Shown here: positions 1-64,000 of the stretch, piece after piece
How the letters are laid out: each line of letters opens with the position of its first letter
Position numbering within the stretch: the stretch's first letter is position 1
Assembly (NCBI GenBank): GCA_004335835.1
Contig: RWJK01001001.1
Location: forward strand, 34,399 to 98,398
DNA from: Scenedesmus sp. ARA3
Lineage: Eukaryota > Chlorophyta > Chlorophyceae > Sphaeropleales > Scenedesmaceae
DNA: 64,000 nt
Direction of reading: 5' to 3'
Translations under genes and position numbers: made by a program
Notes under the pieces: model-generated
Databases searched by the model: none
Seen by the model: the letters and a program-made list of their open reading frames with translations, nothing else
Told to the model about the DNA's origin: nothing

Positions 1-33
1 CCGTATTTTAAACCTCTGCTGGAGGACACACCA

Positions 34-65
<32 letters not shown>

Positions 66-102
66 GCAGCCGGATGGCACAGCAGCAGACAGCGATAGCT
101 GA
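1..102 (+). CDS. 3' end of an unidentified protein-coding gene (partial)
   Basis: Frame 1 is open from the first base and reads about ten ordinary residues (ending in LLEDTP), then a Gln tract with one Lys, then an acidic tail DGTAADSDS and a TGA stop at 100-102. The Gln run is encoded by CAG repeats, the same habit seen in other genes here. The gene starts outside the window. Too little is present to name a family. The alternative frame opening at 74 has no homology-like content and is less likely. A short exon of a larger + strand gene is the simplest reading. Confidence 0.45.
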
Positions 103-984
103 AGGTGCAATTAGATTACAGGATATTCGGCAGGAGGATAAGGAAGCAGTGCAGTTCGCAGTGCAGGTGAGCGGCGAAGGAAGCTGCTGTGTACGGGAGA
201 GTGAGATAGTGTCACGTGTGCGTGGTGGCACTACCTGCTGGGCTGCAGCAGCTGTGACTGCAGGTCAATGATTCACGGTTCTCCGCAAAGATACTAATAA
301 AAAGGCCTCGATATCCTCCTCTTTGATACAGTTTCGAAGATGCTTTGGTTGCTGTGAAGCGTTTCATCGTTCCTCGGCGTGTGCCGACTCAGCTGACGAT
401 GTTGAGTCACAGCTGCTCATGTTCATTGTTGGTCGGGTTGTAGGGCTTGCTCGGCTGTATATAGCTTGAAGAGTGCTACGTCTTGACTTAATTGCAGTCA
501 GTCGCTCACCTTTGCTGTCTCTAACGCTGTGAACGTCGAAGAACCTCTGCGTGACTGTGAGTACCGACATTGGTTGTGGGCTCGTCTGCATGCATGTAGC
601 GCAGCAGAGCACTGTATCAAACACGTCATGTTCTTCTTGCTGTTGATCGTAGCTTCTGTTGAGCACAGCTGCAATGGACAGCGAAGTGTGCGCTAGATCA
701 CAGCTCAATGATGCTTCTCGTGCCTGCATGCATGCATGCCAAAGCAACCGCGAAATTCGCGTTTGACAATCTGCCTTGCATGAATGTGCTGTTATTACAA
801 GATTTAAGCTGGCATGCATGCATGCACCTGCTGTTGACAGTACATTGGACTGTTATGCTGCTGCTGCACGGCATCCAGTATCCATGCATGCTTTGCAAGC
901 AAACACCCCTGACCTGCCTGATCATTGCTGCTTGCCTTGCTGCTCTGCTGCTGCAGCCGTCTCTCGAGCAACAACCAAGCCAAT
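103..984. promoter_or_regulatory. Intergenic / 5' region upstream of the LEA-like gene
   Basis: No convincing exon is seen. The stretch holds four clusters of the alternating motif TGCATGCA at about 587-597, 725-740, 811-826 and 882-890, three of them within 260 bp of the LEA start codon. In land plants CATGCATG is the RY element bound by B3 factors in seed and LEA promoters. Whether an alga uses it the same way is inference only. The last 100 bp before the ATG are CTG-rich. Confidence 0.4.
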
Positions 985-3366
985 ATGGACTCCGCAAAGC
1001 AGGCCGCAAACAAGGTGTCCGAGGCTGCAGGCCAGGTGAGTGCTGCTGTGGCTACTGCTGTTTTCACATAACAAGCATGTGTTGCACAGCTGCGGCTTGG
1101 TACTTATGTGCTGCACTGCACAGCTTCAACACGATGTGCAGCACAGCTGCTGTTTAGAGCTGTGCTGTGCTGCATAATGTCATCATGGTGTGCACAGGCC
1201 TGACATGCCAGCAGGACTGTGGCTAGGCATTGTCCTGCAAGCATATTCCTGCAGCATCAAAGCACACACAGCTGTGCCATCCCTTTCCAGGGCTACTGCT
1301 CAGCATGCCTGCTGCCAGCAGCTCTACTCCAGCCTTGTTCTGCCAGGAAGCTTCTTATCAGCTCCCAACTTGTCTCATCTGTCTGTGCTGTATCGTGCCC
1401 TGACTTCACTGCGTGCCTGCCACACTGCTGCCACTGCTCTGCATCTCCTCCTTTGCCCCTGGCAGGCATATGATGCTGCCGCCAACACCCTGAAGGAGGC
1501 AGGCAACAAGATCAGCGAGGCAACCACCGGCGCACAGCACTCCGCATCCGAGACCGCCACCCAGGTACGGCGGAAGGTGGCTGGTGCTGCGTCTGCTTGA
1601 ATTGCTGGTGCTGCGTCTGCCCTTCCCATGTGCTGCTGCCTGCTGTTGATCGGCTGTCGGCTGCACTGTAAGGCATCGCTACTTGCTGGTGCAACCCTAA
1701 CACCTGCTCATGTGCTGGCCCTTGTCACCTTGCTGTGTCCCGCAACGGCCCAATGCCGTGCCGTGCTGGTGATGTTGTCTGCCTGTCGACGCCGGCGCTG
1801 CTTGTCTGCACCCTGATCCCTGCTTGTCTGTTGCCTTGTGCGTTATGTAATCACAGGCCCAGCACCGTGCCGGTGAGGCCATTGATTTTGCCAAGCGCAA
1901 CATGGGCCAGACTGCTAACAATCTGCCCCTGACCGACTGACGGAAGCCTGTGTGCAATGTGCCTTGCTCCATCTGTTGTCGCTGTGCAGGCTCAGCACCG
2001 CGCCGGTGCGGCCATTGACTCTGGCAAGCGCAACATGGGCCAGACTGCTGACAATCCGCCCTGACTGACTGACTGACTGACGTAAGCCTTTGACTTGCTG
2101 CATCTGTTGTCACTTTGCAGGCTCAGCATCGCGCCGGTGAGGCCATTGACTCTGCCAAGCGCAACATGGGCCAGACCGCCAACAGTTGTGCCCTACTGAC
2201 GCAATCCTGTGTGCTATGTCGTCTTGTTTCCGTGCAGGCCCAGCACCGCGCGGGTGAGGCCGTTGACTCTGCCAAGCGCAACATGGGCCAGACCGCCGAG
2301 CAGGCGCAGCACCGTGCAGGCGAGGCCGCTGACAAGACCAAGGCGCAGGCCACGGTGAGGCACTGTGGCGAAAACAGAATTTTTATTGTGCATCTGCTGT
2401 TTATCGTTGCATGTTTGGTTGCCTGTCGGGCTGCTGCGGCACGTGCTGTTGCATTGGTCAGGCTGCTGACCAGACCAAGGCACAGGCCATGGTGAGGAAA
2501 TGGCTTTAACAATGGCGTGTTACATGATATTAAGTGTGCCTGCTGGGGTGCTGCACATGCTGTTGCGTTGGCGAGGCCGTTGACCAGACCAAGGCGCAGG
2601 CCACGGTGAGGCAGTGAGACGATGAACATAGTTGACTGTTGCATGTTTGGTCGCCTGCTGTTTACCGTTGCATGTTTGCTGTTTATTGTTGCATGTTTGG
2701 TTGCCTGCTGTTTATCGTTGCATGTTTAGTTGCCTGCGGTTTATCGTTGCATGTTTGATAATTGCCTGCTGGGCTGCTGCGGCACTTGCTGTTGCATTGA
2801 TCAGGCTGTTGACCAGACCAAGGCACAGGCCATGGTGAGATGAGGGTTGAAATGGACCAAAATGAGAGTGGTGTGTGTTGCTGAGCTGTGTAGGCTGCTG
2901 ACTAGGGCAATGTGAAGATGATGAAGCTTTTGTGTTTCATACTGTAGTGATATGCACTACAGCCTGTGTTGGTTGCGCTGCTGCAGCGAGTGCTAAAGTG
3001 ATGTGTAGGCTGGAGAAACTGTGCGTGGTTTTGTAGTGATGTCTTGAAGGTGTTGGCCACTAGCCACCCGCAGTCATTCAGCCTACACAGCCCTGCGCGC
3101 GTGTGCCTGCAGTAATGGCAAGTGCTGCATTTTTACCAAATAATATGTGAGCGCGGCCACATATACACCTGCCTTCAACTCGCAATGCTGGGGTGTAGTA
3201 ACACCTGTGCATCAAGATAGATTATGTGATTATTTGTTGACCTACTCAACGCCCATGTTTGCTGTTTCTGCTTTTGCTTTTGCTGCTGCTGCTGTTGCTG
3301 CAGTCTGCCAGCCACACCGTGCAGCACAAGGCTGATGACATCGCTGACAAGGCCCGTACCTCCTAA
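985..3366 (+). CDS. LEA-like hydrophilic repeat protein, 7 exons
   Basis: Exons joined at 985-1035, 1466-1564, 2238-2354, 2462-2491, 2576-2605, 2805-2834 and 3304-3366 give 139 aa. All internal junctions are phase 0. The product is very hydrophilic, rich in Ala, Lys, Glu, Gln and Thr, with repeats of the form AQHRAGEA..DSAKRNMGQTA and then four copies of a ten-residue unit such as AVDQTKAQAT. This is the pattern of group 3 LEA / dehydration-stress proteins, which are disordered in solution and become helical on drying. The start is the first ATG of an uninterrupted hydrophilic frame (MDSAKQAANKVSEA). There is no signal peptide or membrane segment, so it is probably cytosolic or organellar soluble. 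Exons 4, 5 and 6 are 30-bp micro-exons, each a copy of the last 30 bp of exon 3. A TGTAA polyadenylation-type motif lies near 3653. Extra pseudo-exon copies lie in the intron before exon 3. Confidence 0.75.
1857..2181 (+). repeat. Three tandem pseudo-exon copies of LEA exon 3 start
   Basis: Copies begin right after CAG acceptors at 1857, 1990 and 2121, about 131-133 bp apart, and repeat the first 60 bp of exon 3 (AQHRAGEA...GQTA) followed by intron-like sequence. Copy 1 meets an in-frame TGA after 28 codons. Copies 2 and 3 lose similarity after the same codon and have no matching donor. The genuine exon at 2238 continues without a break to a GTGAGG donor. They look like acceptor-side duplications that would truncate the protein if spliced in. 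Confidence 0.7.
2462..2834 (+). repeat. Three tandem 30-bp micro-exons with flanking intron
   Basis: Each unit has a similar upstream intron (CTGTTGCRTTGR..AG), a 30-bp exon coding A(A/V)DQTKAQA(M/T), and a GTGAGR donor. Copies start at 2462, 2576 and 2805. They match the last 30 bp of the preceding exon, whose peptide is AADKTKAQAT, so they are donor-side duplications that gained acceptors. All are phase 0 and keep the reading frame. Confidence 0.65.
2636..2765. repeat. Degenerate ~29-bp tandem repeat in a LEA intron
   Basis: The phrase GTTGCATGTTTG is repeated about five times at ~22-30 bp spacing, separated by TTGCCTGCTGTTTATC. It lies wholly inside the intron between the second and third micro-exons and is not coding. 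Confidence 0.6.
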
Positions 3367-4778
3367 ACAAGCCCATGTCACTCAAGCTCCCAGGCGTCCA
3401 AGCATCCCAGTGCTGTGACACCAGCCGGCCACCCTACTGCTTGACTTCATAGCAGGCGCCTGTATGTGTGCACGCATAGTGCCTGTGTGGGAGTTGTTGT
3501 GCCACTGTGGCTTGTATGCAGCGATCGTCGGCAAAGCTGTGTGATAATGCATAAGCGCGCAAAGCGCCAGGAAAAGCGCCAGCCAACGACGCTGTACTGG
3601 TGGTGGCTGAGTTTGTTGTTTGTGCAATTGCATGGTTGCTGGGTTGAAACCTGTGTAAGGAAAAGAACTGTGATCATTTCTGGGAGATTTTGATCTGCAG
3701 ATATGATGTAGGTACTCGAACAGCGGCAACAAACGGAATTTCAGAGCAGAGCAAGTAACAAACTTCTGATTGTGGCACATATGGAAAATGTGTGCAGACT
3801 ACGGTGCGGCACTGGCGGCTGGCAGCAGGGGCCCCTCCCGGGAGTGATAGTCATCTCAACACCCGGCTGTGCTGGTGCTGCAGAACGGCACATCAATATA
3901 TTGGACAGCCGTTAATGCCAGGCAGGTGATCACCGCAAAAAAACCTGTCACATATGTGTCCATGCGTGAACATGCAGCTGCAGCAGATGCATGCAGCTTG
4001 ACACACCACCACAGCGTGGGCCTGCGCCACACAGAATCTTTATCAAACCACACAGCCGGCGCCCTGCCCTGCCGGTGTACAAACATGCCAGTGCACTGTT
4101 GGCATGTGCTGTGCTCTTCGCACTGCTGACTGCCATTGTAAAGCAGCGTGCATGAAAGGCTGCACGTGAATCACTGTGAAGTGAGCATGCCTTCAGATGT
4201 AACAATGTAACAAGTGCCTGGATCATAGCCGTTGGCGTAACGGGATATACATATAATGAAATATTCATTGAGGTGGACCCCTCCGCTGCCAGGGGAACAA
4301 GCTCGGCAAAGAAAGCAGAAGGCAGCATGCCTGCAGCTAAACTGGTCATAAGGCAGCATTGAGACCACAGTCAGCACCACAGTGCGTGCTGCGGCGGCGC
4401 ACTGCTGTAGGTGTGGCAGTACACTGCAAATCGCGCGCAAAACGGAACATACACTGCCAGTGCGGTGCACATCACCTGCATGTGCCTGTCCTGCGAGTGT
4501 ACAAACAAGCGCCAGCAAAACCATAGTACATGACATGCACGCAAGCCACAGTAATTAACACTGTTTCTGCTGAGCAGCCAAATGCATGTACTACACAGCT
4601 CAGTACTACAACCCTGCACGCACAAAGCTGCAGTACAGCAGGTAAACGCCGCTGCATGATGTGCCAACCCTGCAGCCACGGAGGCACCAGTCTGCACACA
4701 ATACATTGTGTTGATACAATCCTGCCAATGAACAAACGTTGTATGCTGCTGAAGGCTCCAGCAAATGGCATGCTGCCA

Positions 4779-4985
4779 CCCCAGGGCACTGCTGGCATGC
4801 AGCACATGGCGGGCTCAGGAACGCAGTAATTCAGCCATCGGATGGCAGAGCACGCATGCCGGCGGTTTGAAAACAAGCTGTCCCCAGGGCACTGCTGGCA
4901 TGCTTGCAGCACATGGCCGGCTCAGGAACGCAGCAAGTCAGATGGCCGAGCGCACATGCCAGCGGTTAAAAACAAGCCGTGTTCT
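4779..4985. repeat. ~100-bp tandem duplication
   Basis: Two adjacent copies each contain CCAGGGCACTGCTGGCATGC, then AGCACATGGC, GGCTCAGGAACGCAG, and end in a purine-rich GGTTTGAAAACAAG / GGTTAAAAACAAG stretch. The second copy is slightly diverged. No coding role is seen. Confidence 0.7.
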
Positions 4986-5059
4986 AGGCAATCGATGCAG
5001 CTGCATACTCAACAACGGCATCTGTGCGCGCGCCTGGTTCGACTCAACGCGCGAAAGGC

Positions 5060-5962
5060 GCATTACAAGCACAAGCAAGCAGGCATGCTGCTGCCTGACA
5101 GAAGCAGCCGAGAGCCAACCCAGCAACCCTTTTTTCCAGCAACCCTTACAGCCAACCCCACCCACGTTCTGCAGAACAACATACATACCAGACGCACCTG
5201 GTGCAAGCCTGTGGTGCAGCATATGCGAGCAAACACAGCAATGCGTGTGCCCGGGTGACACCAGCTGAACTCTGCGCATTCAGCTGGGTCACCCAGTCAG
5301 CAGCTACCAAAGTAGTTGCTTTATAGTGGGGGCGTGTGCCCAGTGCAACTGGCCACAGGCCCACACTCTAAAGGGGCAAGCAAGGCTCATGGGGTCACAG
5401 CATCAATGCATAGAAGCCGGCCGACTCAACTGCTGGCTGCAGATACCCTGCATGCCTGGCGCTGCGGAGCAATGCCTCACAGCATACTTTGGGCTGAAAC
5501 ACATCATGCATTGTAACTACATTCAGATATGCCATCAAAACATCTCTGTGACACTGTAGGCCCTCAGCAATGCCGATGCAGCACTGCCGTCTAGCCTTGC
5601 ACCTCCAGCATACAGCACATGTGTACAGAGCCAGTCCTGAGAGCTGCAACACAAAGCAAACAATGCATCCCCATGCCAACAACCCCAACAAAAGCTGCCA
5701 ATAGCACAACACAAACCAGCTGCAGCTGCAGGCCCGGTGCAATGACCTGCATCTGTGCACAAGCCCCACAGCACAACCAGCTCAAGCAAGCAGGCATGCT
5801 GCTGCCTGACAGGGGCTGCCAAGAGCCAACCCAGCACCCGCCGACCTGCGGCTGTGCACAGTTCCCCTGAGTATAACACGCAGGCAAGCAGGCAGCACAG
5901 GCAAGCAGGCATGCTGCTGCCTGACAGGGGCTGCCACGAGCCAACCCAGCAACCCTTCAGCA
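5060..5962. repeat. Dispersed ~65-bp repeat, three copies
   Basis: Copies near 5068, 5783 and 5895 share AAGCAAGCAGGCATGCTGCT, then GCCTGACAG and GAGCCAACCCAGCA. The second and third are about 110 bp apart and the first lies 700 bp upstream. Flanks also share ACGTTCTGCAGA and CATACCAGACGC. No transposase or terminal inverted repeat is seen. Confidence 0.65.
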
Positions 5963-6032
5963 GACCCCACTCACGTTCTGCAGAGTAAAACACATACCAG
6001 ACGCCCAATAGCCAACCCAGGACCCGACGACC

Positions 6033-6350
6033 TGCATGTGTACACAAGCCCCCAGAGTACAACAGGCGCACCCACACACTGCAACTCTGCAAGCATGCAT
6101 GTGTGCGCAAGCCCCCAGAATACTACAAACGCACCCACACACTGCAACTCTGCAAGCATGCATCTGTGTACAAGCCCCGCAGCGCAACAACCACACCCAC
6201 ATACTGCAACTATGGGAGCATGCATCTGTGTACAAGCCCCCACAGCACAACAACCACACCCACACACTGCAACTATGGGAGCATGCATCTGTGTACAAGC
6301 CCCCACAGCACAGCAACTACACCCACACACTGCCACGCTGCGAGCATGCC
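6033..6350. repeat. Five-copy ~62-bp tandem repeat
   Basis: The units contain CCCACACACTGCAACT, then GAGCATGCATCTGTGTACAA and GCCCCCA. Starts near 6071, 6133, 6196, 6259 and 6322 give 62-63-bp spacing. Because 63 is a multiple of three, all six frames stay open and produce repetitive shadow ORFs. Confidence 0.8.
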
Positions 6351-6974
6351 GCCGGCATGAGTTCAGACTGATGACTGGAATCTGCAGCTTCCCAGATGCT
6401 GCATTTCGCTACTGCGGATACAAAGATGCTGCTCAGCAAAGCAACCGACAAATACCCATCTAGTAATAACACCTGCTGCACCTGGCGTATGTGCAAACCC
6501 CACTCGCTGCGGCATCTGATAAGCATGCAGCCGGCATGCGTCCACTTGATTGGCAGCTGCAGCTTCTCACATGCTGCTTTGAGCTATTCACCCACCCACC
6601 AGAGCAACTCCCCAACAGCCACCTATAACAACACCTGGAGCATCCCCACACGTGGCAGCATCCGTTGAGCCACACCAGTGAGTCGTGTATCAGTATAACA
6701 GCAGCTGCAGCCACAACCAGCTCTGTCACAACAGCTGGCCAGAGGCTGCAAATAGCCCAAGTCCTTGGATTGCACACGATTAGCAGTACCACATGAATGT
6801 CTGCTCATATGACACAACTCCAAGAGCCAGGCGGTTGCGGATGACAGTAGTGACATACAACAGCAGCAGCAGCAGCCTAGTAACTCGTTACTATCATGAG
6901 AGACCGCCCACACAAGCTGATGCCTTGCTGGTAGATGCCCCTGGGAGTGCCAAGGAACACTGAGGAGCCTCCTG

Positions 6975-7075
6975 CAGGACAATGCAACACAGAGATAACC
7001 TGCACAGGCACTGCAACACAGATTAAACCTGAGCCACAACACTGCAACACATTGTAACCTGAGCCACAGCCATAC
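6975..7075. repeat. Short (~32-bp) degenerate tandem repeat
   Basis: The motif ACTGCAACACA(G/T).TTAACCTGAGCCACA is repeated about three times with substitutions. It lies in the intergenic repeat region and shows no coding signal. Confidence 0.5.
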
Positions 7076-8349
7076 CCCCGCAGCTCTGCTGCCAACGTTC
7101 ACAGCACAAGCCAACACACCTGCAGTGCCTGTGACTCTCACATTTGGACAGCTGCCGCTGGTAGCACCAACATGACCTCAAAGCATGACAAGCAAAGAAT
7201 GGGTCAGCTCTTGCTTGCAACACAAACACACGTGGCTCTGGCGTTCACGTTGCAAAAGCCACATGCATGTTTGTATCAATACATCGCCACCACTGTGGTC
7301 CTGAAGCATTGTAACACCTGTACCATCTGCAACCCACACAGAGAGGGCTTCAAGAGGGCAGCTCAGCGCCAGAAACTCCTGAATCTTCCAGCAGAAAGCA
7401 CAGTACCATCAATGCTATAGGTGCTGCAATATACTTACAGCACAGCCTGGTGCCGCAAGCATGTGGAGCTCAAGCCCCCCGCAAGAGATGGACACAAGGC
7501 TGCAGGTATGAGCGCTCATGCGCGCGCGAGATACTACACAGTGTACACCCACACGCAATGCACCTGCAACGCCGACAGAAGAAGTAGTACTAGACAATGG
7601 TGCCGGCAACGGCCCAGCCACTAAACCCACCATCGCAGAAACGCCGTCATCCTCACATGCTGCGCAACCAATAACTCAATAGTAGGGCAGCAATTACGCC
7701 AGCCATTTCTGCACACTTCATTGTGCCTGTTGTGCAGTGTGTTTTTCTTTTCTTTTTTCTATTTCCCCTTCAGCCGTACGTATACAACCAGCAGCTGCTA
7801 GCCCAGCTTGTTGCAGCAAGCAACATGCAGGGCCAGCAGCAGTGGTACAAGTGCGCAATCGGATGTGTGCAGTAATGTCAAGACTCTGCTACTGCCGGCT
7901 CAAACACACAATGCAGTGCTGACATGAACACGCAAGAATAGCAATACGCAATGCATACAATGCAGCTGCTGGCAACTCAACTGCCAGCTCGCAAGCCAGA
8001 TGCAGGGATCAGCTGTCGAGCTGACCTCAAGCTCTGCGTTCGGTGCACAGTACGTATGCACGTACTGTAGCCGCTGAATACTAAACAATCAGCCAGCATG
8101 CAAGGTCAACAGCCATGCCGTACTATTCAATGCCAATACCCCAGACGCACACCAGCCACCAACCCGAGGCACACAGGCCTACAGCCAAACCGCTGCTACA
8201 GATCCCTTACACCTGTCTGCAGAGCAGCCTGTAGATGCAGGCACTAACACAAATCACGACAGCCACATTCTACATCAAGCAGGCGCTATGGCATGCAGCA
8301 GTCTGCCAGCAGCACAGCAGATGTCTGGCAACACAAGCATTGCAGTCTG

Positions 8350-8990
8350 AGGCACAAACAGCACGCAGTTCTTACGTGGGCGGGTACACCAACAGATGCT
8401 CTATGCTGTAGTGCTGTGTAGTTGCAACACACTGCCACTCAACAGGCAGGCTCGTCAATCATTCACTCGACACGTTGCTGCTGTGAGAGCATGCAACACC
8501 AGACCCGTCCCAGCAGTGCTAGATACCATCATGTGTTGCATGGCTGCTTCAAGCACACACCATTGCAGTCTGAAGCACAAACAGCATGCAGTTCTTACGT
8601 GGGCCAGTACAACAAAAGATGCTCTATGCTGTAGTGCTGTGTAGTTGCAACACTGCCACTCAACAGGCAGGCTCATCAATCATTCACTCGACACGTTGCT
8701 GCTGTGAGAGCATGCTACACCAGACCCGTCCCAGCAGTGCTAGATACTATCATGTGTTGCATGGCTGCTTTAAGCACACACCATTGCAGTCTGAGGCACA
8801 CACAGCATGCAGTTCTTACGTGGGCGGGTACAACAACAGATGCTCTACGCTGTAGTGCTGTGTAGTTGCAACATACTGCCACTCAACAGGCAGGCTCGTC
8901 AATCAATAAATCGGCGCATTGCTGCTGTGAGAGCATGCAACACCAGACCCGTCCCAGCAGTAATCAAGTATCATCAGGCGTCGCATGGCT
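8350..8990. repeat. Three-copy ~222-bp tandem repeat
   Basis: The landmark CTTACGTGGG occurs at about 8371, 8594 and 8815, giving units of 223 and 221 bp. Each copy holds CAGATGCTCTA, TGTAGTGCTGTGTAGTTGCA, CTCAACAGGCAGGCTCRTCA and CCAGACCCGTCCCAGCAGT. The third copy degenerates after the last motif. Copies are over 90 percent alike by eye, so the duplication is fairly recent. No promoter, RNA gene or coding function was recognised. Confidence 0.85.
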
Positions 8991-9195
8991 GCTGCAAGCA
9001 AACACAACAGAACACAGCTCAACATGGGCGCTGAACAGACAGCGAGTTGGAGCATAGTTCCTTCAGTTTTTCGATGGCGCAACACCATAAGCATGGCTGC
9101 TGCAAGCAAACACAATAGAACACAGCTCAACATGGCTGCTGAACAGACAGCGAGTTGGAGCATAGTTCCTTCAGTTTTTCAATGGCACAACACCA
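8978..9195. repeat. Two-copy ~110-bp tandem repeat
   Basis: Each unit has GCATGGCTGCTGCAAGCAAA, then ACAGAACACAGCTCAACATGG and CAGACAGCGAGTTGGAGCAT followed by a T-rich end. It directly follows the 222-bp array and shares its local composition. Confidence 0.75.
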
Positions 9196-9452
9196 AAAGA
9201 AACAGTGCAGCTGTACCAGTGCTTGCAGGAAAGCCCTGGCAATTGCCGCAGCCCTAGATGCTTGCAGGAAACACCCTAACCTCACACACCGAAGCCCTTC
9301 GCTTGCAGGAAACCTGGATGAGCGCCACAAGCGGCTCTGCAGGAAATCACACTCATCCACACAAAGAAACGCATGAAAAACGAGCCATTTGCCTCAGAGC
9401 AACACACAATCTTTCAAGTGTGTGCAGCTGTCTGCAGCAGAAACTGCCAGCG

Positions 9453-12035
9453 CTAAACAGCCCTGTTGTTGGCAGACGGGCTGCTGCTGCTGCTGCCTTG
9501 CACATGCAGCCATGCAGCGTCATCAGCCAGCAGCAGAGGCTGCGGCACATGCAGCAGCCCTGCAGCCGCCTCAAGCAGTGGGTATGCACCGTAAGCATGC
9601 GCCACCACAGTTGAACTTGGCAGGCCAGCAGGTCCGGTCAAGTGCTGTGGCAGCAGTGCATGCTGGTAGCTTCCAACCGGGCCTGGCGCGAACGCAGCCT
9701 CTGTTGTGACTGCTGAGCCAGCCATGGTACTGGTTCCTGCAAAGCTGTGTGGCCCTGGTGCAGCTGCTGGCGCTGCAAACCCGTACCCCACCTGCTGCTG
9801 CTGCTGCAGGCACTGCAGCTCCTGGCTCACATTCTCAAACTCCGCATACAGCTCTGCAAGCCGCTGCGCCAGCAGTGCCGGTGCCGGTGCTGCTGCTGCG
9901 TGCTGAGGCACAGCAGTCAGTGGCAGAGCCTGCTCAGGCAGTGCAGCAGCAGGCACTGCTACAGAGCTGGTGAAGCTGTAGCTGGCATGTCGGCATGCTG
10001 CTGCAGCAGCATCACTAGCAGTAGCCAGCTGCTGCAGCAGTCCACCCAGCGCCCCTGCAGCTGCAGCGGTGCTGCTGGGCATGCAGCAGTGGCCCATTGG
10101 CAGCATGCTGCAGGCACTTGCAGGAACTGCAGTGCCAACGCGCTGCATGCTGCTGGGGCTTGCAGGAACAGCAGCATCCAGTATGCTGTGCACCAGCTCA
10201 TCACCCAGTGCTGCTGCAGCTGCCTCATAATGTGCAGCAGCTGCCTGCTGCTGCTGCCACGACAGCTGCGTGAAGCTGGCGGCAGGGCAGGTGGCACACG
10301 CCGGTGCTGCTGCTGCTGCTGCATCTGGCTGGCAGAAAGGGCTCCCAGCATCCACAGGTGCAGCAGCTGCACCTGTGCCTGCTGCTGTTGTGGTATTAAG
10401 CTCCTCCATCACTGCTTCAACTCCTGCTGCTGTCAGCTCTTGCTCAATCCACTGCTCCAACAGGACCTCCAAATCCAACTCGTCTTCCGGAGCGTTTGCA
10501 ATCACTGCTGCTGCTGGCGACATCGGCAGCGGCGCGGCAGCAGCAAGGTAGCTGCAATCTATGCTGCTGCCTGCACTGGCCTGACCCTTACTGCTGCTGC
10601 TGCTGGCACGGTCAGGAGAGAGCAGGTGTGTGCTGCTGTTGCTGCTGCTGTCTGCCTTGTACAGTCCTTCGCTCACTACTGTGCACTGCATCTGCATCAT
10701 CTGCGCAGCAGAAGGCGCTGGCAGCGCTTTGACTGCCACCCACACATCATCAAATGCATTGCCTGCATCATCAACAGCAGCAGCCTCTGCCAGCACAGCT
10801 GGCTGGTAGCAAGCGCACTGGTGCTGGCCTGGTGTGCAGCAGCTGGGCTGCTGCTGCTGCTCTGTGTGTTTACTGCAGGTGCGCCTCTTGATGAGAGCTG
10901 CGCGGCAGCTCCTGCAGGACAGCAGCAGCAATAGCAGCAGCAGCAGCAATAGCAGCAGAAGCAGGGGTTGGCACACCGTCTGCTATGGGCGACACTGCCT
11001 GGTAAGGCAGTGTTTAGGGGTAGGGATCACCTGCAATGCTTGCAACAGCCATCCAAGATTTGCAAGGCAATCAGGCTGCTGCAGCTGCTTAGCTGGCAGG
11101 GGCTGCTACTCACAAACACTGGTGGATGCAGCATCAACGAGATACTGCTGCTGCTGCTACTGCTGCTGCTGCTCACCTCTTGCCTGCCTGGAATCGGCTC
11201 AGCGGCTCCACCTTGCCGCACTGCTGGCAGTAGCGGAACAGCCCAGGCCCTGCGCCCTTGATGGAGATGGCATCGGCCTGCAGGACAACAGCAGCAACAA
11301 CAGCATGTCGCAGAGCACCGCATGCAGCTGCAGCTTGAGAGGCATTGGAAATGCATATGCCGTGCTGCATTACTGCTGCCCTTGCATAGTGCATTTCCTG
11401 CTGCATGGCTTGAGGGGCCCTTTGGGTTGCACTGCACAGCCATGGGGTTGGGCCTGCAGTGTGGCAGAAACTTGAACAACTGCTTCCCTGCAGTCCGTTG
11501 ACAAACCACAGATATGAAATGTGTTATTCACCTTGATGTGGTCAGGGCAGAGCTTCTTCCTCAGGCAGTAGGGCTTGTGCAGCGCCAGCAGGTCCACAGT
11601 ACATCCCACTGCCTGCAGGACAGGACACATGCAACCATAGCAGTATTCAGCACATCAGCCTGGTTTTGGAGGCGACTGTGGGATGACAACACTGCAACAT
11701 TTGACTGCCAAAAGCAGGAGCTTGCGGATGGCATGCAGCAGCTGCAGCCGCTGCAGTGAGCTGCTGCTCTGCAGCGCAGAACACATCGCCTGGGCTTCAC
11801 CCTAACCTGGTCTGACACTGAAGGTTGGTGTGTGAATGAGACAAGACATCGAGTATCTAACGAACAACATGCTTCTGCACACACATTTTGCACGGTGTGC
11901 TCAGACAGCTGTTTCAAAGCGATGCACTGCCCACTGAAACTCAGCCTCAACCTCCCACAGCACGTGACCTGGTCCCTTGCCGAGAAACCCTGTTCCTACC
12001 TTGCACTCCCTCTTCTTGGCGCAGCAGGCAATCAT
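9453..12035 (-). CDS. SBP-domain transcription factor
   Basis: Exons on the minus strand at 12000-12035, 11532-11612, 11177-11277 and 9453-10911 join in phase to about 558 aa. Residues 11-76 form an SBP (SQUAMOSA promoter-binding) domain. The first zinc site is C11, C16, C34 and H37. The second has C56-QQ-C59 and C75 in GKRSC, but the usual His after the CQQC pair is replaced (CQQCGKVE). A basic segment AALIKRR follows, as in the nuclear-localisation end of SBP domains. The remaining ~480 residues are low-complexity Ala, Gln and Ser with one acidic patch (PEDELDLEVLLEQWIEQEL) that could be an activation segment. SBP proteins bind GTAC cores; the algal CRR1 member controls the copper response. 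The target here is unknown. The start (MIACCAKKREC) is the nearest ATG. An additional upstream exon is possible, since a TTTGCAG acceptor precedes it in frame. Stop is TAG at 9453-9455. Confidence 0.85.
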
Positions 12036-12660
12036 AAGCTTGAACTGTCCGTGTAGTCGTGGTGGTCTGCAAAGCGTGCCACGGTGGGAGGAGAAGGGTT
12101 GGAGAGTAAAAGTTCACTCACACAAGGTGTCGAACAGGTCCCATAGGCGCCTTTGACGCAGGCGTGTAAGGACGCGTCGGTGATTTTTTCTGTGGTGTGT
12201 AACGATTACATCCAAACATGCAGCTGCGCCGTGTGGTGGCAAGAACTGCGTCTGAATTCAACCACGCTGCGTTGGTTGTACTGTTTTGGAGGCGCCACAT
12301 ATCGCCTTGAACAACTTCACATACTCTCACCTTCAACTTAAAGGTGGCTGACCGTACCCACTGATGGGCTGCTCACGTTTGCAGCAAAGACAACATTGGT
12401 GGCCTAGTCTAGCGCTGTTACGGTGTCTTCTGTCTGGACTATGCTGAAGCAAAGAATCGCAACACATCACAGCAGCATCCTAGTCCTGGGTCTGCCATGA
12501 CTTTGATGCGATGCGAACCGAAGCGCGGATTCGCTGGAAACCCTAACCTCCAAGGGTTCCAAGGGTTTTTGTGCTCTGGCGAATTTGCTGAAAGGAGCAT
12601 TGCACTTCAACCTGAATTTCCATTTTTGTTGGTTCTGATAAAGCTTTCGGTGGGCGCCCA
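12036..12660. other. Divergent intergenic region between SBP and BTB genes
   Basis: No exon could be supported. It probably carries both 5' regions, because the SBP gene runs left and the BTB gene runs right. A 5' non-coding exon of either gene cannot be excluded. Confidence 0.5.
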
Positions 12661-13533
12661 GTGCCACTCACTACGTCGACAAGTGCAGCAGCACGCATAC
12701 TGGTAGACATGTCTGTAGTTCTGCAGTTTGATTCGGTCGTGACTTTTACTGTCAATCGATCGATCCTGACCAGCGTCAGTGATGTGCTGGACGGCGCTGC
12801 AACAGCAGCAGACTCTAACGCGGACGGTACCCAAAGCCAGTCCTGCACGGTGCCTCTGAGTGATGACAGTCAGAGCACTGGAAGCTGCTGATTCTTTTCT
12901 TTAAGGTGGTGGCAGAAACGCCAGCAAAGGCGGACAGGGCTGCTCAGGTCACCACCAGCACCAGCAGCAGCAGCAGCATTGACTGCAGTGCCAGCCTGAA
13001 CCTCACAACAGCAGCTGTGGTGCTGCGGCTGGCTGACAAATACAACATGAACAGCATTTGCAGCATTGTTACTGGCTTTCTCACAAGCGACCAGGCTGCA
13101 TACAGCCAGGTGAGTGCAGTCCTGGTGCTGCAGCTTCCAGTGCGCCCTAGCACCATGCTGTGCCTTTCGGAAAGCAGCAGCAAGCAGCAACAAGTTTGTT
13201 CTTTGCACCACTTGATATGTCACTCACGATGCGCTAGCCTTCGACTTGTATGTCCTAGCCTTTGAACAGCATGTAGTCACATGCCAGGCGGGAGGCTCGA
13301 AAAAGTGACTCTCTTTGAATGCAAATTGCGCACTGTGCACCTTGCAGGCAAGCATTGCATCAGGCGATCCTGCATCCATCTGGCGCTGGCTGCAGCTAGC
13401 CAGCCAACTCAGCCAGCCTGAGCTACTAGAGCACTACAAGCAGCTCATCATTGCACAGCGCTTTGTGCCTGGCAGTGCTGAGGACATTGCAGGTGGGCTG
13501 CAGAAGAATGGATGCACTGCCAGCAGCATTTGA
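12661..13533 (+). CDS. BTB/POZ-domain protein with apparent internal frameshift
   Basis: Frame 1 from about 12661 (first ATG 12709) reads a BTB N-terminal half: DMSVVLQFDSVVTFTVNRSI, then SDVLDGA and VPLSDDS. It stops at 12891, but the BTB continuation (HWKLLILFFKVVAETP, then LRLADKYNM) is open in the next frame from about 12868 to a GTGAGT donor after 13109. Changing frame needs a 1-2 bp shift near 12865, and no intron with this genome's usual TGCAG acceptor fits. The second exon, 13348-13533, is phase 0 and reads ASIWRWLQLASQLSQPELLE to a TGA. BTB proteins are dimerisation adaptors, often for CUL3 ubiquitin ligases. No kelch, MATH or ankyrin part is seen. Either the sequence has an indel error, a tiny intron is used, or the gene is a young pseudogene. 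Confidence 0.6.
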
Positions 13534-13926
13534 GCATGGCGAAGGCAGCAGTGCGAGTAGCAGCAGTGTACCAGGGTAACACAGCAGCAAGAGCAACAGG
13601 TGCCTGCATGTGCTGAAGGGTGGTTCAGTGCGGGCAAGGTCTTCGAACCTGCTGCAGGAGCAGGTATTTCTGTGCTGATGTTAGCTAGCAAGTTGATGTC
13701 ACCACAAGCAGCCTGTAACTGTTATACGGTACACATGGCATGCTCTGCTTTCAACAAAACAAAGTTTGCCGTTGCAGTTGTGGTGTTGGCAGCTGCATCT
13801 GTGCCCAGCGCCGGAGCAGTGCACCCGGCTGGCAGAAGCCGTACATGCAAGCACTACAGCATGGAGGTGAAAGCTGCCATTGTCATGTGCATGTTCTTGA
13901 TGCATCTGACCATTATATGCTTTTGC

Positions 13927-13969
<43 letters not shown>

Positions 13970-16749
13970 GCTGCTGCTGCTGCTGTGGTGCCTGTTGCAG
14001 GGCTGCACCCTAAAGATTCTGCTGAGCTGCTGCTGACGTTTATGAGTGAGAGTGCACAGGTGGGCCAGCAGCTGACGATACCAGCGCAGTCTTGGATGTT
14101 GCGCCTGCTCTGCACTCCTGCACACGCGTTTGCTGCGCCTGGCAGTTGGTATGGGTCTAGTTTTGCTGCTGTCAGTGCTGTCCTGCAGGACGGTGCTGCT
14201 GCTGCTGCCGCTGTTGCTTGCCTGCGCGTGCGTGCATGTGTCAATTGTGTGAAACACGCATTCATGCGTGCGTCACCACAGGCATGCGTGCCGACCGCCA
14301 CCTGCTGAAAAGTTGATTGTCCCCGCACTCTTTTGCTGTGTTCTCGCCTGCAGGCGCGCTACAGGTGCCTGGGCTGTGCTGGCCGCCACTGCACTGAGGT
14401 GCGGCTGTGCAGCCGCTGCTCGTTCAGCCCCCACATCAGGCTTTGAGTGTGAGGGGAGCACTGCTGCTGCCTTCTACGCTGCACCCGTTGGGGTCTGTCA
14501 GCCACCACTGCACTGAGGTGCAGCTGTGCAGCCGCTGCTCATTCAGCCCCACGTCAGGCCCCTCTCAGGCTGTGAGGGGGGAGCAGTGCTGGAGCTGCAG
14601 GGCTGCAGAACGGCTGTGTTGTGGAGTGCACAGGTGTACGTGCTCGGGGCGTGCAGGGTGTCACATCACTGCATCGGGACTGTGCGGTTGAGGGCAGCTG
14701 CGACCAGCCCGCTGATGTATGCTGCTGGTTGCTGGCCATGGCGAGCTTGGGCATTGCAGCTGCAGCTGATGTGCCCTGTTGCACCTAATGATCTGTGGGC
14801 AATGCTGTGCTATCAGCAGGTCTGGCCGGCACTTGCATACTGCGTTGGTTGCAGCTGTGGAGCAGGTGCTCCTTCCCGCCATACATTAGGCCAACGCGCT
14901 TAAAGCAGTGCACATTATGCTGTTTAGGGCGCTGAGTACCCGTCCTGTTGTCTGTGCTGTGGCTTGGGGAATCCTTGAGATCGAGTGCTACCTTGAAGAA
15001 GCTTCCATCTGATGGTTAGCGGTGACTGCGTCAGCACTGCGCGCGCTGCGATGGTTGGTTGGGCCGCTGCATGCAGCAGTTTTGTGGGATCAACTTGTTG
15101 GCTGCAGGATTTGGAGCACTGCCTGCACTGTCACTGCCTGGTTGGCATGCCATGTCAGCACGGCCAGTGCTGGCAACAGTTCCATAGCAGGAGCTGCAAC
15201 TGCTTGTACGGGTATGTTTGTGTGACTGATGAATGGCTGAACAGCAACTGCAGCCTGCCTGCTGCATTGAACCTGGTGGAATCACGATTTCTGCTCATGT
15301 GTTGTTGGTGCAAGGCTTTCATGATGTGTGCTGCATGTACATAGTCCAGCCACTGCCGTGTTGGCGGGGATCACAATTCAACTGTGCAATGCGCAGTGTT
15401 GTGCAGTTCCATCCTGTATTGTATTGTGTACTGTACCTCCTGCCTGGCTCAGCCTTTCACCGTGCTGGTTCTTGCGAGTGTGTTTTACCAGCATTCGGCT
15501 CCAGCCTGCAAGTTGCAGCAAGCCATTGCCGATTTGCTTGCAGGATTCCGGACACTGGGTGGCATGCCGCAGAGTGTTGCTTTGGTAAAGCCGTTGGCTT
15601 CTCTTTGCGCTTTTTCTTGACCTGCGCAGCAGCTTGGATCAATCGTAAATTAGCAGGATCTGAAGGTATTGCGTTGGTTGTTCAACTGGGGGTGGGCATG
15701 GTCTGTAGCGCTCTGCCACAGCAGCACCGCATATTGCCACCATGCCATGGTGGGGCGGCCCCGCCTGACTGCCTCCAACTGCCACCATGCTAGGACTGCA
15801 ATTGTTTGTTTGTTTGTTTGTTTATCAGTGGGCACTCCGCGCATCACACGATGTGCACCTCATATAAGGCAGTTATGTATCCTGCATGTTGCATTGGTAC
15901 AGTGGCTTGGTGCAGTGTTACTGTTACACCAGTGTATTGGACTATGTTCCCAAATGACTCATGATCTGGTGAGTTGTACGTCAAGACACATGTTGTGTTG
16001 TCGGCTCCTACTGCTGCCAGCCGCCAGCTATGATGTATGCTTGTGGCATCTGTACATGATTGCAGACCGTGTGCTTGTGGCAAGCTGTTAAGCACGACGG
16101 CAGCAGTTCATTTATTTGGCGCTAAATGGCTGATCAGCCTGTGAATGTGGGAACTTGCCCAAAGCTTGCCAGGCTGTACAAGCCCTGTAGGCCTTGAAGG
16201 CCTTGTCAGGCAGCCTGCCTGCTGTTATTTAGCCAGCCTTCAGGCCCTAGTAGAGGCTGTACTGTTGTTGCTGTTGCAGTTGACCATTGTGGTGCTTACA
16301 AGTGAATCTAGCTTCGGGCGTCTTGGTTTTGTGCACGTGCATGTCAGCGAATGCTGTTGCAACAGAGGTTGCGCTGTGCCACTGCCAGGTTGCTGGCAAG
16401 CCAGACAGCACAGCTTGGGATTGCACAGCTTGCCCCTGCTACGAACAGATGTTTTCCAGCTGGTTGAGATTGCATCAGCCAGCGGTCATATGGTATCCAG
16501 CAAGCACGCATAGCGGAATGCCTCTCGAAGTGGTGAGCGAGCGTGCTGCTGAGGTTCTGGGTAACGACTTTTCAAAGAAGAGCGACAGCTAACCATGTAG
16601 AGCCTGTGCTTGACGTAATCCTATATCTCAACCACTATCTCATACTGTTCAAAAGTATCATCACGATGCTATGCCGGGTTGTTGAGCACAAGAAGGACAC
16701 TCGACATATATCATAGCCACGCGCAAAGCACGCAGCAAAATAGCTCGTA
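13534..16749. other. 3.2 kb unresolved region with a few exon-like pieces
   Basis: No full gene could be assembled. Exon-like + strand pieces bounded by plausible splice sites include GLHPKDSAELLLTFMSESAQ (about 14002-14060, after GTTGCAG and before GTGGGC) and ARYRCLGCAGRHCTEVRLC (from about 14354, after CTGCAG). The second contains a Cys-rich C..C...C....C..C run. A frame near 16400-16510 reads LLRTDVFQLVEIASASGHM, which is faintly BTB-like, so a degenerate paralogue of the upstream BTB gene is conceivable. A CTG run lies at 13927-13985. These are leads only. Confidence 0.3.
14377..14590. repeat. Two-copy ~119-bp tandem repeat carrying exon-like sequence
   Basis: CCACTGCACTGAGGTGC, then GCTGTGCAGCCGCTGCTC and TTCAGCCCC occur at about 14383 and 14502. 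The first copy follows an exon-like acceptor (CTGCAG at 14353). The arrangement resembles the acceptor-side duplications in the BRCT, CWC15 and COG7 genes and hints that a real exon is nearby. Confidence 0.6.
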
Positions 16750-19700
16750 ATGGATATGCTGGACATCGAAGCAGAGGATAGGTCCCTGCAGGACATCTCT
16801 AACACTGGCAGCAGCAGGGCAGTAGGTTCAGCAGCACAGCAGCCTGCCAAACAGAACTGCAGGACCCCTGGCCTAGTCATCACGTCCTCTGGTAAGACAA
16901 ACATACCCATTCGCAAAGCAGCTATTGAAAATGCCGTCAATGCCACCTGTCACGCAGACACTCGTGACATCATGCAAATTGCGCTCAGCTAAAGTAAGCA
17001 GCTTCACTGCCATGCTGCCATGTGCTGCACAGGCTTCCATGGGCCAGCAAAACAGGAGCTGCAGCGACTTGCACATTCCTTTGGAGCAGCATACTCAGGG
17101 GAGCTGGTTCAGGGCAGGACCACCCACTTGATATGCAAGCGTCTCATTGACTGCTTTGCCACCCCCAAGTACCAGCGAGCACTGGACTGGGGCATCCAAA
17201 TAGTTACATATGACTGGCTGCTAGCCAGCAGTGCAGCAGGCCAGCCAGTTCCAGAACAGGACTATAAAGATGACCAGCTGCAAGCACTAAAGCCTTCTCC
17301 ACAGCCACCCAAGCGACAGCAGCAGCGGCAGGCAGCGGCAGCAACAGCAGCACAAACGGCAGCAGCAGCAGCAGCGGCAGCGCGTGAGCCTGCTAAAACA
17401 ACTGCTGGCGTTGATGACAGCCATGACAGCAGCAGTACAGCAACACCGGCTGCAGCAGCAGGCAGCAGCAGTGGCTCAAGCATGCACCGCCAGCAGCAAC
17501 ATTGCTCGCAACAGCAACAGCAGCAGCATGCACACAATGTTCAAGCAGCAACAGTTGCTCAATCCAGCCCAGGCCAGCAGCCTGCAGGAGGCAGCTCACC
17601 ACCAGCAGCTGTGGCTGTGCAGGGGGGGCCGGAGCACGGGCGAGGGTTCCAGTTTGTGCTGAGCCAGTGCAGCTTGAAGCAGCAGGATGATGGTCAGCCG
17701 CAGGAGCAGCAGCAGCAGCAGCAGGGGGACATGTTTGGCTTTGTCCTGCCGGGCAGAATTACCATGCCGACCAGCTCCCCTGCAGCTGCAGACACCAGCG
17801 CTGCTGCTGCTGCTGCTGCTGCTGTTCAATCTGCTGGGCAGGCTTTTCAGTTTGCGCAGGCTGTGCTGGACAGCGAACAAAGAAGTCCCAGCATGCAGCA
17901 TTTTCAGCCCCTGCAGATAGGTGAACTGCGCAGCACGCCCTCTGCAGCATACTGCAAGCAGCAGCAGCAGCGAAGCCCTCTGATACAGGACTCGCAGATT
18001 CAGCCAGATGGCATATCAGACGTGCGTAGAACTCCTGCAGCAGCTGCTCCAGAGCAGCAGCAGCAGCAGCAAGGAGGCAGCAGCAGCCCCAGCCCAGGCA
18101 GCGCATCTCTGCAGGAGCAGCACCACAGCAGCAGCGGCGACTTCAAGGTCAGCGCAGCGCGCACTGCTGCTGCTGCTGCTGCTGCTGGTGCTTGCCCCAG
18201 CACCGCAGCAGCTGTGCAGGATGCTGCTCCCAGCAGTTCCAGCGGCAGCAGCAGCCGCAGCAGCGACGCAGAGTTTGAGCATGCAGGCAGCCCTGGCAGC
18301 CCAGCGAGCCTGCTAATACCTGAGACACAAGCTGACGTGGAGGATGTGTGGGAGGCGCAGCAAGGCACCCCACTCAGCCTGAAGCTGTACGCGCTGCAGC
18401 AGCGCAGCAGAGCCCACACAGCATGCACAGCAGATGAGGCAGGGCTTGCTGAGGATCCAGCAGCAGCAGCAACAGAGGGCGTAGTCGGCTCCCATGTAAT
18501 GCTTGGCAGGGGGCTTGATGTGGGTGATGGGGCGGGGATAGAGCAGTACCAGCAGCAGCAGCAAGATGGCTCTAATGAGGAAGAAACAGAGGACAGTACA
18601 GAGGGCGAGGAGGCAGAAGAACAAGCAGAAGCAGAAGAGCAGCAGGGCAATGGCATGCGGCCGATCAGCGCCAGCAGCACCTGCGGATTCAGCGGCAGCC
18701 AGGGGCAGCAGCAGCAGCAGGTGCCTGGGTTCCGCCTCACTTCTGGCAGCAGGGGCAGCAGCGGCGGCCTCACTAGGCTGCGCAGGCGGGATGGCTTCAG
18801 GCGGCAGGCTGGCAGGCTGCTGGTGTCAGAGCTGTCAGAAACTTCACAGCAGGAGCTGGAGGGCAGCGACTGTGAACTTGAGGATGAACTGGCAGACAGT
18901 GACTGTGAAGATGAGGTGGAACTAGCCCAGCAGCAGCAGCAGCAGCGGCACCACCAGCAGCTGGACGCAGCAAGGCATGGCGGCCACAGCAGCTGGGGAG
19001 CTGCAGGGCTCAGCCCGGTGCACAGCTGCAGTAGCTTGCCGGGCAACAGTGGCGCACCTTGCTCTGCTGCCGCAGCTGCGTATGCTGGTGACGATGATGC
19101 AGTGTCTGCTCTGCCACTGCCTGGAGCAGCAGCAGCAGCAGCAACGCCAGGCAGTGAGCGCAGCATGCCTGTGATGAAGCTGAGCTTCTCACAAGCCTCA
19201 GGCATAACTTCTCAGCAGCCGCAGCACTCCCAGAGCTTCTGCAGCACAGCGAGTGACAGCGCAGCAGCAACGCCTGGGGCCACCTGCCAGTCCAGTGAGT
19301 ACAGCCCTTCAGCAAGCACCAACAGCAGCATCTGTGACGATGGAAGTGCAGCAGCAGGGCCAGGCAGCGGCAGTAGCAGCAGGCCGAGTTCAGGAAGCAG
19401 CTGTGGCAGCAGTGGTGGCAGCAAGCGCCTGCTGAAGCTTAGCAGGCGCCCTGCGTCAGGCACTGCAGCAACAGCAGCTGCTATGATGGAGAAGCAGCAG
19501 CAGCTAAATCAGCAGCAGCAGTCGCAGCTACATGCGCATGACAACATGACAGGGGAGGGTAACCACAGAGGGTTGCACCAGCAGCAGCACAGTGTGGATT
19601 TGCTGTCGCCTCCGCTGCCAGTGCTGACAGCTGGCGGCAACTTCATCACCAAGCGCAAGGCAGCAGGCAGCTGCAAGCCTGTGGGCTCCCCAAAGCTGGA

Positions 19701-21740
19701 GAAGCAGCAGCAGCAGCAGCATGCACAGCCCACAGTGTCGGATAGTGAGGATACAGCAGATGAAGATGAAGATGAGCGGGGCAAAGCAGCAGCAGCGGCA
19801 GCAGCACCAGCACAAGCAGTGGGGCGGCATGTTGTGACGGTGAAGCAGGAGCCTGAGAAGTGGCTTGACAGTGATGATCACGAGCAGCAGCAGCAGCAAC
19901 AGGTGTCAGCTGAGTGCAGAGCAGCTGCCGTGGATCCTGCAGAAGCGCTTCTGCAGGACATGCGCATGCAGCAGCAGCAGCTAGCACCAGCTAAGCAGCA
20001 GCAACAGCAGCGGCAGGCAGTGAGCATCAAGCAGGAGCGGCTTGATCCAGCTGAGCAGCTGCTGCAGGACATGCGGCAGCAGCAGCAGCAGCGGCAGCAG
20101 CAGCGCATCCCAGGGCGTGCAGGTGCGGCAGCACTTGAAGCTGAGGGCATTGATGCAGACAGCCAGCAGCAGCGCAAGCAGCATGTGCGCTACTCTTCTG
20201 CTAGCAGCTTTGCCACTGAGATGAGCACGGTGTCTGCAAAAGTGCCACTGCGCTTTGTGGGGTCGGGGCAAGAGCTGGACAGCTGCAGCATGGCTGCTGG
20301 TGGGGTGTCACCCTTGGAGCGGCTGCTGCAGGTAGCACTTGCTGGCAAAGCTGGAGCGCCTGCTGCTGATGTTGTCGATAGCAGTGCTGCAGCAGCAGCT
20401 GGTAATGGCGAATGTGCGGCTGGCGTTGCAGCAGCAGCAGGTTGCGGCAGCAGTGCTGCGGTGAAGCAGGAAGAGGCAGTGGGCTGGATGCACACGCCGG
20501 AAGAGCAGCAGCATAGGGCGGCGCGGCAGCGCACAGCGCGGGCAGGTGAGGCGCAGAGCTGTCTTTTCCCTATCAAATGTATGTATGCTGCGTAACTTTG
20601 CTGCCGTGGCTGCAGTGTGAACCAGATCCCGCCATCAAAGTGACGGCCACATATAATGTCTTGAGACATGCTGAAGTGGCCCTGTTGCTGCCCGGGCGCT
20701 GGCTTTCTGAACTGCTGCAGGCTATGCCAAGGCAGGGTCTCGCTGCGTCATCAGATGACGAGGCAACAATACACCTCACTAAGTCGCCCACAGGGGCCCT
20801 GGCAGCTTTCTAACATACTGCTGCCAAATCTGCTGCAGGGTATGCCGAGGCAGGGTCTGGCGCTGAGTCATCCAATGATGACGAGGCGTCCCTGGACCTC
20901 ACCAGATGCCCACAGGGGCCCTGGCAGCTGTCTGATACATTGCTGCCACATCGGTCGTTTTGAATCGTTTTCTGTCATTTACGGTTGTTTCTTGGTCGTA
21001 CTGCTGCAGGGTATGCCGAGGCAGGGTCATCTAATGATGATGACGAGGCGACCCTGGACCTCACTGAGATGCCCACTGGCGCCCTGGCAGCACGCGCCAA
21101 GCCCATGACGAAGCAGCTGGGGGCACACCTGGCACACCTCTCACAGGCGGGCTGCCAGCAGCAGGTGATCGCACTTGTGCATATATCCCGCACAGCTTGT
21201 TTGAAGCTCTGCTTGAGTGTAGGTTTCTGTCATGCTAGCAGCACGCGCCAAGCCCATGACGAAGCAGCTGGGGGCACACCTGCCACACCTCTCACAGGCG
21301 GGCTGCCAGCAGCAGGTGAGCACACTTGTGCATACATCCCGCGCAGCTTGTTGTATGCACTGCTTGAGTGTAGACTTCTGTCAGCTAGCAGCATGTGCCA
21401 AGCCCAAGACGAAGCAGCCGGGGGCACACCTGGCGCACCTCTCACAGGCGGGCTGCCAGCAGCAGGTGCGCACACTTCTGCATACATCCCGCGGAACTTG
21501 TTTGATGCACTGCTGGAGTGTAGACTTCTGTCATGCTAGCAGCACGTGCCAAGCCCATGACAAAGCAGCTGGGGGCACACCTGGCGCACCTCTCACAGGC
21601 GGGCTGCCAGCAGCAGGTGAGCACATTGCTGGTGTGCGGAAGAAGTACGTTTGCTGCATGTGCGTAAGTTTAGTCCTCCTTGCTCTTCTGCAGCGTATGC
21701 GCGTGTTGGAGATGTGACACACCTTTAACATGTGCAACCA

Positions 21741-21774
<34 letters not shown>

Positions 21775-24538
21775 TGCCAGGTCATCCCGCTGAAGCTGCT
21801 GTCCAAGGCTCCCAGGGGCAGCACTGCCAAGGCCTTCCATGGCTTGAGGGCCAGCAGCAAGCTGGTGTATGCAGACCAGGTCCAGGTGCGCTGCTTTGGG
21901 GTGCCGCAAATGCCGTGTGCCTGTTCCTGAGTGCTGAGCGGCCCACACTTGCTGTGGCACTCGAATCTACTGCCTAGCAAGCACTAGCTGCACAGGAACA
22001 GCATACAAAGCACAGGGCTGCGCCAGCGGCGCAGTCAGCGGTGCTGGCACTGCTCATGTGCATCCAATCAGCCCAACCAGCGAGCACTGGTCTTTTTGCA
22101 ACCAAGGAGGTGCGTGTCTATGGGCCCGTTGTGGCCTGACCAGTAATTCTTTGAATATCGTTGAATGTGTCAAGCATGGTATTGCTTGGCCTCGTTACTG
22201 ACTGCAGGTGCCGTGGGCACACGCCACCTTCAGCACCAAGGAGCGCAGCAGGTGTGCCATCGTGCAGGAGCTGGCGCCAGCAGCTGCAGCAGCTGACGCA
22301 GATGATGCCAGCAGCGGCAGCGGCAGCCAGCAGCGGGTGTTCCTTGCTGAGCCTGTTGCCTTCTACAAGCTAGAGTCAGGTGGGCTGGCAGGATGCTGAT
22401 GGGCTGGCTCTGTGTGCCTTCCACGGCATTACGCAGCAGCTTTGCTGCACCGAGCAGCAGTGCACCGTGCTCTTTCATTTATGATGATAGCCTGTGTTCC
22501 GCTGTCTCGCTGTCCACCATCCGGCAAATGCACTGCATGTTCAGCTGCAGGTGAGTTGTGGGTGGGGCTGCTGCGCTTCTACAGTTCTTCAGGCACAATG
22601 CTGCGCATAAACATATGCACTGCGTGTTGCTGCTGCTGCTGCCGCTGCTGCAGGCTAGTGGCAGGTGGAGCTGCTATGATCCTGCACTCTGCTTGCACTG
22701 CGCTGCGCTCGGGCAAATGTACTGCTGCTGCTGCTGCTGCTGCAGGCGAGTGGTGGGTGGAGCTGCTGCGCTTCTACAGTCCCCCATAGTCCCTTCTGCA
22801 ATTTGTCACACAGCACGGTGCTCATGCAACTGTGCTGCGTGCTGCCGCCGCTGCTGCTGCTGCTGCTGCTGCTGCAGGCGAGTGGTGGGTGGAGCTGCTG
22901 CGCTTCTACAGCAGCAAGGAGCTGCGGCTGCTGGCCAAGGCGGCAGACACGCGGCTGCACCTGCCGCCTGACTTCCAGCTCAGCTACGAGCTGCTGCGCG
23001 GCATGTCGCACGAGCACGTGCGGCTGCGGCAAGTGCAGGGTGAGTGGGCTTGGGCCTTGTGATTAACACTGCTAGGCTGGTTCACTGGGTGAGTGGTGTT
23101 GTGGTGGTGTGCACTGCTGCTGCGGGGCATGGCGCATGAGCACGTGCGGCTGTGGCAAGTGCGAGTAGAATGATCAAAAACATTGCAGAGGTGCTGCTGT
23201 GTAGATGGTGCGGTGGTGTGCTCTGCTGCTGCGGGGCATGGCGCACGAGCATGTGCGGCTGCGGCAGTGCAGGGTGAGTGCTTTGCGGTTCTTCCTTTTG
23301 CAATCGCAGTGCTGGGTTGTTGGTTGGCTGCTGGACTGGGTGGGTGGTGTGGTGAGAGCTCTGCTGTTGCGGTGCATGGCCACGAGCATGTGCGGCTGCG
23401 GCAGTGCAGGGTGAGTGCTTTGCGGTTCTTCCTTTTGCAAACGCAGTGTTGGGTTGTTGGTTGGCTGCTGGACTGGGTGGGTGGTGTGGTGAGAGCTCTG
23501 CTGTTGCGGTGCATGGCCACGAGCATGTGCGGCTGCGGCAGTGCAGGGTGAGTGCTTTGCGGTTCTTCCTTTTGCAATCGCAGTGTTGGGTTGTTGGTTG
23601 GCTGCTGGACTGGGTGGGTGGTGTGGTGAGAGCTCTGCTGTTGCGCGGCATGGCGCACGAGCACGTGCGGCTGCGGCAAGTGCAGGGTGAGTGGGCTGCG
23701 GTTCTTCTTCTGTGCACGCACTGCTAGGCTGGTTGGCTGGGTATGTGTTCTGATGGTGTGCTCTGCCGCTGCGGGGCATGGCGCACGAGCACGTGCGGCT
23801 GCGGCAAGTGCAGGGTGAGCACCTTGGTATCCATCTTTTGCAAATGCACTACTAGGTTGTTGGCTGCATGACTGGATAGGTGGTGTGGTCTGAGAGCTCT
23901 GCTGCTGCGGGGCACGGCGCACGAGCACAACCGGCTGCGGCAGGTGCAGGGTGAGCAGCCTGCTTGGACGTACTGCAGCGCGTAGCGTGTGAAGGCACCG
24001 TGAATGAGAGGCGTCTCTCCAGCCAGCTCACCATGCTAGTGATGGTGTGCATGGTCATGACATAGCTAGCCGGTGCCGCAAAGCTGCTGCTGCTGCTGCT
24101 GCTGCTGCTGCGCTGCAAACATGGTGGCTGCAGGCGAGTTCAAGCTGAGCAAGGTGAAGAAGGTGCCCGCAGCCAGCAGCAACATGTTTTCATGATTTTA
24201 ACAAGCAACAGCCATTGCTATGTTGTTGCTGCTCCTGCTGCTGCTGTTGTGCCATGTATGGCTGCAGGCGAGTTCAAGCTGAGCAAGGTGAAGAAGGTGC
24301 CCGCAGCCAGCAGCAACATATGTGCATGACTTCAACAAGCAACAGCCATTGCCATGTTACTGCTGCTGCTGTTGTGCCGTGTATGGCTGCAGGCGAGTTC
24401 AAGCTGAGCAAGGTGAAGAAGGTGCCCGCAGCCAGCAGCAGGGCGCGCCCCAACCCCTTCTTCTGGCGCTACAGCTTTGACAGCGCCAGCATGCAGGTGC
24501 TCACAGACAGGCCGGTGACGGACTTCACCGTGCAGTAG
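16750..24538 (+). CDS. BRCT-domain protein with long disordered Gln/Ala/Ser region
   Basis: Exons 16750-16891, 17033-20545, 21010-21164, 21781-21885, 22208-22379, 22878-23039 and 24393-24538 join in phase to 1464 aa. Residues ~40-125 form an N-terminal BRCT domain that crosses intron 1: GLVITSSG, FHGPAKQELQRLAHSFG, then TTHLICKR and the hallmark Trp in IVTYDWLL. BRCT domains bind phosphopeptides or each other in DNA-damage and replication proteins. The next ~1,090 residues are low complexity (polyQ, polyA, S-rich, acidic EE/ED patches) with TPVK-free but repeated VKQE and IKQER motifs that could be SUMO-acceptor sites (inference). The last ~250 residues are ordinary, conserved-looking sequence (KAFHGLRASSKLVYADQVQ, EWWVELLRFYSSKELRLLAK, RPNPFFWRYSFD) that I cannot assign. 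It is probably nuclear. The introns around exons 3, 6 and 7 are full of duplicated exon edges, so the true splice choices need transcripts. Confidence 0.75.
20721..20935 (+). repeat. Two pseudo-exon copies of BRCT-gene exon 3 start
   Basis: Copies after CTGCAG acceptors at 20721 and 20838 repeat the beginning of exon 3 (GYAEAGSSNDDDEATL at 21010). The first hits TGA after 12 codons. The second keeps GYAEAGSGAESSNDDEASLD and then shifts frame. Spacings are 117 and 172 bp. Confidence 0.7.
21085..21640 (+). repeat. Four-copy ~151-bp donor-side repeat at exon 3 end
   Basis: The last ~80 bp of exon 3 (AKPMTKQLGAHLAHLSQAGC) plus the donor and ~70 bp of intron occur four times. Donor GTs lie at 21165, 21316, 21466 and 21617, a period of 150-151 bp. 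Any of the four donors looks usable, but only the first follows an in-frame exon with a proper acceptor. Confidence 0.8.
22551..22795 (+). repeat. Three pseudo-exon copies of BRCT-gene exon 6 start
   Basis: The acceptor plus GAGTGGTGGGTGGAGCTGCT-like sequence occurs at 22551, 22654 and 22746, upstream of the true exon at 22878. The copies are preceded by CTG runs. The copy at 22746 runs into TAG and the one at 22654 is diverged. Confidence 0.75.
23100..23960 (+). repeat. Seven-copy ~130-bp donor-side repeat after exon 6
   Basis: The end of exon 6 (RGMSHEHVRLRQVQ plus GTGAGTG) and adjoining intron is repeated seven times, at about 23124, 23233, 23372, 23509, 23646, 23776 and 23910. Copies 3 and 4 are nearly identical over 135 bp. 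Six of the seven keep a GTGAG donor. This array creates His/Pro/Cys-rich shadow ORFs on the other strand. Confidence 0.85.
24120..24350 (+). repeat. Two pseudo-exon copies of BRCT-gene last exon start
   Basis: GGCTGCAG followed by GCGAGTTCAAGCTGAGCAAG and GTGAAGAAGGTGCCCGCAGC occurs at 24134 and 24268, and for a third time at the true exon 24393. The first two diverge after CAGCAGCAACAT and have no stop-to-donor continuity. Confidence 0.85.
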
Positions 24539-26924
24539 ATGCAAGCGGGGTTGGCGAGCTGCACGAAAAGGGGGTTGGTAGGCTGTGCAGTGTCTTGCAG
24601 GGCGTTTGTGGCGTGCAGACCAGCAGCATGGCTGCTTATTGTTGTGCACGTCGTAACTGTGTTGGTGGAAAGATGTGGTTCCAGCTCAGCGGGTGTTCCA
24701 TGCAGCTGCGGGTTATGCTTGCTGAACGGCTGCTGTCACAGCGCTCCATGCAACGATTGCTCCATCTGTACTGCGACACCAGCTGGTGCAGCAGCGGTGA
24801 TGGCTGGTATGCAGGGGCGCTAGGCAGGCCAGAGGCAGATTAGGTTGGTGTGGCAGTGCAATGGGGCTGCGCATGCGCAGTGCAGCGGAGTTTGAACATT
24901 CAAGCTTTCTGGAGAACAGCTGCCCAGCCGATAGGATGTGTCAACCATGACTGTATTTCCTTCTTAGTGCTGCCCTGTGTCTATCACGTCGTCCCATGGT
25001 GACTGGGGTGGATCAGGTGAATGCTGGCCTGGTCGCTGTCTAGTTTGTGCTTGGGACCACTGCCGCAAACTTGATCCACACTGGGACATATGGCGCGTAG
25101 TTGCAGCGGCATAAGTAGTTACCAGGATGCCGCTTCTTGCATCACACAGTGTCATGTTCATCGGTGCCTTTCATACCGCCATCAACAGCGCCAACGCAGC
25201 ATCCATCTCACAGCACCATTACCAACAGGCAGGGCCAGTCCATGCGTGTGAAGCAAAACAGTGTGCTGGAGCATAGTACTAGTAGCACGTTTCCTGCAGC
25301 AGGACAACACGTTGGCCAGCTTATAACAGAGCCTTTAAAATTTTAGCTATGCGTCTACTGCACCAGGCAGTGACGGACGAACGCGCAGTGTGGGCAGCGT
25401 AGCATGTGTGGCCTGCGGCATACACCACACGTACTCCACGGCTGTGGCTACCAACATCATGCCGCATGCAATGATGTGCTCATGTTGTTTGCTTGCATGT
25501 GCTTGATTGTCCTCTTCCCTAGAACAGTTCTGCCTCAGAACACATGACCTTTCAGTAGAATGAACATGCGATGCACTCTATGCATAATGTAATGTATATG
25601 CAGATGGCAAGCAGCAAGTTCAAATTGCAACATGCTGACAATCAGCATGTGACAAGCCTGCACATCACGAGAGTGCTCAACTGTACCAGCCACCATACAA
25701 TAGCATGGAAGCAAAGTACTGACAACTCCTATGCTTCTGATGTTGCGCACCTTTTCAATAAGCATCATCCCATCAACAGCGCAAGCTAGCTAGCATTGGC
25801 ATGATTATCACATCACTGATTTTGATTGTGGTCATGCCATCCACCCCCTGATGCAGCGGTGGCCTTGTGACATCCATAGCAACCAGGCAGGACGCATGAC
25901 TTGACAAAACAGCGTTGTGACGATCTGTCAAGACAGCCCAGCACTCATCATGCTGCAGCTAGGTAGTGAGCTGTAGCATACTGGGCACACAGTATCAAAT
26001 AGAAACTGGCAGTCATGCAAAGTCAAATGCGTAGCTATAGGAAGCGTTCATGCTTCACAAAGCACCCCGTCTCAACGGCTGTGGCTACAGACATCACAAG
26101 GCATTCACCACCCTATTGCTGTGACGTTCAAAGCCAGTAGTCAAAGAGATTCCTGTGAGTCACAAACATATTCTCACTGCAGCTGTGCTGGAAAAAAGCA
26201 CCACTCCTCACTAGCATGCAGCAGTGCACATTCATGCAATGCAAACGATGCATGGTGCGCATAGCTGGTGGGTTGAACACTCAGCTGCTACACTCAAAAC
26301 GCAGGTACCGTCCGCATTTGATCAGCTCTGATCTGGGCACGTAATCAACAAGCTCATGATGCAACATGATGATCATCATCAAGTCTCAAGCCTCTACACA
26401 GCCAAGGGCAGTGCTCAGCTGCACCAGCCCTTACAACAACAGTACAGCAGAATACTACAACTCTCTCTATGCTGAAGTCAGCGTGCACCTGTCACTGGTG
26501 CCACCCATCTCTCAATCTAGCTGACACCGCCAGGCAGCAGGGCTGAAGCAATGCACGCGCACCTAGCAGAGTAAAACAGCAAGCAAATCAATGCCAGGGC
26601 CCACATGTAACTCTTCTCTCTCTCAAATCTGGTGCGACACAGTGACCAGCTGTTGGCACAGGCCAGGTCAGCGACGCCTGCAAGCCAACACCATTCAAGT
26701 GTTGGCTGCGCCAGTGCCTCACAAGGCTCTTGATCACACACTTAAAATCAATTCAACTTCATGCGCGGCACACGTCCCAGTGGCTCGGCTGCCAGCACAT
26801 TTAGTAGTCTACTAGGGCTGTGGCTATATAGTATTGATGATTTATTCATGGGCTTGGAAGGCATAACATTGCCTTTTTGTTGCATCAACCATACCTGGCA
26901 GATGCACTGCAGAGCTCAGGGTGT
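24539..26924. other. 2.4 kb convergent intergenic region, no gene seen
   Basis: The BRCT gene ends here from the left and the GCC2/GCC3-like gene ends here from the right, so both 3' UTRs lie within it. Composition is less GC- and CTG-rich than the genes, and open frames are all below about 90 codons with no splice partners. Confidence 0.6.
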
Positions 26925-29900
26925 TCAGTCTGACCCTGACCCTGACTCTGACTCCGAGTCATTGTCGTACTCTAACCATGATCTGATTCTTTGAATGAAC
27001 TCCCACTTCTGGCAGATCAGGCCAAGTGTACCATCCATGGGCAAGCCAAAAAAGTCCACGTGGAATGTTGAGCCATGCCATCCCACTGCAACCTCGCCTG
27101 TCTGGCATTTGGTGACCGCCTGCCTGGCGACTTGCACATTGTCAGGGAGATCCCAGCCAAAAGTACCTAGGGTATCAAATCCCACGCCTGTCCATGGCAA
27201 CTTCCTGCTGCCCTTGAGTGAAAAGCCACGGCCAACAATTTCGTTCCAGACTCCGTTTTTCAAGGCACCCAGCACAGTAACCTCGTCAAAGCCTGCAGGG
27301 AGGTTCACCTCATGATCAATGAACACCAAGTTCTGCGCATCAGGCATGATTGGCGTCAGCGTATAGTTATCGCTGCATGTCGCAACCCAATACAACGCAT
27401 TGCGCGTGACTTGCGTAACCTTGTTGATGAAGGCCCCAGGAGGGCACTGCATTGCGAAGGGTTCAGGCTTCAGACTCTCAGCGTCTGCACCAGTTGGCTC
27501 GTCACCTGCTGCCTGGTAGCGGTTAATGCCCAAGCATGCTGCTGCTGCCTCAGCGTAGGTGGTATTTTTGGGGTCCTCTGTGTAGTAGTTCCCGATGCCG
27601 TTCATGATCGCAAAAATATCATCTGTCACGCTCTGGAGGTTGGAGTTCTGCCATGCCGCCGTCTGGGGTCCATTTAGGACATAGTCAGCATTGAAGCAAC
27701 CAAAAAACGTACCCCATATATGCTCCAGACAGGGCATGCTTATGGTGGCCGCGGGCCATACATAGAATACCGTTCCATTCGGCAAGGATTCTCTTCCTAT
27801 AGGCATAAAATCTTGACAAACATTGTCACCTGCAAGGCACGCGTGTACACAAAGGATGTGACAAAGTGTGTCAAACCAATGTTGGGTGGAGAGCAAACAC
27901 GAGGGATGCGATGAGCAACTTAAAGGGTACATATCATAGTGTAGGAGCAACTGCGTGTCAGCAGTGCGGTTTTATCACTGCCACACTGACAGATGCTGTA
28001 AGCTACTAGCAGTTGCAGGATGTGCTCACCCTCTTTCTCACACTTGCCCTCGGCGCCATTGTAGTATCCTTCCTCACACTGGCACCCTTGACCATGGATG
28101 CATGTGCCGCGCTCGGAACAAGTGTTTTGCAGGCAAGGGTCTGCATGGAGCAGAGGACCAACAGGCTTGTGAAAGTCAGTCAAAATTGTGCTGGCAGGGG
28201 ATCAAAAATAAATTGTTCTGGCAGGAGGTCTGTACGATAAACTGCTCTGGCCGGGGCATGCAAGGATTAGGTTCCAGCAGGCTCGTCAGCAACAGCAAAA
28301 TGGCGAGAGCGGTGCAGATGATGCACAGCCAAGACAGCAGAAGTTTGCGCATATGCATGGCACACATGCATGGCACACATTTCTGCTGCTTTTGTTGCCA
28401 TACTTGGCGAAAAAACATTTCAAGCCCGGTTTGTGTTTCAAAGAAAGGAAGCTTGGCCCTATCAGCAAGGTAGCCTGTTAGCAAGCCACACTATGCCGAA
28501 GGGCAGCATCAGTAGCCCAAGTAGGCAGTGGGAACATAATTAAAGCGTGGCTGGCGTGGCTGCTTCATACGTCGCTTGCCGCACATTGCACTTGTAAAAG
28601 TGGCAGCAACAGCAGGGCCGCTGGCAGTCGACAGATGGCTCACCTTTGTCATATCTGCCAGGCTGGGCAATGCGCTTGCTGCTGGTGGAGACGGTGTCAT
28701 TAGCCTTGTCCGTGTTGATCAAGGTTCGAACTCCCGCCAAGGTAGAGCCCGCCCGCAGGTCGTAGCCACCACTTGCTGCTTTTACGAATCCCCAGCAAGA
28801 GGGATCCGCATCGCAGGCATCCGCAGCATCAGCCAACTCAAGCTTGTTGATGATCAACCTGCCCCATGGCGGTTGCACGATGGCGGAATACGTGTACTTG
28901 GCGTACGCGCCGCTGCCAATGGTACGGGCCTTGACGCGCCCTGTAGTGCTGTTGGCGCTGCCATTGCTGCCACCGGTAGCATTGGCTGTGGCCTTGGCAT
29001 CTGCAGAGGCAGCTGAGACGCGGCTCGCTGCTCGGATGTCGTTGCTGGGCGGCAGCTTGTAGTAGACCTCTGCCGCATCAGGGGCAGAGCTTGGAGTGGG
29101 CCTGAAGGCCCAGCAACCTCTGAAAGGAGTTGCTGTGTAGTGATACTCAACAAACTGGCATGCCGCAGTGTTTCGGCAGTAGTTGACGCACTCCTCCAAA
29201 GAGCCTGTTTCCCACCCCATGAGGTCATACGCATAATCACCGGCATCGTCTGTTTTGAAGACTGACGTGCCAACAAAAGAGCTCTGTAGGCAAACCAACA
29301 GATGCAGCAAAGAAGTTGTGATGCTGCGGACACTTCTGGTAATGTGGTTGCTACAGGCATATGCATAACCCGACGGCAGTGGTGGCTACTGCAGGTCAGC
29401 AGCTGCGCTTGCTCTGCCTGCCGCATGATAGTAAACAACACTTTGATGAGTTGATGGCTGCATGGGACCCGTGGCACTGGGTTGGCACCGTGGCTCGCCT
29501 CTTGGCGACAGCTGATGCACGACCCCTCTTATAGCATGAGGCGGACGCCCAAACCTGATGATGTGTACGTACACCCTATCAGGCCGCATGTACGTACACC
29601 CTATCAGGCCCCATACAGCGGACTGCAATCCTATCATGGTGCAAAATTTCTTTTATTTATCATTGTGCAGCGGTGCGCGTGCGAGTCGGGGGCAAGGTGT
29701 TGTTATAGCTACAGCTGTGCAAGAGCGCTATGGAGAATCTGTATATTTGTTGGAGCAGCGCTGCAAGCTAGCTCACCAGCTGGGTGTGGACTGGCAGGCA
29801 GTCGCTGTCAGATTCCGCGCCAGTCTGCAGCGTAGTGCTGTCAGACGTGAAATCCTCCTGGCCTTCGTAGCGGAAGGTCATGGCCGGGCACTTCATGCAC

Positions 29901-32900
29901 TCCCAGTTGGTCCGCTCTTCGCCAGTGAAGGGGTTGGTCCTTTCGCCATTGCTGAAGAAGCCGCGCTCACACGCTACACATCCGCCGTATGCGTTGTAGA
30001 ACTTGCGGCCAGAGCCGGCCTCGCAGACTGCAGGGCAGAGCAGGAGAACACACGTGTGTACACGCAGACGTCAGGTGATTGTAATGCGTTGACAGCACAA
30101 CAAGGGGGAGCAGCGGCAGGTCCAGGCAAGTAGCAACAGCTGCCGCCTTCTGACTACGTGCTGTGGTGCATTGTGTATCATCACGCAGCAGCTGCTGTCT
30201 CACATGCCTGCTAGATATGACAGTATAACGGCTGAACAACATGCCACATGACAGAGCATGCATGTGGTATGCCAGCTGGCTCGTACAATCTTGCAGCGCA
30301 GTGCACCACGACTGAAATCGGTTGGATGAGATCATGTTGCTCTACTCTTTATCTTACATACTAAAATACAAACACGAAATAATCGACTGATGCAGAGCCA
30401 TGTGGCACTTGCCTGTGCAGTTTGCCACAGAAATGGAGCCTGACTCAAGGGTAGTGCTGTAGGGTGGGCAAGACTTGCACCTGGCTGACACATCTGCAAA
30501 AGTTTCTTCGCCGCCTGTGCTACTGCTGTAACGGCCTACATGTACACGTGTACACGTGCAGCAGCACAAACTTCAGTGAGAGGCCACAGGTTGTGTAACA
30601 GCCTGCACTGGAGCAAGGTTGCATGATCTACAGTGCATGTCTGTACGCTGTCAACATGCACACGCTGCTGCAGCCGTTGATGCGCAAGACAAAGAGCTTT
30701 GCATGAAATCCACGGCAAGGCTGTATGTATCTAGCCGCTGGTGACTCTGCGTCCTGCGGCCGTCGCTCCACACAGGCGCACTGGAATATATGCTGCGGCA
30801 TCTTAACTGCCAAAAGGTCCTTGTGGCAAGCACAGATCTATGACGCACCTATGGGGCACTCAGCAACATCCAGCTTTGCCTGGTCCGCTAGGCTTCCAGG
30901 AACAGGCTTGGATGCCCCTGTGTCATACCACTTGTCACGTGGGGTGAGGCCTTCCGGGTTGTAAATGCCAAATCCAGGCTGCACGAAGCAGTTGATCACG
31001 GACTGCTTTTTCCCTGGCTCACTCAGCGTGGAGCGCCCCTTGCCACATTCAGTGCATGGAAGCTTGGACCTGGCGCGCAGGAAAAGCAAGTCACAAGTCA
31101 CAATCTCTATGCGTTGGAAGCAGGCAAGCCTGCTTGAGCCTATGATCTTCCGTGCGTAAAGTAGTGCGTAAAGTAGTGAAGGGACAGGCCTGGTAAAGGA
31201 AAAGAAGGGACAGGAGCTGGGTACGCAACACCAACTGAAGTGCAATAAAGTAAACGAATAACTCCCTGTTTAGTAAAACATTCACCAACAGAATGCGCAT
31301 TGTGACGCATGGTCCTATCAGCAGATGTGCCGTGCTTTGTCTGCACTTGCCTACACGCGTTCGTCAAAAAAAGCATTGATGACCGCTGCAGCAGTAAAAA
31401 GGAAGCCTGCGCCTTGCCTGCAGCACTTGAGATTCACTGCCAGCACCACTCAAATATTGCAACTGCTCCCACTAACTTGTCATCACTCACCCGCAATCAG
31501 CTCATGACCCTTCTGGCCACTTCCAAGCGCAATTGCATACATATTAATAACGAAAGACTTTGATGAAACAAACTCTCCCGCGAGCAACCCATGAGCCGTC
31601 CGAGCACTCCACAGCTGCTTTTGTATGAAAGAAGTTTTTTGATCATACAATTCTCTCCCACGAGCAGCCCATGAGCCGTCGAGGCACTCCGCAGCTGCCT
31701 CTGGAAAAATACAAAATTTCAGAAGGTATTGATGAAAAACTTTCCTGCGAGCAGCCCATGAGCCGTTGCAGCACCCAACAGCCGCCTTTGTGTAAATATA
31801 AATAAGAAATTAATACTTTGGTATTACAAGGCAGCTGTGGAGTGCTCGGACTGTTGATGGGCCGCTCGCCGGTGAGTTTATGTTCTTGAATGTCTTTTGT
31901 ATATTTATGCACAGGTGGCTGTGGAGTGCTCGGACGGCTCTTGGGCTGCTCGTGGGTGAGTTTTCTATACAGTTTGATTTATGAATGCGCATGTGGCTGT
32001 GGAGTGCTTGGTCGGCTTATGGGCTGGTTGCGATTGAGTTTTTTCAGAACATTTTTGGTTTGTACAAAGGCAGCTGTGGAGTGACTGGACGGTTCATGGG
32101 CTGCTCGCAGGTGAGATTTTTTCTCATTGTTATTTATCTAAAAAAAGGCAGCTGTGGAGTGCTCAGACTGCTGATGTGTTGTGGGTGAGTGTTCATAACT
32201 AAATACAAATTTAAGCAAATAATACATAAAATGTTAATCAACTGAATAACTAAGCAGGTAAATAAATAAATAAGCAGATAAATAAATAAACAAATAATAA
32301 ATAAGTACATAAATAAATTAAAAAATTAAAATTATAAATTTGCTATAAAATAACTCACCCACGAGCAGCCCAGGAGCCGTCCGAGCACTCTACAGCCGCC
32401 TTTGCATATGCTCCAAATCCAGCCGGGTTCATGCATCTGTCGCCGTATGGGCCCACTTCGTACCCCTCTCCGCAGTACACCGTGATAGGCCTGCATACAG
32501 TGGCTGAGGCCGTGCCAAAGGTCATAGCTGTGGCGCCAACTGTATTAATGGGGCAGGGAAATGCCCTCCACGTGCTGATGCTGGCATCCAAGGACAGATC
32601 CCGCACAAGGCCCCAATCTGGCATGATGTCTGCAACAGGCACAGCACAGGCAGCACATACCGCATTGTGTTTAGAACCACAAAACATGGCCCCAGCATAC
32701 GGGCAATGTGCTGAGCCTGGATGCCTGTATGGTTTGGATGAGGACGGTGACAGAATGGCAGGGAGCACGCTGGCTAGCCGTCCGCTCTCACAGCGTGATC
32801 TATGTTGACAGAACAGCTGTTGGGCCACTGCAGTATCCTAGAGGCAGCAAGCTGTTCAGGCCTGATATTGATCAACAATGCAGCCGGCGTGGCAGGCTGC

Positions 32901-35900
32901 GTTCCAGCTTTGCAGTCTGAGGCTCCATGCCAGCTTCACATCAGGCGCAGACTGATGCACATAAACAAGCAGCAGGCGAGGCTGGTGAGGGTTGCAGCGT
33001 GTTGCATATATTGCTGCGGCTGATACTCACAGCAGCTTGCAGCGCTGGTTGCTACCAAGGTGGTGTCGCCCACAGTCAGAGGATCGTTCGGCGGAGCATT
33101 GCTTTGCACAGCAAAGCCTTCCGGCAGCTCGCTGGGCTCAGTAGGCATGACCAGCATGTGAGCGCCACAGGCCTTGCAGTCACGCACTCCATTGGGTGTG
33201 GTGGCCCACCCCGGCCTGGGGGGTGGGTTGCAGCAGCAGGATGCAGCAGGTGTCAGACGTGGTGTTATGTGACATTATTTTATGTTATGTGACGCTACAT
33301 GCTATGGTTGACGTTATATGCGACAGAAGAGTGGCCATGCTCAGCTGCCACTACAGCAGCAGCACCCATCACCAGCAACTAGTAGAGCTCTGACAGCCTT
33401 TGGTTCTATTTTGGACTGCGTCTGAACACGAGTGCTGCGCAGGATGGCGGCCAACCAAAGGTACTGCTTATCTTTTGTATGCAATGCCAGGCTTAGCACT
33501 GGCTGGCTGGCCATGCCTTTCCAGGCAGAATGTGGCACGGAACTATGAACTCCGTGCTAGAGGCAAGCTGCATCAAGCACCAAAAGTGTCTGCTGCGTGT
33601 TGGGCACTTGAACAAGCGCCACACAGCGGCAGCTGCAGGGGTGTTGGCTGCTGGCTCGCATGCTCACCTGTACGTTCCGAAGGTTTTGTAGGCTGAGCTC
33701 ATGCTTGAGCTGTAATCCTCGTGCCTAATGGATGTTGGGCAGCGCTGCAGGGCCGGTTGTGGCTGGGTGATGTCGAGGTAGTAGCCTGGCGGGGCCAAGC
33801 AGTCAGCAACCGTCGTAGACTGCATGCTCCTCGTGACATAGCCATTGCATGGAGTGCATATGCTAGCCTCTGTGACACTGCCCCCAGTGAAGTAGGTGCC
33901 GATCAGGCATGGCGTGGCCTCATAAGCAAAGCCTCCTTCTGTTTCATTCCAGAGAGCAGCAAACCCGGCCTCAACAACTGCGACAGGCAGCAGGCAGCAG
34001 ACATGCAGCAGAGGTGAGTGCCACAAACCCGCTGTGAGAGAGGACAGGTAGAGGGCGTGGAGCCCAGGGGCGCCACCCCTGGCCACACACGCCTTCTCGA
34101 GCCTTACCTTACCAGGAGCTGCAGAGCTGCCTGGGTAGTCACTCGCTCACTCACTCACTGAGAGAGGATGGTTACATGTGGGTCCTGGAACCATCTTTGG
34201 TGGTATTGAGTCACAACAGGCTGAACACATGGTCTGACCCCAGGAAAAGAGAGTGAGCACCATAAAAACAATTGGTCAATCGTCACGAACAGCAGCTGAG
34301 ACACAGCTTCATGTATCAGAACAGTGACAGGTGCGTTTCATCCCACAGTTTTCGTACGCTAGCAGCCACGCTGCTCCGTGGCTGATGTCAAAACCAGCCC
34401 GTACTACAGATGCTCAATTAAGAGGTTGCAAGCATCGCCCGTGGTCAGCCCTCCTTCTCATCTGTAGCTGAGCTTGCTCAACCGCAATGCCAGTACACCG
34501 CGAGTGCTGCATGGGATGCTGCACAGGCTCTGCCTGCCAACATACCCCATTTCTGGCGCACCTGCATGTGCTCACCTCTGCCGCTCAAGTTGCAATGTAC
34601 TTCCAGCAAGCAAGTGATTTTATCACTGTTGCCAGAAGCAGATAGCCAGTCGTCTTCAAGCTCCATCCTGCAACAAAAAACCACAACAAACAGCAAACAA
34701 ACAAATGAACGCGCCTGCATATGCTTACCTCTGCAGGCGCTCTTCTGAGTGGCTCCAGGCGCTGCGGTGGAGATGCCGGTTTTGTCGGTGGGGTTGCAGC
34801 TGATGCAGTTGACGTCAACGCCAGTTTCTGCAAGGCCTTCACGGTAGGAGCCCTTGGGGCACACCGCAGCCCTGCTGCCTTGATAGTAGTAGCCGGCAGG
34901 GATCTCTGCATGGCACAGCCAAGAGGCAGCGTGAGCACGTGGCAGTGGGAGTGCGGCAAGCCAGGTTGCTGCTGCAGCTGTACGACTGAGGCCTTACAGC
35001 TAGTGTTCATCTGTTCTGTGACTGCTCCATGATGTTGACAAGACTGTCATGGCTTGGAGCTTCGGCAGTTGGGTCTGTTCTTGATATAGGCACTGGCTGC
35101 AACACAACAACCTGGTCGCTCACACTGCTGTCAACGGCGTGCTAAGCATTCAAGGTCCGGTATGCATCTGGCAACAAACATACTCACTGCAATCCGACCT
35201 CGCGTCTCTGTTGCGGGCAGTCTGATTTGTATTCTCTGCTGGGGAAACGGCTACAGTGACCTGCAGGGATGCAGCGACAACATAAGGCATGCATACGGCA
35301 GGTACAGGTCAGAAACCAGCAGTAGCAATAAGCTGCACGCCCTACTCTGATAGCAATGCAGAGGTTTGTTTCATGTGGGTCCTGGCACCGTCTCATAGCA
35401 ATGCTGCTGCTGCTGCTGCTGCTGAAGCTGTTGGGCGGCTGTGGCAGCCAGATGCAGTGCAATGTTGAAATGCCTTGTTAGAAGTACAGGCCTTGGCAGT
35501 GCAGCACGTGTAACTACGCTGGCAGCTGTTGAAAGCAGTGACTGCTGTCTGCTGAGCCACAACGAATTACACAGCAAAACTGCGCCTGCAGCACAGCACG
35601 ACAGTACTCCGAGTACATGCAAGTTGCATCCACCTCGCTGAAACATGTATAAACAGGGATTAGCCCTTGCAGCGCTGGCAGTAAATTTGATTCCATGTTA
35701 TTGCTGTTGCTGACCATTGTTGGCACTGCCTGAAACGCGGCCGGCAGCTCAAAACAAATGCCAACAGCTGCATCAACTACAACGACACACCCACCAAGCC
35801 AGTAGGGCAGGGCGTGCACGTCGTTGCCCTGTTGTTGCCGATGTTATAACGGTTGGCCTCGCACAACGCGGACGTCTGTGTTGACTCCCTGACGCCTGCA

Positions 35901-35939
35901 CCTGAGGTACTTGCCAGGCGGAACCCGGGCTTGGCCACT

Positions 35940-35970
<31 letters not shown>

Positions 35971-37015
35971 CAGTGTTGGTCACATGCACACATGTGTTAT
36001 TTGCCACCCGCCGGATGTTTTTGTGAGGCCTGCGTGGCAGCAGCTACCATGCACAAGCAAAACACTTGAACCACATATGGCATAGCAGCTTGCATGCTAC
36101 TACACATCGCTTTCAGCATTAATGCATGACTCTGAGAGTCATGCAGCATGAGATGCATGGCACCATATGGCATGCATGCCTGCTGTGCGCTATGTCGCAT
36201 GTGTTGTCAAGCATGCAGCGCATCCTGGGGGCATCCTGTGCAGCACATGATGTTGTGACATGGGGCAAAGTCGCTCACCACAGCTGGTCCATGTCCGCGC
36301 TGTTTTTGTTGCTGTGGTCAGCCCACCAGTTGTGCCCTGCAGACAAGCAGCAGACAGCGGTTGGAGGTGCATTTACAACCTTCACAACGTGAATCAAAGT
36401 ATGGAAAGTGTCATGCACTGGAATTTCAGATGCGCATGCTGTTGCTGTGGGTATGCGTTTTGCACTCACAACGAAACCAGCACAGCAGTCAACCGTGCAG
36501 AGAAATGCCAGTTGACTGTTGTGTTGATGCTACTGCGACAGCATGCACTCGCTCTGCTCTGTGGTGTTGTCTTTTGGGGGAAATGACCTGCCACATACAA
36601 ATGTCATGCTTCAGATGCTGGGCATGTCTAAATGTCACATGGCCAGTGCTGGCTTTCAGCCATCTGCAATGCTGTTGATCACCAGTTTGCCGGTTGTCGG
36701 CATTTTAGCAATCCGCGGCCAGGCTATTCTGTACCCTGATGATCTGGAGCAAAGCTGCACAAACTACGCGTGCAGCTGCGCATAAGCAGTGCGGCATGTT
36801 GTGCGGCATCATGCCATGATGTTGTGCGGTGATCATGCCATTATGTTGTGCGGTATGCATACCTTGTCACAAGGGTTCTGCGGACCCCTCTTTGAATTCA
36901 TTTCTTCATGTGCAGGGAGGGCAACATAGTCAATTGCGGCTCCAGGGCAGTAGTTGCCAAAGCCGCAGGTAGCACACCCGTTGCCAGTGTCATGCTGGCC
37001 AGGCGGGCACGCTGT

Positions 37016-37090
<75 letters not shown>

Positions 37091-37855
37091 ACTTGCTTTG
37101 AAGTGGCAACAGTTGTCAAATCCTGCTGCGGCTTGTCTACCCAGGCACAGAATGCAGGCCGTCTCTCCATTTAGACCATCATCAACAAAATCGATCAGCT
37201 TAAAATATAATTATCAGCACTGATCATGAATGGCACTCGGTGCAGGCTGCAGCTGGCCCAGCTGGCCACTGCAGTCACTGCAGTGGCCATTGTACAGCCA
37301 TGGTCAACTGCAGCACTGCTGGACAAGCACTGCCCCTTCAATGTGAAAGTTGAAAGTGGCCACACACTCTTTTCAGGGAGCGGAATCAACGAAGAGCAAA
37401 GGACAGGGTCGTGAAAACGCGTGACAGTGTTACGGTACTACCCCATTGCAATGCTGTTGCCTGGATTTTACGCTGTTTTCTCGCCATACTTCAAGAGCCG
37501 TCCAGCTGTTAGCGCCATGCCGCATCAAGGCATCGTGAATCAAGGCATGATGATCATAGTGACCTCGCTGTGCTTCGCAGCCATCCGGCGCCTGCTCTGC
37601 TTAAAAGCTGAAACTCACCGCAGGCTCGTGCGCGGTTGATTCGAGAGTACCCGGGCTGGCAGGCGTTGCAGACAGACACTGCCTCCGCGAGGCCAGTGAC
37701 ACGCCTGACCACGCAGGCATTTTGCTGGCATTTGGGAATCCTCTCGTCGGAAGAACATGGTTTTGACTGGGCAACGATGAATGGGACCCAGGTCAGCCAC
37801 AGCAGCAGGGACGCGAGCACCAGTTTGGACCGGCACCTAGTGGTGACAGGTTGTC
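26925..37855 (-). CDS. Secreted/cell-surface Cys-rich protein (GCC2/GCC3, EGF, PAN-like), 15 exons
   Basis: Minus-strand exons, in order: 37619-37855, 36863-37011, 36279-36336, 35795-35937, 35188-35260, 34729-34905, 33668-33977, 33031-33215, 32359-32629, 30849-31069, 30413-30535, 29777-30027, 28644-29283, 28030-28140 and 26925-27829. Every phase matches, giving about 1,283 aa. A hydrophobic stretch (LVLASLLLWLTWVPFIVAQ) near the start looks like a signal peptide. Then come repeated C-x2-C modules of the ephrin-receptor-like GCC2/GCC3 type (CPPGQHDTGNGCATC, CTPCPTGLV, CTPCNGYV, CKSCPPYSTT, CVACERGFFSNGE). A PAN/apple-like part starts at TSVFKTDDAGDY. An EGF-like unit follows (DPCLQNTCSERGTC...GCQCEEGYY), then a ~300-residue unassigned C-terminus ending in an SESESGSGSD tail. 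Potential N-glycosylation sites are common. The first codon is unresolved: no ATG lies in the first exon, so either an upstream exon exists or the frame runs back to an ATG near 37952. Green algae have many such proteins of unknown role. Confidence 0.82.
29556..29612. repeat. Direct repeat of ~24 bp in an intron
   Basis: GTACGTACACCCTATCAGGCC (or its near copy) occurs twice back to back, inside the intron between exons at 29777 and 29283 of the GCC2/GCC3-like gene. Confidence 0.7.
31574..32200. repeat. Eight copies of an exon edge in two orientations inside an intron
   Basis: The donor-side end of exon 32359-32629 (peptide AAVECSDGSWAAR) is repeated eight more times in the next intron. Three copies lie in gene orientation at about 31575-31625, 31650-31700 and 31740-31800. 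Five lie in the opposite orientation, starting near 31836, 31913, 31990, 32067 and 32146 (77-79-bp period). Most retain a GTGAG-like end. The opposed arrays could pair into a long hairpin in the pre-mRNA. Confidence 0.8.
32200..32350. repeat. AT-rich AAAT/AATA low-complexity stretch
   Basis: About 150 bp of (ATAAATA)-type sequence sits between the inverted exon-edge copies and the genuine exon donor at 32358. It contrasts sharply with the GC-rich surroundings and lies in the intron. Confidence 0.8.
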
Positions 37856-38514
37856 CTGCAGTGACAGCCGCAACATACCAACAGTCAGTTGCGATACACA
37901 ATGAGTTGTTTCTGGTAATGATTCGCAAGACAGCAGGGTAGCAATGGCACATGTGCGGTGATGGGTGAGGGCCGGGCCCCGAACTGCTGCCGTCTTCCCA
38001 GTTCATACAAAGAAATTGCTTTCACAGCACCTGACGATTTCATCCTGCTACGGCGCTGTGCAAGCCTTCAAGCGTACAGCTCCAGCACAGCAGCAGACGC
38101 TCAGTTGAGCGCTGGTCCTGTTGCTCAAGCTACTAGAAGCGCTGCACGCTCGCCTAGAAGGCAGGGTACAGTCTAAAAGTTGTTCTGTGCGAGCATCGTG
38201 CGGCTCAAAATGCGCCTGGCGGGTACTTATCGACGCATCGGGCGCTCACTGGCAATGCCACAAATTTCGCCACACCTAAACCTAATGCATCCAACACACT
38301 TTTCACGTAGGTTCTGATACATCTAGTTTGTTTATCTGTGCGTGTTTGTCCTGCCATCTAGCTGCAGGATCAGAAGTCACCCCAATTTCCATCCGGCGCG
38401 GATGGCCGGCAGGGCCCGTTTGGCCTGGTGTCGCTGACGCTTTGATCACTTGCAAGTCACGGATGCTGTCACATATTATATTGGGATGCGTGTACATTGT
38501 TTCTAGAGTGTGAA

Positions 38515-38870
38515 ATTTAGAAACGGGCACCTGACGAGAATGGACCTTTGTCCCGAACACCGGGTGCGCCGGGTGACTTGGTGAAAGGGTCAAACTCGTC
38601 AGGTGCCCGTTGCTAGATTGGACAAACTTAAGTTTGTGTGAAGCCTCTCACCGTGTGGGACTCACGGTCGATGCCCAGTGAAGACAGTAGTGAAAATCGG
38701 GGGAGGTACCAGTGCCCATCATCCAACAAATAATAATCCTGTACAATCATATGTCGTTTTGGATTATAACGAGAATTAAATGCGAGGTGCAAGTCCCCCT
38801 TGCAAGTTCACACGCTTGCCTATCGCATGCAGACGCTAGTGAATCGCGAAAGCGTGTGACAAACTTAAAG
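38515..38870 (+). other. Possible group II intron fragment (structured-RNA-like)
   Basis: The stretch departs from local composition and lacks CTG bias. It contains a perfect 17-bp inverted repeat (AACGGGCACCTGACGAG at ~38522 with its complement at ~38596), GGTGCGCCGGGTGACTTGGT, GTGAAAGGGTC, a small hairpin CCGTG...CACGG near 38650, and GCGAGGTGCAAGTCCCCC near 38782. The GTGCGCC-like start and GAGGTGCAAGTCC-type phrase are familiar from domain I of organellar and bacterial group II introns. No domain V (GAGC...AGC..GUUC type) and no reverse transcriptase were found, so at most it is a fragment, perhaps from organelle DNA. Confidence 0.3.
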
Positions 38871-39449
38871 CTGCAGATGATGGAATTCATCCTCCTGAGT
38901 CACAACGCTGCGCTATACAAGCCTTCTGCAATTGCAGCAGTGCCTTGCCCGTGTGGCATGCCATGGTTCGGAACCGTTCTGCGGCAGGCTGCCTGCCTTG
39001 CCAGAAAGCCGATGACATGTTGTGTTCAACAGACAACTCACAAAATATCACGCTAACACGGTCAGCAACGGCTGCTGAACGCACATAGCAGCTGCAGCAG
39101 GCTTGCGCTTGCACTGCAATGCAGTGCCAGTGGCAGTGCGCAGGGGATGCGTAGGCATGCCTAGGCATCCTCAAAACCCGGGGCCCTGCCAATACCACAT
39201 GGCACGCGTGTCAAACAGTAAAGATTAGATATTAAAAAATACTTAACCACAGCATGCTATGTGATCACTCCAACACTTCATGGCCAGTGCAACAGGCAGA
39301 CTCGCAGACGCTGCCTGTGCCTCACAGTATGAAGCGCGGTGACGCACTCTGAGACCATTGTCCAGTACGGCACATCATTGAAAGGCGTTAGCCTGGGGCC
39401 CAGTGGCCTGCCCACATGAATTTGCTTAGCATGCCAACTGTGTGCAGAG

Positions 39450-39450
<1 letters not shown>

Positions 39451-39546
<96 letters not shown>
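39451..39546. repeat. (CTG)32 microsatellite
   Basis: An uninterrupted run of 32 CTG triplets, the longest perfect triplet array in the window, followed by CTATCTATCTATC and (ATC)n. It lies outside any recognised gene. Confidence 0.95.
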
Positions 39547-39548
<2 letters not shown>

Positions 39549-40400
39549 CTATCTATCTATCATCATCATCATCATGTTAACCATCAAGCCATAGCATCAA
39601 CCCTATCTAGGAAGCAGGTCTAGGTCTGCCCGTCTTAGCTGCTTGCTTGGCCGCACCTTCAGCATAAGCTGCATTAACAGGGTTCGTTACCCTGTGATTG
39701 AAGAAGGCTGATCAGATACTCATGAGTACAATCAAAATTACCTCATGAGCGAAGTAGCAACTCGCTGGGCTAGTGTGTCATAGTGCCTGGGGTTCGGTTC
39801 AGGCCCAAACTGCATAGAAGCGGGATTGCTGCTTGTTCTGTTACAATTGAAACAGAGGAAGTGCTTGCTGGTCATTACTCAGTGAACAGTTGCTATCATA
39901 ACGGCTGATTGTAGCAAACTTGTTGTCAGTCCTATGCACGGGACTACGCAGCTGCTGTGGACCAGTGTTGGACACATGTGTACAGGCCTATGTGCCGCAT
40001 GCCCCGTGGCACACTGTTCACACGGAGTGTGCACCCCTCTGTGACACAAAGTTGCAATCTCAAGGGGCAAATAGCAGCTGTAAGGCTTGCCGAACGCAAG
40101 TGTGAGGCTTGCATCGCTTGTATAATGTGTTGTGTGCAGCAGTGTCGTGCCAGCCTTTGTCTTGTCTGTCCCCCTGGACCAGTGCATGCGCAGACCATTG
40201 TGTTATGCTGTTTCAACCCCAGCACCCTGGCTGATACATCCAGCTGATCACGTGTATGCCCAGCATGTTTAAGAAAATCGTGCTTTGTAATTATCTGTCA
40301 ACCCTGATAGAACCAGTCTGCCATCCAACAAAACACCAGCAGAACACGTTGCTTTCCCGCCCCGCGCCCTGGCAATCCAGCTGCTTCTCCACCTCGCACC

Positions 40401-40648
40401 ATGCTTCCGGTTCGCAACGTGTACTGGTACGAATATCACGTCTAAATGCTGCACGCCCAGCCCTCACGTACCCCATCACTCGGTTAGTGACTGCAGCAAG
40501 CACTCATGACGCTGCAGGGTGCTCAGGCACGGCAGGAGCAAAGCCAATGAAGCAGCCATCATCGTCAGCACGATGGTGAGCACTGTTGAGGCGCTGCTGC
40601 TTGCAGAAAACAGCTTAGCAGTGATGGACACTGCTGCGAAAGTCATCG

Positions 40649-40705
<57 letters not shown>

Positions 40706-42177
40706 CCTCCTGTGTACTGTTGTGCTGCACTTGCAGGAAAATGGCATCAAGCCAGAATACGGGCTAGCAGATGCTGGCAAGCAGCAAGCAGAAGCAGCAG
40801 GGTGAGCAGCATGTGTGCGCAGCCTGAATGGGCTGCATTTGCGGAGCAGCTGTTGCTGCCTGCAAGCAACAGCAGGGCGAGCCTGCTTCATTCAGGTGGT
40901 GTCACCCTCCTCTGATACGCATACCACCAGGCCGGCACAGAAGTCAAAGCACAGATAGAAAGCAGATGAATGCTGCCCTCTGCAAGCTCTGCAGCTTGCC
41001 TGGGAGGGTTGTTGCTTTTGCGGCTCACCACTGCTGCACTGTGTAACTGCCTCATGCTTGCAGGCAGTTGCTGCTGCAGCAGCTGCAGCAGCAAGGGGTA
41101 CCGCTGAGTGCAGTGCGGGTGTACACTTCACCCTTCTCCCGCACAGTGGAGACAGCCAGCATTGCAGCAGCCGCGGCTGGACTAGACGCCGCCACAGTAG
41201 AGGTGATCCTGCAGCAGCATCAGTTCTCTTTCGTGTTTAGTACTAGAGGAAGCTGTTACCCCCACCTCATGTTCAACACGTGTGTAACTGTCGCTGCATC
41301 AGATGCAGCAGATTGCTGTGTGGGTAGCAAAGCCAAAATGTTCACAAGACTGCTCTGCAATCACATGTCAGAGGCAGTTGGCATCCCTAGCCAAGCCCGT
41401 GTCATTCACTTTCCTGCATGATGGCTACCTGGTGTGCTTTACTTTTGCAACTCTTTGACAACAGCATGCTTGCTTGTGTTATGCCCTGCCTGCAGATAAC
41501 GCCGCTGCTGCGTGAGCGCTGCTTTGGCTCAAAGCTGGAGCTCACGTGCCATGACAACTACTGCCCAGCATGGGATGGCGACGCTGCTGATCCTGGCAGC
41601 AAGCCATGCGGCTGTGAGGATGGGGAGAGTGTGCATGATGTGTCTGCTCGGGTGCAGCAGCTGTTCCAGGTGAGCATGCGGGTGGTGAGTGGTGATAAAC
41701 GAGTGCATGCATGTAATGTTTCTACGTCTGGTGTGCAGCCAGTGTCAACAGGCATGTGTGTGTGTGGCAGCTGCTGCATGTCACTCTGTGCACACACTGT
41801 GCATCTGTGGCTGCTTGTGCAGTCCGTATGCACAGCTGGCGTGCGTGCTGCAGCCTGTGCGTCTGTATTGCGGCGCTGACACTACGCACTTCTGCGCTGT
41901 GCAGGAGCTGGAGCAGCAGCATGAAGGGCAGCATGTGCTGCTGGTCTCACATGGCGACACACTGTCAATTCTGCAAGCAACATTCCACGGCACGGACCTA
42001 GCGCAGCACAGGCAGTATGGCCTAGGCACAGCAGAGCTCAAGCAGCTGAATGGTGCTGGCGGCAGCAGGCAGGCAGCTGAGGTGGTCCAAGCAGAGGCAG
42101 AGGCAGCAGCAGCGGAGGCAGTAGCAGCGGAGGCAGCATGTGAGCCGGAGCTGGTGCTGACGGCAGCAAGCAGCTGA
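40401..42177 (+). CDS. Histidine-phosphatase superfamily (phosphoglycerate-mutase-like) protein
   Basis: Exons 40401-40426, 40518-40575, 40737-40801, 41064-41202, 41496-41669 and 41905-42177 join in phase to 244 aa. The catalytic RHG motif is at residues 12-14 (MLPVRNVYWVLRHGRSKAN), with H13 the expected phospho-acceptor. The second conserved patch TSPFSRTVETA is at ~71-81, and the C-terminal catalytic His is in VSHGDT (H170). The start phrase RNxYWxxRHGxSxxN matches a subgroup of uncharacterised plant and animal members of this clan, which are probably phosphatases rather than glycolytic mutases. The substrate is unknown. No transit peptide is evident on this start. The last ~25 residues are Ala/Glu-rich. 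Intron 2 contains (CTG)18 at 40650-40703. No exon-edge duplications were found in this gene. Confidence 0.88.
40650..40703. repeat. (CTG)18 in intron 2 of the phosphatase gene
   Basis: A perfect triplet run that ends about 33 bp before the acceptor of exon 3, in the place of the polypyrimidine tract. Confidence 0.9.
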
Positions 42178-42612
42178 CCCTTGCATGTAGCTAGGCCACA
42201 GCGAATGTGGTGTGGCGTGTCGTGTCAAGGCCAGAATCCACTTTCATCAGCAGGTACAGGGAAAGCGGAACACCAGCATTGAAGTGGCAAGTTCTGTGTT
42301 ATTCTGGCAGTGTTATTGTCGGTGACTGAACCACAGACCTGTCCCTCAGGTGCACGGTGATGTTGTGTAGGTGCTTCCTTATTGTCTCCTGTCTAATAAC
42401 TGCACCATCTTTTGTCAGCAGCATCGGCTTTCTTGCCGTATCGTGCAAACGGAAGCTGCCTTACTGTTGAATAGTGAACCTGCTGTGCCTTGCCTGCTGG
42501 CACCGATCTCTGGCATACCCGGGACCGCAAAAGAGTTCAAGAAGCTCCTTTAACTAGTCAAAAGGACACAGGCTCGGCCGCGTGCCTCCGTGGTGCAGCA
42601 GCAGCGAGCACC
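42178..42612. other. Short intergenic region
   Basis: 435 bp between the phosphatase stop and the CWC15 start, head to tail. No gene is seen. It must hold the 3' UTR of one gene and the promoter of the next. Confidence 0.6.
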
Positions 42613-42958
42613 ATGACCACGGCACACAGGCCCACCTGGGCCCCCGCCCGTGGTGGCGAGGAGCAGGGTGGCATGCGCATCTTCGCGCCCAGCAAACAGG
42701 TTTCCGCTAAGAACCAGGCAGCGCACACGAAGATGAAGTTCAGGTGCGGTGAAGGGGCCTGTGCTGCTGCTGTGCACAGTGTCTGTGGGCTCGGTACAAG
42801 CATCGATACATTACATTGGGGATGTATATGTCCTAATGGTCGGTTTGTCTTTTGTGAGTGCAGGCAGGAGGGGCAGGCTGCTCCCCATGAGCTGAAGAGC
42901 CAAGACCTCAAGGTACGAGCAGCAGCGGTGGCAGCAGCAGCTCCAGCAGCGCTGCGTG

Positions 42959-42998
<40 letters not shown>

Positions 42999-45086
42999 CA
43001 CGTCTAGCAGTGTCGCAGCTGAATTAGTAAGCAGAGGCTTGGGCCCCAGCAGCGCTAACGCCGCACCAGCGATTCCCACAGCAGCAGTGATGGGGCAACA
43101 ACGCTTAGCCTGGCAGGTTAACAGCACCGGCGGCACCAGTACTGGTGTGCCAGCAAGCATGCATTTGCATGAAGCAGAGGTAACTGATACATAGCTCAAG
43201 CAGCGCCCACTTGCTGCAGGGATGACAGGGATAGCAGGAGTTTGACCTGCAGCACGCGCTATACCAGTCGCTGCAGGGATGACAGGATTGTGACCGCCAG
43301 CAGGCGCTATAACCGGCATTGTTATTGCGCTGAACATGTGTTAGCAGCTACTGCCGGCTGTAGCGAAGGCGCTCTGCATGCTGGGCTGCACAGCCATATG
43401 TTGCCTGCCGCCGTACATGTCTGCGTCGCGCCTCTATGCCTCTTGCACTGCTTACTGCTGCCTGCAACTGCTGCTGCTGCTGCAGGCCAAGCTTGAGGAG
43501 AAGGAGCGCAAGCACCTCCAGAAAACAAAAGGCATTAACTTCGAAGGTGCGCAGGCCTCAACAGCAGCAGCAGTGGCTGAAGTGCAACGGCATGATGTCA
43601 TCAGCAGCAACACCGACAGCTTCAGCAGCAACAGCAGCAGTGGCTGCAGCAGGCTGACATGCATTTCGCTGTGCCAAGTGCTTCAACAGCAGCGGCAGCG
43701 GCAGCAGCATCAGAAGCGTCAACAGCAGCAGACCACTGCTTGGTGGCTGTAGTGCCAGAACCAATTGCAGTACCACTTCTGCGACGACGATGCTCGCCGT
43801 ATCGCAGCCTTATATCGCTGCTTACTGTCCCTGCAAAGGAGCGCAAGGCAGACGCGAAGGCCGCCGGTTCAATCAAGGACTTCACCTGCAGCTCTTCTTA
43901 ACCCTAGAATCCACTCTTTCAACTGTTTGCATGTATCTGTGCCTGCAGAGGAGTGCAAGGCAGACATGGAGCTGCTGGAGGCTGCCCCGCCAGATGAGGG
44001 AGGCGGCGGCAGCAGAGCGCTGATACCCAACGCGCGCGACGCGGACGATGTGGATGCAGATGCAAGCAGCGATGACAGCAGCGACGTAAGTGGCGCCACT
44101 GGCGGTGCAAATACAGGATTGCATATGCAGTCAGCAGCTGCGTACGGCCTGTGTGGCAGAGGGGTGACGATGCCTGCAAGTGTGCTTGTCGTGAGTGTGC
44201 TTGTCGTGAGTGTGCTTGTCGTGAGTGTGCTTGTGGTGAGTGTGCTTGTCGTGTGCTTGTGGTGAGTGTGCTTGTCGTGAGTGTGCTTGTGGTGAGTGTG
44301 CTTGTCGTGTGCTTGTGGTGAGTGTGCTTGTCGTGAGTGGCGCGCTGATATTCTTCTTCCTCATTTGACTGTCAGCTTGCCAGCAAACGGCCCATGCATA
44401 CACAGCAGCAGCAGCAAGGGCAGCAAATAAAGGCTGCTATGCAGGTAGATCCACCGCGTAGTGCATCGCACATGCAGCGCACTAGCTTGCCTGCAGCAAC
44501 AATGGTTTGACTTGCTCTTCACGCGTGTCATGACACTTGTTATTCAACAGGATGTTGACGATGTCTCAGATGATGAGGCGGAGCTCAAGGCCGAGCTTGA
44601 ACGGATCCGAGCTGAGCGCGCAGCAGAAGCAGAGCGGCGCCTTTTCTGCTCACTTGCAACACATTGTGTGACGCTTGCCACACTTGTTATGTAACAGGAT
44701 GATGATGACGACTCAGACGATGAGGCAGAGCTCAAGGCCGAGCTCGAGCGCATCCGAGCTGAGCGCGCAGCAGAAGCAGAGCGGCGAGCAGCAGAGGAGG
44801 AGGCGAAGCGGCAGGAGGCCATCCGGAGTGAGGTGCTGGGAGGCAACCCGCTGATGGCTGGAGCAGGGGAGGTGGACTTTGGCGTCAAGCGCAGGTGAGG
44901 CAGAGGAAGGAAGCTGGCATGTGTTGCAGTGCTGGAGTTTTTTGCTGGTTTGTTGTGTGTTGTGCAGTGGGGTGGTGGTTACTTGGCAGACAACCGCTTT
45001 GGTGCAAGCTCGGCAGTTGATTTGAGAACGTGGTCTTGTGACCTGAGAATGTGGCAGATCTGAACCAACAACTGCATGCTACTGCA

Positions 45087-45118
<32 letters not shown>

Positions 45119-45282
45119 TCTGTGCCACAGTTGGGGCGAGGACGTGGTGTTCAGGCACCAGGCTGCACTGAGTTAGCGTGCATGTGCCGCCTGTGCTTGC
45201 ATGTGTCAGCAGGTGGGACGAGAGGGTGGTGTTCAACAACTGTACAACGTCTGCCTAACCTCTCTGAGTCTGTTGTTATGCT

Positions 45283-45314
<32 letters not shown>

Positions 45315-45453
45315 GCATGTTTGCTGCAGGTGGGACGAAGACGTGGTGTTCAAGAACCAGACGCGCGGCGAGGCCAAGGCGGCGCGGCGCTTCATCAACG
45401 ACACGGTGCGCAGCGACTTCCATAAGAAGTTCCTGGAGCGCTACATTCGGTGA
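42613..45453 (+). CDS. CWC15: Spliceosome-associated protein CWC15 (Cwf15)
   Basis: Exons 42613-42743, 42864-42912, 43486-43546, 43949-44085, 44698-44894 and 45330-45453 join in phase to 232 aa, the usual size for the family. The N-terminus [15 protein letters not shown] and [14 protein letters not shown] match the signature start of CWC15. The middle is acidic ([35 protein letters not shown]), followed by a charged helix, GGNPLM, and the conserved end [12 protein letters not shown]...[23 protein letters not shown]15 is a component of the Prp19/NTC-related spliceosome core and acts in the nucleus during splicing activation. Exon choice is complicated: near-copies of the starts of exons 4, 5 and 6 lie in the preceding introns, and using them would shift frame or truncate the protein. 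A splicing factor gene carrying such decoys is ironic but probably coincidental. Confidence 0.93.
43825..43990 (+). repeat. Duplicated acceptor and start of CWC15 exon 4
   Basis: CTGCAAAGGAGCGCAAGGCAGAC at about 43831 is a diverged copy of the true exon start after CTGCAG at 43949 (GAGTGCAAGGCAGACATGGA), with similar intron sequence before both. The upstream copy has CTGCAAAG in place of CTGCAG and leads out of frame. Confidence 0.65.
44175..44340 (+). repeat. 13/15-bp tandem array rich in GTGAGT donor motifs
   Basis: GTGTGCTTGTCGTGA and shorter GTGTGCTTGTG units are repeated about ten times in the intron after exon 4 (donor at 44086). Most units recreate the consensus donor GTGAGT. The array starts about 95 bp downstream of the functional donor. 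Confidence 0.85.
44520..44700 (+). repeat. Truncated duplicate of CWC15 exon 5
   Basis: After a TTCAACAG acceptor, 44551-44638 repeats the first ~88 bp of exon 5 ([20 protein letters not shown]) and then passes into intron sequence that again resembles the stretch before the true acceptor at 44697. The tandem unit is about 147 bp. Splicing to this copy gives 23 extra codons and then a stop at 44692-44694. Confidence 0.85.
45120..45345 (+). repeat. Two decoy copies of CWC15 exon 6 start
   Basis: TGGGGCGAGGACGTGGTGTTC after CACAG at 45131 and GTGGGACGAGAGGGTGGTGT after CAGCAG at 45213 precede the genuine exon GTGGGACGAAGACGTGGTGT at 45330. The first copy ends in TAG at 45174. The second has no useful continuation. 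Confidence 0.85.
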
Positions 45454-46915
45454 CATCGTGAACTTCACAAGTTCCAGACACTGTGGTTGCTTTCGCTTTT
45501 GATGACACTGCGGTTGCATTCAGTGACACTGCCGCTACATGCAGTGACACTGTGTGATGTCGGAATATGTATGTTTTGGGAGTGTGGCGTTCGGTGATAG
45601 TCACTGCGGTTGTGCTTTCCGGTGGCGCTGCTGTTACATTTGGTGACACTGCAGCGCCTGGGGCAGCACTGCAGAGAGGCACTGCAGCAATGTGTGTGTT
45701 GCACTGCAGTGCTGTGTGCAGCGGTCATGGCAAGACATGGTTACGGCAATGCAAGGAAGCGTTTGCGCAGCAGCATGTTGTACAGAAGCCATGCTTATTG
45801 ATGTGATATGGCCTTTTGTGCTAGCATCTGGTGCACCCACAGCAGCATTTTTGTGTAGACGCCAGCTACACCAGTGTGCTTGTGGCTGCGGCTGCTGTCA
45901 TGTACATCATGTCTGTGATAGGCCGCTACGGTTGCCACTACTCTGTGGCATGCTTGTTTGCAGTGCGGCGTGTTTTCTGCGTTGAATCTTCCAGCTTGTT
46001 GCTGGCTGAAGTGTGTGGGTACACTCCACGTTCAGTGTTGGCATATCTCCGAGATACAGCATGCCGGATGTGACTGCTTTTGCCAAGTGTGCTTCCTGCA
46101 CTTTTACACGAGGGTCACCTGACATGCAATGGCATTGCTGGGCAGTGGTTAGTGATGCTACGCTTGTTGAGCACCTTGGTAGCGCTTGTCGCTGCTTGCG
46201 AAGTACAAAGATGCTGCAGTCATTTTTCAACAGTGCAGCTGCCTGTTGCACCAAAATTCAGCTGTGTGTTGAGTGTCATCGCTGCACAAGTGTGAGACGA
46301 AACACATGGGAGAGCATTGTATGATAGGTGATAGTCTCCTCTGTGGCGTGTCGTTTGCAGCTGAGGTGTGATGTGTTTGCAGTGCCGCATTCAGCGCAGC
46401 AGCTACGGACCTTGGTGGCTATCATGACTGCTTGTGTGCAGCTTGATGCTTGGCTGCTCGTGTGGCGCTGCAGTGACGTCGGCGGAGAGCCGTGTTGAGT
46501 GATGCCCATGTGGCAGCAAAGTCTGGTGGCCAAACCCCAGTGCGGGTTTGGCCTGGCACACTTGTAACATCACATACGCGCGGAGATTGAGCCTGCAGTG
46601 TCACCTGTATGAAAAGCAGTGCACTAGGTTTGCCGTGGGTGAAATCGACCTGCCTGACAGTCAATCACCAGACCAGGTCAGCAGGGTGCGAAGCAACCAT
46701 CGTCTGTGCAGCAAGTCCAGTAAGCGACGCTTCACAACTTCAACGTGTTTAAGAACACGTTAAAAACCGCTTTGCTCTTTTTAGGGTGCAGCTGGCTGCC
46801 AGCAGGAGGGCTTGATGTGCCCGCCCTGCCTTTGATTCTTCAAAGCTGGGCGCATTCATTGCTTACGCAGGCTCGTCACCACACGACAGGCAGGATAAAC
46901 AAGAGGTCCAACGCA
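45454..46915. other. 1.4 kb intergenic region with degenerate GTGACACTGC repeats
   Basis: Between 45475 and 45660 the phrase GTGACACTGC(G/C)G recurs at irregular 20-40-bp intervals directly after the CWC15 stop. The rest shows no exon chain. The promoter of the LRR gene should lie near the right end. Confidence 0.55.
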
Positions 46916-48644
46916 ATGCCTCTTCATGTTCGGTGCTGCCCTCCCTGCTGCTGTCGTGCAGGTGCAACCCCCTCCAACACAAGGTGCCAGACTTGCAGGA
47001 GCAGCATGGCAGCTTCACATGCAGTCAGTCGCTCTCCTCTGATCACTCTTCCTGATGATGTTTTTGCGGCAATCTCAAGGCAGCTTACGACTTCAGAGCA
47101 GCTGCTGCTGGGACGCCTGGTCCTGCAGCAAGGCAGCAAAGCAGCAGCAACATATGCAACAAGCACAGCGCCTGCTGTGGAGCCCATCTCAGCCATACCA
47201 GCAGCATCCTGCAAGCTGCTGCGTGGACTGCGGGCAGCTGCAGCTTCTGCAGTGCTGTCACACATCACAGCTTGCACAGTCAAGCTGCCACACAGCAGCA
47301 GCCTGGACAGCCTGGCCCTGCTGCCCAACCTACAGAAGCTGACACTGCTGGTGCACCAGGACAGCAGCACAGCAGACATGTGCTGCACAGCAGCAGCTGT
47401 GGCATCCCTAGCGCACCTGCCTGCACTGAAAAGCCTGAAGGTAGTGCGGCCACAGCCCTTGAGCCACCTGCCTTTTACAGTCAGCCTGGCAGCAGCAATC
47501 GGCAGCCTACAGCGCCTGCAGGAGCTCGCTCTGAGCGGTGTCGTCATTCCTGCAAGAGACACTGCAACCGCAGCAGCATGCGCACAGCACATCGCTAGCC
47601 TGCCAAACCTGAAGTGCCTGCAAGCGCCCGCACTGCTCAGCATGGTGCAGCCACAGCATGCAGTAGCAGCAGTGCGTGCGCTCAGGCCTCTGCTGCCACA
47701 GCTGCATGTTTTGAAGCTGCCAGACAGTAACCTGGAGGGGCCTGCTGCTGCAGCACTGCTGGAAAGCCTGCTAGGATGCACTAGCAGCAGCAGCAGCAGG
47801 GACAGCAGCTCTGCCACCAGCAGTAGTCGAAGCAGCGGCAGCAGCAGCTGCTGCAGCTTACAGGTTTTGGACCTTTCAGGCAACCACCACATGTTTGCTG
47901 CCCATGCAGAAGCAAGCACATGCTCAGCAGACTGCAGCAGCAGCAGCAGCAGCAGCAGCAGCTGTAGCAGCTGTAGCAGCCAGGCCAGAGTCAAGCCGAC
48001 CATTCAGCAGGGCCTGGCAGCACTTGTGGCTGGCAGCAGCTTGCAGGAGCTGCTGCTGGCAGATACAGGCATGACCCAGGACGACCTGGCAGCAATCTTC
48101 AGCAGCAGCAGTGGGCAGCAGCTGCAGCGGCTGGATGTGCACAACAACCGGCTGCTGGCAAGGGGCGACCCGCTACACTTGGGCCGGTGCCTGCAGCACC
48201 TGCAGGTGGGTGACTGTGGAGTAGGTGACTGCATTGCACAGCCAGCCTGCTCTGTGCCTTAGAGAGCCGCACCTTTCTATAATGAATTGAAGTACAAAGC
48301 TGAGCATTGTATGCACCATCATTCATAGCTGCAACACTGCTCCTTTCAGCCCCGTGCTTACCATTGGCAGGCACAGCAAGCTGTCAGCATCCTCTCACAC
48401 GCAGCTCAGCTGGACACCCTGTTGTCTGTGCTGTGCTTCGCAGGGCCTGCAGCACCTCAACATCTCTTGGATCACTTTGGGGCCTGAGGGTGTGGCCTTT
48501 GCCAGCCGCCTGGCCGGCCTACGCATGCTGGTCATGTCAGGCACGCGTGCTGGCCCTGCTGCCATTGCAGCACTGCACAAGGCGCGCCCGGGCCTGAAAT
48601 GTTTGGAGCTGTTTGACAGCCTGGAAGCCAATGCAGGGTGGTGA
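46916..48644 (+). CDS. F-box/leucine-rich-repeat-like protein
   Basis: Exons 46916-48205 and 48444-48644 are phase 0 and give 496 aa; starting at the ATG at 47006 gives 466 aa. The N-terminal LITLPDDVFAAISRQLTT resembles an F-box (LPxDVxxxIxxxL). After it come irregular leucine-rich repeats: LALLPNLQKLTLLV, LAHLPALKSLKVV, IGSLQRLQELALSG, LPQLHVLKLPDSNLEGPAA, LQVLDLSGN, SSLQELLLADTGMTQDDL, LQRLDVHNNRL and, in exon 2, LQHLNISWITLGPEGVAF. Ser-rich inserts (encoded by AGC runs) break the repeats at ~47,785 and ~47,940. Such proteins typically recruit substrates to SCF ubiquitin ligases or act as scaffolds. The F-box assignment is tentative. Confidence 0.78.
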
Positions 48645-51053
48645 AAAATTGGGGGTGTGTGCATTGGATTGAGCATCTATCTGTTATGTATGCAGTGCAG
48701 CCGCATGGCTGCCTGCACATCTTTTCAGACTTAGGCAATTGGCAGCCACTGCCGCCAATGCTGCCTCAGGCGCGTGGCAGTGCAGCAGGCCAAAGAGGAG
48801 TGCAACTGCTCTTGCACTGTTGATTGCTGAAGTATTGTGGGTACGCAAGATGCAAAGTGAGCAGCGGATCATTGTTTGACGTGATTGTGTACAACCAGCA
48901 GCAATAAGTACGCCGGTGCAAATAGTGCCTGGTCAATTGGTGAACCATTATTCACCAACTGCTGTAAGATGAGAAGTACCGCGTACACATAGCGCTCCAG
49001 GTGCTTGCCCAAATGATGCTGCGCCTCAGGCACTCTTGGAACAGCAGCCGTCAGTCAGGCAGGGCGAAGCGGATGGCCAGTCACTGCATCAGCAGTGTGC
49101 ATGCATTTGGGCCTTGCTGTGTTGTTGAAGCTTGCATGTTTGTGTGTGTATGAGGCGGGGGTGAGCTGAGCTGCCACAGACCCAGCCAATGGAGGTGACA
49201 CAGCTCCTGCTATGGGATGTCGTTGTACGACAGCGGGGATTGGGGTGCCTCAGGGGCAAGGAGTGCGGGTGGGATGTACGCCAATGCTGGCTGCACGTGC
49301 AATATGCAGGGCATGTGTACACAATCAGTGTTTGTGCTTTTTGGTTAGCCGCGTGGCAAAACGAGCTGTACCTGGTGTTTGTGCGATAATCGCCAGAGCA
49401 TGCCACACGTGTATCAGTAATGGTTCCAAGGCAGGACAAGCATACATTCATGCTGTGGAGCGTGGGTTAGACAAGCATAGCATGTAGACACATTTGAGTG
49501 CAGTAGACGCGGGTGTAGCCTGGCTGGTATGTTGCCTGGCTGGCAGGGGTTCATGAGGCGTGCCTGCATGTCAGAGTACGTTATGTGTACTATATATTGC
49601 ATAGGCAGCGGGAGTGTGTTGGGGGACAGCAGAGCAGTTCCTGCAAGCAGTTGCGGTGCCGCTGTACGATAATTTGCAGTTGCTTGGGATTGCTCCCGCA
49701 GCACCGATGTATGCACTGCAATTTTCGCGTCAGCCAGCGCCGGGCATAGCTATTTACAGTAGGGTGCATGTGCATGCACAGGACGCTTCCTAGCGATAGT
49801 CTTCCTGCAGGAGTGGGGCAATATAGTCATGTTCGCTGTGTATGCCACCCATGTCAAGAGTGCGCAGTTCGTGTGCATGCATTTGACCTTGGGCCTCGTT
49901 TGTGTCAGTGCATTGGTGGCTCATCTCAGGCATGTGTGTAGTGTCTGGTGGTGGTGGGTGCATGGAATACATGGTCCCCGCAGCAACTTTTACTCTTCCT
50001 CGCAAGGCAAGATGTCTTGTTGTCGAGCAGTCAGCACGGCACGATAGAATTCGTAGTGATATGGTGTGATGCAAGTCCATTTTGACAACGGGAGCCTCAG
50101 GACTCATGAATGATCAGGCTGCAGCTGGCAGCTGTTAGGCGAGCATCATGCTGCAAGCAATGTTGCTAGCATGGGTGACAGCAACGCCCGTGAGCTTGTG
50201 TGCAGCGACGTCGATTGCCCACAGGTGCACCGTGGCAACCAGGCATGCAGATCCCACTTGCATGGTGTGATGTGTTGTTACGAGAGGGCCACACCCCATA
50301 CACAAAGCATCCTCCTATGCAACATGTGTGCTGACCACGCTTTGCAGCACTTCAGTGCATGTGTCCACTTCTTGTCTTGCTGCACTGGCGTGCTTTGTAA
50401 CCTGCTGGTGCTGATTTTGAGACAAAGCACGGTGAATGGGGCACCCTGGTGGTGCGGTGCAAGTCCTCTGGAGCAGTCGGGTACGAAAACCCTAACCGCC
50501 AGTCTGTCATCACCAGGTGCCATCTCAGCTCAATAGACCGACGCAACAAATTTCACATGCTTCTTGAAGCTTTCGATTTGGTTGTTCACAGAACCGTTTG
50601 CCAACCGATGTATGCACTGGCCTTTGCAGACGGAATTGCGTACAGTATTTTTCCAGTAGACCGTCTCCCTAGTTTGCAAGGGCCACAGGGCGGTCTAAGA
50701 CGGTAAACGGTATACAGGGCAGCGTTCTCAGTGAGGTAGACGGTCGTTTGCACAGCCAAAAGGGCGGTTTAAGCAGGAAAACGGTCTATCGGCAGACGGT
50801 CTATCTGATAAACACTGTAGCACGACGTTGTCGACAGCGGGCACAAGCGCTGCCCAGCGAAGCAATAAAAACCAGTCTCAATTTTTATGTGGTGAGTCAG
50901 GCACGGCAGAGCTGTGCCACCAAGGCTGCTGTCTTCATCTGTTGCAGAGCAACATGTTGCAATATAAACTCAGCATTACAGACTACCCACAAACCATCGT
51001 ATGTATTGCTTCGACCACCCCTGTTGCGCTCTTATCTGCAGGTTGTTGCCTCC
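48645..51053. other. 2.4 kb intergenic region, no supported gene
   Basis: Small frames such as the one starting MGDSNARELVCSDVDCPQ at 50171 are not linked to any further exon. The right part carries clustered ACGGTCT/AGACCGT motifs (listed separately). The last ~300 bp are probably the 5' region of the next gene, with a CTGCAG acceptor at 51041 that may end a 5' UTR intron. Confidence 0.5.
50655..50815. repeat. Cluster of ACGGTCT/AGACCGT motifs
   Basis: TAGACCGTCT, GGCGGTCTAAGACGGT, TAGACGGTCG, AACGGTCTATC and AGACGGTCTATC all occur within about 150 bp in both orientations. The local pattern is unlike the rest of the window. It could be a mobile-element end or a protein-binding cluster. Confidence 0.5.
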
Positions 51054-52169
51054 ATGTTTCCTCCAAGCTCACTAAAAGCACTGAACATGGCCAGCACAGG
51101 GGTAGTCAATGCCAGAGAGCACCCACTGATATTTGCAGATGGCAGAGCCAATGCTGCAGCACATACCAATGCTGTCACCGCTGTCTCCTCTACTACTGCT
51201 CCTGGTAGCACACGCACGGGCAGCAATCCACACCACTGCCAGTGCGTATGCTGCCGTGCTGCTGCGAGAAGCGTCAGCAGCAACAGCAGCGATGCCCTCT
51301 GCAACCCAGTTGGTCTGGCAGAGCCCCAGCCTTGCACCAGCAGCACTGCCACATGGACAGCACAAGCTATTGCTGCAGTTCCTGCAAGCAGCTTGACTGC
51401 TGCTGGCAGCTGTGACCAGGCAGCTCTTGCAGGACCAGCAGCAGAGACAGCCCCAGCTGCAGATGCCCCACCTACAGCAACAGAACGGGCCGCAGCCAAG
51501 GCAGCAGAAGCAGCAGCTGCAGATGCAGTTACAGGATGCAGGCCAAAGCTGCACAGCTTCTGCAGCCACAGCTCGAGCATGTCTGCAGCTGAGGCAGCCA
51601 AGTGCTACATGCAGGGATGTGTGGCAGCACCAGATGCCTGGGCACGCAAGTATGACTGCCTTGCTCCCTGGTGTAGCGAGCCTAGTGTGGAGTCCCTGGC
51701 AGCAGCAGAGTGCTATGTTGCAGGAGTGGAGCCGCTGCCACTGCCCTGCCTGGATCAGTGCCCTGAGCATGCTGCAGCGTACCAGGCTTGCAAGGTGCTG
51801 TTTGAGGCAAAAGCGGCAGCAGCAGTGACGCTGAACCGCTTGCAGGACTGCCAGCAGCAGCTGGTGCGTGACCTGGCAGTGGCATGTGTAGAGGTGCAGT
51901 CCACCAGGGCAGCACAAGCAGCGGCCGCATGCTCTGGCAACACAAGAGCAGTAGCGATGGCAGCAGTGGCTGCACAGGCAGCAGCAGACAACATGGAGGC
52001 AGTTTCCTGCAAGCTGCAGAGGGTGCAGGGCCAGCTGGGGGTGGCTGTGGCTGCGCTGCAGCAGTATGAGGCTGCAGGAGAGGCAGCGTTTGCAGAGGTG
52101 CGCAGCGCACAGCACGCGCTGATGAAGCGCCTGGAGCAGCAGCATAGGGCCATGATGGGCGCAGCGTGA
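51054..52169 (+). CDS. Ala-rich hypothetical protein with C-terminal coiled coil
   Basis: The single open frame from ATG 51054 (MFPPSSLKALNMASTG) to TGA gives 371 aa. The frame is open further upstream, but that part has no coding character and a CTGCAG acceptor lies 13 bp before the ATG. The N-terminal half is Ala/Ser/Thr-rich. The middle has a Cys- and aromatic-containing block (AAKCYMQGCVAAPDAWARKYDC, shown in part as KCYMQGCVAAPDAWARKYDC). The C-terminal ~120 residues are Ala/Gln/Glu-rich with heptad-like Leu/Val spacing (LQRVQGQLGVAVAALQQYE), suggesting a coiled coil. No known family was recognised. Long Cys- and Leu-rich frames on the other strand are shadows. Confidence 0.6.
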   Translation: MFPPSSLKALNMASTGVVNAREHPLIFADGRANAAAHTNAVTAVSSTTAPGSTRTGSNPHHCQCVCCRAAARSVSSNSSDALCNPVGLAEPQPCTSSTATWTAQAIAAVPASSLTAAGSCDQAALAGPAAETAPAADAPPTATERAAAKAAEAAAADAVTGCRPKLHSFCSHSSSMSAAEAAKCYMQGCVAAPDAWARKYDCLAPWCSEPSVESLAAAECYVAGVEPLPLPCLDQCPEHAAAYQACKVLFEAKAAAAVTLNRLQDCQQQLVRDLAVACVEVQSTRAAQAAAACSGNTRAVAMAAVAAQAAADNMEAVSCKLQRVQGQLGVAVAALQQYEAAGEAAFAEVRSAQHALMKRLEQQHRAMMGAA

Positions 52170-52513
52170 TGCAGAGGCAGCAGCAGCATGCTACGCAGCA
52201 GGAGTGACTGCCTTTGCGCCAAAGTTTGCGGCATGTTGGATGCGCCGCGCTGTGGCAGCAAAGCATGCTCAGTGATCAGTGGTATGCTGCACTGCCATGT
52301 CCACCACAGCAGCAGCAGCCCCAGCAGCAGCAGCCGTGGTAGCAGGAGTAAGCACTGTGCACCCTCTTGGCAGCGTAACCGGCAGTTGGCATGCAGCTGT
52401 GTGTTGCTTACTGCCAAACCAGATGGTGATTCCACATCTGCCAGCAGCGGTTGAGGTATGGTTCAGGCCCACCTCCTCCTGATGCCAGCGCTTGACTCTT
52501 GGACGGCCGTTAG

Positions 52514-53151
52514 TTGGTGGACAAGTTAGCCGCATACCCTGCCATGTGGGGGCAAATGATCATAGGAGGGCAGTGGTTTACTGGGAAAGTACGTTGCATC
52601 AATGTGACAGGCAGTGCTGTGTGGCGTTGTTTCTTGCTATTACCAAGGTTGCGTGCTTGCTTTTTAATGTTCAGCGTCTGTTTGCTTGATGTTCAGGTGG
52701 AGCATGCGTCTGGATATGCAGCACACGGCCGTGTCACACCCTTGATAACCACAGCCATGCCCACTGCAATTGAGACTGCCCTGACTCATCCCCTTTGCTT
52801 TTTCTTTCTTCCAGCTGCCAATGGTACGTGATATATATCTTTCATGTGCACGTTTCTTAACGGCTGCAGGTGCAGCTAGAGTTGTGATTGAATCTCTGGC
52901 AATGCTGGCCATGTCATCCACCGCCACTGTCTTCATGATTAAGGTGCAGCATGCCAGGCTATTGCCGGACTGCTGTGATAAACAAATCAAGAATATGTTT
53001 TAGGGACTGGAGGATGGCCCTGGCAGCTGCATATGCCAGCTCCGCCAGGGGAAGCTTCCATCGGCTGCAGAACTACAACATTCCCGGGCCGCATGCCGAC
53101 ACACGGCCCGAGTTCGTAAGGCCCGACACACGCCACCAATTTCAACTATAA
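52514..53151 (+). CDS. Possible small multi-exon gene (unconfirmed)
   Basis: Three pieces join in phase: about 52514-52588 (DKLAAYPAMWGQMIIGGQWF, donor GTACGT), 52697-52824 (VEHASGYAAHGRVTPLITTA, donor GTACGT) and 52870-52943 (GAARVVIESLAMLAMSSTAT, donor GTGCAG). A protein-like end follows to TAA at 53151 (HRLQNYNIPGPHADTRPEF), but its frame does not match the third piece. The introns would be only ~45-110 bp, shorter than elsewhere here. Family unknown. It may be real with one misplaced junction, or chance. Confidence 0.28.
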
Positions 53152-53669
53152 GGGCACCCACAAAGAAAACAAAGTATTCAAAACCCGTTTTTTGCGTTAC
53201 ATACAGCAACCTACACAGCTTTCCCGCCATTTCTCGAACGCCGGTCCGGAGCGCTTGGCTTGCTCTCACGCGCTTAGAACATCACTGGTAGGCTTTTACC
53301 AAAGATTTAAAAATAAACAGCTGCATCTGTCAGTAGGCTGGCACCTGCTCAGCCTGGCAGGCTGCTGGCAGGCAATCGCAAGCAGCAGCTGCTCGGTAGC
53401 AAGCTTTATAACGCTTGAGGGCTGATTGGCTGCGTCTTTTAAAAACATAAACCTCTTCAGCTTCCCCACTATTTCCCTCTCAAGAAGCCCACGTGCCCCT
53501 GTCCATGCCCCTGGTCCAGTCCAGCAACTGCTGCGGCTACAGCGTGCCTTATCCCTGCCATGCCTCTCTGCTGCCTGCAGGTGCCATACTCAAATCAGCT
53601 TGGCAGCCAGTACACTAGATAAGACCCACTCAACACTGCAGTAGTAGGAAGTACAGCACACAAGGCAGA

Positions 53670-53978
53670 ATGCGTCCCTACGGATTGGAATCAGGTGGCT
53701 GCTGCTACGAAGATGTCCAGAGGAGGATCGGCTCAGCCCGGATGCCCGCTTATCGGTTGGAGAATGCACCCATGTGCTATGAGCTCTGCGGCTGCAAAGA
53801 GTGCCAGCGTGCCCCCATGCGCACGACTGTCATGAGGATCAAGACAAGCGCTGCAGCCGCAGCAGCGGCAGCATCGGCCCCGGTAAAGAATGCGAGCAAG
53901 GCAGTGCGCAAAAGCTTGCAGGACAGCGGCATTGCCGTGGCAGATCTAGCTTGTGCATCTGTGGTCGGCAAACGCTGA
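53670..53978 (+). CDS. Small hypothetical protein, 102 aa
   Basis: A single open frame from ATG to TGA. The first half is Cys- and Tyr-containing (RPYGLESGGCCYEDVQRRIG, MCYELCGCKECQRAP). The second half is a basic/Ala helix-like stretch (VKNASKAVRKSLQDSGIAVA). The mixture of residue types looks more coding than neighbouring frames. No splice sites are needed. It could also be the last exon of an unseen gene. No family recognised. Confidence 0.4.
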   Translation: MRPYGLESGGCCYEDVQRRIGSARMPAYRLENAPMCYELCGCKECQRAPMRTTVMRIKTSAAAAAAAASAPVKNASKAVRKSLQDSGIAVADLACASVVGKR

Positions 53979-55017
53979 CAGAAGCTGTCTGCTGTCACAG
54001 TTAAGCCGGGCGGAGGGCTCTCAGACGGCTGCACTGACAAACAGGCTGGAGTGTGCCCAGGCAAGCTGCTGTGGGAACATCTGCATTGGTTGAGCAGTGA
54101 TGCATGGCATATCGGGCAGCCCGCCTGCAAGTGTTTTCACAATTGCAACATTGATGCCAGGGTGGGATCTCAGATCCCTCTGCTGAGTCAGCTGGCTGAT
54201 GTGGTATTTTGGACAGCAACGTATTGCTTGTGGTACAGTCAACTGCACTACAGGGTTGGCAAGCAGCCTGCTGGGGCAGCATTGCTGGCAGATGGCTGAT
54301 TTGCACCAGGCTGGTGTTCCTGTCATCAAACAGTGTTCATAGATAGCGTGAAAGCCTGGTGTTGTGATATTAAACACCTTGACAGGACCTGGGTGCGTAC
54401 TTGTTGTGTTGTGATGGTGACAGAAAGTGCATCCTGCGCCAAATTGAACCTCGCATTGTCAGGGGTGTTGTATGAATTTGAGTGCCTCTGGAATGTTATG
54501 GCTGTAACAGTCATACACCACTTTTGTCATTGACAAATGGCATATGAGCTTCCACCAGTGCACTCTGCAACTTGGTGCAAGAGCCAACAGAATGCTTGCA
54601 GCAAGGCTCTGGCAGTGGAGGAACCATCACTGCAGGAACGTCCGATTGCAAGTGATTGCCAGCTTAACTGCAGACATGGGGCACCTCACACAAACTTGCT
54701 GATGGGTGTTGCAACAGGGCCATAGAATGCGTACCTCTGACGATTTCTTAGGTGTCCACCTGCAAGCCACGACACTGGACACTGAACATCTGGCACACAA
54801 CCCTAGGCAAACCCTAGGCTAGCATGTCAGAGTACACAACATGATCAAGCCAAGGAATGCAGACCAAAACACACTGAACTAAATACGTATGTACGGCAGT
54901 AAGCCGCCGCAACACCATTCCTGCTCCCCTTGCAGCATCAGCGTCTGCACCATCAACTGTCCTGCCGGAGCTGCTGCTGCTGCTGCGAACAAGCCCAACT
55001 CCACCCAGTCAGCGAAG
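53979..55017. other. 1 kb intergenic region, nothing recognised
   Basis: No exon chain on either strand. The frame from 54889 is open into the next gene's first exon, but the part before ATG 55018 looks like 5' UTR. Confidence 0.5.
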
Positions 55018-55251
55018 ATGGACAGCTCGGTTGAGCTGGAACTTACCATTAATGAGGCGGCGGGCGTGATAGGCAGCGAGCTGCAGGGTTTCGCAAACAA
55101 CAGCGTGCAGTCCTCGCATGCCGTGGCTTCGTACGCTTTGGAGAACGTGCTGCTGCACCAGGCTGCAGCTCAACAGCTGCAGGTGATTGTATGCATTACG
55201 GGTGGGCGTGGGTAGTCTCGCTGGGCAGCGTTCCCTGAAACAGCAAGACCA

Positions 55252-55305
<54 letters not shown>

Positions 55306-55991
55306 TGCCATCACACCTGCAGCGATTGCAGGAGGCCACTTTGTGCCACAGATGCTGGATCAAGGTATCTGTATACATATGTTTACTGCTGCTTCTCTAG
55401 CCATTACTTGCAGCAAGCGCTAGCGCTGTCGACATGTGTTGGCAAAAGTGCATCAGCTGCGGATCTTTTGTGGTGAACTTCACGGCAAATTGCCCTTTGC
55501 TGCTGCAGAGCTGCTGCACCACCAGCACCCTATGATTACAAGCACTGCTTCTCCTGCATCCTGCACACTGCTGCTGTGGCTGCGTCTGCAGTGAGCAGAG
55601 CCTACTGTTCCTGTCTGTGTAAATCTGCTGACGCTGTGCTGAACATGTTGCATGCTGCATGCTGCAGGGTGTTGCTGCTGGCCTAGTCAACTCTGGGCAG
55701 CAGCTGCTGGCCACTAGCAGGCAGCTGAGCCCTCAGCTGGAGCAGCTGGCAGCAATGGCAGCAGCAGCACGGCAGCTGCGGCAGCAGGCAGACAGCTTGA
55801 AGCAGCTAGGGGATGCAATGCATCTGATTCAGCAACAGCAGCGTGACAGACAACAGCAGCAGCAGCATGAGCAGCAGCAGCAGTTTGAGCAAGAGCAGCA
55901 GCAGCAGCAGAAGCAGGAACAGGAACAGCAGCATGAGCAGCATGAGCAGCAGCAACATGAGCAGCAAGCTGCAGTAGTAGCACCGCCATGA
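55018..55991 (+). CDS. Small coiled-coil protein with Gln/Glu/His-rich tail
   Basis: Exons 55018-55182, 55323-55364 and 55668-55991 join in phase 0 to 176 aa. Exon 1 reads MDSSVELELTINEAAGVIGS, then SSHAVASYALENVLLHQAAA, a helical, amphipathic pattern. Exon 3 continues with GLVNSGQQLLATSRQLSPQL and LRQQADSLKQLGDAMHL, then ~45 residues of Q, E and H. The middle 14-codon exon is the weakest part. The layout (short helical protein, paired coiled coils) recalls small subunits of trafficking complexes, but no family-specific motif supports that. A (CAG)n run at ~55248-55302 lies in intron 1. Confidence 0.55.
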
Positions 55992-56768
55992 CCCGCAGCA
56001 GGATTGACACGGCCATGTAGCTGCGTCATGATTGGCTTGACTAGGCTTTGTGCACTTGACACACTGGGTGCCCTAGCATTCGCTGTAGTCGCTTGTGTAG
56101 GATGACATGCATATGTTGTTGCCACAGCTGTTGCCAATCCAATGTGTGCTGCTGGTCATAACCATGACCAATGGTAACGACTTGTTACCATGATGGCGAT
56201 TATGAGCACACCAGTAGGCGGGTGCCCGCCCCTACCTGACAGGCTCTGTGTGACACTGAGTGTCTGGCCGCTGCCTTGACACACATCGCCTGGCAGCTCT
56301 GGACCCTGCACCTGTGCAGGCTGCTGCAGCCTGGGGTGCGGCACCCCCCCCAGGTTGAAGACGAACGGTGTGTATTCCCGTCGTGTAACACAACACACGT
56401 GATTTGTGCAGCTTCTCCTACATCATGATGAGTAGTTGTGCAAAGGCTGAGTGCTTCATGCAGCTGCAAGCACTGCCTCAAGCAGGCTGCTGGCAAGGCT
56501 CCAAGCAAAGTAACTTGTTAAAACCATGTGTTATTTGTCACACTGCTGCATGTCAGTCTGGTGGGGTGCGACGTCTTGCCACCTCAACACACTATGTAGT
56601 GTATACTTGCATGCAATTGAAAGCTCACTAGGGAGCAGCACACCACACCACTTGCTAGCTGTCTCAGCTAGCACGGGACGTACTGCAACCCTCTCTGTTG
56701 ACAAAGGTCACAGCTCGCCCTGCTAGAAGATGTTCCTGCTTGTTTGACAGCCACTGCCAAGCGCCTCT
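55992..56768. other. Convergent intergenic region
   Basis: About 0.8 kb between two 3' ends. No gene is seen. Contains GTAACGACTTGTTAC, a short palindrome near 56176, of unknown meaning. Confidence 0.5.
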
Positions 56769-58953
56769 CTACAGCAGCTCGTCACCAGCAGGCTGCTGCG
56801 GCTGCGCTGCTGCTGCACTGTCTTGGCTCGCACTCGCTGCTGCTGCCGCCATGGCTGCTGCTTCGCTCCACTCAACACCGCGCATTGCAGCAATGGCCTT
56901 CAGCACCTGTGCATTGCAATAACAACACAGGAGCTCTAGTAAACAGACAGGTTGTGTAGTTGAGCTACCTGCTGTACACAGGCATTTGTACAGCTGCAGT
57001 CAGCAGCAGCTCAAACCTGCTCAGCAGCCGGCTGGCACAAATCAGCAGTGACACAACAAAGTAGTGACACAATGCAGTGGTGACACAACACAGCCTCCGC
57101 CAGGGAGCAAAACACGCCAGCAGGTGCAGCTTGTGGCAACGCATTACTCAGCATCTGCACAATCAAGTGGCTCACAACAACCACCCGCGCACCTTGACGT
57201 CTGCACTGCCACCCGCCAGAGCACCCTCCGCCAGGCTGCCAAATGCGTCAGCAGGCGCAGCAGCAAACAGCTGCGCAGTGACCAGCGCGGGCGGCGGCGC
57301 CACTGCCAGTGCTGCCATCACATTGGCGATGTACTCCGCATCTGCTGCCAGCTGAGCGCCGCCTGATGCAGACAACGTTTTGATCTGCAGTAGGGACTCG
57401 GCATACAGCAGCCCCGCGCCGCGCACCACCTGCATGTTGCAGGAGATGAAACATTACAGTGACACGTGGGCATACAATGCATTGGATTGGGAGCAGCGTA
57501 CGCGACACATACAGAATGGCAGGACTATGGCTGACTTGCTGTTTGGACTGCTGTACACCCGGCCCCGTCCAGCATGACTGCAGCAAGCCCTCCTACCTCT
57601 GCTGCTGCTGCATTGCTGCGCCTGCTTCTGCTTCTGCCCCAAACCCTCCCACGTCAGCCATCAACCGCAAAATCCAAATAAGCCTGCTCACCCTGTCCAG
57701 CCACTCTGCAGTCAGCTCGTCTCCCTCTGCTGCCTCCGCCTGCAGCACCTCTTTGTGCTTCCGCGCCAAGCCCTAAGGCCCCGGCCCTCAACCATAACAC
57801 CCAAGCCCTGCACCGCTCACCTTGTCTAGCCATTCTGCAGCCAGCTCGTCTCCCTCTGCTGCCTGCTGTGGCCCTGCTTACAGCATCAGCATCATCTTCA
57901 TGCCCCAGCCCTGAACTGTCAGCCCCAAGCCCCGCCCTGCAGCACTGCAGCCCCCAAAACTCCCGCATGCCTCGGCCCTACACCCTAAGCCTTAAGACCC
58001 GCCCTGTAAAAGTGCTCACCTTGTCTAGCCATTCTGCAGCCAGCTCATCCCCTTCTGCTGCCTCCGCCTGCAGTGCTGCTGCCTCCTGGCTGCTGCCGCC
58101 TGCTGCTGCTGTCTCATCTCCCATGAGCACCTCCAGCTGCTGCGGCAGCGCCATCAGGTACTCCCCTGGCAGCAGCAGCAGCAGGACACATCGCTTGACT
58201 CAGTGCAGAGCTCAACAGGAAAGCAGGATCAAGCAGGGTATGCCCCCCAATAAGCAGGCAACGACAGGCTTTTCAAGTAGACCCTGGCGGCAGCACAGCA
58301 AAGCAGGCACACGTGAGGTACACACCACAAACACACACACACACAGAGCAGCTGAGACTATTGACCACCTCGTTACCATCTTGTCACAACATGCAAGCTT
58401 CACACATGCTGCTGCAAATGGAAGTCAGCAGCAGCAGCACGGCACCCTTTCATCAACTCACCAACAGCAGTGACGGCTGGCAGGGGGTAGGCGCTGAACG
58501 ACGGCACCACAGCACCTGCAGCAGCAGCAGCAGCAGCAACGCAGGGCTCATGTTGGAAAGCGCGGTACAATTGCCTGCCACCAACACTGCTGACCAGACC
58601 CTCACGCAAGCATTCGAAGGCACAGTACTGCTGACTTGTCGACCCTGCTTGCCAAAGCGCTATGCAGGGTTGTGATGTGGTGGCAAGCTGCCAAAGAGCA
58701 GCGGCTGCAGCAACAGGTGGTCATGCCAGCGGCCCACAATACTGCTCTAGCTTGCACAAGCAACCCCAAGCAGCTGGCATCCATACATATATCCATACAA
58801 CTGCCAAACTCACCTGCCCCTGGCATCACGCCTGTGCCGCTGCCTGCCCCAGCCCAGTCAGGCAGGCCAGGCAGGGGTGCCAGCGCTGCCACCACGGGCG
58901 CAAGCAGCGCATCGTACACAGCAGCTGAGATGGCCTCGTAAAGCGCGCCACCT

Positions 58954-58997
<44 letters not shown>

Positions 58998-59194
58998 GGT
59001 GTTTGGTCAATGCAGCAGCCACCACTGGCGCCAGCACCGCATCATACGCAGCAGCAGAGATAGCCTCACAAAGCGCCGCCTGCAGCAGCAGCAGCAGCAG
59101 CAGTGGTGATGTTGAGATCAATGCAGCAGCCACCACCGGCGCCAGCAGGGCATCGTACACAGCAGCAGATATGGCCTCACACAGCGCGCCACCT

Positions 59195-59249
<55 letters not shown>

Positions 59250-59337
59250 TTGTGTTGAGATCAATGCAGCAACTGCCACTGGCGCCAGCAGGGCATCGTA
59301 CACAGCAGCAGAGATGGCCTCACAAAGCGCGCCACCT

Positions 59338-59383
<46 letters not shown>

Positions 59384-62300
59384 ACGCCATCGGCGATGAC
59401 GTCAACGGTACCTCAGCTAAATCCACTGCAGTGCAGCACTCGCTCCATGTCCAACACTTGCTCCCATGCCATCGCCGCCTATGCTGCCACCATACAGCTT
59501 GGCAGATCTGTTCCAGTGAAAGTGCATTGCGCACCTGCAACTGTGGCTGATGGTAGTGACATATAGCGCGAGCTCCCAACAGCAGCCTGCAGCTTGGCCA
59601 GCTGCGGCAGCTTGGCCGGAAACGCAGCAAGCTGTGCAACACTGAAAGCTGCCTATCTGTGGGCGGCGAACAATGCTGTATCAACCTCGCTGCTTCACAC
59701 CGCCTTCATGACACACCACACACAACAGGACCACAAAACACTTGAATACGAAAGCGCTGCGCACCTGCAACTGTTGCTGATGGTAGTGACATGAAGCGCG
59801 AGCTTGCAGCGGCAGCCTGCAGCTTGGCCAGCGGCGGCAGCTTCGCCGGAAACGCCGCGAGCCGCAGCGGCAGCAGCTCAGCAGCAGCCGCCGCAGCAGC
59901 AGCAGGCGCACCCTGCTGCTGCTGCTGCCCAGTTGCTGCTGCAGCTGCTGATGTTAAGCCTACTGGAGGCAGCCCGGCAGCTGCTAAGGCTTGCAGGCGT
60001 GGTATGGTTTGTGCGAGTGTGCTGCGCAGGTGTGTCTCGAGGGCGTTGAGTTTGCTGCTGATGTGGCGCGCTAGCAGCACCAGCTGCAGCATGACGCTGA
60101 TGTCAGCAGCGGGTGAGGCTGCTGCAGCGAGGCGTGTGTACCTGAAAGCAGGAAGCAGCAGGTACAGCAGGTGCATCAGCAAGCAAAGTGATGACAGGCA
60201 CCTCGCATATGTAGCAAGACAGCAAGATGAGGGCCTGCAGAGAGCTCCTTCAACAAGCAGCATTTGCAGCACAGCCCATGGTTGAGCGTTGAGTTTGCTG
60301 CTGATGTGGCGAGCCAGCAGCACCAGCTGCAGCATGACGCTGATGTCAGCAGCGGGCGAGGCTGCTGCAGCGAGCCGGGTGTACCTGGTGTTTAGAGAAT
60401 GTTCAGATAGACAGCAGCAGCAGGTGCAGCAGCAAGAGGTTATGGCATGCATTATGTGTACAGCAAGGCAGCGGTATGAGTCCTGCCGGCTAGGCCGCAA
60501 CCAGCAGCATCCACAGCACCGCAGATACCAGAGAGCTCACTCGCTTTTGTCAGCAGTCAAAGCTGTGTGATGTGTTCCGTCCAGGTTGAAGGATGGGGTA
60601 CAACCCACCTCAAACCCTTCCACCTGCCGTTGACGATGCCCACGGCAGCCTGCAGCTGCTGCAGGTACCGTGCCAGCTGCCTGCCGCTGCTGCACCTCAT
60701 ATCACAAATCAAACCTTGCGAATCAGTTCAGCAGAAGAGCATGGCAGAGACCGATTCGAGCCCCTCACCTGCCATTGATTATGCCTACTGCCGCCTGCAG
60801 CCGCTGCAGATAACCTGCAAGCTGCTTATCCAGGCTAGCTAGCAGCCCAGGCAGCTCCGTGCCACCTGTCAGCTGCATGCAGCGCTCCACCACGCCCCAC
60901 AGCGCAGAGAAAGCAGCAGACACTGCTGCTGCCAGCTTCTGCGCTACATCCTGCTCTAGCTCCTCAGCATCCCCTGCTGCTGCTGCTGCTGCTGAGTCAG
61001 CAGCGCTGCCGGGTGAAGGGCCTTTGGGGTTTGCTGCTGCTGCTGCTGTGTTGATAGGCAGGGGTGCGGAGAGTGCTGCAGAGATGACTGGCTCCTCAAG
61101 TGAGATGTAGCGGGTGATCTGCAGGCAGGACACAAGCAGTACATGCCGCGTGCACACTTTCAGAGTGCATTTCTTCAGCGTGCACGATCCTAGAGTGGAT
61201 ACTTCACGCACACGCGCACAAACGCACGTGCGCACGCACATACGCACTTTTCCATGCGCACGCGCCTGCTTGCACGCACTCATGCCCGGCCACCCACCCG
61301 CCCATGCCCGCTCGTACGCACCGCACGCACGCGCGCACCGCACGCACACGCGCGCGCATGCAAGCACACTCTCACCCACTGACCCACACACGCGCCTGCA
61401 CCCACGCACGCGCACTCACGCACACACCTACACGCGGCACACACACACACATGCAAACACATCTGTGCGCGCACGTGAGCATGCACACACACACGCACAC
61501 ACATACCCTCACACACACATGCACATGCACATACACGCATGCACACACACCTGCACACACCAGCACGTGCGCACGCATGCACACACCTGCACGCACCAGC
61601 ACGCGCAGACGCCCATGCCCCCACGCACACCACGCGCACACGCACACATGCATTCCCCCCGCGCACGCACTTGCGCCGGCCCACCCGCACATATTCCAGC
61701 CGCCCGCATCCCTGCCCACACACACACGCACACGCGTGCATGTGTGCCTGCGTAATTAGCCCCCCCCCTCCCCCTCGGCCCCGCCGGCTCGTACATGCAC
61801 ACCCCCACACATGCGCGCGCACATCACCCTTGCTCGCATGGGCACGCGCGCATGCGTACAGGCTCTTTCACACACACCCGCGCGCGCGCGTGTGTCAGCA
61901 ACCACGCATGCACGCGCACGCATACACCTGTGCGGGCACGCACACACACATACACATGCGCGCACATGCTAACACATATGTGCCTGCACGAACGAGCGCA
62001 CGCACGTGCACCCAAATACAGACCCACATCTAAGCGCCAACACACATAGCGCGCCGGCGCAAGAGCAAGCACGCACGCACCCACGCACCAAAAGTGCACA
62101 GCGTTCAATACCATCATTCAGCTGTTTGAGTCGCGGCCGCTCCCACCTGCTGCTCCACAGGCTCCAGAGCAAGCCGCAGCAGCTTCAGCACCACAGCGCC
62201 ATCAGCAGAGCCATCCTTACCGCCTGCTGCTGCTTCTGTCGGTGCTGCTGCTGCCAGCAGCTCGCGCAGCCGCCGTGCAGCCAGCAGCGCATCGCCCAGC

Positions 62301-64000
62301 AGCCCCGCCAGCAGCCGGCTGCTGTGCAGCGCCGCCAGCCTCTCCCGCAGCGATTTGTTGAGCTGCAGGCCAGCAAAAGACCAGGCAGCAAGTCAGGAAT
62401 CACAGAAAAAGCGGGACATGTACAGCGCTGCCAGCTGATTGACCTGCAATCCAACAGTTCGGCCGCAGCCCTGCCAGCAGCCGGCTGCTGTGCAGTGCCG
62501 CCAGCCTCTCCCGCAGCAACTTGTTGAGCTGGATTGCAACCAATGGTTTGATTCAACAGCAGACGAGGAAGTAACGAGTCAGTGTGACAACCATGAACCA
62601 GCAGCCGGCCGCAGTGCAGCGCCGCCAAGTTCTCCCGCAGCGGCTTGTTGAGCTGTAACCACAAACAGTCAAGTGATTAGGCAAGAGATGAGGCAGCGGC
62701 AAATCAGGCGTGACTGCGGGGCACCTTTGACGGTGAGAGCAGCGCTGCAAGCTTTTCCCGCAGCGCCTTGTTGAGCTGCAGAGTTGAGAAATGAGTGCAA
62801 CATGTTTAGCTGGAAACCAACTATCCAAGTTTGTTTGTAGCAGTGGGTCGAAAGGCATAAATCGCCCTGCAGGATGCTGCCTTGAATGCAGATTACACAC
62901 AGCCCAACGCGGCAACCATCACCGCCACTTGCAGCTGCCGCTGCTGCCCCGGCAGGCACCCCGCCAGCCACGCCGCATCCCCTTCCAGCAGCCCCATCAG
63001 CCCATGGCATACATCAATATTGATGCTTCTTTCTCCAGCTCTTTTTCACAGCAGATTCGCCTGCAGCTAGCCCAGCAATGCTGACCACGCAACGCCCTGC
63101 AAGATTGCCACCCTGCATCTGAGGCAACCCACCTTTTCAAACGCAGCAACCATCACCGCCACCAGCAGCTGCCGCTGTTGTCCAGGCAGGCACCCTGCCA
63201 GCCACGCCGCATCACCTTCCAACAGGCCCATCAGCCCATTGTACAGCAGCAGCAGCCAGCCGCCGCCCAACCCGCCAGCTCCGCTGCCTGCTGCTGCTGC
63301 CGCTGCTGCTGCGCTGCCGCCCGCCAGCATTGCTGCTGCCTCATCCCACAGGGCAGAGACAAGCGGCATGCGGCTGGCAACGTATGCGGCTTCCAGGCTG
63401 CTGTAGCGGCCGACGGCCAGCAGCAGCGCTGCCAGGGAGGACACTTCTTGGCTGGCATTGGCCTGCAGGAAGCAGAGCATGAATGAAAGATCGTTTGCTT
63501 CCTTTGTTTATTGGTATGGGCAGTGCCGGCATAGCGAGGGGGTGTGGAGTGTGCAAATGCGCGCACAGCTGAGCACAACGTTGGGGGTATTGCTGGGTGT
63601 GCTGCTGGCTGAGGCGTTGCGAATCGCATCTGCTCGGCGCATCCCTCCCCTCCAAGTGCACACGTGTAGCGCGCTGCCCAACCGCATGTACAACCACCCA
63701 AACCCGTTTGCCTGCCTGCCTGCTGCTGCTGCTGCTGCTGCTACTACTGCTGCTGCTGCGCTTCACCTGCAGCGCATCACCCAGGCGCCCCTCCACGCGC
63801 CGCTGCAGGCGGTCCTCCAGCCCAGCCAGCCTCCCTCATGCCCTCAGCACGCCATCCCACACGAAAGCATGCACAGCTGTACGAGACACCGCGCGGCCGC
63901 AGGACCTAATTGCCCGCCCACAATCCAACTGAATAGACCACACTAACCTGCAGCGCATCAGCCAGCCGCCCCTCCACGCGCCGCTGCAGGCGGTCCTCCA
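56769..64000 (-). CDS. COG7: Conserved oligomeric Golgi complex subunit 7 (5' end outside window)
   Basis: Minus-strand exons 63948-64000 (partial), 63133-63462, 62147-62362, 60769-61118, 59765-60141, 58814-58951, 58462-58515, 58020-58165, 57193-57429 and 56769-56906 join in phase to ~678 aa of C-terminal sequence. COG7 hallmarks: EDRLQRRVEGRLADAL then AVGRYSSLEAAYVASR; VPSFSAYPLPAVTAVGEYL then MALPQQLEVL; and the end GGAQLAADAEYIANVMAALA then VAPPPALVTAQLFAA. COG7 is a lobe-B subunit of the COG tether that guides retrograde vesicles within the Golgi; it is a cytosolic peripheral protein. Ala-rich inserts make the algal protein longer than plant homologues. Almost every intron contains near-copies of the adjoining exon edge, and intron 62146-61119 holds ~900 bp of CA/CG-alternating DNA. 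The N-terminal coiled-coil part lies beyond 64000. Confidence 0.9.
57690..57885 (-). repeat. Two donor-side copies of a COG7 exon end
   Basis: The end of exon 58020-58165 (EGDELAAEWLDK plus donor) recurs at about 57690-57760 and 57825-57880, spaced ~140-190 bp. Both keep CTC(A)CC..GTC.AGCCA, meaning a GTGAG-type donor on the minus strand. Confidence 0.8.
58953..59385 (-). repeat. Three acceptor-side copies of a COG7 exon start, each with a CTG array
   Basis: The start of exon 58814-58951 (ALYEAISAAVYDALLAPVVA) recurs at about 59012-59077, 59125-59193 and 59272-59338. Each copy and the genuine exon is preceded, on the minus strand, by a (CTG)n run (~14, ~8, ~18 and ~14 units). The unit is exon fragment plus ~25 bp plus CTG array, so the whole block is a nested repeat. 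The copies lack a donor and drift out of similarity after about 65 bp. Confidence 0.85.
59565..59645 (-). repeat. Donor-side copy of a COG7 exon end
   Basis: The end of exon 59765-60141 (FPAKLPPLAKLQAA, then the donor region with GTCACTACCATCAGC) is repeated about 226 bp downstream on the minus strand, diverged so that the frame is broken. Confidence 0.7.
60283..60390 (-). repeat. Acceptor-side copy of a COG7 exon start
   Basis: The first ~105 bp of exon 59765-60141 (YTRLAAAASPAADISVMLQL) is repeated upstream with its own CCAG acceptor near 60388 (minus strand). Similarity ends after SSKLNA, and no donor follows. Confidence 0.85.
60590..60690 (-). repeat. Donor-side copy of a COG7 exon end
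   Basis: LQQLQAAVGIVNGR at ~60625-60665 is a copy of LQRLQAAVGIINGR at the end of exon 60769-61118, together with ~50 bp of following intron. The copy has GTGGAA where the exon has GTGAGG. Confidence 0.8.
61198..62095. repeat. ~900-bp alternating purine-pyrimidine (CA/CG) tract in a COG7 intron
   Basis: The stretch is dominated by ACGCAC, ACACAC, GCGCGC and TGCATGC steps with a short C-rich break near 61757. It is intronic (between exons 62147 and 61118). Alternating CA/CG DNA readily adopts the Z form, and this accounts for the long His/Thr/Cys-rich frames on both strands. Confidence 0.85.
62478..62785 (-). repeat. Three acceptor-side copies of a COG7 exon start
   Basis: The start of exon 62147-62362 (LNKSLRERLAALHSSRLLAG) recurs at about 62478-62532, 62595-62652 and 62725-62780, spaced ~120-130 bp. 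All keep GAG(C/A)TTGTTGAGCT in plus orientation, meaning a CTCAACAA exon start. The outermost has a perfect CTGCAG acceptor. Confidence 0.85.
62915..63005 (-). repeat. Donor-side copy of a COG7 exon end
   Basis: GLLEGDAAWLAGCLPGQQRQ from exon 63133-63462 is repeated ~210 bp downstream. The copy keeps the peptide but loses the exon end and donor. Confidence 0.8.
63767..63822 (-). repeat. Donor-side copy of a COG7 exon end
   Basis: EDRLQRRVEGRLGDALQ with a GTGAAG donor lies 181 bp downstream of the near-identical exon end at 63948-64000, whose donor is GTTAGT. Either donor might be used; both are phase 0. Confidence 0.8.

Follow-up and report, generated by a model that had tools for sequence, protein, structure and literature searches.

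Copied exon edges in five neighbouring genes

The window, i.e. the whole 64-kb stretch of DNA analysed here, carries a LEA-like gene, a BRCT gene, a GCC2/3-like gene, CWC15 and COG7, and in all five of these unrelated neighbours segments spanning an exon edge recur in the adjoining intron. Alignment of the junctions to the introns yielded 40 direct copies distributed over 18 splice junctions (Table 1), one of the CWC15 cases being weak; a preliminary description had given about 20 copied junctions in these genes. The LEA-like gene contributes two junctions with six copies, the BRCT gene five with 16, CWC15 two with two, and COG7 eight of its 18 junctions (nine introns) with 13, while a single GCC2/3-like junction has three direct and five inverted copies. 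Up to seven copies were found per junction. An automatic threshold was passed by 15 of the 18 junctions and 35 of the 40 copies; the last exon of CWC15, the COG7 exon at the contig end and the GCC2/3-like junction were added beyond it. The extent given originally (985-64000) is to be corrected in that these positions represent outer bounds only. Local direct repeats (at least 40 nt, within 1.5 kb, low-complexity matches removed) amounted to 61 pairs in the window versus none in either of two equally long order-4 Markov sequences.

Table 1. Copies of exon edges in the window
Gene	Copies	Position	Strand
LEA-like	three upstream copies of acceptor and start of exon 2238-2354	1854..2180	+
LEA-like	three downstream copies of end of exon 2238-2354 and donor	2460..2839	+
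BRCT	two upstream copies of start of exon 21010-21164	20711..20928	+
BRCT	three downstream copies of end of exon 21010-21164 and donor, period 151	21235..21620	+
BRCT	two upstream copies of acceptor and start of exon 22878-23039	22549..22779	+
BRCT	seven downstream copies of end of exon 22878-23039 (six with donor)	23116..23955	+
BRCT	two upstream copies of acceptor and start of exon 24393-24538	24125..24315	+
GCC2/3-like	three direct copies of end of exon 32359-32490, in its intron	31566..31793	-
GCC2/3-like	five inverted copies of end of exon 32359-32490, spacing 77-84	31809..32181	+
CWC15	one upstream copy of start of exon 44698-44894	44533..44639	+
CWC15	one weak upstream copy of start of last exon 45328-45450, partly TGC repeat	45076..45161	+
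COG7	two downstream copies of end of exon 58020-58165 and donor	57685..57864	-
COG7	three upstream copies of start of exon 58814-58951, delimited by (CTG)n tracts	59015..59337	-
COG7	copy of end of exon 59765-60141 and donor	59518..59632	-
COG7	copy of acceptor and start of exon 59765-60141	60286..60451	-
COG7	copy of end of exon 60769-61118 and donor	60621..60680	-
COG7	three upstream copies of acceptor and start of exon 62147-62362	62465..62781	-
COG7	copy of end of exon 63133-63462, without donor in this assembly	62906..63005	-
COG7	copy of end of first exon present (63948-64000) and donor	63765..63819	-

The hand-built COG7 model comprises ten exons, all bordered by GT-AG introns, with a single open frame to the stop codon. 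Its product shares 94-98% identity with five Tetradesmus obliquus proteins (best local alignments, 49-96% of the query), and Pfam confirmed the COG7 domain on one of them (P0002). For CWC15, the exons span the entire length of a 232-aa T. obliquus protein with 99% identity. Because COG7 and CWC15 are this similar, the source genome is, judged by these proteins, that of T. obliquus itself or of a very near relative. Pfam also confirmed the BRCT domain on the window's own protein; the C-terminus of the single homologue found follows the modelled exon order and lacks the repeats (compared by eye). The LEA-like label derives from an earlier reader and from sequence character, the only Pfam hit being an apolipoprotein match far under the cut-off. 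For PF07699, the window's contig did not appear among the 120 matches listed.

Most alignments continue across the junction rather than ending there. Of the 68 copies from all loci, four stop short of the exon edge; among those that reach it, 29 of 30 acceptor and 28 of 34 donor copies have intact splice dinucleotides. Retention of splice motifs had been noted correctly. It had also been stated that the copies usually lack the second boundary. Indeed, no aligned copy covers a whole exon (rows with a copy as query exon set aside; probes of at most 150 bp of exon), but each LEA-like copy at 2461-2834 reads as a 30-nt in-frame block with an AG before it, albeit of weak acceptor score, and a GT after it. 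The individual arrays differ in character. In BRCT, three of the copies at 23116..23955 contain frameshifting gaps, and the copies at 24125..24315 are identical over their 48 exonic bases. The COG7 copy at 60286..60451 has five exonic differences, all of them at third codon positions and all synonymous, and the weak CWC15 copy reaches a score of only 43 after masking.

Several repeats were observed besides these copies. In the GCC2/3-like intron the five inverted copies lie beside the three direct ones, therefore at least one locus also involved inversion; as the two sets are complementary, long hairpins could potentially form in the pre-mRNA. Minisatellite arrays at 6033-6349, 8338-9199 and 44179-44339, with periods of 63, 221, 108 and 15, lie away from any identifiable exon edge, and the COG7 intron at 61150-62100 (~1.0 kb) consists largely of GTGTGCGTG-type simple repeats.

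Deposited COG7 proteins of T. obliquus provide a view on the use of the copies. Three of them (P0002, P0003 and P0004) are deposited under one locus tag: P0003 repeats in frame 15 exon-end residues that correspond to the copy at 62906-63005, P0004 repeats 12 residues that correspond to a 36-nt block at 63767-63802, and P0002 has each of these blocks once. Judged by eye, the 3' splice site of both inserts would be an AG inside the copied exon sequence. P0001 matches the modelled exons, and neither this COG7 protein nor the T. obliquus protein P0014 contains copies. COG7 of Scenedesmus sp. NREL 46B-D3 (P0006) has extra segments that, read by eye, resemble exon edges, one of them located at the start of an exon that is also copied in the window's COG7. 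The Chromochloris protein P0007 lacks repeated blocks at the protein level. Self-comparison of six COG7 proteins returned nothing below E 0.05, the blocks in P0003, P0004 and P0006 having been read from the alignment. The proposal of micro-exon birth is backed by two annotated isoforms that repeat exon ends, both being protein models. The copies appear to be mostly skipped in the deposited COG7 and CWC15 proteins. As a separate observation, P0002-P0005 lack ~90 residues inside exon 59765-60141 that are present in P0001, which looks like an intron called within the exon, from a GT to an AG inside the coding sequence.

Occurrence and placement beyond the window

The genome assembly comprises 87.3 Mb in 1567 contigs. 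Beyond the window, we sampled 28 loci (237.7 kb), a not strictly random set consisting of 16 of 20 fixed positions on evenly numbered contigs, six kinase loci and six positions on large contigs. Exons of at least 70 bp with a strong coding score were taken from a purpose-written gene finder. Two predicted exons that are themselves copies (21385-21465, and 4271-4345 of locus L013) were removed, which reduced the list from 199 to 197 exons, 32 of them in the window and 165 in the 28 loci; a further copy, 21223-21315, had not been on the list. The gene finder still fuses genes and, because it keeps one strand per region, overlooked the GCC2/3-like gene on the minus strand; this gene was modelled separately and does not enter the counts of the junction-copy test. 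In this test, one 58-bp probe per exon edge was aligned to 1 kb of flanking non-exon DNA, and scores of at least 55 were counted.

Copies on the expected side were detected at 15 of 61 junctions in the window (7/29 donor and 8/32 acceptor edges) and at 19 of 308 junctions in the other loci (9/147 donor and 10/161 acceptor edges), versus 0/61 and 2/308, respectively, on the wrong side. The junction copying reported for the window thus extends to the sampled genome. No inverted copies occurred in this test, neither in the window nor in the other loci, the GCC2/3-like gene being outside it, and mid-exon controls gave 0/11 in the window and 0/80 elsewhere. Intron segments near the same junctions served as an additional control and had copies in 7/60 cases in the window and 6/298 in the other loci. 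At a score of 45, nine of the 28 loci, 27 of which contain exons, showed at least one junction copy. The window is richer in junction copies than the other loci (p 6e-5). An earlier run with 164 exons, in which copies were still part of the exon list, gave similar results with one wrong-side window match per class. Together, the expected-side and control counts demonstrate that junction copying is general but patchy, and that the window is a rich spot.

Duplications in the other loci were assigned to junctions (20), introns (15), intergenic DNA (6) and exons only (2). The junction share is 20/41 (0.49) versus 0.20 expected under uniform placement, and 16/24 (0.67) versus 0.16 in the window; the expected shares may be somewhat low because exon calls are incomplete. 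Within genes only, the shares are 0.57 versus 0.29 in the other loci and 0.73 versus 0.18 in the window. The claim of dense, splice-site-anchored copying in unrelated neighbouring genes accordingly withstands comparison with uniform placement. In the placement test two window clusters were relabelled to junction by hand: 62906-63239 (exon-only), because it represents the COG7 exon-end copy, and 63765-64000 (intron), because it lies at the contig end. Exon-only duplications in the other loci remained below expectation (2 versus 6.7).

Junction-spanning tandem units measure mostly 90-270 bp. Their median of 134 bp compares with 121 bp for non-junction units (p 0.05), and hence a junction-specific unit length is not clear. 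Junction periods do not favour a reading frame (12, 12 and 10). Duplicates with at least 93% identity are few: two junction and three intron cases in the window, one of the latter (63765-64000) being counted as junction elsewhere, and two junction, two intron and one intergenic case in the other loci.

Two further candidates were considered and rejected. A genome search that skips simple repeats and very common words was carried out with four arrays. Those at 1854..2180 (LEA-like), 21235..21620 (BRCT) and 62465..62781 (COG7) had no match elsewhere in the genome, and the BRCT array at 23116..23955 had none outside its own locus; since all four match their own locus only, a dispersed element is rejected for them. 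Breakpoints at triplet tracts were not apparent either, CTG/CAG hexamers near copy borders ranging from 28 to 56% versus a background of 34%, with no clear pattern. (CTG)n tracts were seen right before some CAG acceptors at the position expected for a polypyrimidine tract, e.g. at 22833-22877 and 58952-58996.

Divergence and splice strength of the copies

Splice sites of copies and exons were compared by a score trained on sites called real. Donor copies resemble the real donors, with 10 higher and 9 lower of 31, whereas 25 of 29 acceptor pairs are unequal, and in 19 of these the copy scores below the real acceptor. The copies probably represent decoy splice sites, as had been suggested, which are mostly skipped in the deposited proteins.

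Differences between exons and copies were classified by codon effect. Locus L013 was excluded here, and likewise from the tests on identity halves, splice partners and border hexamers and from the stop and gap counts. With one copy per family, 116 differences are synonymous and 63 are not, i.e. 65% versus ~40% expected under free drift. The synonymous share is 61% (60 to 38) with CpG sites removed, 79% (45 to 12) in COG7, 60% (53 to 35) in the other loci and 44% (7 to 9) in BRCT. Changes private to one copy are synonymous in 43% (31 to 41) versus 26% expected (p 0.002). Donor copies with an in-frame acceptor partner show 54 synonymous to 23 other changes versus 21 to 23 for those without, a difference (p 0.02) that is uncorrected and obtained with thresholds of our own choice on copies that are not independent. 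Most acceptor copies (25/29) lack an in-frame donor partner, and despite this they are synonymous-biased too (80 to 44). Of 12 gaps in exonic parts of copies, nine are frameshifting. Nearest copies are 92% identical in their exonic halves and 67% in their intronic halves, with 59% for unrelated sequence; the intronic halves are clearly homologous in 9 of 36 cases. Any of three processes could account for the synonymous excess: part-time coding use, role exchange among the members of an array, or birth from diverged alleles.

Origin and possible fate of the copies

We consider it probable that pervasive short local tandem duplication combined with survivorship generates decoy sites and, occasionally, material for micro-exons and introns. 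According to this model, short tandem duplications (median ~134 bp, mostly 90-270 bp) would arise throughout noncoding and gene-edge DNA. When the unit spans one junction, one copy would stay joined to the exon body and be used, while the other would be left in the intron with its GT or AG and would mostly be skipped. A copy that finds an in-frame AG or GT as partner could be spliced in as a micro-exon, which would add an intron as well. The prevalence of copies on the geometrically expected side, in the window and elsewhere, supports tandem duplication, as do the close unit sizes of junction and other duplications, the indifference of junction periods to frame, the four arrays confined to their own locus and the divergence of most copies in a window free of N. 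The deposited proteins also fit this model, P0001 and P0014 being devoid of copies and P0003 and P0004 including two that P0002 lacks. Two one-sided classes of copies had been distinguished originally. Both exist, but a distinct mechanism of exon-edge copying is not supported: a junction-spanning tandem unit by its geometry leaves one extra edge, i.e. an acceptor upstream or a donor downstream, and duplications of similar size occur away from exons. Against simple neutral duplication speak the junction excess, the higher identity of exonic over intronic halves and the synonymous excess. Survivorship can account for some of the junction excess, as exon-only duplications may be purged and exon-edge copies may be recognisable for longer, so that junction events would be over-represented among the visible ones. 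Birth of micro-exons and introns from the copies represents a genuine but unproven potential.

A far-reaching extension holds that exon-edge duplication is genome-wide in Scenedesmaceae, that copies persist since many are occasionally translated, thereby providing a reservoir of in-frame micro-exons and new introns, and that this process is a main reason why T. obliquus introns are long (mean 462 bp versus 230-302 bp in four other green algae in a published table; PMC5966456). We regard this extension as doubtful.

Among the rival explanations, use of many copies as cassette micro-exons under weak protein-level selection appears unlikely, even though it would account for the synonymous excess, for the bias among copy-only changes, for the stronger bias of donor copies with an in-frame partner and for isoforms P0003 and P0004. 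BRCT looks neutral and some of its copies are frameshifted, the acceptor copies are biased mostly without having a partner, and the junction periods are indifferent to frame. A mutational process directed to junctions, e.g. linked to R-loops or splicing, would place duplications at exon edges and thus explain an enrichment of ~2.4-fold (other loci) to 4-fold (window) over uniform placement, as well as the ~3-fold higher copying frequency of edges in the other loci compared with intron segments close by (p 0.013 at score 55, p 0.03 at score 45). However, similar-sized duplications occur elsewhere, most alignments cross the junction instead of ending at it, and survivorship can partly give the excess, which renders such a process rather improbable. 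Alternatively, unequal exchange between diverged alleles or strains could have produced copies that were diverged at birth, so that differences in the exonic parts would have been mainly synonymous from the outset. The contrast between exonic and intronic halves, the bias in copies without a splice partner and the T. obliquus COG7 proteins, which differ from the window's COG7 by 2-6%, fit with this scenario; yet multi-copy arrays show copy-specific, partly constrained changes, and exchange across poorly matching introns would be needed, making it quite improbable. Finally, an assembly artefact through unmerged haplotypes or repeat expansion, conceivable for a draft of 1567 contigs with N in four fetched loci and with 4 of 73 aligned copies showing no difference from the exon in their aligned exonic portion, is highly improbable because the other 69 copies differ at up to about a quarter of exonic sites, up to seven copies occur per junction, the window is free of N, and separately deposited T. 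obliquus isoforms contain two of the copies.

Several known systems resemble the copying in the alga. In a single gene, potato RdRp, an intron was gained through a tandem duplication that crosses an intron-exon boundary (Ma, Lan and Niu 2016, PMC4974935). There, a direct tandem copy likewise spans one junction and inherits its splice signals, and a cryptic site in the exon can become the partner of the copied site, as in the window's copies. In contrast to this one event in one gene, the alga has 18 junctions in 64 kb and ~6% of the other sampled junctions with copies. In the COG7 isoforms, as read from the copies, it is the donor that was copied and an exonic AG that acts as its new partner, i.e. 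the mirror image of the potato case. A single event of this geometry is on record for potato RdRp, and nothing of comparable density appeared among the papers listed.

A tandem genomic duplication model of intron gain has reportedly been put forward by Rogers, by Gao and Lynch and by Hellsten. In the sections seen of a review (PMC3443670), tandem duplication is a well-supported route of intron gain, and direct tandem copies spanning an intron-exon boundary were indeed found here. As in this model, local duplication supplies new splice sites; however, the model duplicates an exonic AGGT segment, whereas the algal units extend over a real junction and their copies are for the most part skipped. 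Local duplication of coding sequence together with splice signals is also common to tandem exon duplication and mutually exclusive exons, but these involve whole exons as far as described in the part consulted (PMC6071210), whereas no aligned copy covers a whole exon in the alga. Introners similarly represent a lineage-specific source of intron sequence, but their copies reside in many genes according to the excerpt used (PMC9860276), in contrast to the four arrays that match their own locus only. Short repeats in complex tandem patterns are known from the Haematococcus genome, with no link to exon edges made in the portion of the paper seen (PMC7617258). Passages of the genome papers on NREL 46B-D3 and S. 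obliquus AS-6-11 do not mention dense junction copying, and among the open-access papers listed, a scope outside which most subscription papers lie, no account of it for green algae appeared, in line with what had been surmised.

Intron growth and intron gain, like the birth of exons, are as a rule deduced from isolated examples. With copies at ~6% of the sampled junctions, and at a quarter of those in the window, counting, cross-strain dating and cDNA tests would become possible. The copies are also relevant to the choice of the spliceosome among several similar sites, as donor copies score like real sites and acceptor copies lower. Moreover, they call for care in annotation: exon-edge copies look coding and may either enter gene models by mistake or represent genuine minor isoforms. 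Our purpose-written gene finder itself took some of them for exons.
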